This document shows positions 1 to 64,000 of a DNA stretch of 64,000 nucleotides, piece by piece (position 1 is the stretch's first letter; each line of letters begins with the position of its first letter). The notes beneath the pieces were generated by a model, which made no database searches, had not been told where the DNA came from, and saw only the letters and a program-made list of their open reading frames with translations. This DNA is from Macrolepiota albuminosa. Taxonomy: Eukaryota > Basidiomycota > Agaricomycetes > Agaricales > Agaricaceae. The position numbers and the translations under genes were made by a program. The stretch is from positions 1,307,419-1,371,418 of the forward strand of contig JAMWFC010000037.1 of assembly GCA_027475525.1 (NCBI GenBank), given 5' to 3'.

Positions 1-3000
1 TAGTCTTTACTTCAAGTGCCTTACACAGGGAAGTCCAAAACTTGGACACGAAGAGAGGGCCCCGGTCGGAGACGATGTCGTCCGGGAGACCATGCTTGGC
101 GAAGACGTGCTCGAGGAACAGCCGGGCGAAGTCCGGGGCGGTATCCGTGGTGTGGCAGGGTAGGAAGATGCCCTGTTTGGTTAGCCTGCACACAACGACG
201 AGAATGGCATCGAACCCTTCAGATTCCGGTGGCAGGGTAGGAAGATGCCCTGTTTGGTTAGCCTGCACACAACGACGAGAATGGCATCGAACCCTTCAGA
301 TTCCGGAGCTCGACGATGTGGTCCAGAGATATTGAGGACCAGGGGCGTCGTCCGACCGGCAGGGGTTTCAGGAGTCCGTACGGTCGGTGTCGGGGGACCT
401 TGGCCCGGAGGCAGGGCTCGCATGATCGAATGTAACGGGTCACGTCCTTCTTCAACCCTGGCCAAAAGTAAGTCCGGGAGATGAGCTGGAGGGTCTTACG
501 TATTCCAGGGTGTCCCCGGAGCTTGTGGTCGTGGTGTTGACGGAGGACGTCGTAGCGAAGTCGGGCGTGATCCGGGACGTAGATGCGGCCGTCCCGGAGG
601 AGGAGTTTTTCGTCGGGGGACAGGGAGAAGGCGGGGTCCCGGTCGGTTCCATCAGGGGGGTTGCGGGGGTCGTGATCGGTGAAGTACTTGTCTCGGGGGG
701 CGCGGCGAATCTGACTCAGGGTCCCTTCCTCGTTTAAGATCAGTAAGGCATTCAAATGTTCGGGAGGGATCACCACGCGATGATTGAACGCATTACGTTC
801 CGCCTCGAATGACTTCTTAGGGTAGACGTCCGGTCGACGGGTGAGGGCATCGGGTTTGGCGCCAAGTCGTCCCGGGCGGTACTGGATCGTGAAGTCGTAT
901 TCCGAGAGGATCTCGGACCATCGGGCCTGTCGTCGACTGAGTTGCTTGGTCGTGGTGAAGTACTGCAGGTTGTTATGATCCGAATAGACCTGGATCCGGT
1001 GCCGGGCTCCCTCGAGGTAGGCTCGCCACTGCTTGAAGGCTTCGACGATGGCGAGAAGCTCCTTGTCGTAGATGTCGTAGTTGAGTTCGGCGTCGATCAT
1101 GGACCGGGTGTAGAAGGCGACTGGCCGGGGCTCCCCGCCGTCAGGTTCCACCTGCGAGAGGATCCCGGCGATGGCGTAGTCGGAGGCGTCACATTCCAGG
1201 ATGATCGGGAGGGCCGGGTCGTAGTGCCGGAGTACCGGGGCGACTGTGAAAGCCTCCTTGAGCAAGTTAAAGACGCTCTGGCACTTACTGTCCCAGTTCC
1301 AGGCGATGTCCTTGCGCGTGAGCCGGTTGAGGGGTTTCGTGATCCCGGAGTAGTTGTCTATAAACCTCCGGTAGAAGTTAGCGAAACCCAGGAAGGACTG
1401 TACTTCCTTGACGTTCCGGGGCTGCGGCCAGTTGACGATGGCCTCGACCTTGTGGGGGTCCATGCGAACGCCATTCGGGGATACTATGACGCCAAGATAC
1501 TCGACCTCTTCCGTATGGAATGAACACTTCTCGGGCTTGGCGTGGAGATTGTGCTCCCGGAGGCGCTCGAGGACTTGCCGGACATGCTTTTGGTGATCCT
1601 CCGGTGAGTCGGAATAAATGAGGATGTCGTCCAGGTAGACGATCACGAAGACGTCGCTCATGTCGTGGAAGATGTCGTTCATGAAGTATTGGAACGTAGC
1701 GGGGGAGTTAGTCATTCCGAAAGGCATCACAAGGTACTCAAACAGACCATACCGCGTGCGGAACGCGGTTTTCCACTCGTGTCCCGGGGCGATGCGGACG
1801 TTGTTGTAGCCGGAGCGGAGGTCGATCTTCGTGTAGACTTTGGCACTGCGAAGTCGATCGACCAGATCGCCGATGAGCGGGAGCGGGTAGCGGTTCTTCT
1901 TGGTGATCTTGTTGAGTCCCCGGTAGTCGACGCAGAGTCGGAGCGAGCCGTCCTTCTTCTTGGCGAATAGAACCGGGGCTCCGGCGGCGGAGGCGGAGGG
2001 TCGGATGAATCCTTTACCGAGCATTTCGTCGAGGTAGTCCTTGAGAGCCCGGAGTTCGACCTCCGACATGTTGTAGACCTTGCCGAAAGGGGGGGTGGCT
2101 CCTTCCTCGAGGTCGATGGTGTGATCATAGGGGCGGTGAGGGGGGATCTCCTTGGCGTCTCCTTCGGAGAATACGTCAGCGAACTCGTGATACTCCGGGG
2201 GAACTACTTCTCGGAGGATCTGCTCCTCGGTTTTCTGTTCCGGGGGAATGGCGTCCCCTCGTAGGTGTTCTTCCGGGAGAGAAGGTGAGGTGTGCAGCTG
2301 AAACGTGGGAGTCCCGTCCCTCATGAGGCGGGCGAAGGGGGCGGCCCCAATGATCTTGATGTCGAGTGCGCTCGGGTCGGTCGGGGTCGCGGAGGCATCG
2401 GCCGGAGCGGGTGTGACGCGTGTCGGAGACCGGCAGGGGTAGTTCGGCCCTTTGTACTTGTTCCGAGGAATGTTTGGGGGTCGATCAGGGGCCTTGAGGT
2501 CTCGGACGGGCGTGGGTGGGGCATGCGCGGGGGGCGCGGCAGTCGTCCCGGGGGTGTCGGGCGTCGGGTCGCCTCCTAGGGCTCGGAGGTGCACGGCGGT
2601 CGAGGGGTGGTCTTCGGGTCCCGGGAAGGTCATGGTGAGCGTCCTCCAATCGATGTCGGGGTTTGTGTCGCGCAGCCAGGGTAATCCCAGCACCATCGGG
2701 GTCGATTCGTGAAGTCGCGTGACCAGGAAGTCGGAGGTGAACTCGTAGCCGTTGTCCAGGGTCACGCGTCCTGAATGAGACCTCTTGATGGGGCCGGAGG
2801 CGGAGGGAGTGCCGTCGAGGCGCTGCAGGCGAAGGGGCTGGTCGAGGGGGTCGTGAGGGAGGTCGAGGGTGTCGCTGATGAAGACCCCGGTGGCTCCGCT
2901 GTCGATGAGGGCCGATATCGGCCCGGGGGTGCCGTCCAGCCTGGCATTGATGACGAAGGAACCCCGGTGGCTCCGCTGTCGATGAGGGCCGATATCGGCC

Positions 3001-3729
3001 CGGGGGTGCCGTCCAGCCTGGCATTGATGACGAAGGACCGGACGAGCGAGACTGGAGTCCCGGGGGTGGTGGGGGTTCGTCCGGGGAGTCCTTCGGGGTT
3101 GGTCTTGGGGGGTGGGGGATGTCGAAGGGAAGTTGTTGGTCGTCGGGCGTCGGGTCCCGGGTCAGGCGAAGGGTGAGGTGTCGCCAATCGACGCGGGGGT
3201 TGGTGTCCCGGAGCCATGGGAGCCCTAAGACGAGGGGTGTGGAGGGGTGAAGTTTGGTCATCAACATCCGCAGGGTGTGAGTCTGTCCGTTGGCGAAGGT
3301 AACGGGCATACGCACGAAATGGGTGATGTTCCCCGCCGTGGAGGCGTCTCCGTCAAAGAGGCAGAGTCGTACCGGGACCGGGAGTCGTTGAGCGGGTTCC
3401 GGGGCCAAGGCAGACAATGCTTCGTCGATGAAGTTGTCGGTGGCGCCACTGTCGACGAGGGTGTTGAGGGGGGTTCCGGAGGGGGTGAGGCGGGTGTTGA
3501 GGAGGAGGGAGTGCGAGGAGTGGGAGGGTAGGTAAGCCGTGAGGGTGTCCTGTACGAGTGTCGTGGAGCGAAGGTGGGAAACCGGGGCGGAGAAGACGTC
3601 GGGGTCGATTCCGCGATTTAGGGCGTCTTCCGGGTCTAAATCGCCGGGTCGTTTTCCGAGTACTCGTAGGTGGCGTCCTCTCCTTCGAAGGTCCAGGTGG
3701 CACGTCCCATGACCTGTCGTTTGGGGCAC
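1..3729 (-). pseudogene. pol: pol of A1: two retropepsins, RT, RNase H, integrase (partial)
   Basis: Order on the minus strand: first retropepsin-like domain (LVDSGATDNFID, about 3450-3420), LGLPWLRDTNP, then a second retropepsin (ALIDSGATGVF, about 2920-2880, inside a 77-bp duplication) with its own LGLPWLRDTNP near 2690. RT follows, with the catalytic YLDD at 1641-1627, then RNase H (ECDASDYAIAG near 1190) and the integrase HHCC zinc finger (near 540-430), running into the catalytic core at the window edge. Pol is in the -1 frame relative to gag. The open stretch 2765-258 stops only because of the duplication at 152-305, which shifts frame. Without the duplications most of this copy would read through. 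Assignment to Ty3/gypsy rests on domain order and the RT sequence. Confidence 0.88.
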
Positions 3730-6428
3730 TCGGAGATGAAATGATCTTTCTCACCACAGAGTATGCAGACGCCCTCCCTTCTCCGTCGTTCCTGCACATC
3801 CGTCGGGACCTCGATCCAGGGTCGTCCCTTCTTTTGAAGCCGGTTGGCTCGGAGGGCCTCCTCGTCCCGTTCGTCGTCGAAGTCGAAGTCTTCGGGGTCT
3901 CCCGGGGGTTCCTCGGGGCTTGGCGCGTCGCCCGGGTCTTGGGTGGCCACGGCGGCGTTGAGCTGGGCCTGGGGGCGGGTGCCGCTGCCGGGGTTAGCAT
4001 TGGGCGGGCCGCGACTCACCGGGGGTCGGCCGCCAGGGAACGCGGGGGGACCGGGGTTTCGACCTTGGGGGTTGGGAGCTTCGCCGGAGGGCCAAGGGGG
4101 TCCTCCTCTAGGGTTCCAGGGGGGTCGGGAGTTCGAATACTCGCTGCGGTCTTCCCAGTAGCGCTGGTCGATCTGCATGACGAGGGCCTTGTATCCGTCG
4201 TAGGAGGGTTGTTTCGGGGCGAGTCGGAGGACGTCCTTGATACGTTGTGGGAGGGCGCGGCGGAGGGCGTACCGGAGGGCGCTGTAATTCCAACCTGTCT
4301 CGTAAGCTTCCTTTTCAAAACGTACGATGAAGGTAGTGAAACGTTCTTCAGAGCGCATCCGGAGGTTGAAGAGGTTGTCCTCGGCCTCGGCCACGGTGTC
4401 GTATATCCCGAATTTCCCGGAGAACTCGTCGACGAAGGCTTGCCAGCGAGCGAGTGCCGGGTTGTTGGGGTCGAACTGGATGAGGGCCGTGTAGTGATCG
4501 AAGGCGATCCCCTGGAGGTACGACGCGGCAAAGGCCACCCGGGAGCTGTCAACCTGAAACGTGAGCGGCTTTGCCTGAAACGTATTGAGACATTGTGTGA
4601 GGAAGGTACGCCATTTTCGGGGGTCCCGGCCCGTGAAAGCGTCGGGCTTTTGAATGTCCAATCGTCCTTCGCGGGCGAGGGCGTCGCGAGCGTCGTCCGA
4701 TCCGGCAGTGTTGCGGGGAGGGGGGCCAGCATTGTAATAATAGTAATAATGATTGCCCCCCCCTCCTTGAGGAGGAAACGCACCAAGGGCGGGGCCCCAC
4801 CCGCCGGGAGGACCTCCTCCGGGTGGCTCACCTGGGGGTCCACGCCCGGGAGGCCCGTTGTCCCACGGGGGCTCGTTCCTGCCGGGAGGAGGCCCGGGTC
4901 TCCACGCAGGGGGCGGCGGAGGGGGGGAGGCCCGTTGTCCCACGGGGGCTCGTTCCTGCCGGGAGGAGGCCCGGGTCTCCACGCAGGGGGCGGCGGAGGG
5001 GGGGGTCCTGGGGGTCGTCCTCGAGGTTCGGCGGGAGGGGGCGGAGGCGGTCGGGGAGGGTTTGGTGGGGTTGGGTCGATCGGAGGGGGGTTAGGTGCTG
5101 GGTCCGCGCGGGGGACGTCCAATCCGGGAGGGTCGGGCTTGCATCGGGGGTCGCGGGGGGTTCCGTAGGTCGAAGTGGGGTGGCGGATCGCGGCGGAAGT
5201 TGCGTTCCGGAGGGGCCGGGGCGGACGTGGCGGGCGGTGCTGGTGCCGGGGCGGGCGCGGGCGCGGGACGTTGTTCGTTGTTATCGCGCGTGAGCTCGTC
5301 AATGTAGCATAACGTGTCGTCCGTACTAGGGGTGTCCACCCGGGCTGTACCGGGGTTCGTCGGGGCCGGGGGTCGGGCGTTGTCTGTTCGCGGGAGGGGT
5401 TCCAGGGGTCTTTGAGGCTGTCCCCAGGTCTCGAAGGTACTAGGAACGGAGTTAGCCCTGCGGCGAGTTGACAAGCCTACCGTGCGAGCAGCGGGTTGAT
5501 CGAAGAGGCCTCCCGTCGGGTTGAGGGACCGTAGTATGGCTGAGGCGTTCTGCCGTTCTTCCCGTTGCCGTTGCTCCGGAGTGGGGACCGTGGGGGCTGC
5601 CGGGACTGCTGGGGCCGGTTCCGGGGGTTCCCGTCGAATGTGAATCGAGCGACCTGGGTCCGCGGGGTCGTTGAGGGGCCGAGGGGAGGGGGACGCGTGG
5701 ACTTCGTCGAGCAGCTGTTGTAATTCTTCCCGGAGGATCGTATTGCGCCTATACTTTACCATGGTTTGCTCCGGGAGTTCTCCTCGCGTGAGGCGATCCC
5801 CGAATTCGACCAGGCAGTGAGCCCATTCCTCCGGAGTGCCTTCGAAGTCGTCGTGCCCGAACTCCACAAGCAGCGTCCTTGTCCGTTGCGCGAAGTCCTC
5901 CGGTGAGATCCTGAGGGAGCGGAGTATCTCGTCCCGTTGCCGTTCATACTCCTCGAGGCGTCGTCGTCCCATTGGCGAGGGAGGGGTTCGAGCGGGTGGA
6001 GCGGCGGCCGGGTAATGACGAGGGGGGTAGTCGGGGTAGGGGGGTCCTCGGGGTTCTCGGGGTTGGGGGACGGGGCGCTGGTAACCGTAGTAGGGGGTGG
6101 GTGCAAAGGGGCCCTCGCTGGGGGGAATCGGGCGAGGCCCACTGGGTACAGGAGGGGTCTCCGGCAGGCCCCCGGGAATGCTCCGGTACGAGGGGACCTC
6201 CACGGGTCGTGCCATGGCTAGGTTGGGCGGAGGGGCCCAACTGGCTGAGGGCCCCAGATCATAGAAGGATGGGTCGGGGGCCCAGTGGCGGTGGAGGTAC
6301 TGAGGTTCGTATGGGAGGGGTGGGTAGACAGGGCGGGGGGTCTGTGCGGAGTAGTGGTCGGGTACCGGGCGTCCGTAAGGGTCGGTCTGGTACCCCGTGG
6401 GGTAGTAGGTGTGAGTATACGTAGCCAT
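3636..6428 (-). pseudogene. gag: gag of A1 (capsid/nucleocapsid), frame-disrupted
   Basis: Gag polyprotein that would assemble the virus-like particle. The ATG at 6428 lies 21 nt after the primer-binding site. The N-terminal ~440 codons are rich in Pro, Tyr and Arg and look disordered. A frameshift near 5.1 kb and the 77-bp duplication at 4848-5001 then break the frame. The C-terminal part (4982-3636) has a helical capsid-like region (around FQVDSSRVAFAASYLQGIAF and MRSEERFTTFIVRFEKEAYE) followed by one zinc knuckle, C-X2-C-X4-H-X4-C (CILCGEKDHFISEC). The reading frame ends with a TAG at 3636-3638. Pol overlaps the last ~90 nt in the -1 frame, so a -1 frameshift is likely. GGAAAAC near the end is conserved in all four copies but is not a textbook slippery heptamer. 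Confidence 0.85.
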
Positions 6429-6448
6429 CAAGAACGGTGTAAGGAAAG

Positions 6449-6461
6449 AGTCTTGATATTA
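6449..6461 (-). promoter_or_regulatory. Self-priming primer-binding site of A1
   Basis: Directly adjoining the LTR, the minus strand reads TAATATCAAGACT. It is the perfect 13-nt reverse complement of 6825-6813 inside the LTR. No tRNA-type site beginning TGG adjoins the LTR. Tf1/sushi-group elements prime reverse transcription with the folded 5' end of their own RNA, and this geometry fits that mechanism. A2 has the same site at 12870-12882. Confidence 0.8.
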
Positions 6462-7248
6462 TGTCAGGTTCCGCTGAATCGGGGGCTTTCCGGGAAAGCG
6501 ACGCCCTTACGATGCGGACTTGATCTACGGATACTCGGGGGTCTGGAACTCCGGGGCTAGGACTCCGGGGTTCAAGACGAGGACAGGGTAATCCCGGGAA
6601 AGGGGACTAGAGTCCGGGGGTTTTGGATGAAAGTGGCTGGGAGTTGGAGGGGGTCGAGTCGTGAACCGGAGGTTCTAAGACGAGACCAAGTTAGTAACTT
6701 AAGAGTCGCGAAGTGCGTACCAAACTTATAGCACGCGAATACCAAGGCGTGCCAGTCGAAGCGTACCAAACGAGGCGTACCAGTCAAACAAGAGGGCACG
6801 CAATAACCAATGTAATATCAAGACTGTCGAATACAACGGGGAGCTATACTATAAGTACTACGGATCGTGTCTCGGGATTCCGGGGTGTCTGGGATGAGTT
6901 CCGGGGGCCATTGAGTAGCGGCCGGGGACTGTATACCGGGATCGCGCGTGTGGGGACGCGCGATCAATTGGTGCGGAGGGAGTCGTGATGCGTGGGGCGT
7001 GATGCGTGATGGCCGTATGCGAGCCGCGTGATCTGATCGTTGATGGCGGGTGATCCCGGGGTCCGTGATGCAGGGGTCCCGGGGGCTGGCTGATGGCGAT
7101 CGTTGATGGCTGATGGTGGTCCTTGATGCGTGTGAGGGCGGCGTCGGTAGCGGTGGGGGCGGGGTGCGCTGTGGGATTGACGGAAGAGGTTCCCGGATGG
7201 GACTCCGGGGGTGTCCCGGGGAGGTTCCGGGGGGGAGGGGTCGTGACA
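6462..7248 (-). repeat. 5' LTR of A1 (787 bp)
   Basis: On the plus strand the sequence begins TGTCAGG and ends GTGACA, giving TG...CA termini. It matches LTRs at 12883-13692, 22158-22915 and 56330-57197. In the sense (minus) direction it can be divided at the inferred transcript start near 6825: U3 is about 7248-6826 and R-U5 about 6825-6462. U3 contains many short TGATGGC/GTGATGC-like words between about 6980 and 7130, which could be promoter elements; that role is inference. Confidence 0.92.
6813..6854 (-). promoter_or_regulatory. Retroelement core promoter: TATA-like box and inferred transcript start
   Basis: On the minus strand a TATA-like sequence (TTATAGTATAG, 6854-6844) lies about 30 nt upstream of AGTCTTGATATTA (6825-6813). 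The latter is exactly complementary to the primer-binding site next to the LTR. In a self-priming element the primer is the 5' end of the transcript, so 6825 is the inferred start; the TATA spacing agrees. The same arrangement recurs in the other family-A LTRs. Confidence 0.7.
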
Positions 7249-10200
7249 CCTGCACACAACGACAAGAATGGCATCAAACCCTTCAGATTCTGGGAGTTCG
7301 ACGATATGGTCCAGGGATATGGAGGACCAGGGGCGTCGCCCGACCGGCAGGGGTTTCAGGAGTCCGTATGGTCAGTGTCAGGGGACTTTGGCCTGGAGGC
7401 AGGGTTCGCATGATTGAATGTAACGGGTCACATCCTTCTTCAACCCTGGCCAAAAGTAAGTCCAGGAGATAAGCTGGAGGGTCTTACGTATTCCAGGGTG
7501 TCCCCAGAGCTTGTGGTTGTGGTGCTGACAGAGGACGTTGTAGCAGAGTCAGGCGTAATCTGGAACGTAGATGTGGCCGTCCCGGAGGAGGAGCTTTTTG
7601 TCGGGGGACAAGGAGAAGGCGGGGTCCCGGTTGGTTCCGTCGGGGGGGTTGTGGGGGTCGTGCTCCTGATGGTTCCAGTGTGCCAATGTGAGGTGCTTGT
7701 GTTGGCGCTATCCGTGGTCATCTATAATGGGAGCTCATCAGTGGCAGATCTGGCTCAGGGTTCCTTCGTCATTTAAGATCAGTACGGCATTCAGATGTTC
7801 AGGAGGGATCACCACGCGATGATTGAATGCATTGCGTTCCACCTCGAATGACTTCTTAGGATAGACGTCTGGTCAACGGGTGAGGGCATCGGGTTTAGCT
7901 CCAAGTCGTCCTGGGCGGTACTGGATCGTGAAGTCGTATTCCGAGAGAACCTCGGACCATTGGGCCTGCTGTCGACTAAGTTGCTTGGTTGTGGTGAAGT
8001 ACTGCAGGTTGTTGTGATCTGAGTAGACCTGAATCCGGTGCCGGGCTCCCTCGAGGTAGGCTCGCCATTGTTTGAAGGCTTCAACGATGGCGAGGAGCTC
8101 CTTGTCGTAGATGTCATAGTTGAGCTTGGCATCGATCATGGACCGGGTGTAGAAGGCAACTGGCTGGGGCTCCCTGCCGTCAGGTTCCATCTGCGAGAGA
8201 ATTCCGGCGATGGCGTAGTCGGAGGCATCGCATTCCAGGATAATTGGGAGGGCCGGGTTGTAATGCCGGAGTACGGGGGTGGCCGTGAAAGCTTCCTTGA
8301 GCAGGTTAAAGACACTCTGGCACTTACTGTCCCAGTTCTAGGCGACGTCCTTGCACGTGAGCCGGTTGAGGGGTTTCGTGATACCGGAGTAGTTATCTAT
8401 GAACCTCTGGTAGAAGTTAGCGAAACCCAAGAAGAATTGTACTTCCTTGACGTTCCAGGGCTGCGGCCAGTTGACGATGGCCTTGACCTTGTGGGGGTCC
8501 ATGCAAACGCCATTCGGGGATACTATGACGCCGAGATACTCAACCTCTTCCGTGTGGAATGAACACTTCTCGGGCTTGGCGTGGAGGTTGTGCTCCCGGA
8601 GGTGTTCAAGGACTTGCTGGACATGTTTCTGGTGGTCCTCCTGCGAGTTGGAATAGATGAGGATGTTGTTCATGAAGTATTGGAACGTGGCGGGAGAGTT
8701 AGTCATTCTGAAAGGCATCACAAGATACTCAAACAGACCATACCGCCTGTGGAACACGGTTTTCCACTTGTGTCCCGGAGCGATGCGGACGTTGTTGTAA
8801 CCGGAGCGGAGGTTGATCTTTGTGTAAACCTTGGCACTGCGGAGTTGATCGACCAGATCGCCAATGAGCGGGAGCAGGTAGCAGTTCTTTTTGATGATCT
8901 TATTGAATCCCCGGTAGTCGACACAGAGTCGGAGCAAGCCGTCCTTCTTCTTGGCGAATAGAACTGGGGCTCTGGCAGCGGAGGTGGAGGGTCGGATGAA
9001 TTCCTTACTGAGCATTTTGTCGAGGTAGTCCTTGAGAGCCCGGAGTTCGACCTCCGACATGTTGTACACCTTGCCGAAAGGGGGGGCAGCTCCTTCCTCG
9101 AGGTCGATGGTATGGTCATAGTGGCGGTGAGGGGGAATCTCCTTGGCGTCTCCTTCGGAGAATACATCAGCAAACTTGTGATACTCTGGGGAAACTACTT
9201 CTCAGAGGATTTGCTCCTTGGTTTTCTTTTCCAGGGGAATAGCATCCCCTCGTAGATGTTCTTCCGGGAGAGATGGCAAGGTGTGTAGCTGAAACGTGGG
9301 AGTTCCATCCTTCATGAGGCGGGCAAAGGGAGCAGCTCCAATGATCCTAATGTCGAGTGCGTTCAGGTTGTTCGGGGTCATGGATGCATTGGCCAGAGCG
9401 GTTGAGGAAGTCGTGGAGGAGGTCAAGGGCGTCGCTGATGAAAACTCTGGTGGCTCCGCTGTCGATGAGGGCCGATATTGGTCCCAGGGCGCCGTCCAGC
9501 CTGGCATTGATGACAAAGGACCGGGACAAGTGGGACTGGAGTCCGGGAGGTGGTGGGGGCCCGTCCTTCGGGGTAGGGTTCGGAGAGTAGGGGATGTCAA
9601 AGGGGAGTTGCTGGTCGTCAGGCGCCGGGTCCCGGGTCAGGCGAAGGGTAAGATGTCACCAATCGATGCGGGGGTTGGTATCTCGGAGCCACGGGAGCCC
9701 TAGGACTGGGTGCGGAAGGGTGGAGTTTGGTTATCAACATCCGGAGGGTGTGAGTCTGTCCATTGGCGAAAGTAACGGGCATGCGCATGAAGTGAGTGAT
9801 GTCCCCTGCCGTAGAGGCGTCTCCATCGAAGAGGCAGAGCTGTACCAGGACCGGGAGTCGCTGAGCGGGTTCCAGGGCAAAGGTAGACCATGCTTTGTCG
9901 ATGAAGTTGTCAGTGGCACCACTGTCAACAAGGGTGTCGAGGGGGGTTCCGGAGGGGGTGAGGTGGGTTTTGAGGAGGAGGGAGTGCGAGGAGTAGGAGG
10001 GTAGGTAGGCCGTGAGGGTGTCCTGTATGAGTGTCATGGAGCGAAGATGTGAGACCGGGGCGAAGAAGACGTCGGGGTCGATTCCACGATTTAGGGCGTC
10101 TTCCGGGTCTAAATCGCTGGGTTGTTTTCCGAATACTCATAGGTGGCGTCCTCCCCTTTGAAGGTCCAGGTGGCACGTCCCATGACTTGTCGTTGGGGGC
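7249..10200 (-). pseudogene. pol: pol of A2, RT active site deleted
   Basis: Recognisable pieces are the first retropepsin (LVDSGATDNFID, near 9925), the N-terminal half of the second retropepsin (ALIDSGATRVFIS, near 9470), RT (9069-8338), RNase H (8190-7873) and the start of the integrase. Comparison with A1 shows a deletion between the FMN and ILIYS motifs (near 8665). It removes about 17 residues, including the catalytic YLDD, so RT is dead. Further damage includes loss of the second half of the second protease, a TGG-to-TAG stop at 8338, and a CGA-to-TGA stop near 7873 that A4 shares at the same codon. Confidence 0.85.
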
Positions 10201-12849
10201 ACTCGGAGATGAAATGGTCTTTCTCACCACAGAGTATACAGACACCCTCCCTTCTCCGTTGTTCTGTCGTTGGGGGCACTCGGAGATGAAATGGTCTTTC
10301 TCACCACAGAGTATACAGACACCCTCCCTTCTCCGTTGTTCCTGCACATCCCTTGGGACCTCAACCCAGGGTCGCCCCTTTTTTGAGAGCCGGTTGGCCC
10401 GGAGGGCTTTTTCATCCCGCTCGTCGGCGAAGTCAGGATTTTCAGAGTCTTCCAGGGGTTCCTCAGGGTCTGGCGCGTCGCCTGGGTCATTGGTGGCCAC
10501 GGCGGCATTGAGTTGGGCCTGGGGGCAGGTGCGGCTGCCAGGGTTAGTATTGGGCAGGCCACGACTCACTGGTGGTCGGCCGCCAGAGAATGCGGGGGGA
10601 CCGGAGTTTTGGATTTGGGGGTTGGGGGCTTCACTGGAGGGCCATGGGGGTCCTCCCCTAGGGTTCCAGGGGGGTCGGGAGCTCGAGTACTCGCTGCGGT
10701 CTTCCCAGTAGCGTTGGTCGATCTGCATGACGAGGGCCTTGTATCCGTCATAGGAGGGTTGTTTTGGGGCAAGTCGGAGAACGTCCTTGATACGTTGCGG
10801 CAGGGCGTGGCAGAGGGCGTACCGGAGGGCGCTGTAATTCCAGCCTGTCTCATAAGCTTCCTTTTCAAAACGTACGATGAAGGTGGTGAAACGTTCTTCA
10901 GAGCGCATCCGGAGGTTAAAGAGGTTGTCCTCGGCCTCAGCCATGATGTCGTAGATCCCGAACTTTCCGGAGAACTCGTCAACGAAGGCTTGCCAGCGGG
11001 CGAGTGCTGGGTTGTTGGGGTCGAACTGGATGAGGGCCGTATAGTGGTCGAAGGCGATCCCCTGGAGGTACGAGGTGGCAAAGGCCACCCGGGAGCTGTC
11101 AACCTGAAACGTGAGCAGTTTCGCCTGAAACGTATTAAGACACTGAGTGAGGAATGTACGCCATTTTCAGGGGTCCCAGCCTGTGAATGCATCGGGCTTT
11201 TGAATGTCCAGACGTCCTTCGTGGGCGAGGGCGTCGCGAGCATCATCCAGTCCAGCGTTGCGGGGAGGGGGGCCGGCATTGTAGTAGTAGTAGTAATGGT
11301 TACCCCCCCCTCCTTGTGGAGAAAAGGCACTGAGGGCAGGACCCCACCCGCCTGGAGGGCCTCCTCCAGGTGGCTCACCTGGGGGTCCATGCCCAGGGGG
11401 GTTTGTTCCTGCCGGGGAGGCCTGGGTCTCCATGCAGGGGGTGGTGGAGGTGGGGGGCCTGGGGGTCATCCTCGGGGCTCGGCTGGGGATGGCAGAGGTG
11501 GTCGGGGAGGGTTCAGTGGTGTCGGGTCGATCTGAAGAGGGCCGGGTGCGGGGTCAGGTGCTGGGTTGTGCGGGAGACGTTCAACCCAGGAGGGTCGTGC
11601 TTGCATCGGAGGCCATGGGGGGTTCCGCAGATTGAAGTGGGGCAGGGAGTCACGGCGGAAGTTGGGTTCTGGAGGGGCTGGGGCTGATGTAAGAGGCAGT
11701 ACCAGGACGGGCGCAGGCGTGGGACGTGGTTTGTTGTTGCCATGCGTGAGCTCGTCAATGTAGCACAGCGTGTCGTCCATGCTAGGGGTGTCTGCGCGGG
11801 GTCTGCTGGGGTTTGCTGGGGCCGGGGGTCGGGCATTGTCTGTTTGCAGGAGGGGTTCCAGGGGTCTCTGAGGCTGTCCCCAGGTCTCGAAGGTGCTAGG
11901 AACGGAGTTAGCCCTACGGCGAGTTGACAAGCCTACCATGCGGGCCGCGGGCTGATGAATTAAGGGACCATAGTATGGCCGAGGCATTTTGTCGCTCTTC
12001 CCGTTGTTGTTGCTCTGGAGTGGGGACCGCGGAGGCTGCCGGGGCCGGTTCCGGTAGTTCCCGCCAGATGTGAATCGAGTGGCCTGGGTCTGCAGGGTCA
12101 TTGAGGGGCTGGGGAGAGGGGGACGCGTGGACTTCATCGAGCAGTTGTTGCAACTCTTCATGGAGGATTGTGTTGCGCCTATACTTTACCATAGTCTGCT
12201 CCGGGAGTTCTCCTCGTGTGAGGCGATTCCTGAATTCGACCAAGCAGTGGGCCCATTCCTCTGAAGTGCCTGCGAAGTCATCGTCTCCGAGTTCCATGAG
12301 TAGCGCCCTTGTCCGTTGAGCGAAGTTCTCTGGCGAGATCCTGAGCGAGCGGAGCACTTTGTCCCGTTGCCGTTCGTAGTCCTGGAGACGTCGTCGTCCC
12401 ATCAGCAAGGGTGGAGTCTGAGCGGGTGGGGCGGCGGTTGGGTAGTGTCGAGGGGGATAGTCATAGTGGAGAGGACCCCGGGGTTGGGGGGCAGGACACT
12501 GGTAACCGTAGTAGGGGGTGGGCGCAAAGGGGCCCTTGCTAGGGGGTACCGGGCGAGGTCCACTGGGGACTGGTGGTGTCTCCGGTAGTCCCCCGGAGAT
12601 GCTCCGGTATGAGGGGACCTCCACAGGTCGCGCCATGGCTAAGTTGGGCGGGGGGGCCCAGCTGGCTGAGGGCCCCAGATTGTAGAGAGATGGGTCAGGG
12701 GCCCAGTGGCGGTGGAGGTATTGGGGTTCGTACGGGAGAGGTGGATAGGTGGGGCGAGGAGTCTGTGCAGGGTAGTGATCAGGGACCGGACGTCCGTAAG
12801 GGTTGGTCTGGTAGCCCATGGGGTAGTAGGTATGAGTATACGTAGCCAT
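10109..12849 (-). pseudogene. gag: gag of A2, degenerate
   Basis: Homologous to A1 gag: the ATG at 12849 lies just inside the self-priming site (12882-12870), followed by a Pro/Tyr-rich N-terminus, a capsid-like helical region and the CILCGEKDHFISEC zinc knuckle, ending with a stop at 10109. The 77-bp duplication at 10188-10341 lies just after the knuckle, and several frame changes split the gene between about 12.1 and 11.1 kb. It would not give a full Gag. Confidence 0.8.
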
Positions 12850-12882
12850 CAAGAACAGTGTAAGGAGGGAGTCTTGATATTA

Positions 12883-13692
12883 TGTCAGGTTCCGCTGAGT
12901 CGGGGGCTTTCCAGGAAAGCAATCGCCCTTACAATGCGGACTTGACCTATGAATACTCAGGTGTCTGGAACTCCGGGGCTAGGACTCCGGGGTTCAAGAC
13001 GTGGACAGGGGTAATCCCAGGAGAGGGAACTTGGTCCAGGGGTTTTGGGTTCCGGGTAGCTGAGGGTAGGGTAGGGGGTCGAGTCGTGAACCGGGAGTTC
13101 TAAGACGAGACCAAGTCAGTAAATTAAAGTCACGAAGTGCATACCAATCTTTAGAGCATGCAAGTATTCAAGCGTGCCAGTCAATGCGTGCCAGTCAATG
13201 CATACCAGTCCAACAGAGGGCACGCAACAATCCAAGTAATGCAAATGTAAACAGTGTAATATCAAGACTAACGAATACAACGGGGAACAACAGAGGGCAC
13301 GCAACAATCCAAGTAATGCAAATGTAAACAGTGTAATATCAAGACTAACGAATACAACGGGGAACTACGCTATAAGTACTACGGGACTGGGTCTTGGGGT
13401 TCCGGGGTGTCTGAGATGGGTTCCGGGGGTCATTGAGTAGTGGGCAGGGACTGTATACCCAGATCGCACGTGTGGGGCGCACGATCAATTGGCGTGGAGG
13501 GAGCTGTGATGCATGATGCACGTGATCCGATTGTTGATCGGGGTCAGTGGCGGCTGATGGCGGTCCTTGATGCATGTGATGGCGGTATTGGTAGTCATGA
13601 TGGCGGGGCGTGTCCTGTGGGGTCGGAGGGAGGGTCCCGGATGGTGTTCTGGGGGTGTCCCGGGGTGGGTCTGGAGGGGAGGGGTTGTGACA
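12883..13692 (-). repeat. 5' LTR of A2
   Basis: TGTCAGG...GTGACA termini. It is 810 bp as assembled, or 733 after removing one copy of the 77-bp duplication 13211-13364. It contains the conserved self-primer TAATATCAAGACT (13257-13269 on plus) and the TATA-like CTATAAG downstream of it on plus. The flank beyond it (13693 onward) is unrelated AT-rich DNA, so 13692 is a genuine element end. Confidence 0.9.
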
Positions 13693-13696
13693 ACTC

Positions 13697-13766
13697 TAAT
13701 ACACTTTGGATCTCCCTCTGCCAGCTGTGGGACTGAGCCACAGCCTCCAGAAGTTGCCCTTACACA
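13697..13766 (-). repeat. Copy 1 of a ~70-bp dispersed fragment
   Basis: Nearly the same sequence occurs at 18553-18624; both contain TAATACACTTTGGATCTCCC. Read on the minus strand, both give KATSG-CG-V-QLAEGDPKCI, so they may be remnants of one coding region. I do not recognise the family. The second copy lies in a minus-strand open frame of 85 codons (18657-18400). Confidence 0.55.
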
Positions 13767-13895
13767 TATCATGCTATCCAATTCTTAGATTTATGTTGAT
13801 AAACACTAATGTATATGAATCAACTTCCTCAATCATTGAAAAACCTCTCTCTTCAAATTGTTGGAAGACATTCCACTACACAAACTCACTCAAAA

Positions 13896-14067
13896 TGTAA
13901 CAGAGTAGGCTGTCACAGCCTATAATTTGGTCACACTTGTTACAGTAACTCTTTAGTCTTTATTTTTTGCTAGTCCCTGCACTTGTGTAGTCACCATTCT
14001 TGCTATAGAATTGGGTCATACGCACTTGGGACACTAAGGAACTGAACTCAACCTGTACATTGTTACA
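13896..14067 (+). repeat. 5' LTR of the non-autonomous element
   Basis: 172 bp, TGTAACA...TGTTACA, closely matching 15590-15838. The termini are themselves a short inverted repeat (TGTAACA/TGTTACA). Confidence 0.85.
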
Positions 14068-15589
14068 CTTTTTTGTGTATCCAGCTCCAGTGGCTTTGTC
14101 ACACACTATCACTGGACTATAGCAGAGACTTGGCTACAACACTGCTTATCTTTTGACTTCTGGACTCTTTGCTGGACTTTTGGGATGCTTTGGACCTTCT
14201 ATCAGTGTTCCTTCTTGGTTGCAGGATTAGGAGAGGTGTGGATAAGAGTTGGAGGTGTTTGTGGGTGAGAGATAATGAGCTGGCATGAAGATTGCATCAT
14301 ATCTTGGGAGCAAGGCCACAGTTTGCCCCATCTCCTTTACCATTGTGATCTCCTCATGTCCAGGATCCTTTTGATACCTGGATGGCCCTCAACTTTCACT
14401 CCCTCCTTCTCCATCTCTGGATTTTCAATATTTTACAAAATTGCCTATATCTCACAATCCACTGCACCAATTCTCTTGATTCTAGTGCCATTGGAAGCAC
14501 ATTGCTTTACTCCTTCCAACAGCCCCATGGTTGACCCAATCCAGACCATGGTGCTAGCTCAAAGTTGTTAGTTGTGGTATTTTTACTATTTTGCAGATAT
14601 CTTGCAATCCGTGGAACTGTTTGGCTCAATTCCTATGGCATTAGATGTGCCTCAACATGCCCTTTCCAACAGTATCTAGGTTTATACTATTTCAGTCCAC
14701 AGTTCTTGCTCGATGTCATCATCTTTGTCCATTACTTCCTTCCCCCTTATTCTCATGGGGAACCTCTGTCTCAGGATTTTTCTAGACCATTTCTGTGACG
14801 CATTTATGGTCACTTCCTGCCCTTATCAACCATCCAGTCCATCTCTCAGTTATTGTCCCAGGATTTGCTGTGGTGTCTAGCTTGGCACCTTTTCTATGTG
14901 CATCTGCACAGTTCACATAATTGATTCGACTTTATACTTATTTCCTGATGGATCTGACCTCTATCCATCTTCACCGTTCATCAGCTCTATTTTGTTTTAT
15001 ACATGCCTCACACCTTTGATGTTATTCTGAGGAGGCCTTTGAAGTAATCCAAAGGAGTGGACTTTTGTCTGTTCGATCAACTATGACATGATTACTTCCA
15101 CCCAACCCCATTCATATCTCCTCAGCATCTCTTCCTTCTTGTGCTTGCCCTACTAGCTCATAATTGACTGTGTGCAACCTGCTAGAGTGTCTAGAGGCTG
15201 GAGATAATGGTGAATATGGATGTATTCCATATTTGCATATGAGCATCAAGACTCTGTTCTCCTACTCTTTCCACCCTTTTTTATGATGTTTTACAGAGCC
15301 AATGTGCTCTGCCCACCCTGTTGATGCTATTAGTGTCAACTTTGATCTATCCAAGAGTTTTCTCTTGGAGAGGGGAGGGAAAGGTGGACCCCAGCACAAA
15401 ATTTGAAGGGGTGCATGGGAGGGGAGGATGGAATGACTATATGGAGTGGAGGACAACCTGACTAGGTGAGCAGACACAATGGATGATGAAGGAGCCTTAG
15501 CAATGAAGGAGTACATTACTGGAGTGAGCACCACTGTAGGAATTTTTTTTTTCTTCTTTTAGATTGGTATCTAATCTCAAAGGAGGGTA

Positions 15590-15838
15590 TGTAACAGAGT
15601 AGGCTGTCACAGCCTATGATTTGGTCACACTTGTTATAGATTGGTATCTAATCTCAAAGGAGGGTATGTAACAGAGTAGGCTGTCACAGCCTATGATTTG
15701 GTCACACTTGTTATAGTAACTCTTTAGTCTTTATTCTTTACCAGTCCCTACACTTGTGTAGTTGCCATTCTTGCTATAGAATTGGGTCATACGTACTTGG
15801 AACACTAAGGAACTGAACTCAACTCATACATTGTTACA
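15590..15838 (+). repeat. 3' LTR of the non-autonomous element
   Basis: Matches the left LTR apart from a few substitutions and the 77-bp duplication (15560-15636 / 15637-15713), which crosses its left edge. Followed by the target duplication CAAAA. Confidence 0.85.
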
Positions 15839-18552
15839 CAAAAGCTCAACTCATTTAAATTTGAGCTCAAGTTTCATATAAATAGTAGCTAAAATTTCTT
15901 TCTCTGCTTCAGTAATTGTGTTATTGGTCTCTTTTTGACTATTCAATTTCATAAACAGTCATTGACAAAACTCTACTGTAGACCTCGGTATTGCTGTGCA
16001 CTGCAGCAGCTCATTCCTATTGATATATTATACTTCTTGCATGGATCTGCTTATTATTTACAGACAATATCCAATTCCTTCTAGGCTGGCATGGTATTAG
16101 CTATTGAGCCATATTTGGTACTGGCCTACAACATGTTGATGATGCTCAAAAGTTGATCAGCAGCAGACACAGTTTACAGCTACTAACTGGAGAATATGAA
16201 TATGTGTTGGATGCACTAAATGTTTTGAGGGAGTCCTGGGCAGGTCCCATAAAACAAGTCTAAATGGGTTAAATGGCAAGCTTTAGTGGAAGTCAAAAAG
16301 AGAAGTCAGTAAGCAATGTGCAGTAAGAAAAGTGCACCAATGACAAAGTGTGCCTAAATGAAAGAGGGGAGCAGATATGAGTAAGTGGCAGCAATGAGTG
16401 CAGCAAGAGAACTAGAAGCTTAGCAACAACTAAGCTGTGTAATGCCTGCAATAAGTGCAAGGCACATAAATTCTGTATGCATAACTGCAGCAAGCAGGCT
16501 AGAGTTGTTCAGACAATTAGTGACTATAAACTTAGTCAGCACAAAAGAAATCTGAACCATAGAGTGAACTAAGATGTAAATGGGGTACTCTGTTCTGTTC
16601 TTATAACTAGTGATAATGGTAAGTATTCATAGTAACCATGAGTTTACCATTGCTAAATGGCTAAAGATCACCAAGGAGCAGTAAACTGTAAGGAATGTAA
16701 ATAAATGCTATGCATTAAACTAAATAGTAAGAAATGAACAAGAAAGCTGTCCATCTGAACTGATAGAGGGCATCAAGAAATATAAGAGATGTCAGGCACC
16801 AAAGTGAAACACCAAGCTATTTGTCATAAGTAAAGGTTATTATTTTCAATTTTTAAGTGCTGTCATTGGCTAGCTGTACCACATGCTGATTGAGTGATGC
16901 CACCTGTCACTGCTTGCCAACAGTGTAATTGTTGGCTGTCACCTGTCATTCTAGCTGCTGCCAGTGCTATTACTGATTGATTTTATTATTTGCTGTGCAT
17001 AGCTGTCAGGTAAGGTCTAAAATAGATAAATTGTGTGCATCAAGTTAGAAATGAGTGCAGCAAGATGTCTGGAGCTGATGCTGAGCCTGTCATTGATGCA
17101 CCTAGCCTATGTGGAGTCCTATCAGCATTAATCTTGTTAGACAATAAAGAAGCTTATTATAGGTGCTGAACCTTAGTGCTACAAAATTGAAATCAAACTT
17201 AACTTATAAATAACTCTGTGAATGGATGCAACTAATCAGCACCTTTATATTCTCAGTACCAGGCCATGCACCACTCATGAACCTTGACTTTCCATGCCTA
17301 GGAGCTGTCAGGGCTGCATACCACCAACTATTGCTAGTAGAGCTGCATCATAGCAGGGACATTTTGTAGTGCATCTATGAGACCAGTAGCCTTAGCATGA
17401 TCAAACAAAGACAATGCTTTAACAAGAAAGTTGGGAAGGGCAGAAGCATAGAAGCTGGACATTCTAAAAAGATAGAACAAAAAACACAAGCAGAAAGAAA
17501 TGTCTAGAGATGATTTTTATAAGGCACCAGCAGCATCACACAGACCATAGCACAGTTAAATTAATGATAGCATTTGACTAAGGATAGTTAATTTTTCAGT
17601 TGGAAGAAGATGATAGGCTTCTACTTGGGCTGAGCACATTAAGAAATACTATAGGCCTACTGACACTTGGCAGTCTGAAGACTCAGGTGACTTTCTGAGA
17701 CACAGGACATCTCTGGCTTTGGCACTCCCAATACAACTTAGTCTCAACTACTATTATTAAACACTTAGCACTCACTATACATTGACTTTAAAGACTCAGC
17801 AGGCTCAAAACTTATAATGCTAGTGCAATAATGGAGAGGTGACTCTGACCAAACCCCAATCAATTTCAAAAGGGGTATCATTAGGCACTGCCATTTGCCA
17901 AGGCACCTCAATCAGAAGTCTAGAAAATCAATAACAAGAAGACAGGATATATTCAAGCCCAACATTTTAATCTATCAAAAAATGATACAATATTTAGTGT
18001 CAATATTAGTGCTTACAGTATCTGTCAAGGATTTTTTGACCATATACCAGAGTGGCCTGGCCAATCAGAATTATATTAAAAAGTGAGCAGACTTGTACAA
18101 TTCTAAGTAGTTTTAGAGTTGTCATGGTCAATAGTGTCAGAGAACTCCTCATTCCTTCCTTTCTTCACTCCTTATCTCTTCACTCTCCTTTCATTCATTT
18201 TTTTATTTCTTCTGACATTATCTCATTTTACTGTTTCTATTCTTTCAACACTATCTGTTAGTACTATTCTCAGCCCTTGAGGTGCTCTGATTCTTTAGCT
18301 ACCATTCAGGCAAGTATGGGCCCCTCAGCACTGCTTTCAGACCACTTACATAAGCCAGAGTTTGCCCCTTATTTGTGCAATTGTTTGTACAGACAATTTT
18401 CAAGTTTTTAAGATTTTGTTGTACTGTATAGTTGTTTCCCACACTTCAGAGGCCCCAGAAGCATCCAACCTGGCATAGGGAATCTCTAGACTTGTTCTCT
18501 TTGGATTTTCCTCTGTCAGGTGAGTAGTTATCATGATATTGTCAGTATATAT

Positions 18553-18624
18553 TTTAATACACTTTGGATCTCCCTCTGCAAGCTGTGTAACTAAGCCACA
18601 GTCTCCAGAGGTCGCCTTTACAAA
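18553..18624 (-). repeat. Copy 2 of the ~70-bp dispersed fragment
   Basis: See the copy at 13697-13766. Here the surrounding minus-strand frame reads FVKATSGDCGLVTQLAEG and continues open for about 85 codons. Preservation of this peptide in both copies suggests an origin in a coding repeat. No family assigned. Confidence 0.55.
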
Positions 18625-21600
18625 TAGGCTGTAATGCCATTGGTCATTGTCATCCATGTGCTGTCAGTTGCCATTAGCTGCAACCACAAGGAGAGGTGCT
18701 AATTGGTAGTGCTGCAGATGAACTCATTTTGAAAATACAGTAGTGCACAGTATAAAAGATAGCTACTTCACATATAAATAACAATAAATTGTAACCCATT
18801 AAGCACCCAGTCACTTTCAGTGTTCAAATTGTGCTAGCTTGACCTGACTACATCACTAAGTTGGGCACTAGCATTGTCTTTATCATCTTCATTGTTTGTG
18901 GTGCCACTTACAGGCACATTTTGTTGTGCTATTCTTTTTCATTACAATATCTTTGCCAAAGCTATGGCACTTACAGTTTGCTAGGTAGCATTCAAAGCAC
19001 TATTATTTAGCACATTGTCCTATCACATTTGCTTGAGCACACCAGGACTCTGTCAGGACTCCTTATATACTATGCATGCTAGATGCTAAAGATGGTGTTG
19101 TACTGCGTAATGTCTAGTGCACTCAACCTCAGTTGGCATCATCACCATTGTAATTGTGCAGTGTTTTGTAGTGGTTGCAGGGATGGAACATCAGATTGGT
19201 GTTGAGCTGATGAAATGATATCAGTGTTTTGACAGGAGTTTGATCTCAGATGTTAAGCCAAGATCCAGCCCCCACCAAGCACTGCCACCTCATTCATAAT
19301 TCCTGTGCCATCAATTTTTGATGGCTGCTGCCTCACTGCCTGTTTTACTGGGCTTATTGACTTGTTTTTGTCTGCCTCAAGTGAGGCAGACATATCATTA
19401 TACAAATGAAGGCATGACTATTAGAATGTATGTGATACCATTATTTTTTAAACAATTTTAATGCCAATTATAGTTATAACAGTATGTCATACTTGACCTA
19501 TGCCACTCATTATAGTGAATTCTAGTTTTCCTCATTTTTCTTCATGATCTTATCACTCCATCAGAAATTGTGTCTAGTTACTGGTATGAATTTGCTCTTT
19601 ACAAAGCAGTAAAGACCAATCATCAGTAATTCATATATTCAAGATATCTTCCAGAGAATCTGATATCTCAGGATCTCCATAATCTTGGTTGGCCAGAGCT
19701 ATTGCATCTGCTGAATTTCTGAAAAAACCATCAAGGATAGTATAGATCTGATGACATCCTCTACTACAAAGAGGCAGTAGCTGCTGAGTATGAGACCTGA
19801 GCTGATTGTGAAAAAAAATGTAGCAGCAGCAGGAGCACAGAAGGCTACATGCAAAAAAGAAGGGAAAAATTGGAAACAGAGGCCAACACTATCAGTAGTA
19901 GTCAAGAAATTATCTAAACAGAGACTGCTGAATGTCCAAGTTGACTATCTGCTAATGACAGACTTGCTGATGTCACAACCTCCTACTCCAGGATCTACTG
20001 CAAGACACCTCTGGAGCCCCTTCAGTTTCCTCCACTAATTTCCAGCCACATACTTTGACTGACACCTACTATCATGCCTGCTATTTGCTATCATGCACAT
20101 CAATGCTGCCATCATACACATTATCTACTCCTTGCATCATGAGACTCCAGAATGCTATCATAGCCATCATCCCCATGATTGACACCTTAGATCTTGTGCC
20201 AATCCTCCTGGCCATCACACATCATGTGTCACACCACCACTTCTGCACTGCTAATTGCATGTCTCACAGGTACAATCTCTGGCATATAGTTGTTCCTTAT
20301 TCTGCTGCTACTTATAGAATTTCAGAAGTCATTGTAGACATCCTGAAATCTCCTCAGACCACCAGAGTAAACACCTGCAGTACTTATAGCTTATAATTGT
20401 CATCTTGTATTTTCTTTAGTCTTAGTCTTGATATTGAATAACTTTGCTTATATGCCTCATAACTTTGACTGGCATGCATACTTAAGACTGGTGTACTTTG
20501 TGACTTTAAGTTTATCAATTCTGGTCTCATCTTAGAACTCCCAGTTCTCAACTCAACCCTAGTAATTTTCCTTTTTCTGGTTCATCTCAACTCCAAACTA
20601 AGTCTTATTCACTTTAAATTTATTTCTTTTTGTATCTTAAGCCTTGGAGCACAGACCAGCACTTCAGACACTTCTGAGTATGCATAGATTAAGTCTGCCT
20701 TGTAAGTGTGTTGCTTTACTTAGAAGGCCCCTGAATTAGCAGTACCTGACAGCTAGATGCACAACCAACTTGGAGAGGCAACTAAGAGTTCCACTTCTAT
20801 TGTCACTTAGCTTACCACATACACTACTGTCTGACTTACAGGAAGAACTATCTGTCTTGAGCTTACTATACACTCCACAGTGTTGCACAGCTCAGCACCA
20901 CAACAAATCTGGAGCAAATGTATCAGCTTTTACTCAAGACAAGTGTGGTGGTAATGTAGCAGTGGTAGATGCCACTACCATCCACCTTTTACACCAAAGA
21001 GGATAGAACCATTCAGACCCTCCAATTAATGGCCTTAGTGATGGTTTCCCTTAGTATAAAATGTCTAGAAGGGTGCATAACATTCTGCAAAATGAGAAAA
21101 TTTATAATAGCAACAACTAATTTGAAAAAGAGGGAAGACTAGCATTACAAAACCAAAAGAAGCACAAGGCATTGCCTAATCAATTTCCAACAAATTCAAA
21201 GTGACCTCATAAGTCTCAAGCACAAATATTACGGATGCAGCTCAGTACATTGATATGTCTACACTAGTTAAAAAAAAGTAGCAGCTGCATCAAGGTCATT
21301 CAACTAGTCTGCTGTCATTTATGGAAAGAAAATTACATCATATTTATGTACATTATATTATTACAAAAATGTAGGAATGTCTGTGATAAAAAAAAATATG
21401 TCTACATAATCATCTGTCTTCATCTATCTTCTGTCACCTTGCATTTCTTGGTAAACCAACTGGACAATCAGGTCCATTGTATCAGTGGCCAACTACTTTG
21501 GAAGTTGCTGCAAGCCTGTCTTCTTGAGCTAAAAAGAGAGTTCTCAGTAGGGACTGGCAAAAAGATGGAAGACAGTTGAGGGTATAAGAGAGATTTAAGA

Positions 21601-22157
21601 GATAAGAGAGATGTTTGTCAAAGAGGAAATAGAATGACAGTGATTGGAGCAAATATATCAGTGGTAGGATGGAATTGATCAGCAGCAGGGGCAGAAGTGT
21701 CACCAGTAGAAACAGATATGTCAGCAGTGAGTTCTTCCTCTTCAGTGATGGGTCCAAGTCCAATGTGGCCTGTCAGAGGCACTGTCACATCATACTGAGG
21801 TGAGGAACTAGAAGGTTAGGAGGAGATGTGAAGTCAACTCTGTAAAGTGTTGACCACTCTCTAGATATTGCAAATCTTAATGGATCTGTCTATTGTGGCC
21901 AGCAAGCATGGTGACAGCCCATTCAAGGCTCCTACCTGTGAGAGAAACATTAGTTTTTAAAGTTATTTATATGGCCAATGAGTGCATCAACTTGAGTCTA
22001 GTAGAAATAGAAGAAGTCCTCAATACATGAAAACTAGCTCTCCTCAGCTATTATAAATCTCTCCTGCACCTGCACCTCAACATTCTGCAAGGAACTTATT
22101 CTTCATCCTGTTCAAATGGCTCTCTATGCCTACTATCATACCAGCCACAATAGCCTG

Positions 22158-22915
22158 TGTCAGGTTCTGCTGAGTCGGGGGCTTTCTGGGAAAGCAATCG
22201 CCCTTACAATGTGGACTTGACCCACGGATACTCGGGTGTCTGGAACTCCGGGGCTAGGACTCCGGGGTTCAAGACGCGGACAGGGGAATCCCGGGAGAGG
22301 GGACTTGGTCCGGGGGTTTTGGGTGGTAGGTAGTTGGGGAATTCGGGTGGGGGTCGAGTCGTGAACCGGAGGTTCTAAGACGAGACCAAGTTAGTAAATT
22401 AAAGTCGCAAAGTGCATACCAGTCTTAGAGCACGCGATTATCCAAGCGTGCCAGTCAAGCGTGCCAGTCAATGTGTACCAGTCAAATAAAGGGCACGCAA
22501 CAATTCAAGTAACCAAGTAAAAACAGTATAAGCAGTGTAATATCAAGACTAGCGAATACAACAGGGAACTATGCTATAAGTACTACAGGACCGGGTCTCG
22601 GGGTTCCGGGGTGTCTGGGATGGGCTCCGGGGGTCATTGAGTAGCGGCAGGGACTGTATACCGGGATCGCGCGTGTGGGGCGCGTGATCAATTGGCATGG
22701 AGGGAGCTGTGATGCGTGATGCATGATAGCCAGAAATGAGTCACGTGATCCGATTGTTGATTGGGGCTGGCGGCAGCTGATGGCGGTTCTTGATGTGCAT
22801 GATGGCGGTGTCGGTGGTCATGATGGCGGGGCGTGTCCTGCGGGGTCGGAGGGAGGGTCCCAGATGGTGTTCCGGGGGTGTCCCGAGGTGGGCCTGGAGG
22901 GGAGGGGTCATGACA
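22158..22915 (-). repeat. 3' LTR of A3 (758 bp)
   Basis: TGTCAGG...ATGACA. It contains the conserved self-primer word TAATATCAAGACT (22538-22550 on plus) and the TATA-like box beyond it. It is followed on plus by the C-run of the polypurine tract. Confidence 0.9.
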
Positions 22916-22932
22916 TCACCCCCCCTTCAGCG
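22916..22932 (-). promoter_or_regulatory. Polypurine tract of A3
   Basis: On the minus strand GAAGGGGGGGTGA abuts the 3' LTR. This is the usual primer for plus-strand DNA synthesis and confirms that the LTR at 22158-22915 is the 3' one, although the accessory gene beside it reads the other way. The same arrangement is at 57198-57212. Confidence 0.75.
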
Positions 22933-23041
22933 CCGAGACCCTCCGAGGCACGCATAGCCGGTTGGTTGGACCGGGGTTCAACCGTGGGATCCGGCACCTG
23001 ACTTGCCACATATCGAAAAAATTTTACCGTCAAGTTCAAAC

Positions 23042-25799
23042 ATGTTGCGTACGCCAACACATTCTCCGACGCCCCCACACACTAACGAGGTCACGCCCCT
23101 CATGGCCTGGGAGGCCCGGGACGCGCGATACTGAGCCCGCCTTGACTGGGAGCGTGTGGCGGAGCTTGTCCGGCAATGTGAGTGCTTCCCACGTCATCTG
23201 CCTGTCTCAGCTGACCTTCCTATTCCAGAACAACTCAGTAATCCTGCCCCGGAAGCGGGTCCTGGTCGGCACCTGGAGTCTGCTCCCGAGGCGGGCCCTA
23301 GTGCCCTCCCGGAGTCCTGCCCGAGTCGTCCCGCGCCTACTTTTGCACGGATGACTGTCCGCCCTCCCTGTCCGCACCCCCCTCCCCGCCCTAGGCTGCC
23401 TGCCCCCCCATTTCCGTCGCTCCGGGATGGCGGTGGGGACCGTTGCAGAGGTCCTGGAAGATCAACGTGTTGCGTGGGCGGCTGTGACGCAGGAGCTGTT
23501 CGGGGAGGCCCTAGAGAGGCTCCGGGGTCTGCCTGCCCATGCCTGGTGCGTGAGCAACGGACCGGTGAGTGGGCTCCTACCTCTTGGTCTTTCTGCTGAC
23601 TTTGGTGCAGTGCTTGCACTGTGCCCAGCGCATGGTGCCTTGCCTATTCGAGGTTCCGGGCCCCTTGTCCCGCCACGATACGTCTGTCTGCAAGGCCTGC
23701 CGTCTCAACCATGAGCGGTGCTCCATGTCGGCGCTGTGGAGGGCGCGGTGTGTCTCCCGGGAGCAGGGGTGGCCGCTGGCTGGGGTTACTCGGAGGATGG
23801 GAGTTGAGGAGCGGGATTGGGTGGTGGAGCCGGTGGAGGAGGGGATGGAGCCAGTGGGGGAGGTGCCCGCAGCGCCTGCAGAGGCACCCAGTGGAGGTTG
23901 GGGGGCTGGGGGCGGCCCGTGGTTCTAATCACCTGTCAGGTGACCCGGGCCGGGACCGGCAGTCACAAGGGTCGCGGGGGGCGCCCCGACAAGGGGAAGA
24001 GGCAGGCGTCGCCTAGTCCCTCCCTGGGCCCATCCAAGAGGGCGCGCCTGCCCCTGAGGACCCCATCCCTGGTCTCCCCCTGTCACGAACCACGCCTACG
24101 CCACCCTGAACCCCCAGTAAGTCCTGCCTGGAACCCCTCCTTTGAGACCCAACCCCCCAGCGTGCCCCCGGAACACATCGGGGCAAGACCGACTAGATCT
24201 GATGCCACCCCAACCAGGGCCGACCCAGCCCAACCCAATGCTCAACCCCCGGATAAGGCCCAAAGCCCCGCCAACACGCCACGTGCCCCGGACACCACCC
24301 CAAGCCTCGATCAATCATGCCGGAGGCCGCTCTCCACTTGACGCCGCCCTCCCGGTGCCACTCCCGAACCCGGGCAATACACCGCAACCCATCTACGCCC
24401 CCCGGGACTACACGACCGCAGAGGACTGACACCCGGACAATACGCCACACAGGACGCACCACATAGAAGGGGGTACGGACCTTATCCAGGGGGCCGGAGC
24501 TCAGCCGGCACCTGGTACTTAACCTGCAGCTCGTAGTACGTTACGGTAGTCTTGATATTGCTCCAGGGGGCCGGAGCTCAGCCGGCACCTGGTACTTAAC
24601 CTGCAGCTCGTAGTACGTTACGGTAGTCTTGATATTGCTATAACTCGTCTCTATACTCTCCTGTCTATTTCCTACTTGTCTCAATCTATCTGCTTTACTC
24701 TTTCAAGTCTCTCGGCCCACTAAAAGTCTCACTTCAATTTGAACTTAGTCTCCCGGTTTCAGTCTCAGTCTCCCGGTCTCAGTCTCTTTTTCCAATCACC
24801 CCTCCACCCTAGCAAGGCTCCGCCCACCCCCGCCCCGTATTCCGGACTTAGCCCAGGATCTTGCTCCACCTCTTCCTACGAACTCCGGCGCTCCGTAGCC
24901 ACCCCACACCCTACTTAAAACTCCGGAACTCACCCGGAGACTCTCCGTAGACTTCGAGTCTGCCTAGTAAGGACCCGCTCGCCCCCGGAGGCCCCCGTCA
25001 TCAGCGGAACCTGACACCCCTCCTCGCCTATCTCCCGCGGAGTTCTCCCCCTTGTCCAGGGGACTCCTAGCCCACGACATCGAGGTTCTGCAGGAGCAGG
25101 CCGGGCGAGAGCAGGGGGTTCACAAGGAGGGGATGAGGGGGGAGGCGGCGGCCGGGAGGGGTTTGGAGGAGAGTCGGGAAGAGATGATCTGGGGCCTGGA
25201 GGAGGCCAGGGTCGCCCAGGAGGAAGCGGAGGCCGAGCTAGAGGCTCTGAGGGCGAGGCTTGGGCAAGGAGTGGGGCTCCCGAGGAGTGAGAGGTTGGCG
25301 GAGGCCCTGCACCGGGACGTGGTGGTGGCCCGCATAGCCTCATTAAGTGAGTCCCCTTCTCCTCAGACTTGATCTCCTACTGACATTCCCAGGCTGGGCC
25401 CAAGAGCACCGCTTGCTCTTGGACGGGGCGGCCACGGCACTCGCGGCGCTGCAGGAGGGGCAGCGCCCTGAGGTGACGACTCCCAGGGTAGAGCGGGGCC
25501 TCGACTTGCTTGGGCGGGTGGTGTCGGACACCGGCGAAGGAACGTGCCTGCCCCCGGCTCCTGGTTCGAGAGAGTTCTGGACGAGGGTGAGTCTCTCCCG
25601 TCCTGGTTGGCCAAGGAAGTATTGCGGGAGCATGGTCTGGAGGGGATGGGGGAGGGCTTTCGAGGCTGGCCCAGGGAGGGAGGGAGCGGGGTGCAGTAGT
25701 TTTTGTTCATTCTTGTCTTTGCTCGTCTGTGGATCTGTAGAATATTGTACTTATAATAAAATGTATATACTTGGTCTCCTGGGGCAAAGGGTGGTGTAA
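23042..25799 (+). pseudogene. Antisense accessory gene of A3, six-cysteine protein, decayed
   Basis: Plus-strand gene lying between pol and the 3' LTR, homologous to 57327-59009. The first exon starts at ATG 23042 (LMAWEARDARY is recognisable) and ends at 23564. A 46-bp intron (GTGAGT...GTGCAG, 23565-23610) precedes an exon that opens with CLHC. The cysteine pattern is C-X2-C-X6-C-X15-C-X2-C-X6-C, followed by a Lys/Arg-rich region, a Glu-rich probable coiled coil (25052-25346), an intron (25347-25392) and a last exon beginning WAQEHRLLLDGAA. AATAAA near 25756 may be its poly(A) signal. Damage includes a TGA in the first exon, a +1 shift near 23410, a frame change near 23920 and a solo LTR inserted at 24081-25016. 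The function of the family is unknown; a DNA-binding regulator is possible. Confidence 0.7.
24081..25016 (+). repeat. Solo LTR of a family-A relative, inserted in the antisense gene
   Basis: On plus it starts TGTCACG and ends AACCTGACA, which is the sense-strand form of the family-A LTR but strongly diverged in the middle. It contains AGTCTTGATATTG, the family's self-primer word. The antisense gene of A3 is interrupted exactly here relative to A4. The flanks carry CCCC on both sides (24077-24080, 25017-25020), compatible with a 4-bp duplication but low in complexity. 936 bp as assembled, including one 77-bp duplication (24485-24638). Confidence 0.75.
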
Positions 25800-26027
25800 G
25801 GGGCGAAAGAAGACTGAAAGAGCACCTTGCCCAGGTTCCGGGACACCACTATGAAAAGGTACTAAAAGAGAGTAAGATCTAGAAAGAAGACTGAAAGAGC
25901 ACCTTGCCCAGGTTCCGGGACACCACTATGAAAAGGTACTAAAAGAGAGTAAGATCTAGAAAGAGAGAGCAGAAAGTATACATGGGAGTTGAATCTCTAC
26001 TGAGCCCAGAGGCGGGGGTTATGCCCA

Positions 26028-29000
26028 CTACTGCCGTCTGTGAGTCCTGCGCCCAGGAAGGTCGTTTCCTGAGTGCCGTTGTTGGAAGTCCCGGAGTTTG
26101 TCGAGGGCGCCTTCGAGGTTTTGGCGTGGTTCTCAAGTGTTGTCTTCCAGGCCGTATCCCTTCCACCATACAAGGAAGTGGGGTTGTCCACGAATATTCC
26201 GGAAGTCGAGGATGTCTTCAACCTCGTAGTGGTATTTGTCCTCGACCTTGACCGGGGGAGGGGGCTCGGGGCGTTGTTTGGAGAAGGGATCCGGGGGGTG
26301 TCGTTCCAGGAGGTGGACATAGAATACCGGGTGCAGACCTTTTAGTCCCGAGGGAAGCTCGATCTTGTAGGCGTGGGATGAGACCTTCTTCAATATCTTG
26401 AACGGGCCGAGGCGCTTGTGATCAAGTTTTGGGGAGGGCTGGCGGATGCGGAGGTGGCATCGATCTAACCATACCTTTGTCCCAGGGGTCCAGTCGGGGG
26501 TGTCTTCCCGTTTCCGGTCGGCGTGTTTCGCATAGGCCCGGTTCGCGGTGTCGATCTCTTCCCGGAGAAACTCGTGAAGGGATTGGAGATCCCAGGCGAC
26601 CTCGTGGGCGGCGTGCGACGGGATGTCCCAGAGCGAGAGTGTCAGTCGAGGGTGGTATCCCTTGTTGGCAAAGAAAGGGGATACCCCGGTGGCAGAGTGC
26701 GGCGTGTTGTTGTAGGTGAACTCGGCCAGGGGGAGCTCGGCGCGCCAGTCGTCCTGCAAGTAGTTGACGTACAGTCAGAGGTACTGCTCGAGAGACTGGT
26801 TGACCCTTTCGGTTTGGCCGTTGGTTTCGGGGTGGTAGGCGGTAGAGAGGTTAGTCTTTACTTCAAGTGCCTTACACAGGGAAGTCCAAAACTTGGACAC
26901 GAAGAGGAGGCCACGGTCGGAGACAATGTCGTCCGGGAGTCCATGTTTGGCGAAGACGTGCTCAAGGAATAGCCGGGCGAAGTCCAGGGCGGTGTCCGTG
27001 GTGTGGCAGGGTAGGAAGATGCCCTGTTTGGTTAGCCTGCACACAACAACGAGAATGGCATCAAACCCTTCAGATTCCAGGAGTTCGACGATGTGGTCCA
27101 GGGATATGGAGGACCAGGGGCATCGCCCAACCGGCAGGGGTTTCAGGAGTCTGTAGGGTTGGTGTCGGGAGATCTTGGCCCGGAGGCAGGGTTCGCATAA
27201 TCGAATGTAGTAGGTCACATCCTTCTTCAACCCTGGCCAAAAGTAAGTCCGGGAGATAAGCTGGAGGGTCTTACGTATTCTAGGGTGTCCCCGGAGCTTA
27301 TGGTCGTGGTGTTGACGAAGGACATCATAGCGGAGTCAGGCATGATCCGGGACGTAGATGCGGCCGTCTCGGAGGAGGAGTTTTTCGTCGGGGGATAAGG
27401 AGAAGGCAGGTCCCGGTCAGTTCTGTCAGAAGGATTTCGGGGGTCGTGATCAGTGAAGTACTTGTCTCGGGGGGCATGGCGGATCTGGTTCAGGGTCCCT
27501 TTGTCGTTTAAGATTAGTACGGCATTCAGATGTTTGGGAGGGATCACCACGCGATGATTGAACGCATTGCGTTCCGCCTCGGACGACTTCTTGGGATAGA
27601 CATCCGGTCGATGGGTGAGGGCATCGGGTTTAGCTCCAAGTCGTCCCGGGCGGTACTGGATTGTGAAGTCGTATTCCGAGAGAACCTTGGACCATTGGGC
27701 CTGCCGTCGACTCAGTTGCTTGGTCGTGGTGAAGTACTGCAGGTTGTTGTGATCCAAGTAGACCTGAATCCGGTGCCGGGCTCCCTCAAGGTATGCTCGC
27801 CATTGTTTGAAGGCTTCAACGATGGTGAGGAGCTCCTTGTCGTAGATGTTGTAGTTGAGCTCAGTGTCGATCATGGACCGGGTGTAGAAGGTGACTGGCC
27901 GGGGCTCCCCACCATCAGATTCCATCTGTGAGAGAATACCGGCAATGGCGTAGTTGGAGGCGTCGCATTCTAGGATAATTGAGAGGGTCGGGTTGTAGTG
28001 CCGGAGTACGGGGGCGGCTGTAAAAGCCTCCTTGAGCAGGTTAAAGACGCTCTGGCACTTACTGTCCCAGTTCCAGGTGACGTCCTTGCGCGTGAGCCAG
28101 TTGAGGGGTTTCGTGATACCGGAGTAGTTGTCTATAAACCTCCGGTAGAAGTTAGCAAAACCCAAGAAGGACTGTACTTCCTTCACGTTCCAGAGTTGTG
28201 GCTAGTTGACAATGGCCTCGACCTTGTAGGGATCCATGCGAACACCGTTCGGGGATACTATGACGCCGAGATACTCAACCTCTTCCGTGTGGAATGAACA
28301 CTTCTCGGGCTTGGCGTGGAGGTTGTGCTTCCGGAGGCGTTCGGGGACTTTCCGGACATGTTTCTGGTGGTCCTCCTTCGAGTCGGAGTAGATGAATATG
28401 TCGTCCAGGTAGACTATCACAAAGACATCGCTCATGTCATGGAAGATGTCGTTTATGAAGTATTGGAACGTGGCGGGGGAGTTAGTCATTCCGAAAGGCA
28501 TCACAAGATACTCAAACAGACCATACCGCGTGCGGAACGCGGTTTTCCACTCATGTCCTGAGGCAATGCGGACGTTGTTGTAGCCGGAGCAAAGGTCGAT
28601 CTTTGTGTAAACCTTGGCACTGCGGAGCCAATCGACCAGATCGCCGATGAGCGGGAGCAGGTAGCGGTTTTTCTTGGTGATCTTATTGAGTCCCCGGTAG
28701 TCGATGCAGAGTTGGAGCGAGCCGTCCTTCTTCTTGGCAAATAGAACCGGGGCTCCGGCAGCGGAGGCGGAGGGCAGGATGAATCCCTTACCAAGCATTT
28801 CGTCGAGGTAGTCCTTGAGGGCCCGGAGTTCAACTTTTGACATGTTGTATACCTTGCCGAAAGGAGGGGCGGCTCCTTCCTCAAGGTCAATAGTGTGGTC
28901 ATAGGGGCGGTGAGGGGGAATCTCCTTGGCATCTCCTTCGGAGAATACGTCAGCAAACTCATGATACTCCGGGGGAACTACTTCTCAGAGGATCTGTTCC

Positions 29001-29721
29001 TCGGTCTTTTTTTCTGGGGGGATAGCGTCCCCTCATAGGTGTTCTTCTGGGAGAGAAGGCGAGGTGTGCAGCTGAAACATGGGAGTTCCATCCTTCATGA
29101 GGTGGGTGAAGGGGGCGGCCCCAATGATCCTAATGTTGAGTGTGCTCGGGTCGATCGAGGTTGCGGAAGCATTGGCCGGAGTGGGTGTGACGCATGTCTG
29201 AGACCGGCAGGGGTAGTTCAGCCCTTTGTACTTGTTCCAAGGAATGTTTGGGGGTCGATCGGGGGCCTTGCGGTCTTGGACGGGTGTGGGGGGCACGGCA
29301 GTTGTCCCAGAGATGTCAGGCGTCAGGTCGTTTCCTAGGGCCCGGAGGTGCACGGCGGTCGGGGGGCAGTTTTCAGGTCCCGGGAAGGTCATGGTGAGCG
29401 TCCTCCAATCGATGTCGGGGTTCGTGTCACGCAGCCAGGGTAGTCCCAGCACCATCAGAGTCGATTTGTGAAGTCGCGTGACCAGGAAGTCGGAGGTGAA
29501 CTCGTAGTTGTTGTCCAGGGTCACGCATCCCGAGTGGGACCTCTGGATGGGGCCGGAGGAGGAGGGGGTGCCGTCGAGGTGTTGCAGGCGGAGGGGCTGG
29601 TCGAGGGAGTCGTGGGGAAGGTCGAGGGCGTCGGAGTCGTGGGGAAGGTCGAGGGCGTCGCTGATGAAAACTCCGGTGGCTCCGCTGTCGATGAGGGCCG
29701 ATATTGGTCCTGGGGTGCCGT
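26028..29721 (-). pseudogene. pol: pol of A3, second protease to chromodomain
   Basis: From right to left: second retropepsin (DSGA near 29690; TLDNNYEFTSDFLV and LGLPWLRDTNP near 29440), RT with intact YLDD (near 28400), RNase H (ECDASNYAIAG near 27960), integrase HHCC and catalytic core, the GPF-like region, and a chromodomain ([11 protein letters not shown] then FLVWWKGYG, about 26230-26150). The chromodomain's conserved Trp codon is a TGA. Other stops lie near 28202 (Trp to TAG) and 26775. Pol ends near 26028. Chromodomains of this kind direct integration towards marked chromatin in other chromoviruses. A 27-bp in-frame tandem duplication (29607-29660) lies after the second DSGA. Confidence 0.86.
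29607..29660. repeat. 27-bp in-frame tandem duplication in A3 pol
   Basis: GAGTCGTGGGGAAGGTCGAG recurs with a 27-bp period. It differs from the 77-bp class in length and keeps the pol frame, so it is probably a real change. Confidence 0.7.
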
Positions 29722-30790
29722 TGATGACGCCAACTGTGGTTGGATGTGCTGGACGTATACGCAGTACAACGCCGTCTCCAGCGCTTGGCGTGCGTAGGTG
29801 TGAGGAGTCCTGACAGGGTCCCGGTGTGCTCGAGTGGAGGTAGTAAACGATGCGCTAGATTATAGCGCTTTGGGGGCTACCTGGCAGACGGTAAGCGTCG
29901 TAGTTTAGGCAAAGATATTGGAGAAAAGACAAATAGCGCCATGTATTGTGGCCGTAGGTGGCACCGTAAACGATGAAGACGAGACAGACGAAGCTAGCGC
30001 CCGACTTAGTGACGAAGTCAAAGGAGGCTAGCGCAAGTTGAACGCTGAGTGTAACTGTTTTCTCGAGGGGTTACGATTCGTTGTTATATACATGAAAAGT
30101 AGCTATTTTATATACAGTGCGCTACCGTGTTTGCCAAGATACAAGTCCATCTGCGGCGCTACCTCCTAGCGCCTCTCCTCGTGGTTTACTCTAACGGCGA
30201 CCTGTCAACGGCGACCTTGTGCACATGGCTGACGGCGACCAACGGCGTTATGACCCACGGCGACCTGCGGTGACTCTATATTGACTTAGAGTTGTACGAG
30301 TCTGCTCACTTTTCTATAACTCCGATTGGCCAGGCTGTTCCGGGGTATGGTTGGAAAATCCTCGACAGACGCCGTGAGCGCTAATGTCAGCGCTACTCAT
30401 TGTATTAGTTCCTGTCAGGTCCAGATGTCGGATTTAAGTATATCCGGTGCCGCCGTCATTGATCCCTTTAGACTTCTGATTGAAGTGCCTCGTCTAATGG
30501 CAGCGCCTGCTGCTGGCTCCTTCTGGAAGTGATCGGGGTTTAGTTATAGTCCTCTCCCGCCGTTGTGTTAGCGCTATACGTTATGAGCCTCCTTCGTCCT
30601 TGGGCTAGGTGAAAGGAGAGTGCTGAAGGCTTGGTAGCTAGGGGTTAGGATAAATTTCTAAATCCTGTAGTAGTTTGCCAGAGCTAGAGCTGCTCTATAC
30701 TCCCAACTGGTCGCCAGAGTCCTGCGTACGTCAAGTGTCGGTTGGCCTATAATGTCCCTTGATGCGCTCAGTCCGAGTAGAAGCCTATCA
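29722..30790 (-). repeat. 3' LTR of element B (1069 bp)
   Basis: TGATGACGCC...GCCTATCA. Its length equals the reconstructed other LTR (42502-42928 plus 53669-54310, also 1069 bp). By eye the two differ at about 16 sites, all transitions and about 13 of them at CpG. Contains a cluster of CGGCGACC words (30194-30270). Confidence 0.93.
30194..30270. repeat. Cluster of CGGCGACC words in the B LTR
   Basis: Four copies of CGGCGACC and one variant (CGGCGTTA) occur in about 77 bp, at irregular spacing. The other LTR has the same cluster at 53714-53790. It could be a protein-binding array; the role is not known. Confidence 0.6.
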
Positions 30791-30827
30791 TCTCCCCCCA
30801 ACTGAAAAATTGACTGTCCTCAGTCAA
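30791..30827 (-). promoter_or_regulatory. Polypurine tract and adjoining inverted motif of B
   Basis: On minus GTTGGGGGGAGA abuts the 3' LTR. A few bases further inside lies GACTGTCCTCAGTC, a 5-bp inverted repeat with a 4-base centre. Element C has the same tract and the identical 14-nt word at the same place (43924-43960), though the surrounding sequence differs. Confidence 0.75.
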
Positions 30828-30878
30828 ACGCCGTCATTAATTTGACTGCGCTACGGTCCGTAGAATGCCGCCGGCGCC

Positions 30879-30886
30879 TTATAAAA
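30879..30886 (+). promoter_or_regulatory. TATA box of antisense gene B1
   Basis: TTATAAAA lies 52 nt upstream of the ATG at 30938, outside the LTR. It suggests that the antisense gene has its own promoter rather than using the LTR. Confidence 0.65.
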
Positions 30887-30937
30887 ATCGTTTTTTAGCC
30901 CTTCACCTTCTCGTGTTTTCCTTCCCATCTTTCCAAC

Positions 30938-33602
30938 ATGTCCACTCCTTTCGATGCCTCTGCTCTTTGCAATTTCCTGGCTAAAGCCTCTTATTTATTC
31001 GATCGCGCTAAGTCTGTCGGTCCCTCCGATGCACCACAAACCGTCCCTGGCATTATGCAACTATATCGGCGCTGGCTTGTGGTCCGCGGCTCCGACAGTT
31101 CCTGGGTGCGGGGCGTCGAGGTTTGTGAATGGTGCATTGCTCGGTACCGTGAATATGAGGGTGCCGATTGGTTGCTACCGTTCGCGGACTTGTTCGTAAG
31201 TTTTTAGGTTTGCTTTTAGGTTCGTGGCGCTAAGGTTCAGCGCCCATACTAGGCTCCTTCTCTATCCAACGAGATCAACGCCCTGCTGGCTAGTACCGAG
31301 GTTGGCGAGGTGAGTTCCCTCCTTTTCTTCCTCACATTTTCCGTGTTAACCCTGAGTAGTCGGTTGCTACGTCGCCCACCGTTGCAAGTCTTCCTAGTGC
31401 CCCGTCGGCCTCTACCGTTCCTTCCGTTCCGGCCGCTCCTGCTGCTCCTGTTTCCGTTCTGCCTCCTCCCATTCTTGGTAGTCCCTTTCGTGGCGATGCT
31501 TCTCCCGCTCGCCCTGCGCCCATCGTCGCTTCTCCCACTCATACTGCGCCTCCTCACTCGGCCATCAAATGGATTGCCGTTACTGCCAGTGAGCCCCGGC
31601 CCGGACCTACCCATACTATTTCTCGCCTTCCCCCCCGTAACTTCGCCGTCGTTATTAATCGCGCGCCCCCTACTCTCGCTAGTCCTCCCAAACGTACCGT
31701 GCGTCCTTGTCTTCTTGCCTCTAGTTCTTCTACTCACTCTGCTTCTTAGGTCAATCTCCCTGCTCGTGTTGCCCCTTTGTATGTCGTAAGTGTTTCCTTT
31801 TAAGATCGCTTGTCTCTAGCGCCTGATCGAGCCCTCCTTAGGCGCCCAACCAAACTATGTTTACCGACGCGGAGCTTCGTGATTTGCTGCGTCTTCGTCG
31901 TGATACTACCGTCATTGATACCGGCCTCCCGGCTGGTGTCCAGGTGCTCGGCGCTAAGAAGAAGGTTACGGTGGCACCCGTGGAGCGCCGTGCCTTTAGG
32001 GCAAAGATTGGTGCGGTAAGTGCATGTTTGTCCCTGAAAGGTTGATGACGTCGCTAACTTCTTTCCCAGTGCGATAAATGCTGGTCTGAAAACGATCCTG
32101 AAGGTTGCTGGTTTCCTACCGCCTCTCTTCCCTGCTACCGTTGCGATGCGTTGAAACGGGGCTGTGCCTTCAATGGGATTCGTACTCGCAAACGTGGTAG
32201 GGACGCTATCATGCAGCGCAATTACGAGTGAAACGGGGCTGTGCCTTCAATGGGATTCGTACTCGCAAACGTGGTAGGGACGCTATCATGCAGCGCAATT
32301 ACGAGCGCGCAGTCTTAGTTTGTAACGCCCGGGCCTTTGTGCTGCAGCAACGCAATTTGGCCGCTACTCGTCAGCCCACTGTGATTAGCGCTGCAAGTCT
32401 AGCGCTTCCCATCACCCAAGATGGTACTACCGTGACTGCCCCCTTTGCCCGTTCTCCCCGTCGTCCCGTCCCTTCAAAGCGTAAGCCTATTGTCGCCTCT
32501 CCTAGCAAGAGTCCCGGTAAGCGCCGGGAGCTAGCGCCTGCTACTCCCATCGTCTTGTCTTCTACCGAGTCGTCTACTGATGAAGGCGAGGATACTGAGA
32601 GAGACGCCGAGGGCGAAGATGACGATGAGGCTGGGCCTGTAGTCGACACCGATGCGCTGTTGGCGGTACGCGCTCTTCTGCTTCGCATTACTCCCCCTTT
32701 CGCCGCTAACCCTTATCAGAGTGGCCCCAGTGGTAACCGGTGCGTAGGCTTCGGGTTTTCTTCGCCAGGTGATGCTAACCTCTTCGTCGCTAGTTCCCCT
32801 ACTCCCTCGCTTCCGGTTGTCGTGAATATCCCTCCCGCCGAAGATGTCGTAATGTCTGTTGCCGGGCTAGTTCCCCTACTCCCTCGCTTCCGGTTGTCGT
32901 GAATATCCCTCCCGCCGAAGATGTCGTAATGTCTGTTGCCGGTGCTACCCCTGCTCCCGAGCCTGTCGCGGCTAGCGCCTCCCCCGTTGCCCTTCCTATT
33001 ACACCATCTCTTACCCCTCCTCATAGCCTCTCTTCTTTCCCCAGTACTCGCGAGTCCTCTACCGCGCCTGAGTCCGAAGGGACCTTAGTAGCTCAGGGCG
33101 AGCGCCGCCGCCGCTGGAGGTACTTGCCTTCCTATGGCATCCGCCTTTCTTCTGCTAGGGCCATGTCCCCAGGCGATGAGCACCATGAATGGACCCCCCG
33201 TGCTCCCGTAACCGTTCGAGTAAGTCTGCATTTCCTAGTTAGTTCGCCTCTCCGCTGACCTCCTCTAAGTTCGATCCTTTTTGGACTCCTCCCCCCGCCA
33301 TGCGCGTTTCCGGCGACGCCTATCCCTGGCTTGGGGATGAGTTCTCTTATCCTGTCACTCCCCTACGTCCTGCCGCCGATCTCCATCAACAACTTCGCCA
33401 GATCGAGGACGCGACCGACGTCGTTGGTAGCGAACTCGCCCTCCTCTGTCCTCGTGTCTCCACCTTAGCGCGCCGTGAGCTCCTCCTGCTTGAGCTCCAT
33501 GACGACATCACTGATGCGCTTGAGTGGCAAGCAAGTAACGCCATTCAAGACGGGGACTTGCTTCCATTGGGTGATCCCGCTCCCTCCGCGTCTGATGCGT
33601 AG
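30938..33602 (+). CDS. Antisense gene B1: seven-exon, six-cysteine (Zn2Cys6-like) protein
   Basis: Plus-strand gene between the polypurine tract and the end of pol. Inferred exons: 30938-31195, 31253-31309, 31360-31698, 31750-31785, 31842-32015, 32070-33219 and 33270-33602, with introns of about 50-57 bp, all GT...AG and all in phase 0. Exon 6 contains two 77-bp duplications; removing them gives 332 whole codons and a protein of about 730 residues without a stop. Residues 1-86 look helical, followed by a Pro/Ser-rich stretch. The sixth exon opens with the cysteine pattern C-X2-C-X8-C-X8-C-X2-C-X6-C (CDKC...CYRC), followed by RTRKRGRD, an acidic Ser/Glu/Asp stretch and a helical C-terminus. 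The layout resembles fungal zinc-cluster regulators, but the spacing differs from GAL4, so DNA binding is inference. No family name recognised. Confidence 0.75.
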
Positions 33603-34128
33603 TCGCCGGCCCGTAGCGCTTCGAATTTCTGTGGACTTTGAAAATTTTGATACGTAGTTTGTGATAGCCATACTAAAAATAAACGCTCCCCTCCCCTTGT
33701 TTCGAAATCGTCAGTTTGTAAGTAATCAAAATACAAAGTAAGAAAAAGGGGAAACGCTCAGTAAATCATCATGGCGTAAAAACCCCTATTACCAGCGCGA
33801 CCCAATAGCCAATATCGCGCCAGCCTAGGAAGAAATAGGTATCGTCTGTAGAAAAATAAGTCGATTCATGCAAGAAGTTTTAATATATAAGAAAAGAGTG
33901 CCACTGATCGCTTGTGGTTATTCGGTGATGGTGGGTATAAGCGCTAGATCTCGAAGGTTAATACCCTCTTTGTGCAACCTAAAATGGACTCCAGCGCATC
34001 CTATTGGCTCGTGTCTGCGTCAGGGTCCAAGCCCCTTGAGAAGTGCCCTCCCACGCTGTCGCTAGTTGAAACACCGTCCGAGCCCTATAAATTGCCCATG
34101 CCCCGACAGCATCTCATCAGTCTTCGCG
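33603..34128. other. Spacer between antisense genes B1 and B2
   Basis: No coding region. It includes downstream sequence of B1 (AATAAACG near 33677 could serve as a poly(A) signal) and, at 34086-34092, TATAAAT, which lies 37 nt before the ATG of B2. Confidence 0.5.
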
Positions 34129-34748
34129 ATGGAAAGCCCAACCGGCATCGTGTGGACTGCCCGTTGTGATCGTGCTCATATCGTAATGGATCCCCCCACT
34201 TTCCTGGAACGCGCTACCTCGTTCTTCCACCACTACCCAGCGGTTGGCGTGCCCGGGCTGACCGACGGAGTCGTTGAGTTAGGTCGTCGCTGCCAGCTAC
34301 TTTGTGTGGCCTGTGAGATCTGGAACGATGACCTGCCGTTGACCCGTTTCGGTATGGAGAAAAACTGGAGTCGGATTTTTCAGGTGCGCTATTGCCTTTT
34401 TCGCCCTCCTTCTCTTCTGATAGTCGCCCAATAAAGCAAATCGCGACCAAGGAAACGAAGGAGCGTCTTGAGTTGCTGCTGGAGGAGAGTCACTACCTGG
34501 TCCGTTACCTTATTACCTTGTTTTCTTCCTTCTAACGCATTGCCCTGCTAGGCGCCCCGCTCGTCTACTGGTGGCCGGCTTTTTCCTTATTACCTTGTTT
34601 TCTTCCTTCTAACGCATTGCCCTGCTAGGCGCCCCGCTCGTCTACTGGTGGCCGGCTTTTTCGCGGTCCAACTGAAGGCTGGCGGCTTCCAGGCCTCTCC
34701 TTTTGCCCGGTCCTTGATACTCGTCTGTCTCCCATGTCGTTTATGTAA
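34129..34748 (+). CDS. Antisense gene B2: short paralogue of the B1 N-terminus
   Basis: TATAAAT at 34086 and ATG at 34129. Inferred exons: 34129-34383, 34437-34499 and 34552-34748 (the last spans the 77-bp duplication 34508-34661), ending TAA; about 145 residues after correction. The first intron is GTGCGC...AAAG; the second has an unusual GTCCGT donor. Exon 1 shows a pattern, F-L-E-R-A...F...P...G...L-G-R-R...W, that also appears in exon 1 of B1 and in B3. No cysteine motif is present. Function unknown; it may be a truncated copy or a regulator acting on the same partner as B1. Confidence 0.55.
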
Positions 34749-35034
34749 GTCGGCTTCTTCTTTTTCGTGGCGCCACCGGGCTGACAGATTTTGGCTAGTT
34801 GATTTCTTTTGTCGTGTTTATGTAAGTCGGCTTCTTCTTTTTCGTGGCGCCACCGGGCTGACAGATTTTGGCTAGTTGATTTCTTTTGTCGTAGTTATAT
34901 GAAATGCATCATTGTCTTCTCCCCCCCCCTCATGATTGTTTGCGCATGTAAGAGTTCCCAAGTATCCGCGACCCTGCAACCAGCTGGAGGTATTTTATGG
35001 ATTCTGGCGCAGTTAACCCGGTTAGTATCATATC
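34749..35034. other. Spacer between antisense genes B2 and B3
   Basis: Contains the right half of a 77-bp duplication (34739-34892). No open frame of note and no clear promoter word. Confidence 0.4.
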
Positions 35035-35781
35035 ATGCCAGAACCTTCCCTCCTTCTTGATGACCCCGTACTCATTCACCGGCCTCTCATCCTAGATCGC
35101 CTCGAGCGCTTCCTCGCGTTAATGCCTGACGGCGGCTTTCCGCAGGAGAATAGTAACATATTGACCCTTGTGCGCCGATACCGGATCCTTCTAGCGGCCT
35201 CTGCCGAATGGGAGATAGACACAGACCCGGCCCTAGTCACCGTAAACCCTTTATTAGCGCATGTTTTAGGTAATACTTATGCGCGCCGTAGGAGCAGACC
35301 ATTGCTGGTACCGCGTTGAGCCTTCATAGTCTTCTCCGCGAGACTGGGGGTTTGGTTAGTACCTGTACCCCTTTTTCGCCTGGCTTTGGTTAGCTAACTC
35401 CCTGCCCTTTTCTAGAGCCTTTCCTGGCTCCCTCTTCCGGTTCTTGTCAACCCTACCGCTAGTAGAGCCGTGCTCGACCACGTGATCGTTCCTTTCACAG
35501 CTTTAGAGCGTCGCTTGGACGAGGCCGGGTGGTACTTGTCCCCTACTTGTCCCGCCGCTCCCCCGGGTCCTTCCCGCACTCCACCTACAATTGCCTTTCC
35601 TGTGCCTCCTCCTCGCGCTCCCGTACCTCCTTCTCCAGTCGCTCCCGTACCTCCTCCTCCAGTCACTCCTCCCGCGCCGCCTAACGCTGCCATCTGTCCC
35701 CCTTCCGGTGCTCCTCCCACCTATAGGCGACACAAGGAGCGAGTCAAGGGTCCTCGTCGGCGGTCGTCATCATTGTCCTAA
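35035..35781 (+). CDS. Antisense gene B3: second short paralogue with Pro-rich tail
   Basis: ATG at 35035 begins a frame (35035-35319) containing R-L-E-R-F...P-D-G-G-F-P...L-V-R-R-Y...W, similar in spacing to exon 1 of B1 and B2. A second exon after TTTTCTAG (35416-35781) reads SLSWLPLPVLV, then ERRLDEAGWYL, a Pro-rich segment and a basic end (RRHKERVKGPRRR), and stops at 35781. The donor between them is unclear (GTACCG at 35309 is in phase but weak). It lies 141 bp from the end of pol, convergent with it. Function unknown. Confidence 0.45.
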
Positions 35782-35922
35782 GCTTTTTGTAGTCAAGTAT
35801 AGTTTGGTAATGCCGCATGTATTAGTATCGCCAAGTTATGCACCCTTTTCATGATTACTAGCGCATGCTTTAAGTCCGTAGCAGGGGGCGCTAACCGCTG
35901 GCGCCTCGTTTTCCGTGGTCTT

Positions 35923-38900
35923 TTATTGTTCCTCTTCGTCATCAGGAGTGATCTCGTCATCGTCCACCAACTCAGTCTCTTCAAGCTCTCGCAGTTTGGC
36001 CGTGTCAATGTCTAGCGCCGGCAAAGGTAGTGGAATGTGTTCACGCGCTAAGTAGGGAATGAGTCGAAACGCCGCTACCGGTCGATGCAAAACCGAGCCG
36101 TCCAGCTCGCAGAGTACGTAGGCTCCTCCCCTATTGCAGGAAACGACTATGAGGGGCCCTAGGTATCGAGGTCGCATCTTTTTGTTATGGGTTACTTCGA
36201 TTTTCGAGTTGCGCATTAGCACCAAGGCGCCAGCTGTAAAGTTGTAGTCTCGGATAGTAGCGCTATGCTCGCTTTCAAATCGTAATGCGGCTTGTCGTCT
36301 AGCTTGAAATACCACCTCGTGTAGGCGCTCTAGATCCTCCATGCATCGTTGTAAGTCAATGGCGCACCTAGCGATAAGGTCGGTAGAGGACAGGATTGAG
36401 TTAGGTGGGGGTTGTAGGTATGTTGCCTCCACGATGTCTGCTGGAAGCAGGGGATGGGTGCCAGTCGCCGCGTAGTAGGGAGAGCAGCCCATCCTCTTCC
36501 GTACGGTAACTCGTTCGGACCAAAAAATCGAATAAGTCGCTTCGCTCCAGCGACTTTCGTCGCCGTCTACCGCCTTAAATAGCGCCTGTCGTACGTCAAA
36601 ATGTGGTCTCTCCACTATACCGTTAGCGCGTTTATTGTATCCTGAGACTCGGATATGCTGTATGTTGTATTTCTTAGCGAGGTAGGTAAGCGCCTTAACT
36701 ATTGGCGCTCCGTTGTCTGTAACAATCTCGTGAAGGGCTCCCCATCTGCAAATAACATCTTCGAAGAGCCACTTAGCTATAGCGTCGGTATTTTCCTGCT
36801 GGAGCATACGGAACTCCGGCCAATGTACCAAAGAACACCTTCCCTGGATAATGTACTTGTAGCGTCCCGACTTGGGCATGTGCATAGTGTCGATATATAT
36901 TTTTCCGAACAAGGGTGCTGGAGTCGCTACGGTTGGGGGTATAAGGACTTGGCGCGTCTGTTGGATTTGGCAGAGATGGCAAGTACGAATATACCATGCG
37001 ATATCGGCGCTAACTTGAGGCCACCAAAAACGTTCCAATAAATTCGCCCGCGTAGCGTAGAGTCCTCGATGTCCCAAGTCATCATGCATAGCGCGCAAGA
37101 TCCTGACGCGGCCCTCTGGCTTGATTACTAATTTGTGAGCGCCAGACCTATTTCGTCGCCAAAGCCGATTTTCAACCACAAAGAAAGTCGTTGCATATCG
37201 AATGAAGGTGGTGTATTCCGTGTCTGTAAGGTCTGATGGTCGGCGCAAATCCTGTAACCATTTCCTAACCTGATCAACTCGTTGGTCTTCTGACTTAGCC
37301 TTGGCGCTACAAGGTACCGCTGAATATGGAAGGTTGCGACTATCTTCCCGCAAGGGTCTTGGTTCCTCGACTATCTTTAGGTCGTTATATGGCTTAGCAA
37401 CGTTATAGATACTGGCCATGTAAAAGGTCGATGGAGCTTGATACGGTTTAGGTTGGTACGGAATGATAGGGTGTAGCCAGGTCAAGACAGGTTGGTCTTC
37501 GCGAAGGGCCGAAATAGGCAATTGAATAATATGTATGAAACCGTGCAACCGGTCAATCCAGTCGTCAAATACGTCATTATCGCTTTCGTCTAGCGCTTCG
37601 TCCTCCGGTTGCCTAGGTCGCCTAGATAGTCCATCAGGTCCATGAAACGCACTCTTAACATGCACGAGCTCGAAGTGGAACATTAGTATCGCTACTACCC
37701 AGCGATTCATGCTAGCCGAGGGTTGAATGTCTGGGTTCTGAAGCATCCCTTTGATGTAGCGTGCGTCAACTTCGACGATCAGGTTTCAAACCCCAATAAG
37801 ATACATGCGTAGCGCCTGAAACGCTCGAAACAATCCGTATAATTCCAGTTTGGGCTGACTATAGCGCGACTCTCTGTCGTTAAGGGTAATTGATCCGAAG
37901 TGATTGTAGCGTCTGATTTTTCGATTCGCGCTATCACATTGACATAAAAAGAAGCTGACCGTGATGTAAGAGGTGTCGATGGCAAGTATAACTGGATCGG
38001 ATGTAGTATAATCGATGGGTACCAATGGCTTCACTTCCTGCAGCGCCTTCACTAAGTCTTTTTGGACGTTAATTTGGTCGGGTCCGAATTTGAAGGGGAC
38101 CCCTGAACGAGTTAAGCGATTTAGCACGTGCGCTCGATGTGAAAAATGGTGTATGAACATGCGCAGCACGCCTACCGTGCCTAGAAACGCGCGAACTTCC
38201 AAGAGGTTATGGCAGACTCCCCACTTCTCTAGAAGCGCTAATCGGCTCTCCTCAGGGATCCTGCCTTCTGGCGTGCAAACGTGCCCCAAAATTTTAAATT
38301 GTGGTGCGCAAAGAACCAACTTGTGTCCTGAGAACGTTCCACCACAATATTTCATGCGCTGAAGCACCCGGTTGACCAATTGGAAGAAGTCCCATAGCGC
38401 CATGCGGATATTAGGATTTTCCGGGTGCACTTCGGGCTTGCCATCTACAAGGCGCCAATCTTTTGGGCCCTTAACGCCAACATCGTCGATAAAACTAAGC
38501 ACATGGTGGGGTATTTCGGGTTGTAGAATAAACGTAATGTCGTTGTGGAATATGGGTACCGAATTCGTCCACCCCATGGGAAGTGTAACCAGTCGTAGCG
38601 CTCCGAATGGCGTTTGAAATGTCGTTAAGTCGCGAGAGGAAGGGTGAATCAAGCGCTCGTCATAGCCAACGTACAGATCCAGGGTAGCGCCACATATTCT
38701 TCCCGCGAACGATTCAGCGACGTGATCGGGGAAGGGCGGTACCCCTGAATGACGAATTGTGACTTTGTTCAGCGGCTCCAGACTGTGAACTATACGTAGC
38801 TTGCCATTTTTCTTCAGTACACAAAACCATCGCGACCGGTATGCCGAATTGGAAGGCTCGTAAACTCCCGCCGCTATTTTGGAACGAATAATTTGGCAAA

Positions 38901-39603
38901 CCTCCGCTTCAATACCCGGCGGTATCGGTCGGTTATGCTCGGTCCAAGGTACATGAGGTATTGTTGGTATAACCACTGGTGGAAAGAAGTCAGTTCTCAG
39001 TTTACCGTGTTTGGAATCCTCCCAAGCAAATGCTTTGTTTTGTTTTCGCATAATGTCGGTCAATACATCTAGTTCCGCCATTGATAGAAAGCCTGTATTG
39101 TGGGCGCTAAGAAATAGCGCCCGTCGTTCTTCCGTAAATCGTCCGGTAGGCTCGAAGGGTGGCGGGTTCGGATTAAGCTCAGGAAGGGTCGCTAACGGGT
39201 CTCCAATGATTTTTCTCTCGATGCGAAATTCTTCGGGTACGCCACTTGCTACCGGTTTCGTTTTAAGCGCTACTGGCTTGTATTTCTTTTTAACCTGAAC
39301 CCCTTTGCGCTTAGGAGTACTGTTGTTAGCAAACGTATTATAAATGGAACTCTGGTTTCTAGCGAAACCGGATATCAAAGGTTCTTTAGAATCAGGGGAA
39401 GAAACGAAATAAGTGTCTGTCGAAAGATTTTCAGTAATATCGGATGCAGTGAGGTATAAGTAGGATAAAGCTTCGCTAGTAAGCGACGTAGAAGTGTTCA
39501 AGATTTCAGGGGCTAAAGGGGTATATGATATAAAGGTTACTTGCCCAGTCCGATGATTATAGTCCAAAATAAGCGCTTCATCTCCATGATCCTCATCACT
39601 CAT
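35923..39603 (-). pseudogene. pol: pol of element B: RT, RNase H, integrase; one internal stop
   Basis: The ATG at 39603 overlaps the gag-protease stop as ATGA (39600-39603). RT carries the motifs LDLYVGYDER, TTFQTPFGALRLVTLPMGW and FIDD (near 38490; most gypsy elements have Y-x-DD). RNase H follows (AIDTSYITVSFFL near 37970). A single TGA at 37786-37788 breaks the frame; in element C the equivalent codon encodes Arg, so CGA-to-TGA is likely. The rest (37785-35923) is open, with the integrase HHCC finger (HDDLGH...CHLC, near 37080-36960), the catalytic residues in IDTMH, TDNGAP and VERPH, and a short acidic C-terminus without a chromodomain. Confidence 0.87.
39600..39603 (-). promoter_or_regulatory. 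ATGA stop-start overlap between gag-protease and pol of B
   Basis: On minus the gag-protease TGA and an in-frame pol ATG share ATGA. Pol is in the -1 frame relative to gag-protease, and the window between the last pol-frame stop and this TGA has no canonical slippery heptamer. Termination-reinitiation is therefore a plausible way to express pol. The site is duplicated at 39677-39680 by the 77-bp artefact. Confidence 0.55.
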
Positions 39604-39676
39604 CTCCTCGATGGCGCCGGAAAACACTCGCAAGGGTCGTCGCTAATAAGCGCTTCATCTCCATGATCCTCATCAC

Positions 39677-42460
39677 TCATCTCCTCGATGGCGCCGGAAA
39701 ACACTCGCAAGGGTCGTCGCTAATGTAAGGTCGCTTTCTTGGTCCAGGCTTCTGGAACCTCCCTCGGGGAAATGTCGGTACCGTTCTCCTAACTCCAGAA
39801 TTGGGGTCACTAATAGTTAGCGTCGTTTCCTCCTCGGACGTTGTTTTGACCACTGATCGTGCTAGCACATCGAAGGGCCTTCCTAATAATAAATCGTAGG
39901 CAGGCGATCTAAGTATGTGAATTTGTAGATAGAATGTAAGATCGCCTATAGCACATGGCACGTTCCGAGCCATCCCCAAGGATCGATCAATCGTGCCGTT
40001 AGCGCTCTGCATGTTAAGAATGATCGTTGGATCGTAAATGATACCCAGCTCGTTAGCGACGTCGGCAGCCATTGAAATAATTTGTGATCCGCTATCCACG
40101 ATAGACTCTATTTCGCTTTTCCCATCAACTGTCAGCATAATTGAGCGAATCGCGTGAGAGTCTTGGGCTACAGTCAAGATGGCGGGATCGTCGCTAGATC
40201 TTAGTGATTTGAGGTAGGTTTCGACCGGGTCGACGGACGTGGCTTCTTTAGGTGGTGCGACCTCTTCCTTGGTTTCCGGAGCTACCGTCTCGGTTATATA
40301 TGCGAAACCCGGCAGCGCGTCGTCGCATTCGTCCACTGTTGCTACATTGTTAGCTATGTTTTGTCGAGGGGTAACCGCGGTACGCATCTGGTTCCTGACG
40401 TCTGGCGCCACGCTGCATAACTCTCCTACCGATAGCGTAACCTGACTTTGCATGATGCGATCAAAAACTAACTTCGACTTTTCCAGATCATATATAGGCG
40501 CTGTGGGTCGATATCCCCCCGTAGGTTTATCTGGCGCTCCGAAGTTACGATTTAGGGGCGGGGCGTAGTTGCCCCCTAGGCCAGCGTAAGGATGTAGCGG
40601 TGGTTCCGGAACGACCGGCGCCTTGGTGGCTTCTGGTACTTCGTTGTTAGTGCTAGAGGTTGAGGCTGGTGTTGGGGCGGGGCCTGTCGTCGCGCCCGAC
40701 GGCCTGTAATCCTTTAAAGGCTGCTTGCCCTTTTTGATCTCCACTCCATCGAAGACCTGATTCTTTAGCGACCTCAGTTCCTTTTCTAGCGTCTCAATCC
40801 TTTCTTCGCGGGACAGCGTGGGTCGGTCACTGATAGCGTTTAGCTGGAGTACCTCGTGAATTAGTGCTTGTTGAGGAGTTGCCTCCGCTTCTGTTGTCGT
40901 CGTGCTATTCAGGTTGCCTGTCGCTAAGTTCCTGGGGTTCCGACGGTGCCACTCGTCAATGCGTCCCTGGAACGTCTTATGCTCGGGATATAGGGGAATG
41001 ATAGCGCCCGAGGGTAAGACTAGTTTCCCGTCCATTCCCCGGCGCGCCTTCCCTTGTCGCAGATATTGTTCAAGGATAGCGCACCTACCCCTGGTCATGG
41101 TATGTCCTGCCTTGCCGCAAAAATGGCAAAGTCCCGTCGGTACGTTGTTTCTAGGCGCCGAAAGACTAGTTGAGATCAAGGTTTCCAGTTTATTCATGAC
41201 GTTAGCGACTGCATTGTTAACGGCATTCTCCAAATCCTCCTTCTTGACGTACCCATTACGGTCATTGGCGGCGCTAGGTGCTGGCGACTCTGTCTTGGGT
41301 GCCATTCCTCCATGGTCCGCCCCAGGTCGCTGTAATGGTATACCCGTATCCGTGCCCTTTAATACCCACTTTCCTGCCTCAAAGACCTTTTCTATGTCGT
41401 ATGGTTCCTCGGGGTGATGGTCATGCATAATGATCTCCAAGCGTCGCGCAATCTTAGTCCATAACGAAGTCGGGAATCCTTGTTGAAACAAACGGCGCTC
41501 CTCGTTCCCATATAACTTCCCATTTTGGACCAGCCATCTCGCTATCCGCTGGAAATCACGATAATAAGTCGATAGCGCTCCTAAAGTATAGATACCAGCC
41601 GCGAAGGTGTCCTGTACTAGCTTCTGGATTTCCATTACCGTATAACGCGTAGCTTCTTCGGCGCCAGGATATAAATGAATGATAGCCTTTTTCCATTCAT
41701 CATAGGTAAAAGGCCTAGGTGGTGCGTCACTAGTAAGTCCTTGGAACTCCTTCAGCCCTGTCCATGATTCGGCTGTGTCGTATGAGACGTATCTGGCGGC
41801 GTATTCTTTCATTTGTGTATCGTCGGTCACCCGCCTGTCCATGATTCGGCTGTGTCGTATGAGACGTATCTGGCGGCGTATTCTTTCATTTGTGTATCGT
41901 CGGTCACCCGGCAATTGCGTAGCAGATACTCCAACTCTTTGAAGTACTGCGTTAGTTCGCGAGGCTTCGTTTCGTCCCATTTTGGCGATAAGAAGTGGTT
42001 TTGGGGTGGCATGCACTGATTGTTCGGCTGCTCCATATCAATAGGTGTGTTTGTCGAGGTAGGAAGAGTGGTGGTGCTTGTGTTACTTGGCGTCGATGTC
42101 GTAGGTACCGGCTCAGTTAGCTCCGAGTCGCTAGGTTCTGGCGATAATAACCTAGATAACTCTTCTAGAGGAGTAAGCGGCGTATGGTTTTCGCCTGCTA
42201 AGTACTCAAATGGTCGGGAAAAAGGGAAAAAGCTTTCGGCTAAGCTGTCTGGGGCGGCCTCAAGCTCCTGATCCAAAGTCTGTCTCGGTAGCGCGCCTGG
42301 TAAGTGTGGTGAGTCGGTGGTACTTGGTTCAAACGCGCTCTCCAACAGGAGGCGGCGCTGTCGCTGGGCTCGAGTTTCCAGTGTGGTGAGTCGGTGGTAC
42401 TTGGTTCAAACGCGCTCTCCAACAGGAGGCGGCGCTGTCGCTGGGCTCGAGTTTCCGGTG
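39677..42460 (-). CDS. gag: gag-protease of element B
   Basis: Gag and protease are in one frame here, unlike element C. After removing the 77-bp duplications (39568-39721, 41757-41910, 42303-42456) the frame is open from about 42460 to 39677. The first in-frame ATG I can see is at 42036, so the true start is uncertain. Landmarks: the capsid-like region (WTGLKEFQGL...FTYDEWKKAIIHLYPG), a zinc knuckle CHFCGKAGHTMTRGRC (C-X2-C-X4-H-X6-C, a longer last spacing than usual), and a C-terminal retropepsin with IVDSGSQIISMA and LLLGRPFD. It ends in TGA overlapping the pol ATG. Confidence 0.85.
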
Positions 42461-42479
42461 GAATTCTGTCTCAGAAGAA

Positions 42480-42501
42480 CCCCTCGCGGTGGGCTCCAAA
42501 A
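42480..42501 (-). promoter_or_regulatory. Probable primer-binding site of element B
   Basis: Next to the 5' LTR the minus strand reads TTT then TGGAGCCCACCGCGAGG. A TGG start suggests a tRNA 3' end as primer, but I cannot name the tRNA. I see no complementary self-primer in the LTR, so B probably differs from family A in priming. Confidence 0.4.
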
Positions 42502-42928
42502 TGATGACGCCAACTGTGGTTGGATGCGCTAGACGTATACGCAGTACAACGCCGTCTCCAGCGCTTGGCGTGCATAGGTGTGAGGAGTCCTGACAGGGTC
42601 CCGGTGTGCTCGAGTGGAGGTAGTAAACGATGCGCTAGATTATAGCGCTTCGGGGGCTACCTGGCAGACGGTAAGCGTCGTAGTTTAGGCAAAGATATTG
42701 GAGAAAAGACAAATAGCGCCGTGTATTGTGGCTGTAGGTGGCACCGTAAACGATGAAGACGAGACAGACAAAGCTAGCGCCCGACTTAGTGACGAAGTCA
42801 AAGGAGGCTAGCGCGAGTTGAACGCTGAGTGTAACTGTTTTCTCGAGGGGTTACGATTCGTTGTTATATACATGAAAAGTAGCTATTTTATATACAGTGC
42901 GCTACCGTGTTTGCCAAGATACAAGTCC
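42502..42928 (-). repeat. 5' LTR of element B, part 1 (before C)
   Basis: Begins TGATGACGCC like the other B LTR and is interrupted at 42928 by element C. The last four bases GTCC (42925-42928) are the left copy of C's target duplication. Confidence 0.93.
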
Positions 42929-43923
42929 TGTAATACTTGGTAGAAGTATGACTTGATAGTTCTGGGGCTTGCTAGTGTAGAATATGACCTTGAATTCACA
43001 CTGACTTTGATGACGAAAGGGATAATTATTATCTTGACTGCGTTTAATAATCTTGCAAAACGCTGAGGTTTTTGAGGAATTATAATATTGAATGAGAATA
43101 ATAATATTCCCACAAGTCGAGGTTTCTTAACAAACTCCGGCCTAAGCGATTCACTCCCTGGGAATCACCGAGCCTTTGCCTATCAATTGCCTGTCTATTC
43201 TCTACTAAACTTGGGCTATTTATACTGTTTTTCTGGTGCACAGACCACTATCTACATATGACTCTTTGTCGGAAACTCTCCCACTTCCAGAACGTATTTG
43301 ATAGTCCAATTTCCCTTTTGGGAGGCCTGTTTCAGTGCCACCCGTTCCACCATTCTTCCGGATGTTTCTGATTGCCGCTTCTCCATTTGCTTGAGCTCCA
43401 TTTAGCCTGATCTAATTCATGGATCCTTCTTTCCTCTTTGAGCGCCTCCCTGCATCCTCTACTTCTTTCCTTTTCCCCTCCTTGTTGTCAAATCGAACAT
43501 TGACTGATTTGACGATGAAATTGAGAATTATAATATTGAATGAATATAATAATTTCCCAATTTCATCCTATTCCGTCCATTGCCGAACATTGACTGATTT
43601 GATGATGAAATTGAGAATTATAATATCGAATGAATATAATAATTTCCCAATTTCATCCTGTTCCATCCAATCCTGTTCCGTCCATTACCAGCTTCCATGC
43701 TTTTCCTCTCCATGACAGTGGTTAGACTATTGTTGAGCTGATAGTTTGAGCCGGTCCCTGCCTGTTGTTCTGTACTTTTCTGTGTATTTGTTGGGATATT
43801 TTCGGAGATAGATATTTGTTGAGACTGCTACCAGGAGGCTTACAGTTTTCAGCCCATATTTAAATGTTTATTTTGACTTCTGGTGCATGGTGTGTCCCTG
43901 ACTGCTGGTACAGCGTCGTATCA
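42929..43923 (-). repeat. 3' LTR of element C (995 bp)
   Basis: Complete LTR, TGTAATACTT...GTATCA. It contains two ~90-bp tandem units (about 43491-43670), of which the other LTR keeps only one. Confidence 0.92.
43491..43670. repeat. 90-bp tandem repeat, two diverged units, in the C LTR
   Basis: Units begin CGAACATTGACTGATTTGA at 43494 and 43584 and differ by a few bases, so they are real and not the 77-bp artefact. A related AT-rich word (AATTATAATATTGAATGA) also occurs nearer the LTR edge at about 43078. Confidence 0.75.
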
Positions 43924-43960
43924 TCTCCCCCCCACCAAATAAAGACTGTCCTCAGTCATT
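43924..43960 (-). promoter_or_regulatory. Polypurine tract and inverted motif of C
   Basis: On minus GGTGGGGGGGAGA abuts the 3' LTR, followed inward by GACTGTCCTCAGTC, the same 14-nt word that element B has at the same position. Confidence 0.75.
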
Positions 43961-44134
43961 CACAGTTCCAGATTAGGTCAAGTTCCATTTCTCTGCCATC
44001 ATATCAAAATTTTCGTCCGGCCCTCCTGCAAGGTTTGTAGGTTTCTTTTGCATGTTTTTGCTGTCCTCCCTGTCGCCTCAAAGGCCATTTAAACCCCTCC
44101 TATCATCCCCTACATCCCTAGTTCACCATCCCCC

Positions 44135-45403
44135 ATGGCTCCTCCTACTGGTCCCAAAAGATCCCTTGGTACTGACCCCTACTCTCTCCTTGAGAATGCC
44201 ATTATCCGTGATAAGGATCAACAGATTAAGTCCGTCAAGCACATTGCTGCTTTTGGCACTGCTGTCACCCGCCTTTGTGAGGAAGCTCTTGCAAAAGAGT
44301 CCTCTACTCTAGTGTCCCGGCATCTCGGAGCTGCCGAACTTGTGCGTCATGTCTAATTTTGGCTCTTGTTCTAAGTTTAACTTTTTGCACATTGTCCCCA
44401 GATCTTCATTGATCACTCGGACTTCCCTGCCATTGCCGAGCAGTGTGGCCTTTATGATGTTCTCTATAAAGTCCAGGACCGCATCGAGCGTCGCCTCCTC
44501 CAGACCTCTTCCAACCTCAAAAACTGGTGTATTTTTGCTGACAGCATCTTGAAATTAATCAATGACAAGCGTGCCGAAGAAGCTGCCAAACAAGCTGCTG
44601 CTAAAGAGCGCGCTGAGGTCACTCTTTGCATTTTTCCCCCATCCACTTCTTTTCTAATTTCTCCCTTCCTTTCCAGACCCGCCGCCGTGATGAGGCTCGT
44701 CGTGCCCGTGACCGCCGCCAAGAGCGTGACAGCGACGTGGAAATGATGAGTGTGTCATCCCCTCGTCCTGCCAAGCGCAAGACTAACGACGTGAGCTTGT
44801 TTTCTATTTCTAGAAATACAAATTGACAAATTATTTACGTGTTTTGCGCATTTTTCACTCTCTCTCCAGCCCCCACCTGAGGCCGCACCCGACACCAAGA
44901 GGCCTCAGTTTCAATCCTCAGTCGGTGCGTCTCTTTTTCTTTTATTACATAAACTGGGCTAATTTTTGCTACCCTCAGCTTTGTACCATCCTGACGGCTC
45001 TTGCGCGCAGACTCTTCTTGACGAAACTGACCGTATTCTTGGCAAGGACGGCAAGGTTTCTCGTACTACGCTACGCGACTACCTTCAGGTACTCGACGAC
45101 GCCGCGTGCCAGCAACTTTTTACGCTGGATATAGCTCAACAACGTTTCAAGCAACTCATCACTCGTCGTGAAGCCATCCGGACCGTACTTGACAACCAGG
45201 CTCTTTCCGATGCAGAGATCCGCATCGGAGAGCTTCAAGTCGGCTCTCCTTCCAAGTCGGTTCGTCCTTCCTACTTGTTCTGCTCCGTCTCGCACTCCCT
45301 TACTCTGTTCTCCCAGCCAGCCGTCGAAAGCCCGGATGTTGAGATCCCTGGGCCGGATCCCAAAGCGGACACAGTAGACAGTGCTATTGAGGCTACCTTA
45401 TAG
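44135..45403 (+). CDS. Antisense gene of element C: basic, helical protein, intron-containing
   Basis: Plus-strand gene between the polypurine tract and pol. Inferred exons: 44135-44341, 44402-44617, 44677-44790, 44870-44924 and 44979-45403. All four introns are 54-79 bp, GT...AG and C/T-rich before the acceptor, and the joined frame is open for 338 residues. A further 51-bp intron near 45259-45309 is possible because it is in frame either way. Exon 1 encodes a helical start (SLLENAIIRDKDQQIKSV), exon 2 is Ala/Lys/Glu-rich, exon 3 is very basic (RRRDEARRARDRRQERD followed by PAKRK, nuclear-localisation-like) and exon 5 is helical (DETDRILGKDGKV...RREAIRTVLD). No six-cysteine motif. No stop or frameshift, unlike the A copies. 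Function unknown. Confidence 0.75.
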
Positions 45404-46567
45404 TTACAATGTATATTTGTTACTATTCCGTAGCCCAATAGACTTAGTTTCTGCGCGCAATAAATTTGTATTCGACGTCTTTAATTTGCGTGACGTATGA
45501 GTGACGCAAGGCTTCTTGATTGATCATGATCAGCCCTGCTGATCCGCTGATCCGAGCCTTCCATTACTCCTTTTCGCCTCAACTCCTTTCCGTTGTTCCG
45601 ATCCTCTGGAACTGACTGCTTCTTCTCGGTTCCCACCTCGGACCGTGATCCCCACTACTCGCTTCCTCATTTATCCGATCGTGTGGGGTAAACTCTTTGT
45701 ATTCCCCGCACTGTCTTTTGGTGCGTCTTTGCCCTTACTCTCTGCCTCCCACACTCACTCGCAGTTTTTCTTCCGGCCAGCTCGTTACTCCTCCTTCGTA
45801 ACTCTCTATCCACCTCACCATCCTTTTCACGTCACCTTTCCTTTTCACGTCACCTTTCCGATCACACGGAACGACGGAACGCTTTACCCTATTTGCAGTA
45901 TTCGGACGCGTCTGAGACACCACGGCTGTCTCAGAATCCTTTCTCGTCTCCTTTCACTCTTTTTTCAATGCCCTTTTCGTACGCGCGCAGGCAGCTGCAG
46001 GATATCCCCTTTCTTTCTTTTACGTCTCAACGCAAACCCACGTGGCCAACGTTAGTTAGCCCTGCTGACCACGCATTCGCCTCTGTCCTAACGCGTCTTG
46101 TAAATTTGTTACACTACACAGTGTCTTGTCCGTAGTCCAACTAATACATCTTTTGCCACGTTTTCCACCATTTCAAGACCCACATCAGCCAACTTAGTTC
46201 CCACATGCTCAATACATCGACAATAATATTTGCGTGTTGACGTGTTTAATTGTTGACGTGAACACGTGCTTAGTTACGCGTGACAACGTTACATAAGCAG
46301 GTGCACCGACGATTTGATTACCAAGGCAGGCGCCCAGGCTGACATCAACGTGACTAGCACGTGGTTACGTTTCCGAGAATGCTCAATTCAGCACGTGTGA
46401 CCACGTGTTTGTATTTGCGCACCTCAGCAACTTCGCGATGACGCGCCGTCGTGTCTCCTCTCATTCCCTGGTAGTTTACTTGTACCCACTGTAGTAGCTA
46501 GTACAATACTACCAGGTGTTTCCCTCTTTTGCCACTACCCCAGAGCTCTAGGGACAGGAAGATTGAG
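45404..46567. other. Spacer between antisense gene and pol of C, with ACGTG cluster
   Basis: No convincing gene. Between about 46225 and 46420 there are about nine ACGTG words, four of them full CACGTG palindromes (near 46263, 46361, 46394, 46404). A 19-bp direct duplication TTTTCACGTCACCTTTCC lies at about 45825-45862. It is the region where the two convergent transcription units end, so a regulatory or insulating role is possible but unproven. Confidence 0.5.
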
Positions 46568-49500
46568 TTACTCTTCCTGTTCTTCCCCTAGGTGTATGCC
46601 CCGGAGGTAGAGATCTTCCTCCACTTGTCCCTCATTCTTTTCTTCTCTTAGCTCTTGTAGCTTAGAAGGAGTGATATCAATCCATTCCTCTATACTAGTA
46701 GGTAGAGTGATTTGCTGCCTAGCCTTGTAAGGTATAACCCTAAAGGCAGCCACCCTCTCTTGCCATACAGTACCATCCAACTCTGCCACTATGTAGTTCC
46801 CCCCCTTAGTCCTAGTCAACACTACCATAGGTCCCCAATAGCGAGCAGACATTTTCCCACTTAGAGACTTAGCTGCCACTATATTCCTAACCAGTACTAA
46901 GTCTCTTGGCTTGAACTCGTACTCCTTAATAGAAGCTTCATTTTCTCTTGTGAAGTTCTCTGCCCATCTCAACTTCTCCTTGCTGACTCTAGTCCTCATG
47001 TCCTCCACATGCTGGTAGTGCTTTGCCAGTGCTTGAGCCCTTAAGCCAATTAAGTCTTCTGTAGACACTGGTCCATCAGGCCAGTCTACCAACCAAGTGG
47101 CTTCCACTAAGTCCAAGGGTAGTATAGGATGTGCTCCAGTTACTAAGAAGAATGGGGAACACCCAAATCTCTTTCTAACTGTAATCCTGTCTGCCCACAT
47201 TACATGCCAAAAGAACCAGTACCACTTGGTTCTGTCTTCACAGGCTTTATACAAGGCCTGCCTCACATCCCAATGTGGTCTCTCTATCCTCCCATTAGCT
47301 CTAGAATTATAGGGAGCAATAGTTATGCCCTGTATCCCATACTTCTTAGATAGCCAATGTACCACTTTTGTGAACTGCCCAGCATTATCTGTTACAATAG
47401 TGCTTATACAGCCCCATCTGCATATCACTTCTTCAAACAACCACTGCCCAATCAACTTGTGGTTATCCTTCTTTAAAGGTCTACCCTCCATCCATGAGGT
47501 TAAAGTGCATCTCCCATGTACAATATATTTACACCCATTTGAACTTGGTGTCATATGCATGGTATCCAAGTGTATGGTTTCAAATATACTGGGAGTGTAG
47601 GCTACCACAGGCTGCCTGCACTTGGTGTCATATGCATGGTATCCAAGTGTATGGTTTCAAATATACTGGGAGTGTAGGCTACCACAGGCTGCCTGCACAC
47701 TGCAACTTTCTGCCTTACTTGGCAAGCATGACAAGTGTCTATATACCACTTTACATCAGCTTCCATTTCTGGCCACCAAAACCTCTCCTCCAGTAAAGCC
47801 TTAGTTGCAAAAGTCCCTCTGTGACCAAGTGCATCATGAGCAGACTTTAGCATATACATCCTCCTGTCCTTCTCTATGACTAGCTTGTGCTTCCCCTCTT
47901 CTCCTCTCTTGTAAAACCTTCCCTTGAGATCAAAGAAGAACTGCCTTGCAAACTTTAGAAATTGTCCTTCTTTCACCTCTCTGGGTACCTTTCCAGGATG
48001 CCTAAGCCAATCCTGTACTAGTGGTAAGAGGGTATCTAAGGATTTTCCCTTCTCAGTTCTCCTCTCTTCCTGGTACTCTTCCACAGTAGAGGCAGAGGGC
48101 TTTTCTGGCAGCAAGAGTGTAGATAAAGTTAAGACTGCCACTGGGTTTAGTGTAGTCCCTACTTTAGTGCTCTGTTCTTGTAAGCCCAAGGCTATTCCTT
48201 GCTCCCTGTCTCTACCCAACTCCACTTCTTCCTGTACATCCTCTGGAGTGACAGCTAGCAAGTAGCCTCCTCTTGTATCAATCTCATCCATGAAGTCTTC
48301 TAACTTGAGGGGCACATGTTCCTCCCAACCAGGTACTCTGTTGATCTCATCTGGATACTCAAAGGACATTGGCTTTGGATCATCCAGTAAAGATGGGTCC
48401 ACAGGAGGATACTCTTCATCTCCTGGTTGCTTCTCTCTGCGAGATAGACCATCCATACTGAAAGTCTTTCCTGGCACATGCCTCAAAGTGAAGTGATACA
48501 TAAGTACAGCTTCCACCCAGCGCATTATAGTAGCATTAGGTCCTATTCCTGGGTTGCTCAGCATGCCCTTGAGGTATTTAGCATCACTCTCAATGATAAG
48601 CTTTCTGCACCCTAGTAACCAATAGCTGCTAACTTGTAATGCCCTCATAAGACCATACAACTCTCTCTTAGGTTGTGAAAACCTAGCCTCCCTCTCATTC
48701 AAGGTAATGGACCCCAGTCTAGCACAAGTCCTCTGTTTTGGATTTGTACTGTCCTCTTGGAAGATCCCAAACCCAACAGCCATCCAAGAAGTGTCTACTG
48801 CCAAGATGACAGCTCCTTCAGACTCATAGTCTATAGGTCTTAGAGCTGCACAACTTGCTAACCTCCTCTTCATCTCCTTCATGGCCTCCTTCTGTTCTTC
48901 CTCCCAGACAAAAGCCACATCATCCTTAGTGAGCCTATTGATAGGCTCTGAGATCTTGGCATAGTCCTGGATGAACATCCTGAAGGTACCACAAGTTCCC
49001 AGAAACTTCCTAACCTCAGAGACATTGCGACAGTCTCCCCAACTCATGACCACTGCATATCTCTTTGTCTCTGGCTTGCGCCCCTCATAAGAACACAAGT
49101 GACCCACTACAGTGATTTCATCTGCACATAGCACAGACTTAGTCCCTGAGAAAGTTCCTCCAGCATACTTGATGCGCTGAACAACTCTATTGACATTGTT
49201 CAGGTGCTCCCATACAAAGCGCCTAATCCCTTTATTCTCTGCAATAGTCTCATATCCTCCTCCTTCCAACTCATACCTAGTCTCAGGTCCTCTTATTGGA
49301 ACATCATCAATATAAGGCCAAGTGACATGAGGTATCTCATCCTGCAAGATATAAGTAACATCATCATGGAAGATGGGAACTGAATTAGTCCATCCCATTG
49401 GCAATGTCACCAATCTCAGAGCTCCATAAGGTGTCTGAAAGGTAGTATAGTCCCTAGACTTAGGGTCCAAAGTCCTTTCATCATATCCAACATAGAGATC

Positions 49501-50403
49501 ACACATCCCACCACATGCTCTTCCAGCAAAGTGGTTGGCCAGTTCTTCTGTAGCAGGAGGTACTCCAGAATGAGCTATAGTGACTTTGTTTAGAGGTTCT
49601 AAACTGTGCACAAGCCTTAGACTTTTCCCATCCTTCTTCAGAACAGCGAACCATTGTGACCTATATGAGGAATTTGACCTCTCATAAACCCCTGCTTCCA
49701 ACTTCCTCTTAATCTCCTTGCACAGGTCATTGTACTTCCCAGGAGGTATGGGTCTGTTTTTCAACACCCAAGGCTGGTGAGGTACTACTGGCATAACAAC
49801 AGGTGGGAAGTATTCCTCTTTGAACTTCCCCTTCTGACTGTCATTCCATGCAAAGGCCTCATTCTGCTGCATCATCAACTGGTGCAGTAACTTCCTCTCT
49901 TCTGGCCACAGAAACTCCCCTTCATGTGCTTGGTCAATAATCTGTTTGCACTCCTCTGTGTACCTCCCAGTAGGTCTGAATTCAGGTGGATGTGGACTCA
50001 AAGGTGGCATATCCTTCAAAGGATCACCAGTGATATTCCTCTCTATCCTGAACTCCTCTGGGGTAGTACCCAACACAGGTCTAACTTTCTTGGCAACAGG
50101 CTTATATTTCCCAAGCACTTGTACAGTTTCCTCCTGGCTTTTCTCCCCCCCACTCTTTAACTCTTCAGGTAGGTAGCCAAGCTCTCCATTCAAGTAAGCT
50201 CCCAGCAACTGCCCTGTCCTTTCTCCTTCCCTTCCAGTAGCATGGTAAGCAGCCAAGTACACATCCCTGAGTTCTTGCTGCTCAAAACTCTTCTCCTTGA
50301 CACAGTACCCCTTGATCCAGAAACCTTCCTCCTCACTCCCCTCTATCATCACTGCAGCCTCTCCTTGATCTGGGATCAACTCCTCAAGGCTGAAGCTTTT
50401 CCC
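46568..50403 (-). CDS. pol: pol of element C: RT, RNase H, integrase
   Basis: Reached by -1 frameshifting at GGGAAAA (50403-50397) from the protease frame; I see no convincing ATG start. Domains on minus: RT with LYVGYDERT, TTFQTPYGALRLVTLPMGW and YIDD (near 49310); RNase H (LAVDTSWMAVGFG near 48790, LIIESDAKYLKGML near 48580); integrase with HHCC finger (HDALGH...CHAC, near 47840-47720), catalytic residues in LDTMHM, VTDNAGQF and RIERPH, a GPY-like region (YWGPMVVL) and an acidic C-terminus. No chromodomain. The frame is broken only by the 77-bp duplication 47543-47696; removing it gives about 1250 residues without a stop. This is the best preserved pol in the window. Confidence 0.9.
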
Positions 50404-51401
50404 AACTCCTCCTTGTTGCCACTAGGGGGTGCCTTGCCTCTCTCATAAGTTGGCAGTGCAGTCCTCTTCCCAGTATTAGGATCCCTGATAGTGATGATTG
50501 CACTACCATCCTTCAAGTTCTGCACATTACTCTCAGTGGCTGTATCAAATGGCCTCCCCAGTAATACTGTATAAGCAGGTTTCTCAAATATATGCACTTG
50601 CAAGTATATTGTGAAACCCTCAGCAAACTTGAAGGGCACATTCTTGGCCATCCCCAAAGACTCATTAACCTGCTGATTGGCACTCTCCATGCGCAACCTT
50701 ATATCAGGATCCCAAGTCAATCTCAGACTTAATGCCTTGTCCAAAGCCATGCACACAATCTGAGACCCACTGTCCAATATAGCCTCCACCTTAGCTTGGT
50801 CATTCACACTAGGGTACAGAGACCTCAACACTTGCAAGTCTCTGGCCACATAGACCACTTCTGGCCTATCCCCTGGTGGAAGCTGTTCCAAGAAGGTAGC
50901 CACACAGTCCTCATGAACCACTGATCCCTTTGGAACCCCTTCTTCTTCACTCTGAGAGATATGGTACCCTGGTTGAGGCAAGTCATCTATATTGACCTGG
51001 CTCATTACAGAAGCACTTCTATCCTCCTGTGCAAAGACCTTGGCAGCTGTCCACTTGGTAGCACCTTCCCTCCTCCTCCAAGTCTTCTCCAGAGCCTCTT
51101 GTAAGGCTGGCACCTTCAACAATTCCCTTGTAGAAATTGTCACCTCATTGTCCAATATTTTGCTGACAATCTCATCCTCCCTTCTCTGCCATACTCTGGG
51201 CTGATACAACTCTTTCTTGTCACTTTGAAATTTTACTATTTTCTCTCCATTGACAGCAGGCACCTGCTCAAAGGGCAGGTTCCCTTTGCCTACTTCTATA
51301 ACTCCCCTTTGCCTTTTCAGATCACTCTCAGGTGGTAGTGGTGTCCTCAATTCAGGCTGGACCCTTCCATCTGCCACCATCCTTGAGTTCTCTAAAAACC
51401 C
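50376..51401 (-). CDS. Protease frame of element C
   Basis: Frame between gag and pol, entered by -1 frameshifting at GGGTTTT (51401-51395) and left by a second -1 shift at GGGAAAA before its TGA at 50376. It encodes a linker of about 180 residues and then a retropepsin-like domain: AILDSGSQIVCMA (catalytic DSG), GMAKNVPF and LLGRPFD. An aspartic protease of this kind would cut the polyprotein. Its own frame, separate from both Gag and RT, recalls betaretroviruses. Confidence 0.82.
   Translation of the reverse strand, partial: GFLENSRMVADGRVQPELRTPLPPESDLKRQRGVIEVGKGNLPFEQVPAVNGEKIVKFQSDKKELYQPRVWQRREDEIVSKILDNEVTISTRELLKVPALQEALEKTWRRREGATKWTAAKVFAQEDRSASVMSQVNIDDLPQPGYHISQSEEEGVPKGSVVHEDCVATFLEQLPPGDRPEVVYVARDLQVLRSLYPSVNDQAKVEAILDSGSQIVCMALDKALSLRLTWDPDIRLRMESANQQVNESLGMAKNVPFKFAEGFTIYLQVHIFEKPAYTVLLGRPFDTATESNVQNLKDGSAIITIRDPNTGKRTALPTYERGKAPPSGNKEELGKASALRS
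50397..50403 (-). promoter_or_regulatory. Slippery heptamer GGGAAAA, protease to RT (-1)
   Basis: In the protease frame the codons are TTG GGA AAA GCT, so the X-XXY-YYZ register is correct. A -1 slip continues as AAA AGC TTC in the open RT frame, bypassing the TGA at 50376-50378. Confidence 0.75.
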
Positions 51402-52666
51402 TCCTGCTTCTGCTGGGTGTTCTTCTCATAAGTCTGACTCCTAGTAGTTATCAGACTGGCCACCAAGCTCTGCAGTTCTTCTATCTTCTTCTCCAAATCC
51501 TCTTTCTCCTTGGGCACTGCCTGCACATATGTAGACACACTAGGCACAACAGTGACTGGCTCTTCAACCCAACCATAGAAAGCAGCAGCCTTAGGATCCA
51601 TGATAGCATTGACCCTTTCCTTGGGAGACACATTAGGTGGGCTCCTGGGAATGGGATCCCCAGAAGGTAGCCTAGGCCTGCCTTCAAAGAGGATGAGCTT
51701 GCCTTCTTGGACTTGAGTCTTGAGATATTCACAGTCATTGGTCCTGTGTCCCAACTCCCAACAGTGATAACAATTTATCCCAGCAGCTGAACTGTTGCCT
51801 CCTGGAAACTGAACAGTCTGCAAAGCCTGAGCAGGCATCCCCAGCCTAGTCTGCAGTCCTCCCTGCATAGGAACCTGGCTCTTGGCCTTCCACTCATTGT
51901 TCATGGTCTGCATGAACCCCCTCAGACTGCTCATCTCTTTCCCCAAAGCCATAACTCCATCTTGCAAGTTGGCTAACCTCCCCTCAGTCTCCAGGTCAAC
52001 CTCCTGCTTAACCTTGATCACCCCCGGAGCTCTCTCTTTTGTTCCCTCATCATCTCGGAATGACGTTCCAGAGTCGACTAAAATAGACACGATATTTATA
52101 ACTTCCTTTAGATCATATCTGTCATCTTTGTGTCGTTTCCTAGATACATCACTGTAATGTCCGTACTTTTGCAAGGCTTGTGCTAAGATTAGCTCACGGA
52201 ATGCTGGTGTGAAGCACTTGGTAAATTTGTCCACCAACGCTCCATTCCCTAGCACCCCTGTCAACTTCTTTGCCTCAGCCCGGAATTTCTGAACAAGCGC
52301 ATGAATTTCTTCTGTGTCATGCTGCCCTAAACGTGCGTGCTCTCGACAGATCCGATCAAGCACTGCCACGCTTCCCTCATCTGAGATTGCTTCAGGGTAA
52401 GAACTTTGTATTTCTTTGACAAAATCGTCATACGTAGATTCGTCCCCAAAGCTATCTAACCCTCTCCACTCACTATCCGTCTCAGCGTCCACATATTCCG
52501 TCAACTTGTCCTTCTGTTCCTGGTCATCATTGATCCCTGCAGCCTTGAAGAGGCTCTCCATCTTTCGAAGGAAGCGCCGTACTTCTGTAGGCTGTGTATG
52601 GGTGAACCGAGGAGCGTCACGACTTGTTGATAGTGGCAGCTTTTGTCTCACTATTTCGGCGGGCAT
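51392..52666 (-). CDS. gag: gag of element C
   Basis: About 424 residues from the ATG at 52666 (MPAEIV); the frame is open further upstream into the truncated LTR but without another ATG. Landmarks: KMESLFKAAGIN, ADSEW-type capsid motifs (ETDSEWRGLDSF), helical capsid-like region, and one zinc knuckle CYHCWELGHRTNDC (C-X2-C-X4-H-X4-C) near 51770. The gag sequence has no stop before TAG 51392. Gag would form particles; the excess of Gag over the frameshifted products is the usual stoichiometry. Confidence 0.85.
   Translation of the reverse strand: MPAEIVRQKLPLSTSRDAPRFTHTQPTEVRRFLRKMESLFKAAGINDDQEQKDKLTEYVDAETDSEWRGLDSFGDESTYDDFVKEIQSSYPEAISDEGSVAVLDRICREHARLGQHDTEEIHALVQKFRAEAKKLTGVLGNGALVDKFTKCFTPAFRELILAQALQKYGHYSDVSRKRHKDDRYDLKEVINIVSILVDSGTSFRDDEGTKERAPGVIKVKQEVDLETEGRLANLQDGVMALGKEMSSLRGFMQTMNNEWKAKSQVPMQGGLQTRLGMPAQALQTVQFPGGNSSAAGINCYHCWELGHRTNDCEYLKTQVQEGKLILFEGRPRLPSGDPIPRSPPNVSPKERVNAIMDPKAAAFYGWVEEPVTVVPSVSTYVQAVPKEKEDLEKKIEELQSLVASLITTRSQTYEKNTQQKQEGF
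51395..51401 (-). promoter_or_regulatory. Slippery heptamer GGGTTTT, gag to protease (-1)
   Basis: In gag frame the codons are GAG GGT TTT TAG: the heptamer is in register and immediately precedes the gag stop (51392-51394). A -1 slip enters the open protease frame (TTA GAG AAC TCA). I have not looked for a downstream pseudoknot. Confidence 0.75.
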
Positions 52667-52814
52667 ATTTTGTGTTGGATTTTGTGTATTTGATGTATTT
52701 ATACTTGAAATATTGATATCGTTGGATGTACGCTTTCTACTAGATCTCAAGATCTGTTCTGGGTCCCTGGCACTATTGAGTGTTGTGGTCTTGATGCTAC
52801 GGGTGACGGGCTTG

Positions 52815-53664
52815 CGCTGAGGTTTTTGAGGAATTATAATATTGAATGAGAATAATAATATTCCCACAAGTCGAGGTTTCTTAACAAACTCCGGCCTAAG
52901 CGATTCACTCCCTGGGAATCACCGAGCCTTTGCCTATCAATTGCCTGTCTATTCTCTACTAAACTTGGGCTATTTATACTGTTTTTCTGGTGCACAGACC
53001 ACTATCTACATATGACTCTTTGTCGGAAACTCTCCCACTTCCAGAACGTATTTGATAGTCCAATTTCCCTTTTGGGAGGCCTGTTTCAGTGCCACCCGTT
53101 CCACCATTCTTCCGGATGTTTCTGATTGCCGCTTCTCCATTTGCTTGAGCTCCATTTAGCCTGATCTAATTCATGGATCCTTCTTTCCTCTTTGAGCGCC
53201 TCCCTGCATCCTCTACTTCTTTCCTTTTCCCCTCCTTGTTGTCAAATCGAACATTGACTGATTTGACTTTGAGCGCCTCCCTGCATCCTCTACTTCTTTC
53301 CTTTTCCCCTCCTTGTTGTCAAATCGAACATTGACTGATTTGATGATGAAATTGAGAATTATAATATCGAATGAATATAATAATTTCCCAATTTCATCCT
53401 GTTCCATCCAATCCTGTTCCGTCCATTACCAGCTTCCATGCTTTTCCTCTCCATGACAGTGGTTAGACTATTGTTGAGCTGATAGTTTGAGCCGGTCCCT
53501 GCCTGTTGTTCTGTACTTTTCTGTGTATTTGTTGGGATATTTTCGGAGATAGATATTTGTTGAGACTGCTACCAGGAGGCTTACAGTTTTCAGCCCATAT
53601 TTAAATGTTTATTTTGACTTCTGGTGCATGGTGTGTCCCTGACTGCTGGTACAGCGTCGTATCA
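52815..53664 (-). repeat. 5' LTR of element C, truncated at its inner end
   Basis: Matches 43061-43923 of the other LTR. It lacks the terminal 132 bp (TGTAATACTT side), one 90-bp unit, and has gained a 77-bp duplication (53190-53343); the length arithmetic is exact (863-90+77=850). The break shares CCTCAGCG with the neighbouring gag-side sequence, suggesting microhomology or a false join. Confidence 0.88.
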
Positions 53665-54310
53665 GTCCATCTGCGGCGCTACCTCCTAGCGCCTCTCCTC
53701 GTGGTTTACTCTAACGGCGACCTGTCAACGGCGACCTTGTGCACATGGCTGACGGCGACCAACGGCGTTATGACCCACGGCGACCTGCGGTGACTCTATA
53801 TTGACTTAGAGTTGTACGAGTCTGCTCACTTTTCTATAACTCCGATTGGCCAGGCTGTTCCGGGGTATGGTCGGAAAATCCTCGACAGATGCCGTGAGCG
53901 CTAATGTCAGCGCTACTCATTGTATTAGTTCCTGTCAGGTCCAGATGTCGGATTTAAGTATATCCGGTGCCGCCGTCATTGATCCCTTTAGACTTCTGAT
54001 TGAAGTGCCTCGTCTAATGGCAGCGCCTGCTGCTGGCTCCTTCTGGAAGTGATCAGGGTTTAGTTATAGTCCTCTCCCGCCGTCGTGTTAGCGCTATACG
54101 TTATGAGCCTCCTTCGTCCTTGGGCTAGGTGAAAGGAGAGTGCTGAAGGCTTGGTAGCTAGGGGTTAGGATAAATTTTTAAATCCTGTAGTAGTTTGCCA
54201 GAGCTAGAGCTGCTCTATACTCCCAACTGGTCGCCAGAGTCCTGCGTATGTCAAGTGTCGGTTGGTCTATAATGTCCCTTGATGCACTCAGTCCGAGTAG
54301 AAGCCTATCA
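53665..54310 (-). repeat. 5' LTR of element B, part 2 (after C)
   Basis: Starts with the second GTCC (53665-53668) and continues the B LTR to GCCTATCA. Omitting one GTCC, parts 1 and 2 total 1069 bp, the same as the intact LTR at 29722-30790. Includes the CGGCGACC cluster (53714-53790). Confidence 0.93.
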
Positions 54311-54314
54311 CCGT

Positions 54315-55098
54315 CCAGCCTGGCACTGATGACGAAGGATCGGGATGAGCGGGACTGGAGTCCGGGGGGTGGTGGGGGTCCGTCCTTCGGGGCAAGATCG
54401 GGAGAGTGGGGGATGTTGAAGGGGAGTTGCTGGTTGTCGGGCGTTGGGTCCTGGGTCAGGCGAAGGGTAAGATGTCGCCAATCGATGCGGAGATTGGTGT
54501 CTCGGAGCCATGGGAGGCCTAGGACTGGGTGCGGAAGGGTGGAGTTTGGTTATCAACATCCGGAGAGTGTGAGTCTGTCCATTGGCGAAAGTAACGGGCA
54601 TACGCACAAAGTGAGTGATGTCTCCCGCCGTGGAGGCGTCTCCGTTGAAGAGGCAGAGTCGTACCGGGACCAGGAGTCGCTGAGTGGGTTCCGGGGTGAA
54701 GGTGGACCATGCTTCATCGATGAAGTTGTCGGTGGCGCCACTGTCAATGAGGGTGTTGAGGGGAGTTCTGGAGGGGGTGAGGCGGGTTTTGAGGAGGAGG
54801 GAGTGCGAAGAGTGGGAGGGTAGATGAGGGTGTTGAGGGGAGTTCTGGAGGGGGTGAGGTGGGTTTTGAGGAGAAGAGAGTGCGAGGAGTGGGAGGGTAG
54901 GTAAGCCGTGAGGGTGTCCTGTACGAGTGTCGTGGAGCGAAGATGTGAGACCAGAGCGGAGAAGACGTTGGGGTCGATTCCGTGATTTAGGGCGTCTTCC
55001 GGGTCTAAATCGCCAGGTCGTTTTCCGAATACTCGTAAGTGGCGTCCTCCCCTTCGAAGGTCCAGGTGGCACGTCCCATGACCTGTCGTTGGGGGCAC
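54315..55098 (-). pseudogene. pol: pol of A3, N-terminal part with first retropepsin
   Basis: Resumes A3 on the far side of element B. It contains the start of pol overlapping gag in the -1 frame and the first retropepsin (LIDSGATDNFIDEAW near 54740), which carries the 77-bp duplication 54747-54900. It continues across the B insertion into the second retropepsin at 29721 and below. Confidence 0.82.
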
Positions 55099-56116
55099 TC
55101 GGAGATGAAGTGGTTTTTCTCACTGCAGAGTATGCAGACACCCTCCCTTCTCCGTTGTTCCTGCACATCCGTCAGGACCTCAATCCAGGGTCGCCCCTTC
55201 TTTTGAAGCCGGTTGGCCTGGAGGGCCTCCTTGTCCTGTTCATCGTTGAAGTCAAAGTCTTCGGGGTCTTCTGGGGATTTCTCAGGGCTTGGCGCATCGC
55301 CTGGGTCGTAGGCGGCCACGGCGGCGTTGAGTTGGGCCTGGGGGCGGACGCCGCTGCCGGGGTTAGCATTGGGCGGGCCGCGACTCACCGGGGGTCAGCC
55401 GCCAGGGAATGCAGGGGGACCAGGGTTCCAACTTTGGGGGTTCGGGGTTTTGCCGGAGGGCCAAGGGGGTCCTCCCCTATTGTTCCAGGGGAGTCAGGAG
55501 TTCGAGTACTTGCTGCGGTCCTCCCAGTAGTGTTGGTCAATCTGCATGACGAGGGCCTTGTATCCATCGTAGAAGGGTTGTTTCGGGGCGAGTCAGAGAA
55601 CGTCCTTGATACGTTGCGGCAGGGCGCAGCGGAGGGCGTACCGGAGGGCGCTGTAGTTCCAACCTGTCTCGTAAGCTTCCTTCTCAAAACGTACGATGAA
55701 GGTAGTGAAACGTTCTTCCGAGCGCATCCGGAGGTTGAAGAGGTTGTCCTCGGCCTCAGCCATGGTGTTGTAGATCCTGAACTTCCCAGAGAACTCGTCG
55801 ACGAAGGCTTGCCAGCAGGCGAGTGCCGGGTTGTTGGGGTCGAACTGGATGAGGGCCGTGTAGTGGTCGAAGGCAATCCCCTGGAGGTACGAGGCAGCAA
55901 AGGCCACTCGGGAGCTGTCAACCTGAAACGTGAGTGGTTTCGCCTGAAACATATTGAGACACTGAGTGAGGAATGTACGCTATTTTTGGGGGTCCCAGCC
56001 CGTGAATGCATTGGGTTTCTGAATGTCCAAACGTCCTTCACGGGTGAGGGTGTCACGAGCGTCGTCCAGTCCGGCAGTGTTGCGGGGGGGAGGGCCGGCA
56101 TTGTAGTAGTAGTAAT
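55005..56116 (-). pseudogene. gag: gag of A3, C-terminal half
   Basis: Homologous to the second half of A1 gag: the LDIQKPNAFTG and SYLQGIAFDHYTAL regions and the zinc knuckle CILCSEKNHFISEC, ending at 55005. Stops near 55980 and 55590 and frame changes around 55400 make it non-functional. The N-terminal half is absent. Confidence 0.8.
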
Positions 56117-56329
56117 CAAGATCAGATCTGACAATGCCTGATTTGACATGACTGAAAGGGGAAAGGAAAAGAAGCATGGAGGGATGTCAAAAGAAGCATG
56201 GAATGCAGGGAAGCGCTAAAAGGGGAAAGAAGGATCTATGAATGGGATCGTGCTAAATGGAGCTGAAGCAAATGGGGAAGTGGCAATCAGAGACATCTGG
56301 AGGAATGGTGGAACTGGTGGCACCAAAAC
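56117..56329 (+). repeat. Remnant of a family-C LTR, opposite orientation
   Basis: Reverse complement of the part of the C LTR around 43330-43500 (for example CTAAATGGAGCT, AATGGTGGAAC), about 85% alike by eye. It joins A3 gag on the left and is cut by the 3' LTR of A4 on the right. Older than the intact element C. Confidence 0.75.
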
Positions 56330-57197
56330 TGTCAGGTTCCGCTGAGTCGGGGGCTTTCCGGGAAAGCAACGCCCTTACGATGCGGACTTGACCTACGAAT
56401 ACTCGGGTGTCTGGAACTCCGGGGCTAGGACTCCGGGGTTCAAGACGAGGACAGGGGTAATCCCGGGAGAGGGGACTAGAGTCCGGGGTTTTTGGGTTGG
56501 AGGTAACTGAGAGCTTTCAAGACGAGGACAGGGGTAATCCCGGGAGAGGGGACTAGAGTCCGGGGTTTTTGGGTTGGAGGTAACTGAGAGCTAGAGGGGG
56601 TCGAGTCGTGAACCGGAGGTTCTAATACGAGACCAAGTTAGTAAATCAAGAGTCGCAAAGTGCGTACCAAAACTTAGAGCACGCAAATACTTAGGCGTGC
56701 CAGTCGAAGCGTACCAATCAAGGCGTACCAGTCAAGCAAAGGGCACGCAATAACCAAAGTAATATCAAGACTAGCGAATACAGCGGAGAACTACACTATA
56801 AGTACTACGGATCGTGTCTCGGGATTCTGGGGTGTCTGGGATGAGTTCTGGGGGTCATTGAGTAGCGGTCAGGAACTGTATACCGGGATCGCACGTGTGG
56901 GGACGCGCGATCAATTGGTGCGGAGGGAGTCGTGATGCGTGGGGCGTGATGCATGATGGCCGGATGTGAGCCGCATGATCCGATCGTTGATGGCGGTTGA
57001 TCCTGGGGTCCGTGATGCAGGGGTCCTGGGGGGGCTGGCTGATGGTGATCGTTGACAGCTGATGGCGGTCATTGATGCATGTGATGGCAGTGTCGGCAGC
57101 TGTGGGGGTGGGGTGCGCTGTGGGATTGACGGAAGAGGTTCCCGGGCGGGGCTCCGGGGGTGTCCCGGGGAGGTTCCAGGGGGGAGGGGTTGTGACA
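56330..57197 (-). repeat. 3' LTR of A4
   Basis: TGTCAGG...GTGACA, 868 bp as assembled or 791 after removing the 77-bp duplication 56439-56592. Self-primer word TAATATCAAGACT at 56760-56772 on plus. Followed by the polypurine tract (57198-57212, C-run on plus). Confidence 0.9.
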
Positions 57198-57326
57198 TCA
57201 CCCCCCCCCTCAGCGCCGAGACCCTCCGAGGTGCGCATAGCCGGAGGTTCGGACCGGACCTGAGCATGGGAACCGGTGCCTGCCCTGCCACGTAACGAAA
57301 AAAAATTTTTACCATCAAACTCAACT

Positions 57327-59009
57327 ATGTCGCGAACACCGACGCATTCGCTGACGCCCCCACAAACAAACGAGGTCGCGCCCCTCATGGCGTGGGAAGC
57401 TCGGGACACACGTTACCGGGCTCGTCTTGACTGGGAGCATGTGGCGGCGCTCGTCGAGCAATGTGAGTACTCCCGCACCGCCCTCTTATCCCACTGACCT
57501 TTCCTTTTCAGAACAACGCAACATTCCGGCCCCGGAGACGGGTCCCAGCCGACTCCCGGAGTCTATTCCTGAGGCTGGCCCCAGCACCCCCCCGAAGCCC
57601 TATCTGAGTCGCCCCACGCCGACTTTTGCGTGGACGACCGTACGCCCTCCTCGTCCCCAGCCCCCTCCCCGCCCGAGATTGCCTGCCCCTCGTTTTTGCC
57701 GCTTCCGGATGGCGATAGGGACCATGGCAGAGGTCCCGGAGGGACAACGTGTTGCGTGGGCGGGCGCCACACAGGAGCTGTTTGAGGAGGCCCTGGAGAG
57801 GCCCCAGGGACTGCCTACTCACGCTTGGTGCGTGAGTAACGGACCGGTGAGTTGTGCCCTACCTATGATCCCTATTGCTGACTTCGGTGCAGTGCTTGCA
57901 CTGCGCCCGCCGGAGGGTGCTCTGCACCTTCGAAGTTCTGAGCCCCTCGTCCCGCCGGGACACGGCCGTGTGCAAGGCTTGCCGCCTCAATCACGAGCGC
58001 TGTTCCATGTCAGCGCTGTGGAGGGCGCGTTCTGTCGCCCGGGAGCAGGGATGGCCGCTGGAGGGAATTACCCGGAGGATGGGGGTTGAGGAGCGCGATT
58101 GGGTGGCGGAGCCGGTGGGGGAGGCGGTGGAGCCAGTGGGGGAGGTGCCCAGTGGGGGTTTGGGGAGTCGGGAGGTCGCCCAGGTGGGGGGCTGGGGCCG
58201 GCCTGTGGTGTTGATCACGCGCCGGGCCCCTCGGTCCGTCGCCCAGGGGCAGGGGGGGCACCTGGACAAGGGGAAGCGGCGGGCATTGCCCAGTCCCTCC
58301 CCGGAGCCTCCCAAGAGGGCGCGCCTGTTCCTGGGGACCCCTTCCCCGATATCTCTCCCGCGCCTATTCCCGGCGGTGTTTTTCCCCCTGTCTGGGGGCC
58401 TCCTAGCGGGCGAAGTCGAGACCCTGCAGGGGCAGGTCGGGCGAGAGGAGAGGGGCCACGAGGAGGGGGTGGGGGAGGAGGCAGCGGTCAGAAGGAGCCC
58501 GGAGGGGGATCGGGAGGCCAGGGTTGCCCAGGGAGAAGGGGAGGCCAGGCTGGAGGCGTTACAGGCGAGGCTGGGGCAGGGAGTGGGGATCCCGGAGAGG
58601 GTCCCTTTGGGGCAGGAGTTGGCGGAAGGCCTGCGTCGCGACATAGTAGTCACGCGTATGGCATCTTTGAGTAAGTCCTCCGTTGCCAGGTTCAATCTTC
58701 CTGCTGACTCCTTCAGGTTGGGCCCGGGAGCACCGTCTGCTCCTGGATGGGATTGCCGCAGCGCTGGCTTTGTTCCAGGAGAGGCATTGCCCAGAGGTGA
58801 CGACCCCCAGGATGGAGCGCAGACTGGATCTCCTGGGGCGGTTGGTGGCCGCGCACCAGCGAAGAAACGTACCTGCCCTGGGGTCCTGGTTCGAGCGGGT
58901 GTTGGATGAGGGTGAGCCCCTCCCGTCCTGGGAGCACGGGCCGGAGGGGATGGGGGAGGGCTTCCAGGGTTGGCCGGGGGGAGGGGATGGCGAGGGGGGT
59001 TCCGATTAG
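57327..59009 (+). pseudogene. Antisense gene of A4: six-cysteine (Zn2Cys6-like) protein
   Basis: Plus strand, between the 3' LTR and pol. ATG 57327; first exon to 57846, second 57893-58670, third 58717-59009 (TAG). The introns (57847-57892, 58671-58716) are both 46 bp, GT...AG and in matching phase. Homology with A3 suggests about 520 residues: N-terminal LMAWEARDTRY, a Pro-rich region, then the second exon begins CLHCARRRVLC, giving C-X2-C-X6-C-X15-C-X2-C-X6-C (ending CKACRLNHERC), then SALWRARSVAREQGW, a basic KGKRR/PPKRAR segment, a Glu-rich coiled-coil-like segment and WAREHRLLLDG. One base is missing near 57493 relative to A3, which shifts frame after LVEQ; the rest is open. The cysteine spacing resembles fungal zinc clusters with a longer central loop. 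Role unknown. Confidence 0.72.
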
Positions 59010-59270
59010 GGGCGGCGCCTCGTACTTTCTTGTAGTTTGCGTCCTGCTAGCTTGTAGAATACTGTACTTATAAAGAAAATGTATATACTTGGTCTTCCGT
59101 AGTCAAAACAGCGTAAGTAAAATGACGGGGGAACCGGGAAGAGCACCTTGCCCAGAATCTGGGGTGCTGCTGAAAAAAGGTAACAAAAGGGAGTAAGATC
59201 CTGAAAGGAAGGTAGAAAGTATATGTGGGAGTTGAATCCCTACTGAGTCCAGAGGCGGGGGTGATGCCCA

Positions 59271-62200
59271 CTACTGCCCTCTGTGAGTTCTGCGCCCGGG
59301 GAGGTCGTTTCCCGGGTGCCGTTGCTGGAAATCCCAGAGTTTGTCGAGGGTGCCTTCGAGGTTCCGGCACGGTTCCCAAGTGTCGTCTTCCGGGCCGTAT
59401 CCCTTCCATCGTACGAGAAAGTGGGGTCATCCACGGATGCTCTGGGAGTCGAGGATGTCTTCGACCTTGTAGTGGTACTCGTCCTCGACCTCGACCGGGG
59501 GAGGGGGTTCGGGTCGTCGTTCAGAGAAGGGATCCGGGGGGTGCCGTTCTAGGAGGCGGACGTGGAATACCAGGTGCAGGCCTTTAAGTCCCGGGGAGAG
59601 CTCAATCTTGTAGGCGTGGGATGAGACCTTCTTCAAGATCTTGAATGGGCCAAGGCGCTTGTGATTGAGTTTTGGGGAGGGCCGGTGGGTGCAGAGGTAG
59701 CGTCGATCCAACCATACCTTAGTCCCGGGGGACCAGTCGGGAGTGTCTTCCTGTTTTTGGTCAGCGTGTTTCGCATAGGCCTGGTTTGCGGTGTCAATTT
59801 CTTCCCGGAGAAACTCATGAAGAGACTGGAGATCCCGGGCAACCTTGTGGGCGGCGTGTGATGGGATGTCCCAGAGCGAGAGCGTCAGTTGAGGATGGTA
59901 CCCCTTGTTGGCAAAGAAAGGCGATACTCCGGTGACAGAGTGCGGCGTGTTGTTGTAGGTGAACTTGGCCAGGGGGAGCTCGGCGCACCAATCGTCCTGC
60001 AAGTAGTTGACGTACAGCCGGAGGTATTGCTCAAGGGACTGGTTGACCCTTTTGGTCTGACTGTCGGTTTCAGGGTGGTAGGCGGTAGAGAGGTTAGTCT
60101 TTACTTCAAGTGCCTTACACAGGGAAGTCCAAAACTTGGATACGAAGAGGGGGCCCCGGTCAGAGACGATGTCGTCCGGGAGACCATGTTTGGCAAAGAC
60201 GTGCTCGAGGAACAGCTGGGCGAAGTCCGGGGCGGTATCCGTGGTGTGGCAGGGTAGGAAGATGCCCTGTTTGGTTAGCCTGCACACAACGACGAGAATA
60301 GCATCGAACCCTTCAGATTCCGGGAGTTCGACGATGTGGTCCAGAGATATGGAGGACCAGGGGCGTTGCCCGACCGGCAGGGGTTTCAGGAGTCTGTATG
60401 GTCGGTGTCGGGGGACCTTGGCCCGGAGGCAGGGCTCGCATGATCGAATGTAACGGGTCACGTCCTTCTTCAACCCTGGCCAAAAGTAAGTCCGGGAGAT
60501 GAGCTGGAGGGTCTTACGTATTCCAGGATGTCCCCGGAGCTTGTGGTCGTGGTGTTGACAGAGGACGTCCGGGAGATGAGCTGGAGGGTCTTACGTATTC
60601 CAGGATGTCCCCGGAGCTTGTGGTCGTGGTGTTGACAGAGGACGTCGTAGCGAAGTTGGGCGTGATCCGGGATGTAGATGCGGCCGTCCCGGAGGAGGAG
60701 TTTTTCGTCAGGGGACAGGAAGAAGGCAGGGTCCTGGTCGGTTCTATCGGGGGGTTTGCGGGGGTCGTGGTCGGTGAAGTACTTGTCTCGGGGGGCGCGG
60801 CAGATCTGACTCAGGGTCCCTTCCTTGTTTAAAATCAGTAAGGCATTCAAATGTTCAGGAGGGATCACCACGCGATGATTGAACGCATTACGTTCCGCCT
60901 CGAATGACTTCTTGGGGTAGACGTCCGGTCAACGGGTGAGGGCATCGGGCTTGGCGCCAAGTCGTCCCGGGTGGTACTGGATCGTGAAGTCGTACTTCAA
61001 GAGGATCTCGGACCATTGGGCCTGTTGTTGACTGAGTTGTTTGGTCGTGGTGAAGTACTGCAGGTTATTATGATCCGAATAGACCTGGATCTGGTGCCGG
61101 GCTCCCTCGAGGTAGGCCCGCCATTGCTTGAAGGCTTCGACAATGGCGAGGAGTTCCTTGTCGTAAATGTCGTAGTTGAGCTCGGCGTCGATCATGGACC
61201 GGGTGTAGAAAGCGACTGGCCGGGGCTCCCCACCGTCAGGCTCCATCTGTGAGAGGATCCCGGCGATGGCGTAGTCGGACGCGTCACATTCCAGGATGAT
61301 TGGGAGGGCCGGGTCGTAGTGCCGGAGTACCGGGGCGACTGTGAAAGCCTCCTTGAGCAGGTTAAAGACGCTCTGGCACTTACTGTCCCAGTTCCAGGCG
61401 ATGTCCTTACGTGTGAGCCGGTTGAGGGGTTTTGTGATCCCGGAGTAGTTGTCTATAAACCTCCGGTAGAAGTTAGCGAAACCCAGGAAGGACTGTACTT
61501 CCTTCACGTTCCGGGGCTGCAGCCAGTTGACGATGGCCTCGACCTTGTGGGGATCCATGCGGACGCCGTTCGAGGATACAATGACGCCAAGATACTTGAC
61601 CTCTTCCGTGTGGAACGAACACTTCTCGGGCTTGGCATGGAGATTGTGCTCCTGGAGGCGTTTGAGGACTTGCCGGACATGCTTCCGGTGGTCTTCCTTC
61701 GAGTCAGAGTAGATGAGTATGTCGTCCAGGTAGACTATCACGAAGATGTCGCTCATGTCGTGGAAGATGTCGTTCATGAAGTATTGGAACGTGGCGGAGG
61801 AGTTAGTCATTCCGAAAGGCATTACAAGGTACTCAAACAGACCATACCGCGTGCGGAACGCGGTTTTCCACTCGTGTCCCGGGGCGATGCGGACGTTGTT
61901 GTAACCGGAGCGGAGGTCGATCTTCGTATAAACCTTGGCACTGCGGAGTCGATCGACCAGATCGCCAATGAGCGGGAGCGGGTAGCGGTTCTTCTTGGTG
62001 ATCTTATTGAGTCCCCAGTAGTCGATGCAGAGTCGGAGCGAGCCGTCCTTCTTCTTGGCGAATAGAACCGGGGCTCCGGCGGCGGAGGCGGAGGGTCGGA
62101 TGAATCCCTTACCGAGCATTTCGTCGAGGTAGTCCTTGAGGGCCCGGAGCTCGACCTCCGACATGTTGTACACCTTGCCAAAAGGGGGGGCAACTCCTTC

Positions 62201-63857
62201 CTCAAGGTCGATCGTATGGTCGTAGGGACGATGAGGGGGAATCTCCTTGGCGTCTCCTTCGGAGAATACGTCAGCAAACTCATGGTACTCTGGGGGAACT
62301 ACTTCTCGGAGGATCTGCTCCTCGGTTTTCTTCTCCAGGGGAATAGCGTCTCCTTGTAGGTGCTCTTCCAGGAGAGATGGCGAGGTGTGTAGCTGGAACG
62401 TGGGAGTTCCATCCTTCATGAGGCGGGCGAAGAGGGCGGCTCCAATGATCCTGATGTCGAGTGTGTCCGGGTCAATTGCGGGTGTGTCGGCTGGGGCGGG
62501 TTTGAGGTGTGTCTGAGACCGGCCCGGATAGTTCAGCCCTTTGTACTTGTTCCGAGGAATGTTTGGGGGTCGATCAGGGACCTTGCGGACTCAGCCGGGT
62601 GTGGGCAAGGGCGTGGGTGGCGTATGTGGGGAGGGCGCAGCTGTCGTACCAGGGGTGTCGGGCACCTGGTCGCTCCCTAGGGCCCGGAGGTGCACGGCGG
62701 TCGAGGGGTGGTCTTCGGGTCCCAGGAAGGTCCGTGCACCTCCGGGCCCAGGAAGGTCATGGTGAGCGTCCTCCAGTCGATATCGGGGTTCGTGTCGCGC
62801 AACCAAGGTAGTCCCAGCACCATCGGGGTCGATTCGTGAAGTCGTGTGACCAGGAAGTCGGAGGTGAACTTGTAGTTGTTATCCAGGGTCACGCGCCCCA
62901 AATGGGACCTTTGGATGGGGCCGGAGGAGGAGGGGGTGCCGTCGAGGCGTTGAAGGTGGAGGGGCTGGTCGAGGAAGTCGTAGGGGAGGTTGAGGGCGTC
63001 GCTGATGAAAACCCCGGTGGCTCCGCTGTCGATAAGGGCCGATATCGGTCCCGGGACACCGTCCAGCCTGGCATTGATGACGAAGGATTGGGACGAACGA
63101 GACTGGAGTCCAGGGGGTGGTGGAGGCTCGTCCGGGGGGTCCTTCGGGGTTGGATTTGAGGAGTGGGAGATGTCGAAGGGGAGTTGCTGGTCGTTGGGGG
63201 TCGGGTCCCAGGTCAGGCGAAGGGTGAGGTGTCACCAATCGATGTGGGGGTTAGTGTCCCGGAGCCACGGGAGCCCTAAGACCAGGGGTGCGGAAGGGTG
63301 GAGTTTTGTTATCAACATCCGGAGGTTGTGAGTCTGTCCATTGGCGAAGATAACGGGCATACGCACGAAGTGGGTGATGTCCCCCGCCGTAGAGGCGTCT
63401 CCGTCAAAGAGGCAGAGTCGTACTGGGACCGGGAGTCGTTGAGCGGGTTCCGGGGCCAAGGTAGCCAATGCCTCGTCGATAAAGTTGTCGGTGGCGCCAC
63501 TGGGACCGGGAGTCGTTGAGCGGGTTCCGGGGCCAAGGTAGCCAATGCCTCGTCGATAAAGTTGTCGGTGGCGCCACTGTCGACGAGGGTGTTGAGGGGG
63601 GTTCCGGAGGGGGTGAGGTGGGTGTTGAGGAGGAGGGAGTGCGAGGAGTGGGAGGGTAGGTAAGCCGTGAGGGTGTCCTGTGCGAGTGTCGTGGAGCGAA
63701 GATGGGAAACCGGGGCGGAGAAGATGTCAGGGTCGATTCCGCGATTTAGGGCGTCTTTTGGGTCTAAATCGCTGGGTCGTTTTCCGAGTACTCGTAGGTG
63801 GCGTCCTCTCCTTCGAAGGTCTAGGTGGCACGTCCCATAACCTGTTGTTGGGGGCAC
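59271..63857 (-). pseudogene. pol: pol of A4: two retropepsins, RT, RNase H, integrase, chromodomain
   Basis: First retropepsin (LVDSGATDNFIDEAL near 63590) and its LGLPWLRDTNP near 63270; second retropepsin (ALIDSGATGVF near 63030) and LGLPWLRDTNP near 62800; RT/RNase H in one open frame 62419-60929, with YLDD (near 61730) and ECDASDYAIAG (near 61290); integrase HHCC and core (60473-59430), GPF-like region, and chromodomain (VEDILDSQ near 59470, FLVRWKGYG near 59400). Breaks: TGA at 60929 (CGA-to-TGA, also in A2), TGA at 59427 within the chromodomain, a 26-bp inverted insertion near 62721-62746, and 77-bp duplications at 60490 and 63422. Pol ends at 59271, convergent with the antisense gene 262 bp away. 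Confidence 0.87.
62680..62749. repeat. 18-bp inverted duplication in A4 pol
   Basis: 62680-62697 is repeated in inverted form at 62732-62749, as part of a 26-bp insertion not present in A1 or A3. It shifts the pol frame. It looks like a template-switch event. Confidence 0.65.
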
Positions 63858-64000
63858 TTGGAGATGAAATGGTCTTTCTCACCGCAGAGTATGCACGCGC
63901 CTTCCCTCCGTCGCCGTTCCTGCACATCCTTCGGAACTTCGATCCAGGGTCGTCCCTTCTTTTGAAGCTGGTTGGCCTGGAGGGCCTCCTCGTCCCGTTC
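63764..64000 (-). CDS. gag: gag of A4, C-terminal end
   Basis: Only the last ~79 codons lie in the window: the zinc knuckle CILCGEKDHFISKC and the conserved end (TYEYSENDPAI), stop at 63764. The pol frame overlaps in -1. A Trp codon in the tail appears as TAG near 63822, so this copy too is probably damaged. Confidence 0.75.

What the first reader, a model, noticed from the sequence alone, without database searches (positions are those of the whole stretch)
22916..59009. Three unrelated-looking gypsy families each carry intron-containing genes antisense to pol, just inside the 3' LTR
A3 and A4, element B and element C all have, between the pol stop and the polypurine tract, genes on the opposite strand with several short introns. 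The C copy (44135-45403) and the corrected B1 copy (30938-33602) are fully open across 5 and 7 exons. Plant Tat-lineage gypsy elements are known to carry antisense ORFs in a similar position, but I know of no described fungal equivalent with spliced genes in several families. This may be a common accessory module that helps the elements persist, for example a regulator or anti-silencing factor. That role is inference.
Basis: partly seen in the sequence, partly recalled or inferred. Interest (0 to 1): 0.92.

Follow-up and report, generated by a model that had tools for sequence, protein, structure and literature searches.

The report
Spliced antisense genes in fungal retrotransposons
Three families of jumping genes in a mushroom-type fungus each carry one or more extra genes written backwards next to their right-hand end, with introns, and evolution is preserving the encoded proteins, which probably act in the nucleus to control the element.

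Summary
In this 100-Mb fungal genome (protein relatives found only in Termitomyces), three Ty3/gypsy families (A, B, C) carry genes antisense to gag-pol between pol stop and 3' LTR, with 3-6 short GT-AG introns. They are real genes. For C (319 aa, 6 exons) 17 of 20 full-length copies are open with every splice site intact; median dN/dS 0.14, third-position excess in all six exons. B gene 1 (730 aa, 7 exons): 0.26; A (538-546 aa, 4 exons): 0.20. The window's B1 frame breaks are exact 77-bp tandem duplications, the only length found (20 in the window, 51 in loci): probably assembly artefacts. Corrections: C has 6 exons; B and C are sister families; both A copies in the window are degenerate; the three proteins are not detectably homologous; a fungal precedent, Boty brtn, is in print. 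Best explanation: self-promoted nuclear regulators acting in trans, like plant aORF-3R and HTLV HBZ, whose introns persist because the genomic RNA carries them in reverse complement. Expression and function are untested. Against a cis requirement: 16 of 40 C pol ends have no detected C gene, and three copies share one deletion of it.

The parts
44135..45403 (+). Family C antisense gene: 6 exons 44135-44341, 44402-44617, 44677-44790, 44870-44924, 44979-45259, 45317-45403; 319 aa
   Evidence: open, all GT-AG; 20 full-length copies; dN/dS 0.144
44080..44134 (+). TATA-like CATTTAAACCC element and short leader of the C antisense gene
   Evidence: TTTAAA within 90 nt upstream of ATG in 20 of 20 copies
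45404..45465 (+). 3' end of the C antisense gene with AATAAA
   Evidence: AATAAA within 120 nt of the stop in 14 of 20 copies
42929..43925 (-). Family C 3' LTR (minus-strand element); gene ATG about 210 nt inside it
   Evidence: an LTR match lies beside the gene in 20 of 20 full-length copies
46568..52867 (-). Family C gag-pol (gag 51392-52867, protease 50376-51380, RNaseH/integrase 47602-50379, integrase end 46568-47608); ORFs meet at a 77-bp duplication starting at 47543
30938..33602 (+). Family B antisense gene 1: 7 exons 30938-31195, 31253-31309, 31360-31698, 31750-31785, 31842-32015, 32070-33219, 33270-33602; Zn2Cys6-like motif in exon 6; window copy interrupted by 77-bp duplications at 32152 and 32789
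   Evidence: dN/dS 0.255 over 13 open copies
30878..30937 (+). TATA box (TTATAAAAAT) and leader of B antisense gene 1
   Evidence: TATAAA within 90 nt of ATG in 24 of 24 copies testable, of 27
34129..35034 (+). Candidate B antisense gene 2 (starts MESPTG...); exon model incomplete, two 77-bp duplications (34508, 34739)
   Evidence: (115 match rows); N-terminus similar to B genes 1 and 3
35035..35781 (+). Candidate B antisense gene 3 (starts MPEPSLLLDD...); exon model incomplete
   Evidence: open stretches; N-terminus similar to gene 2 (0 of 500 shuffles reach the score)
29722..30790 (-). Family B 3' LTR
   Evidence: 98-99% identical to the split 5' LTR
35923..42016 (-). Family B gag-pol ORFs
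57327..59015 (+). A4 antisense gene: exons 57327-57462, 57512-57846, 57893-58670, 58717-59015; in-frame stop at codon 46 (pseudogene copy)
23042..25705 (+). A3 antisense gene remnant, heavily degraded, with extra sequence in exon 3
56330..57197 (-). LTR next to the A4 antisense gene
22158..22915 (-). LTR next to the A3 antisense gene

Best explanation
Each family carries an accessory gene (B a small array of related genes) that uses its own promoter just inside the 3' LTR, is transcribed towards pol, is spliced, and makes a protein acting in trans, most likely in the nucleus, to regulate the element: LTR transcription, escape from silencing, or handling of its RNA or cDNA. The introns survive retrotransposition because the genomic RNA carries them in reverse complement, where the spliceosome does not recognise them. 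Shown: gene structure, conserved splice sites, purifying selection, conserved TATA-like boxes (B, C), position, cross-species conservation of the A and C proteins. Inferred: transcription and splicing, nuclear location (basic KR/SP patches seen by eye; Zn2Cys6-like motif in A and B), DNA binding, regulatory role.
For: C: 17 of 20 full-length copies open, with start, single stop and all ten splice dinucleotides; splice dinucleotides intact in 19 of 20. Median dN/dS: C 0.144 (17 copies, 128 of 136 pairs in range), B1 0.255 (13 copies, 70 of 78), A 0.199 (5 copies, 7 of 10). Codon-position signal in 6 of 6 C exons, none consistent in introns. TATA-like box in 20 of 20 C and 24 of 24 testable B1 copies. 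LTR match beside the C gene in 20 of 20 full-length copies, pol-end match in 18 of 20. C relatives 45-65% identical over the full length in Termitomyces (10 of 13 hits); the best A relatives keep the six-Cys region, KR/SP patch and C-terminal domain at 33-39% identity. Three copies share a deletion of the gene, so it can spread without it, as expected of a trans-acting factor. Grande's plant counterpart is reported nuclear (PMC7264820) and Retand's TRP28 domain is predicted to bind DNA (PMC11963269).
Against: No RNA data. Pfam Zn_clus match for A is below the curated cut-off (16.7 against 21 bits), no hit for B1, only chance-level hits for C. Structure models are poor (mean pLDDT 46.1 and 52.7) and Foldseek finds nothing at E <= 0.001. 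16 of 40 C pol-end copies have no C gene detected within 5 kb; 13 of these are unexplained. Of eight full-length Termitomyces models that I displayed, four (P0007, P0010, P0011, P0012) depart from the six-exon model in places. Introns do not diverge faster than third positions (C 0.231 against 0.284; B1 0.061 against 0.104). dN/dS was taken on open copies only, which are related to one another.
Confidence: 0.6

Rival explanations
1. The genes are captured host genes carried as passengers, without a role in the element's life cycle.
For: Host-like introns, TATA-like boxes and, for C, poly(A) signals; no C gene is detected near some pol copies.
Against: A passenger copied only inside an element drifts neutrally; median dN/dS is 0.14-0.26, and C and A relatives persist in other Termitomyces genomes, C several times in one genome by the record names. 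A host parent gene was not searched for systematically.
Confidence: 0.13
2. The protein works outside the nucleus, as a structural or movement (env-like) factor.
For: Additional ORFs between pol and 3' LTR can be env-like, though those are in sense orientation (PMC7264820).
Against: By eye the proteins lack obvious membrane segments and show KR/SP basic patches and a Zn2Cys6-like motif (A, B); the poor models are mostly helical. No transmembrane predictor was run.
Confidence: 0.1
3. The antisense transcript, not the protein, matters: it pairs with gag-pol RNA and tunes copy number through small RNAs.
For: Convergent transcription is implied by the layout; the review PMC7264820 raises this option.
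Against: Selection is on amino acids; splicing would remove part of the complementarity.
Confidence: 0.12
4. The gene pattern is a chance or assembly artefact.
For: The assembly contains many exact 77-bp tandem duplications.
Against: Those duplications break genes rather than make them; conservation over 17 open C copies and in other species cannot arise that way.
Confidence: 0.02

Closest known systems
Antisense additional ORFs (aORF-3R) of plant Ty3/gypsy elements: Grande gene23, RIRE2, Retand TRP28, PvRetro13 (PMC7264820 parts 1-2 of 3; PMC11963269 passages)
   Same: Same place and orientation; own promoter and nuclear product reported for Grande; present in most copies of a family; function unknown
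   Different: PF04195 (TRP28) and SMC domains were not listed for C, A or B1 at the E-value limits used; three to six introns here; different kingdom
Boty-like elements of Botrytis cinerea with the antisense gene brtn (Zhao et al. 2011; seen only as cited in PMC7264820 and PMC8365987)
   Same: Fungal LTR element with an antisense gene between pol and 3' LTR
   Different: Ascomycete; sequence not compared and original paper not read, so its intron content is unknown to me
HTLV-1 HBZ (named in PMC11963269; its splicing recalled)
   Same: Antisense gene of a retroelement promoted in or near the 3' LTR; nuclear protein
   Different: No sequence comparison made; animal retrovirus; here the genes lie in a region of their own
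Fungal Zn(2)-Cys(6) binuclear cluster proteins (PF00172)
   Same: A and B1 carry C-x2-C-x6/8-C-x8/13-C-x2-C-x6-C
   Different: Score below the Pfam cut-off for A, no hit for B1; spacing departs from the family pattern as I recall it

Membership tests
Antisense additional ORF (aORF-3R) of LTR retrotransposons | Coding region between pol stop and 3' LTR, opposite strand to gag-pol | tested here: met
Antisense additional ORF (aORF-3R) of LTR retrotransposons | Present in most copies of the family, conserved like other element proteins | tested here: inconclusive
   C in 24 of 40 pol-end copies by capped lists; many A and B copies, but their share of pol copies was not counted; median dN/dS below 0.3
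Antisense additional ORF (aORF-3R) of LTR retrotransposons | Transcribed from its own promoter, antisense to gag-pol | not testable with these tools
   Only conserved TATA-like boxes for B and C; no RNA data
Plant Retand TRP28 class | PF04195 domain | tested here: not met
   Not listed for C (E up to 1), A, B1 or P0006 (E up to 5)
Boty brtn | Sequence homology to brtn | not tested
   brtn sequence not in hand; the 3 protein searches went to C, B1 and A
Fungal Zn(2)-Cys(6) cluster family PF00172 | Score above the curated cut-off | tested here: not met
   A 16.7 bits against 21; B1 no hit
One common A/B/C module | Detectable homology between the proteins | tested here: not met
   hhalign probabilities 0.2-0.3%; shuffle tests of A-B and B-C stretches not significant
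HBZ-like antisense retroviral regulator | Spliced antisense transcript started near the 3' LTR giving a nuclear regulator of LTR transcription | not testable with these tools
   Anatomy agrees; function needs experiments

The most novel reading that the evidence does not exclude
Antisense placement is a general way for retrotransposons to own intron-bearing genes: mRNA for the regulator can be made only from integrated nuclear DNA, never from the element's genomic RNA, and the introns are copied faithfully through the RNA stage. Different fungal gypsy lineages have independently filled this slot with unrelated nuclear regulators (Zn2Cys6-like in A and B, probably all-helical in C) that counter host silencing or control their own LTRs, a fungal counterpart of HBZ.
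Probability: 0.35. Interest if true: 0.85.

Novelty: new variant of a known kind. Interest (0 to 1): 0.7.

Why it matters
Antisense accessory genes of LTR retrotransposons have been catalogued for years, mainly in plants, without a known function. Here are multi-exon versions in several fungal families, with clear purifying selection and conserved splice sites, in a group where gene-bearing and gene-deleted relatives can be compared. This makes the role of such genes directly testable, suggests how an RNA-copied element can keep spliceosomal introns, and warns annotators that some 'hypothetical proteins' of Termitomyces probably belong to retrotransposons.

Tried and rejected
Rejected: (1) single shared module: no detectable homology among A, B and C proteins. 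(2) Module swapping between C subfamilies: suggested by higher overall divergence of the gene than of pol, but third-position divergence from the window copy is of the same order (pol 0.11-0.26, gene 0.05-0.40 over 16 copies), so not claimed. (3) An eight-exon model of B gene 1: exon 6 reads through, so seven exons. (4) A first C alignment with minus-strand loci left unreversed gave false breaks and was redone (then 15).

Led nowhere: structure models of Termitomyces relatives (mean pLDDT 46.1 and 52.7), Foldseek, PDB sequence searches, protein search with B gene 1 (none of 7988 scored candidates, the query being rich in proline and alanine).

Rows dropped: of 30 C loci, 10 partial ones were left out of the 20-copy set. 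Of 30 B1 loci, the window's own (L035) and two partial ones (L062, L064) were left out, leaving 27; 11 with 77-bp duplications were not judged. L026 was left out of the per-exon and indel counts. dN/dS uses open copies only; several are near-identical (e.g. L038/L039, L058/L059, L072/L073). Ten of 75 A match rows were fetched. DNA searches score only the best 40 candidates and the protein search 125, and one search's list was cut, so copy counts are lower bounds. works on lists typed in (46 pol rows merged to 40).
Full report
WHAT IS THERE. The window is part of contig C115 of a 100-Mb, 129-contig genome. It holds nested Ty3/gypsy elements with pol on the minus strand: an A element is split by a B element, whose 5' LTR is split by a C element (pol domains by Pfam for one A copy, B and C). 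On the plus strand, between 3' LTR and pol stop, lie intron-containing genes.

THE C GENE. 44135-45403 splices into six exons with five GT-AG introns of 54-79 nt and encodes 319 aa. A genome search gave 44 match rows (40 of 57 candidates scored). Thirty loci were fetched and the 20 full-length ones examined: 17 are open from ATG to a single stop with all ten splice dinucleotides intact; two have one internal stop each, and one is frameshifted with a lost acceptor. Over all pairs of the 20 copies, mean divergence is 0.117, 0.067 and 0.284 at codon positions 1, 2 and 3, and 0.231 in introns. With the broken L026 left out, third positions diverge most in each of the six exons in the predicted frame, while introns show no consistent pattern; all 9 exon gaps against the window copy are 6 or 12 nt long (probably two events), while 70 of 75 intron gaps are not multiples of three. 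Median dN/dS among the 17 open copies is 0.144 (128 of 136 pairs with dS 0.05-1.5; range 0.082-0.438). A TTTAAA box lies within 90 nt of the ATG in 20 of 20 copies, and AATAAA within 120 nt of the stop in 14 of 20. Ten of 13 Termitomyces hits cover the whole protein at 45-65% identity. Of eight such sequences displayed, four follow the same exon joins by eye and four depart from them in places (retained or shifted segments), so the public models agree only in part.

THE B GENES. B gene 1 (30938-33602) has seven exons, 730 aa in intact copies. Of 27 other copies examined, 11 contain 77-bp duplications and were not judged; of the other 16, 13 have an open reading frame and 9 of those also have all 12 splice dinucleotides. 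Over the 16, divergence is 0.056, 0.038 and 0.104 at codon positions 1-3 and 0.061 in introns; introns are thus slower than third positions, which I cannot explain. Median dN/dS is 0.255 (13 copies, 70 of 78 pairs in range). TATAAA occurs within 90 nt of the ATG in 24 of 24 testable copies. Two more candidate genes follow at 34129 and 35035; their N-terminal stretches resemble each other (0 of 500 shuffles) and that of gene 1 (3 of 500 each), suggesting a small array of paralogues. Their exon models are incomplete and no selection test was made on them. A protein search with gene 1 found nothing.

THE A GENE. In intact copies it has four exons and 538-546 aa. Of ten copies fetched (of 75 match rows), five are intact (L068, L070-L073; L072 and L073 nearly identical); both copies in the window, A3 and A4, are degenerate. 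Over ten sequences, broken ones included, divergence is 0.103, 0.104 and 0.230 at codon positions 1-3, introns 0.200. Median dN/dS of the five is 0.199 (7 of 10 pairs in range). The protein has a proline-rich N-part, six cysteines C-x2-C-x6-C-x13-C-x2-C-x6-C, a KR/SP basic patch, a predicted long helix and a C-terminal domain. The best three of 6 Termitomyces hits, at 33-39% identity over 73-74% of the query, keep this order; P0014 and P0015 keep all six cysteines, P0016 lacks one. B gene 1 has a similar cysteine pattern (C-x2-C-x8-C-x8-C-x2-C-x6-C), and in both a phase-0 intron ends exactly before the first cysteine. Beyond the cysteines the stretches are not significantly alike, so this is a shared pattern, not proven homology.

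77-BP DUPLICATIONS. All 20 exact tandem duplications found in the window with period 30-399, and all 51 in the loci then held (some loci overlap the window, so the two counts are not independent), have a period of exactly 77. One fixed length in unrelated sequences points to an assembly artefact (unmerged overlaps of a k = 77 graph; inference), not to biology. It accounts for the frame breaks in the window's B1 gene and for some ORF boundaries in pol.

IS THE GENE PART OF THE ELEMENT? An LTR match lies beside the C gene in 20 of 20 full-length copies, and a pol-end match on the other side in 18 of 20, within 1.5-kb flanks. From the pol side, 24 of 40 pol-end copies have a C-gene match within 5 kb downstream. 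Of the 16 without, three share one deletion junction running from just after the gene's ATG to just before the pol stop; two of them are 92-93% identical to the third over the 200-bp junction query, so the deleted form apparently multiplied. Only one of the three was read. The other 13 are unexplained: truncation, nesting, a diverged gene or a different gene. The same count was not made for A and B.

FAMILY RELATIONS. B and C pols are 54% identical over 516 aa; A is 24-25% identical to either. B and C also share a 15-nt motif next to the polypurine tract. So the genes belong to two pol lineages, and the sister families B and C carry proteins with no detectable homology (hhalign probability 0.3%). 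Either the proteins diverge beyond recognition or the slot has been refilled.

HOW IT MOST LIKELY WORKS. Each gene appears to have its own promoter just inside the 3' LTR and is read towards pol. The gag-pol genomic RNA contains these introns in reverse complement, so they would not be spliced out before reverse transcription; this lets an RNA-copied element keep introns (splicing logic, not tested here). It also means the mRNA for the protein can come only from integrated DNA. The proteins look nuclear (basic patches; zinc-cluster-like motif in A and B) and are kept by selection, while gene-deleted copies exist in several places, which fits a factor acting in trans. I therefore favour a regulator of LTR transcription or silencing, at 0.60; expression, localisation and target are all unshown.

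COMPARISON. [quoted passage not shown] Grande's product is reported nuclear with its own promoter. Passages of PMC11963269 report antisense ORFs with a TRP28 domain, predicted to bind DNA, in 97% of Retand clusters; the word intron does not occur in that text. PMC8365987 passages cite brtn as an additional antisense gene; the original paper was not seen. Among the rows listed by searches (15 of 52 papers; 12 of 13; 2 of 2; 12 of 307; 10 of 36; 1 of 1; 4 of 4), none is by title or abstract start about spliced antisense genes in basidiomycete elements; term searches in PMC3248453 and PMC3411680 on fungal elements showed no such passage. Subscription papers and preprints were not searchable. So, as far as seen, this is a new variant of a known kind: same slot and orientation, but with multiple introns, unrelated proteins and several families in one fungus.

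CHANGES ON CHECKING. Confidence was lowered slightly (0.62 to 0.60) after noting that half of the displayed Termitomyces models depart from the exon model and that prevalence was counted for C only.

Noticed in passing
window, e.g. 152-229, 15560-15639, 24485-24562, 32152-32228, 39568-39647, 47543-47621, 60490-60569: 20 exact tandem duplications, every one with period 77 (and 51 in loci): likely unmerged assembly overlaps that create false frame breaks in this genome.
   Followed up: yes
L075 (G000:C88:349300-351300) and places C13:221953-222151 and C95:1327877-1328068: C elements sharing one deletion that removes the antisense gene and the spacer up to the pol stop: a form that apparently multiplied without the gene.
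   Followed up: partly
30790-30826 and 43923-43958: B and C share a 15-nt motif GACTGTCCTCAGTCA next to the polypurine tract, although their antisense genes differ.
   Followed up: no
43329-43468 and 56190-56329: A 140-bp stretch of the C LTR matches, inverted, a stretch next to the LTR at 56330 (85%; 90% for a part of it in L075).
   Followed up: no
17125-19144: A remnant in inverted orientation similar (69-74%) to the B LTR and the start of its antisense region, apparently an old relative of family B.
   Followed up: no
G000:C93:187633, C74:31389, C68:636763 and other pol-end copies listed: 13 C pol-end copies with no C-gene match within 5 kb and without the known deletion junction; they may carry another antisense gene.
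   Followed up: no
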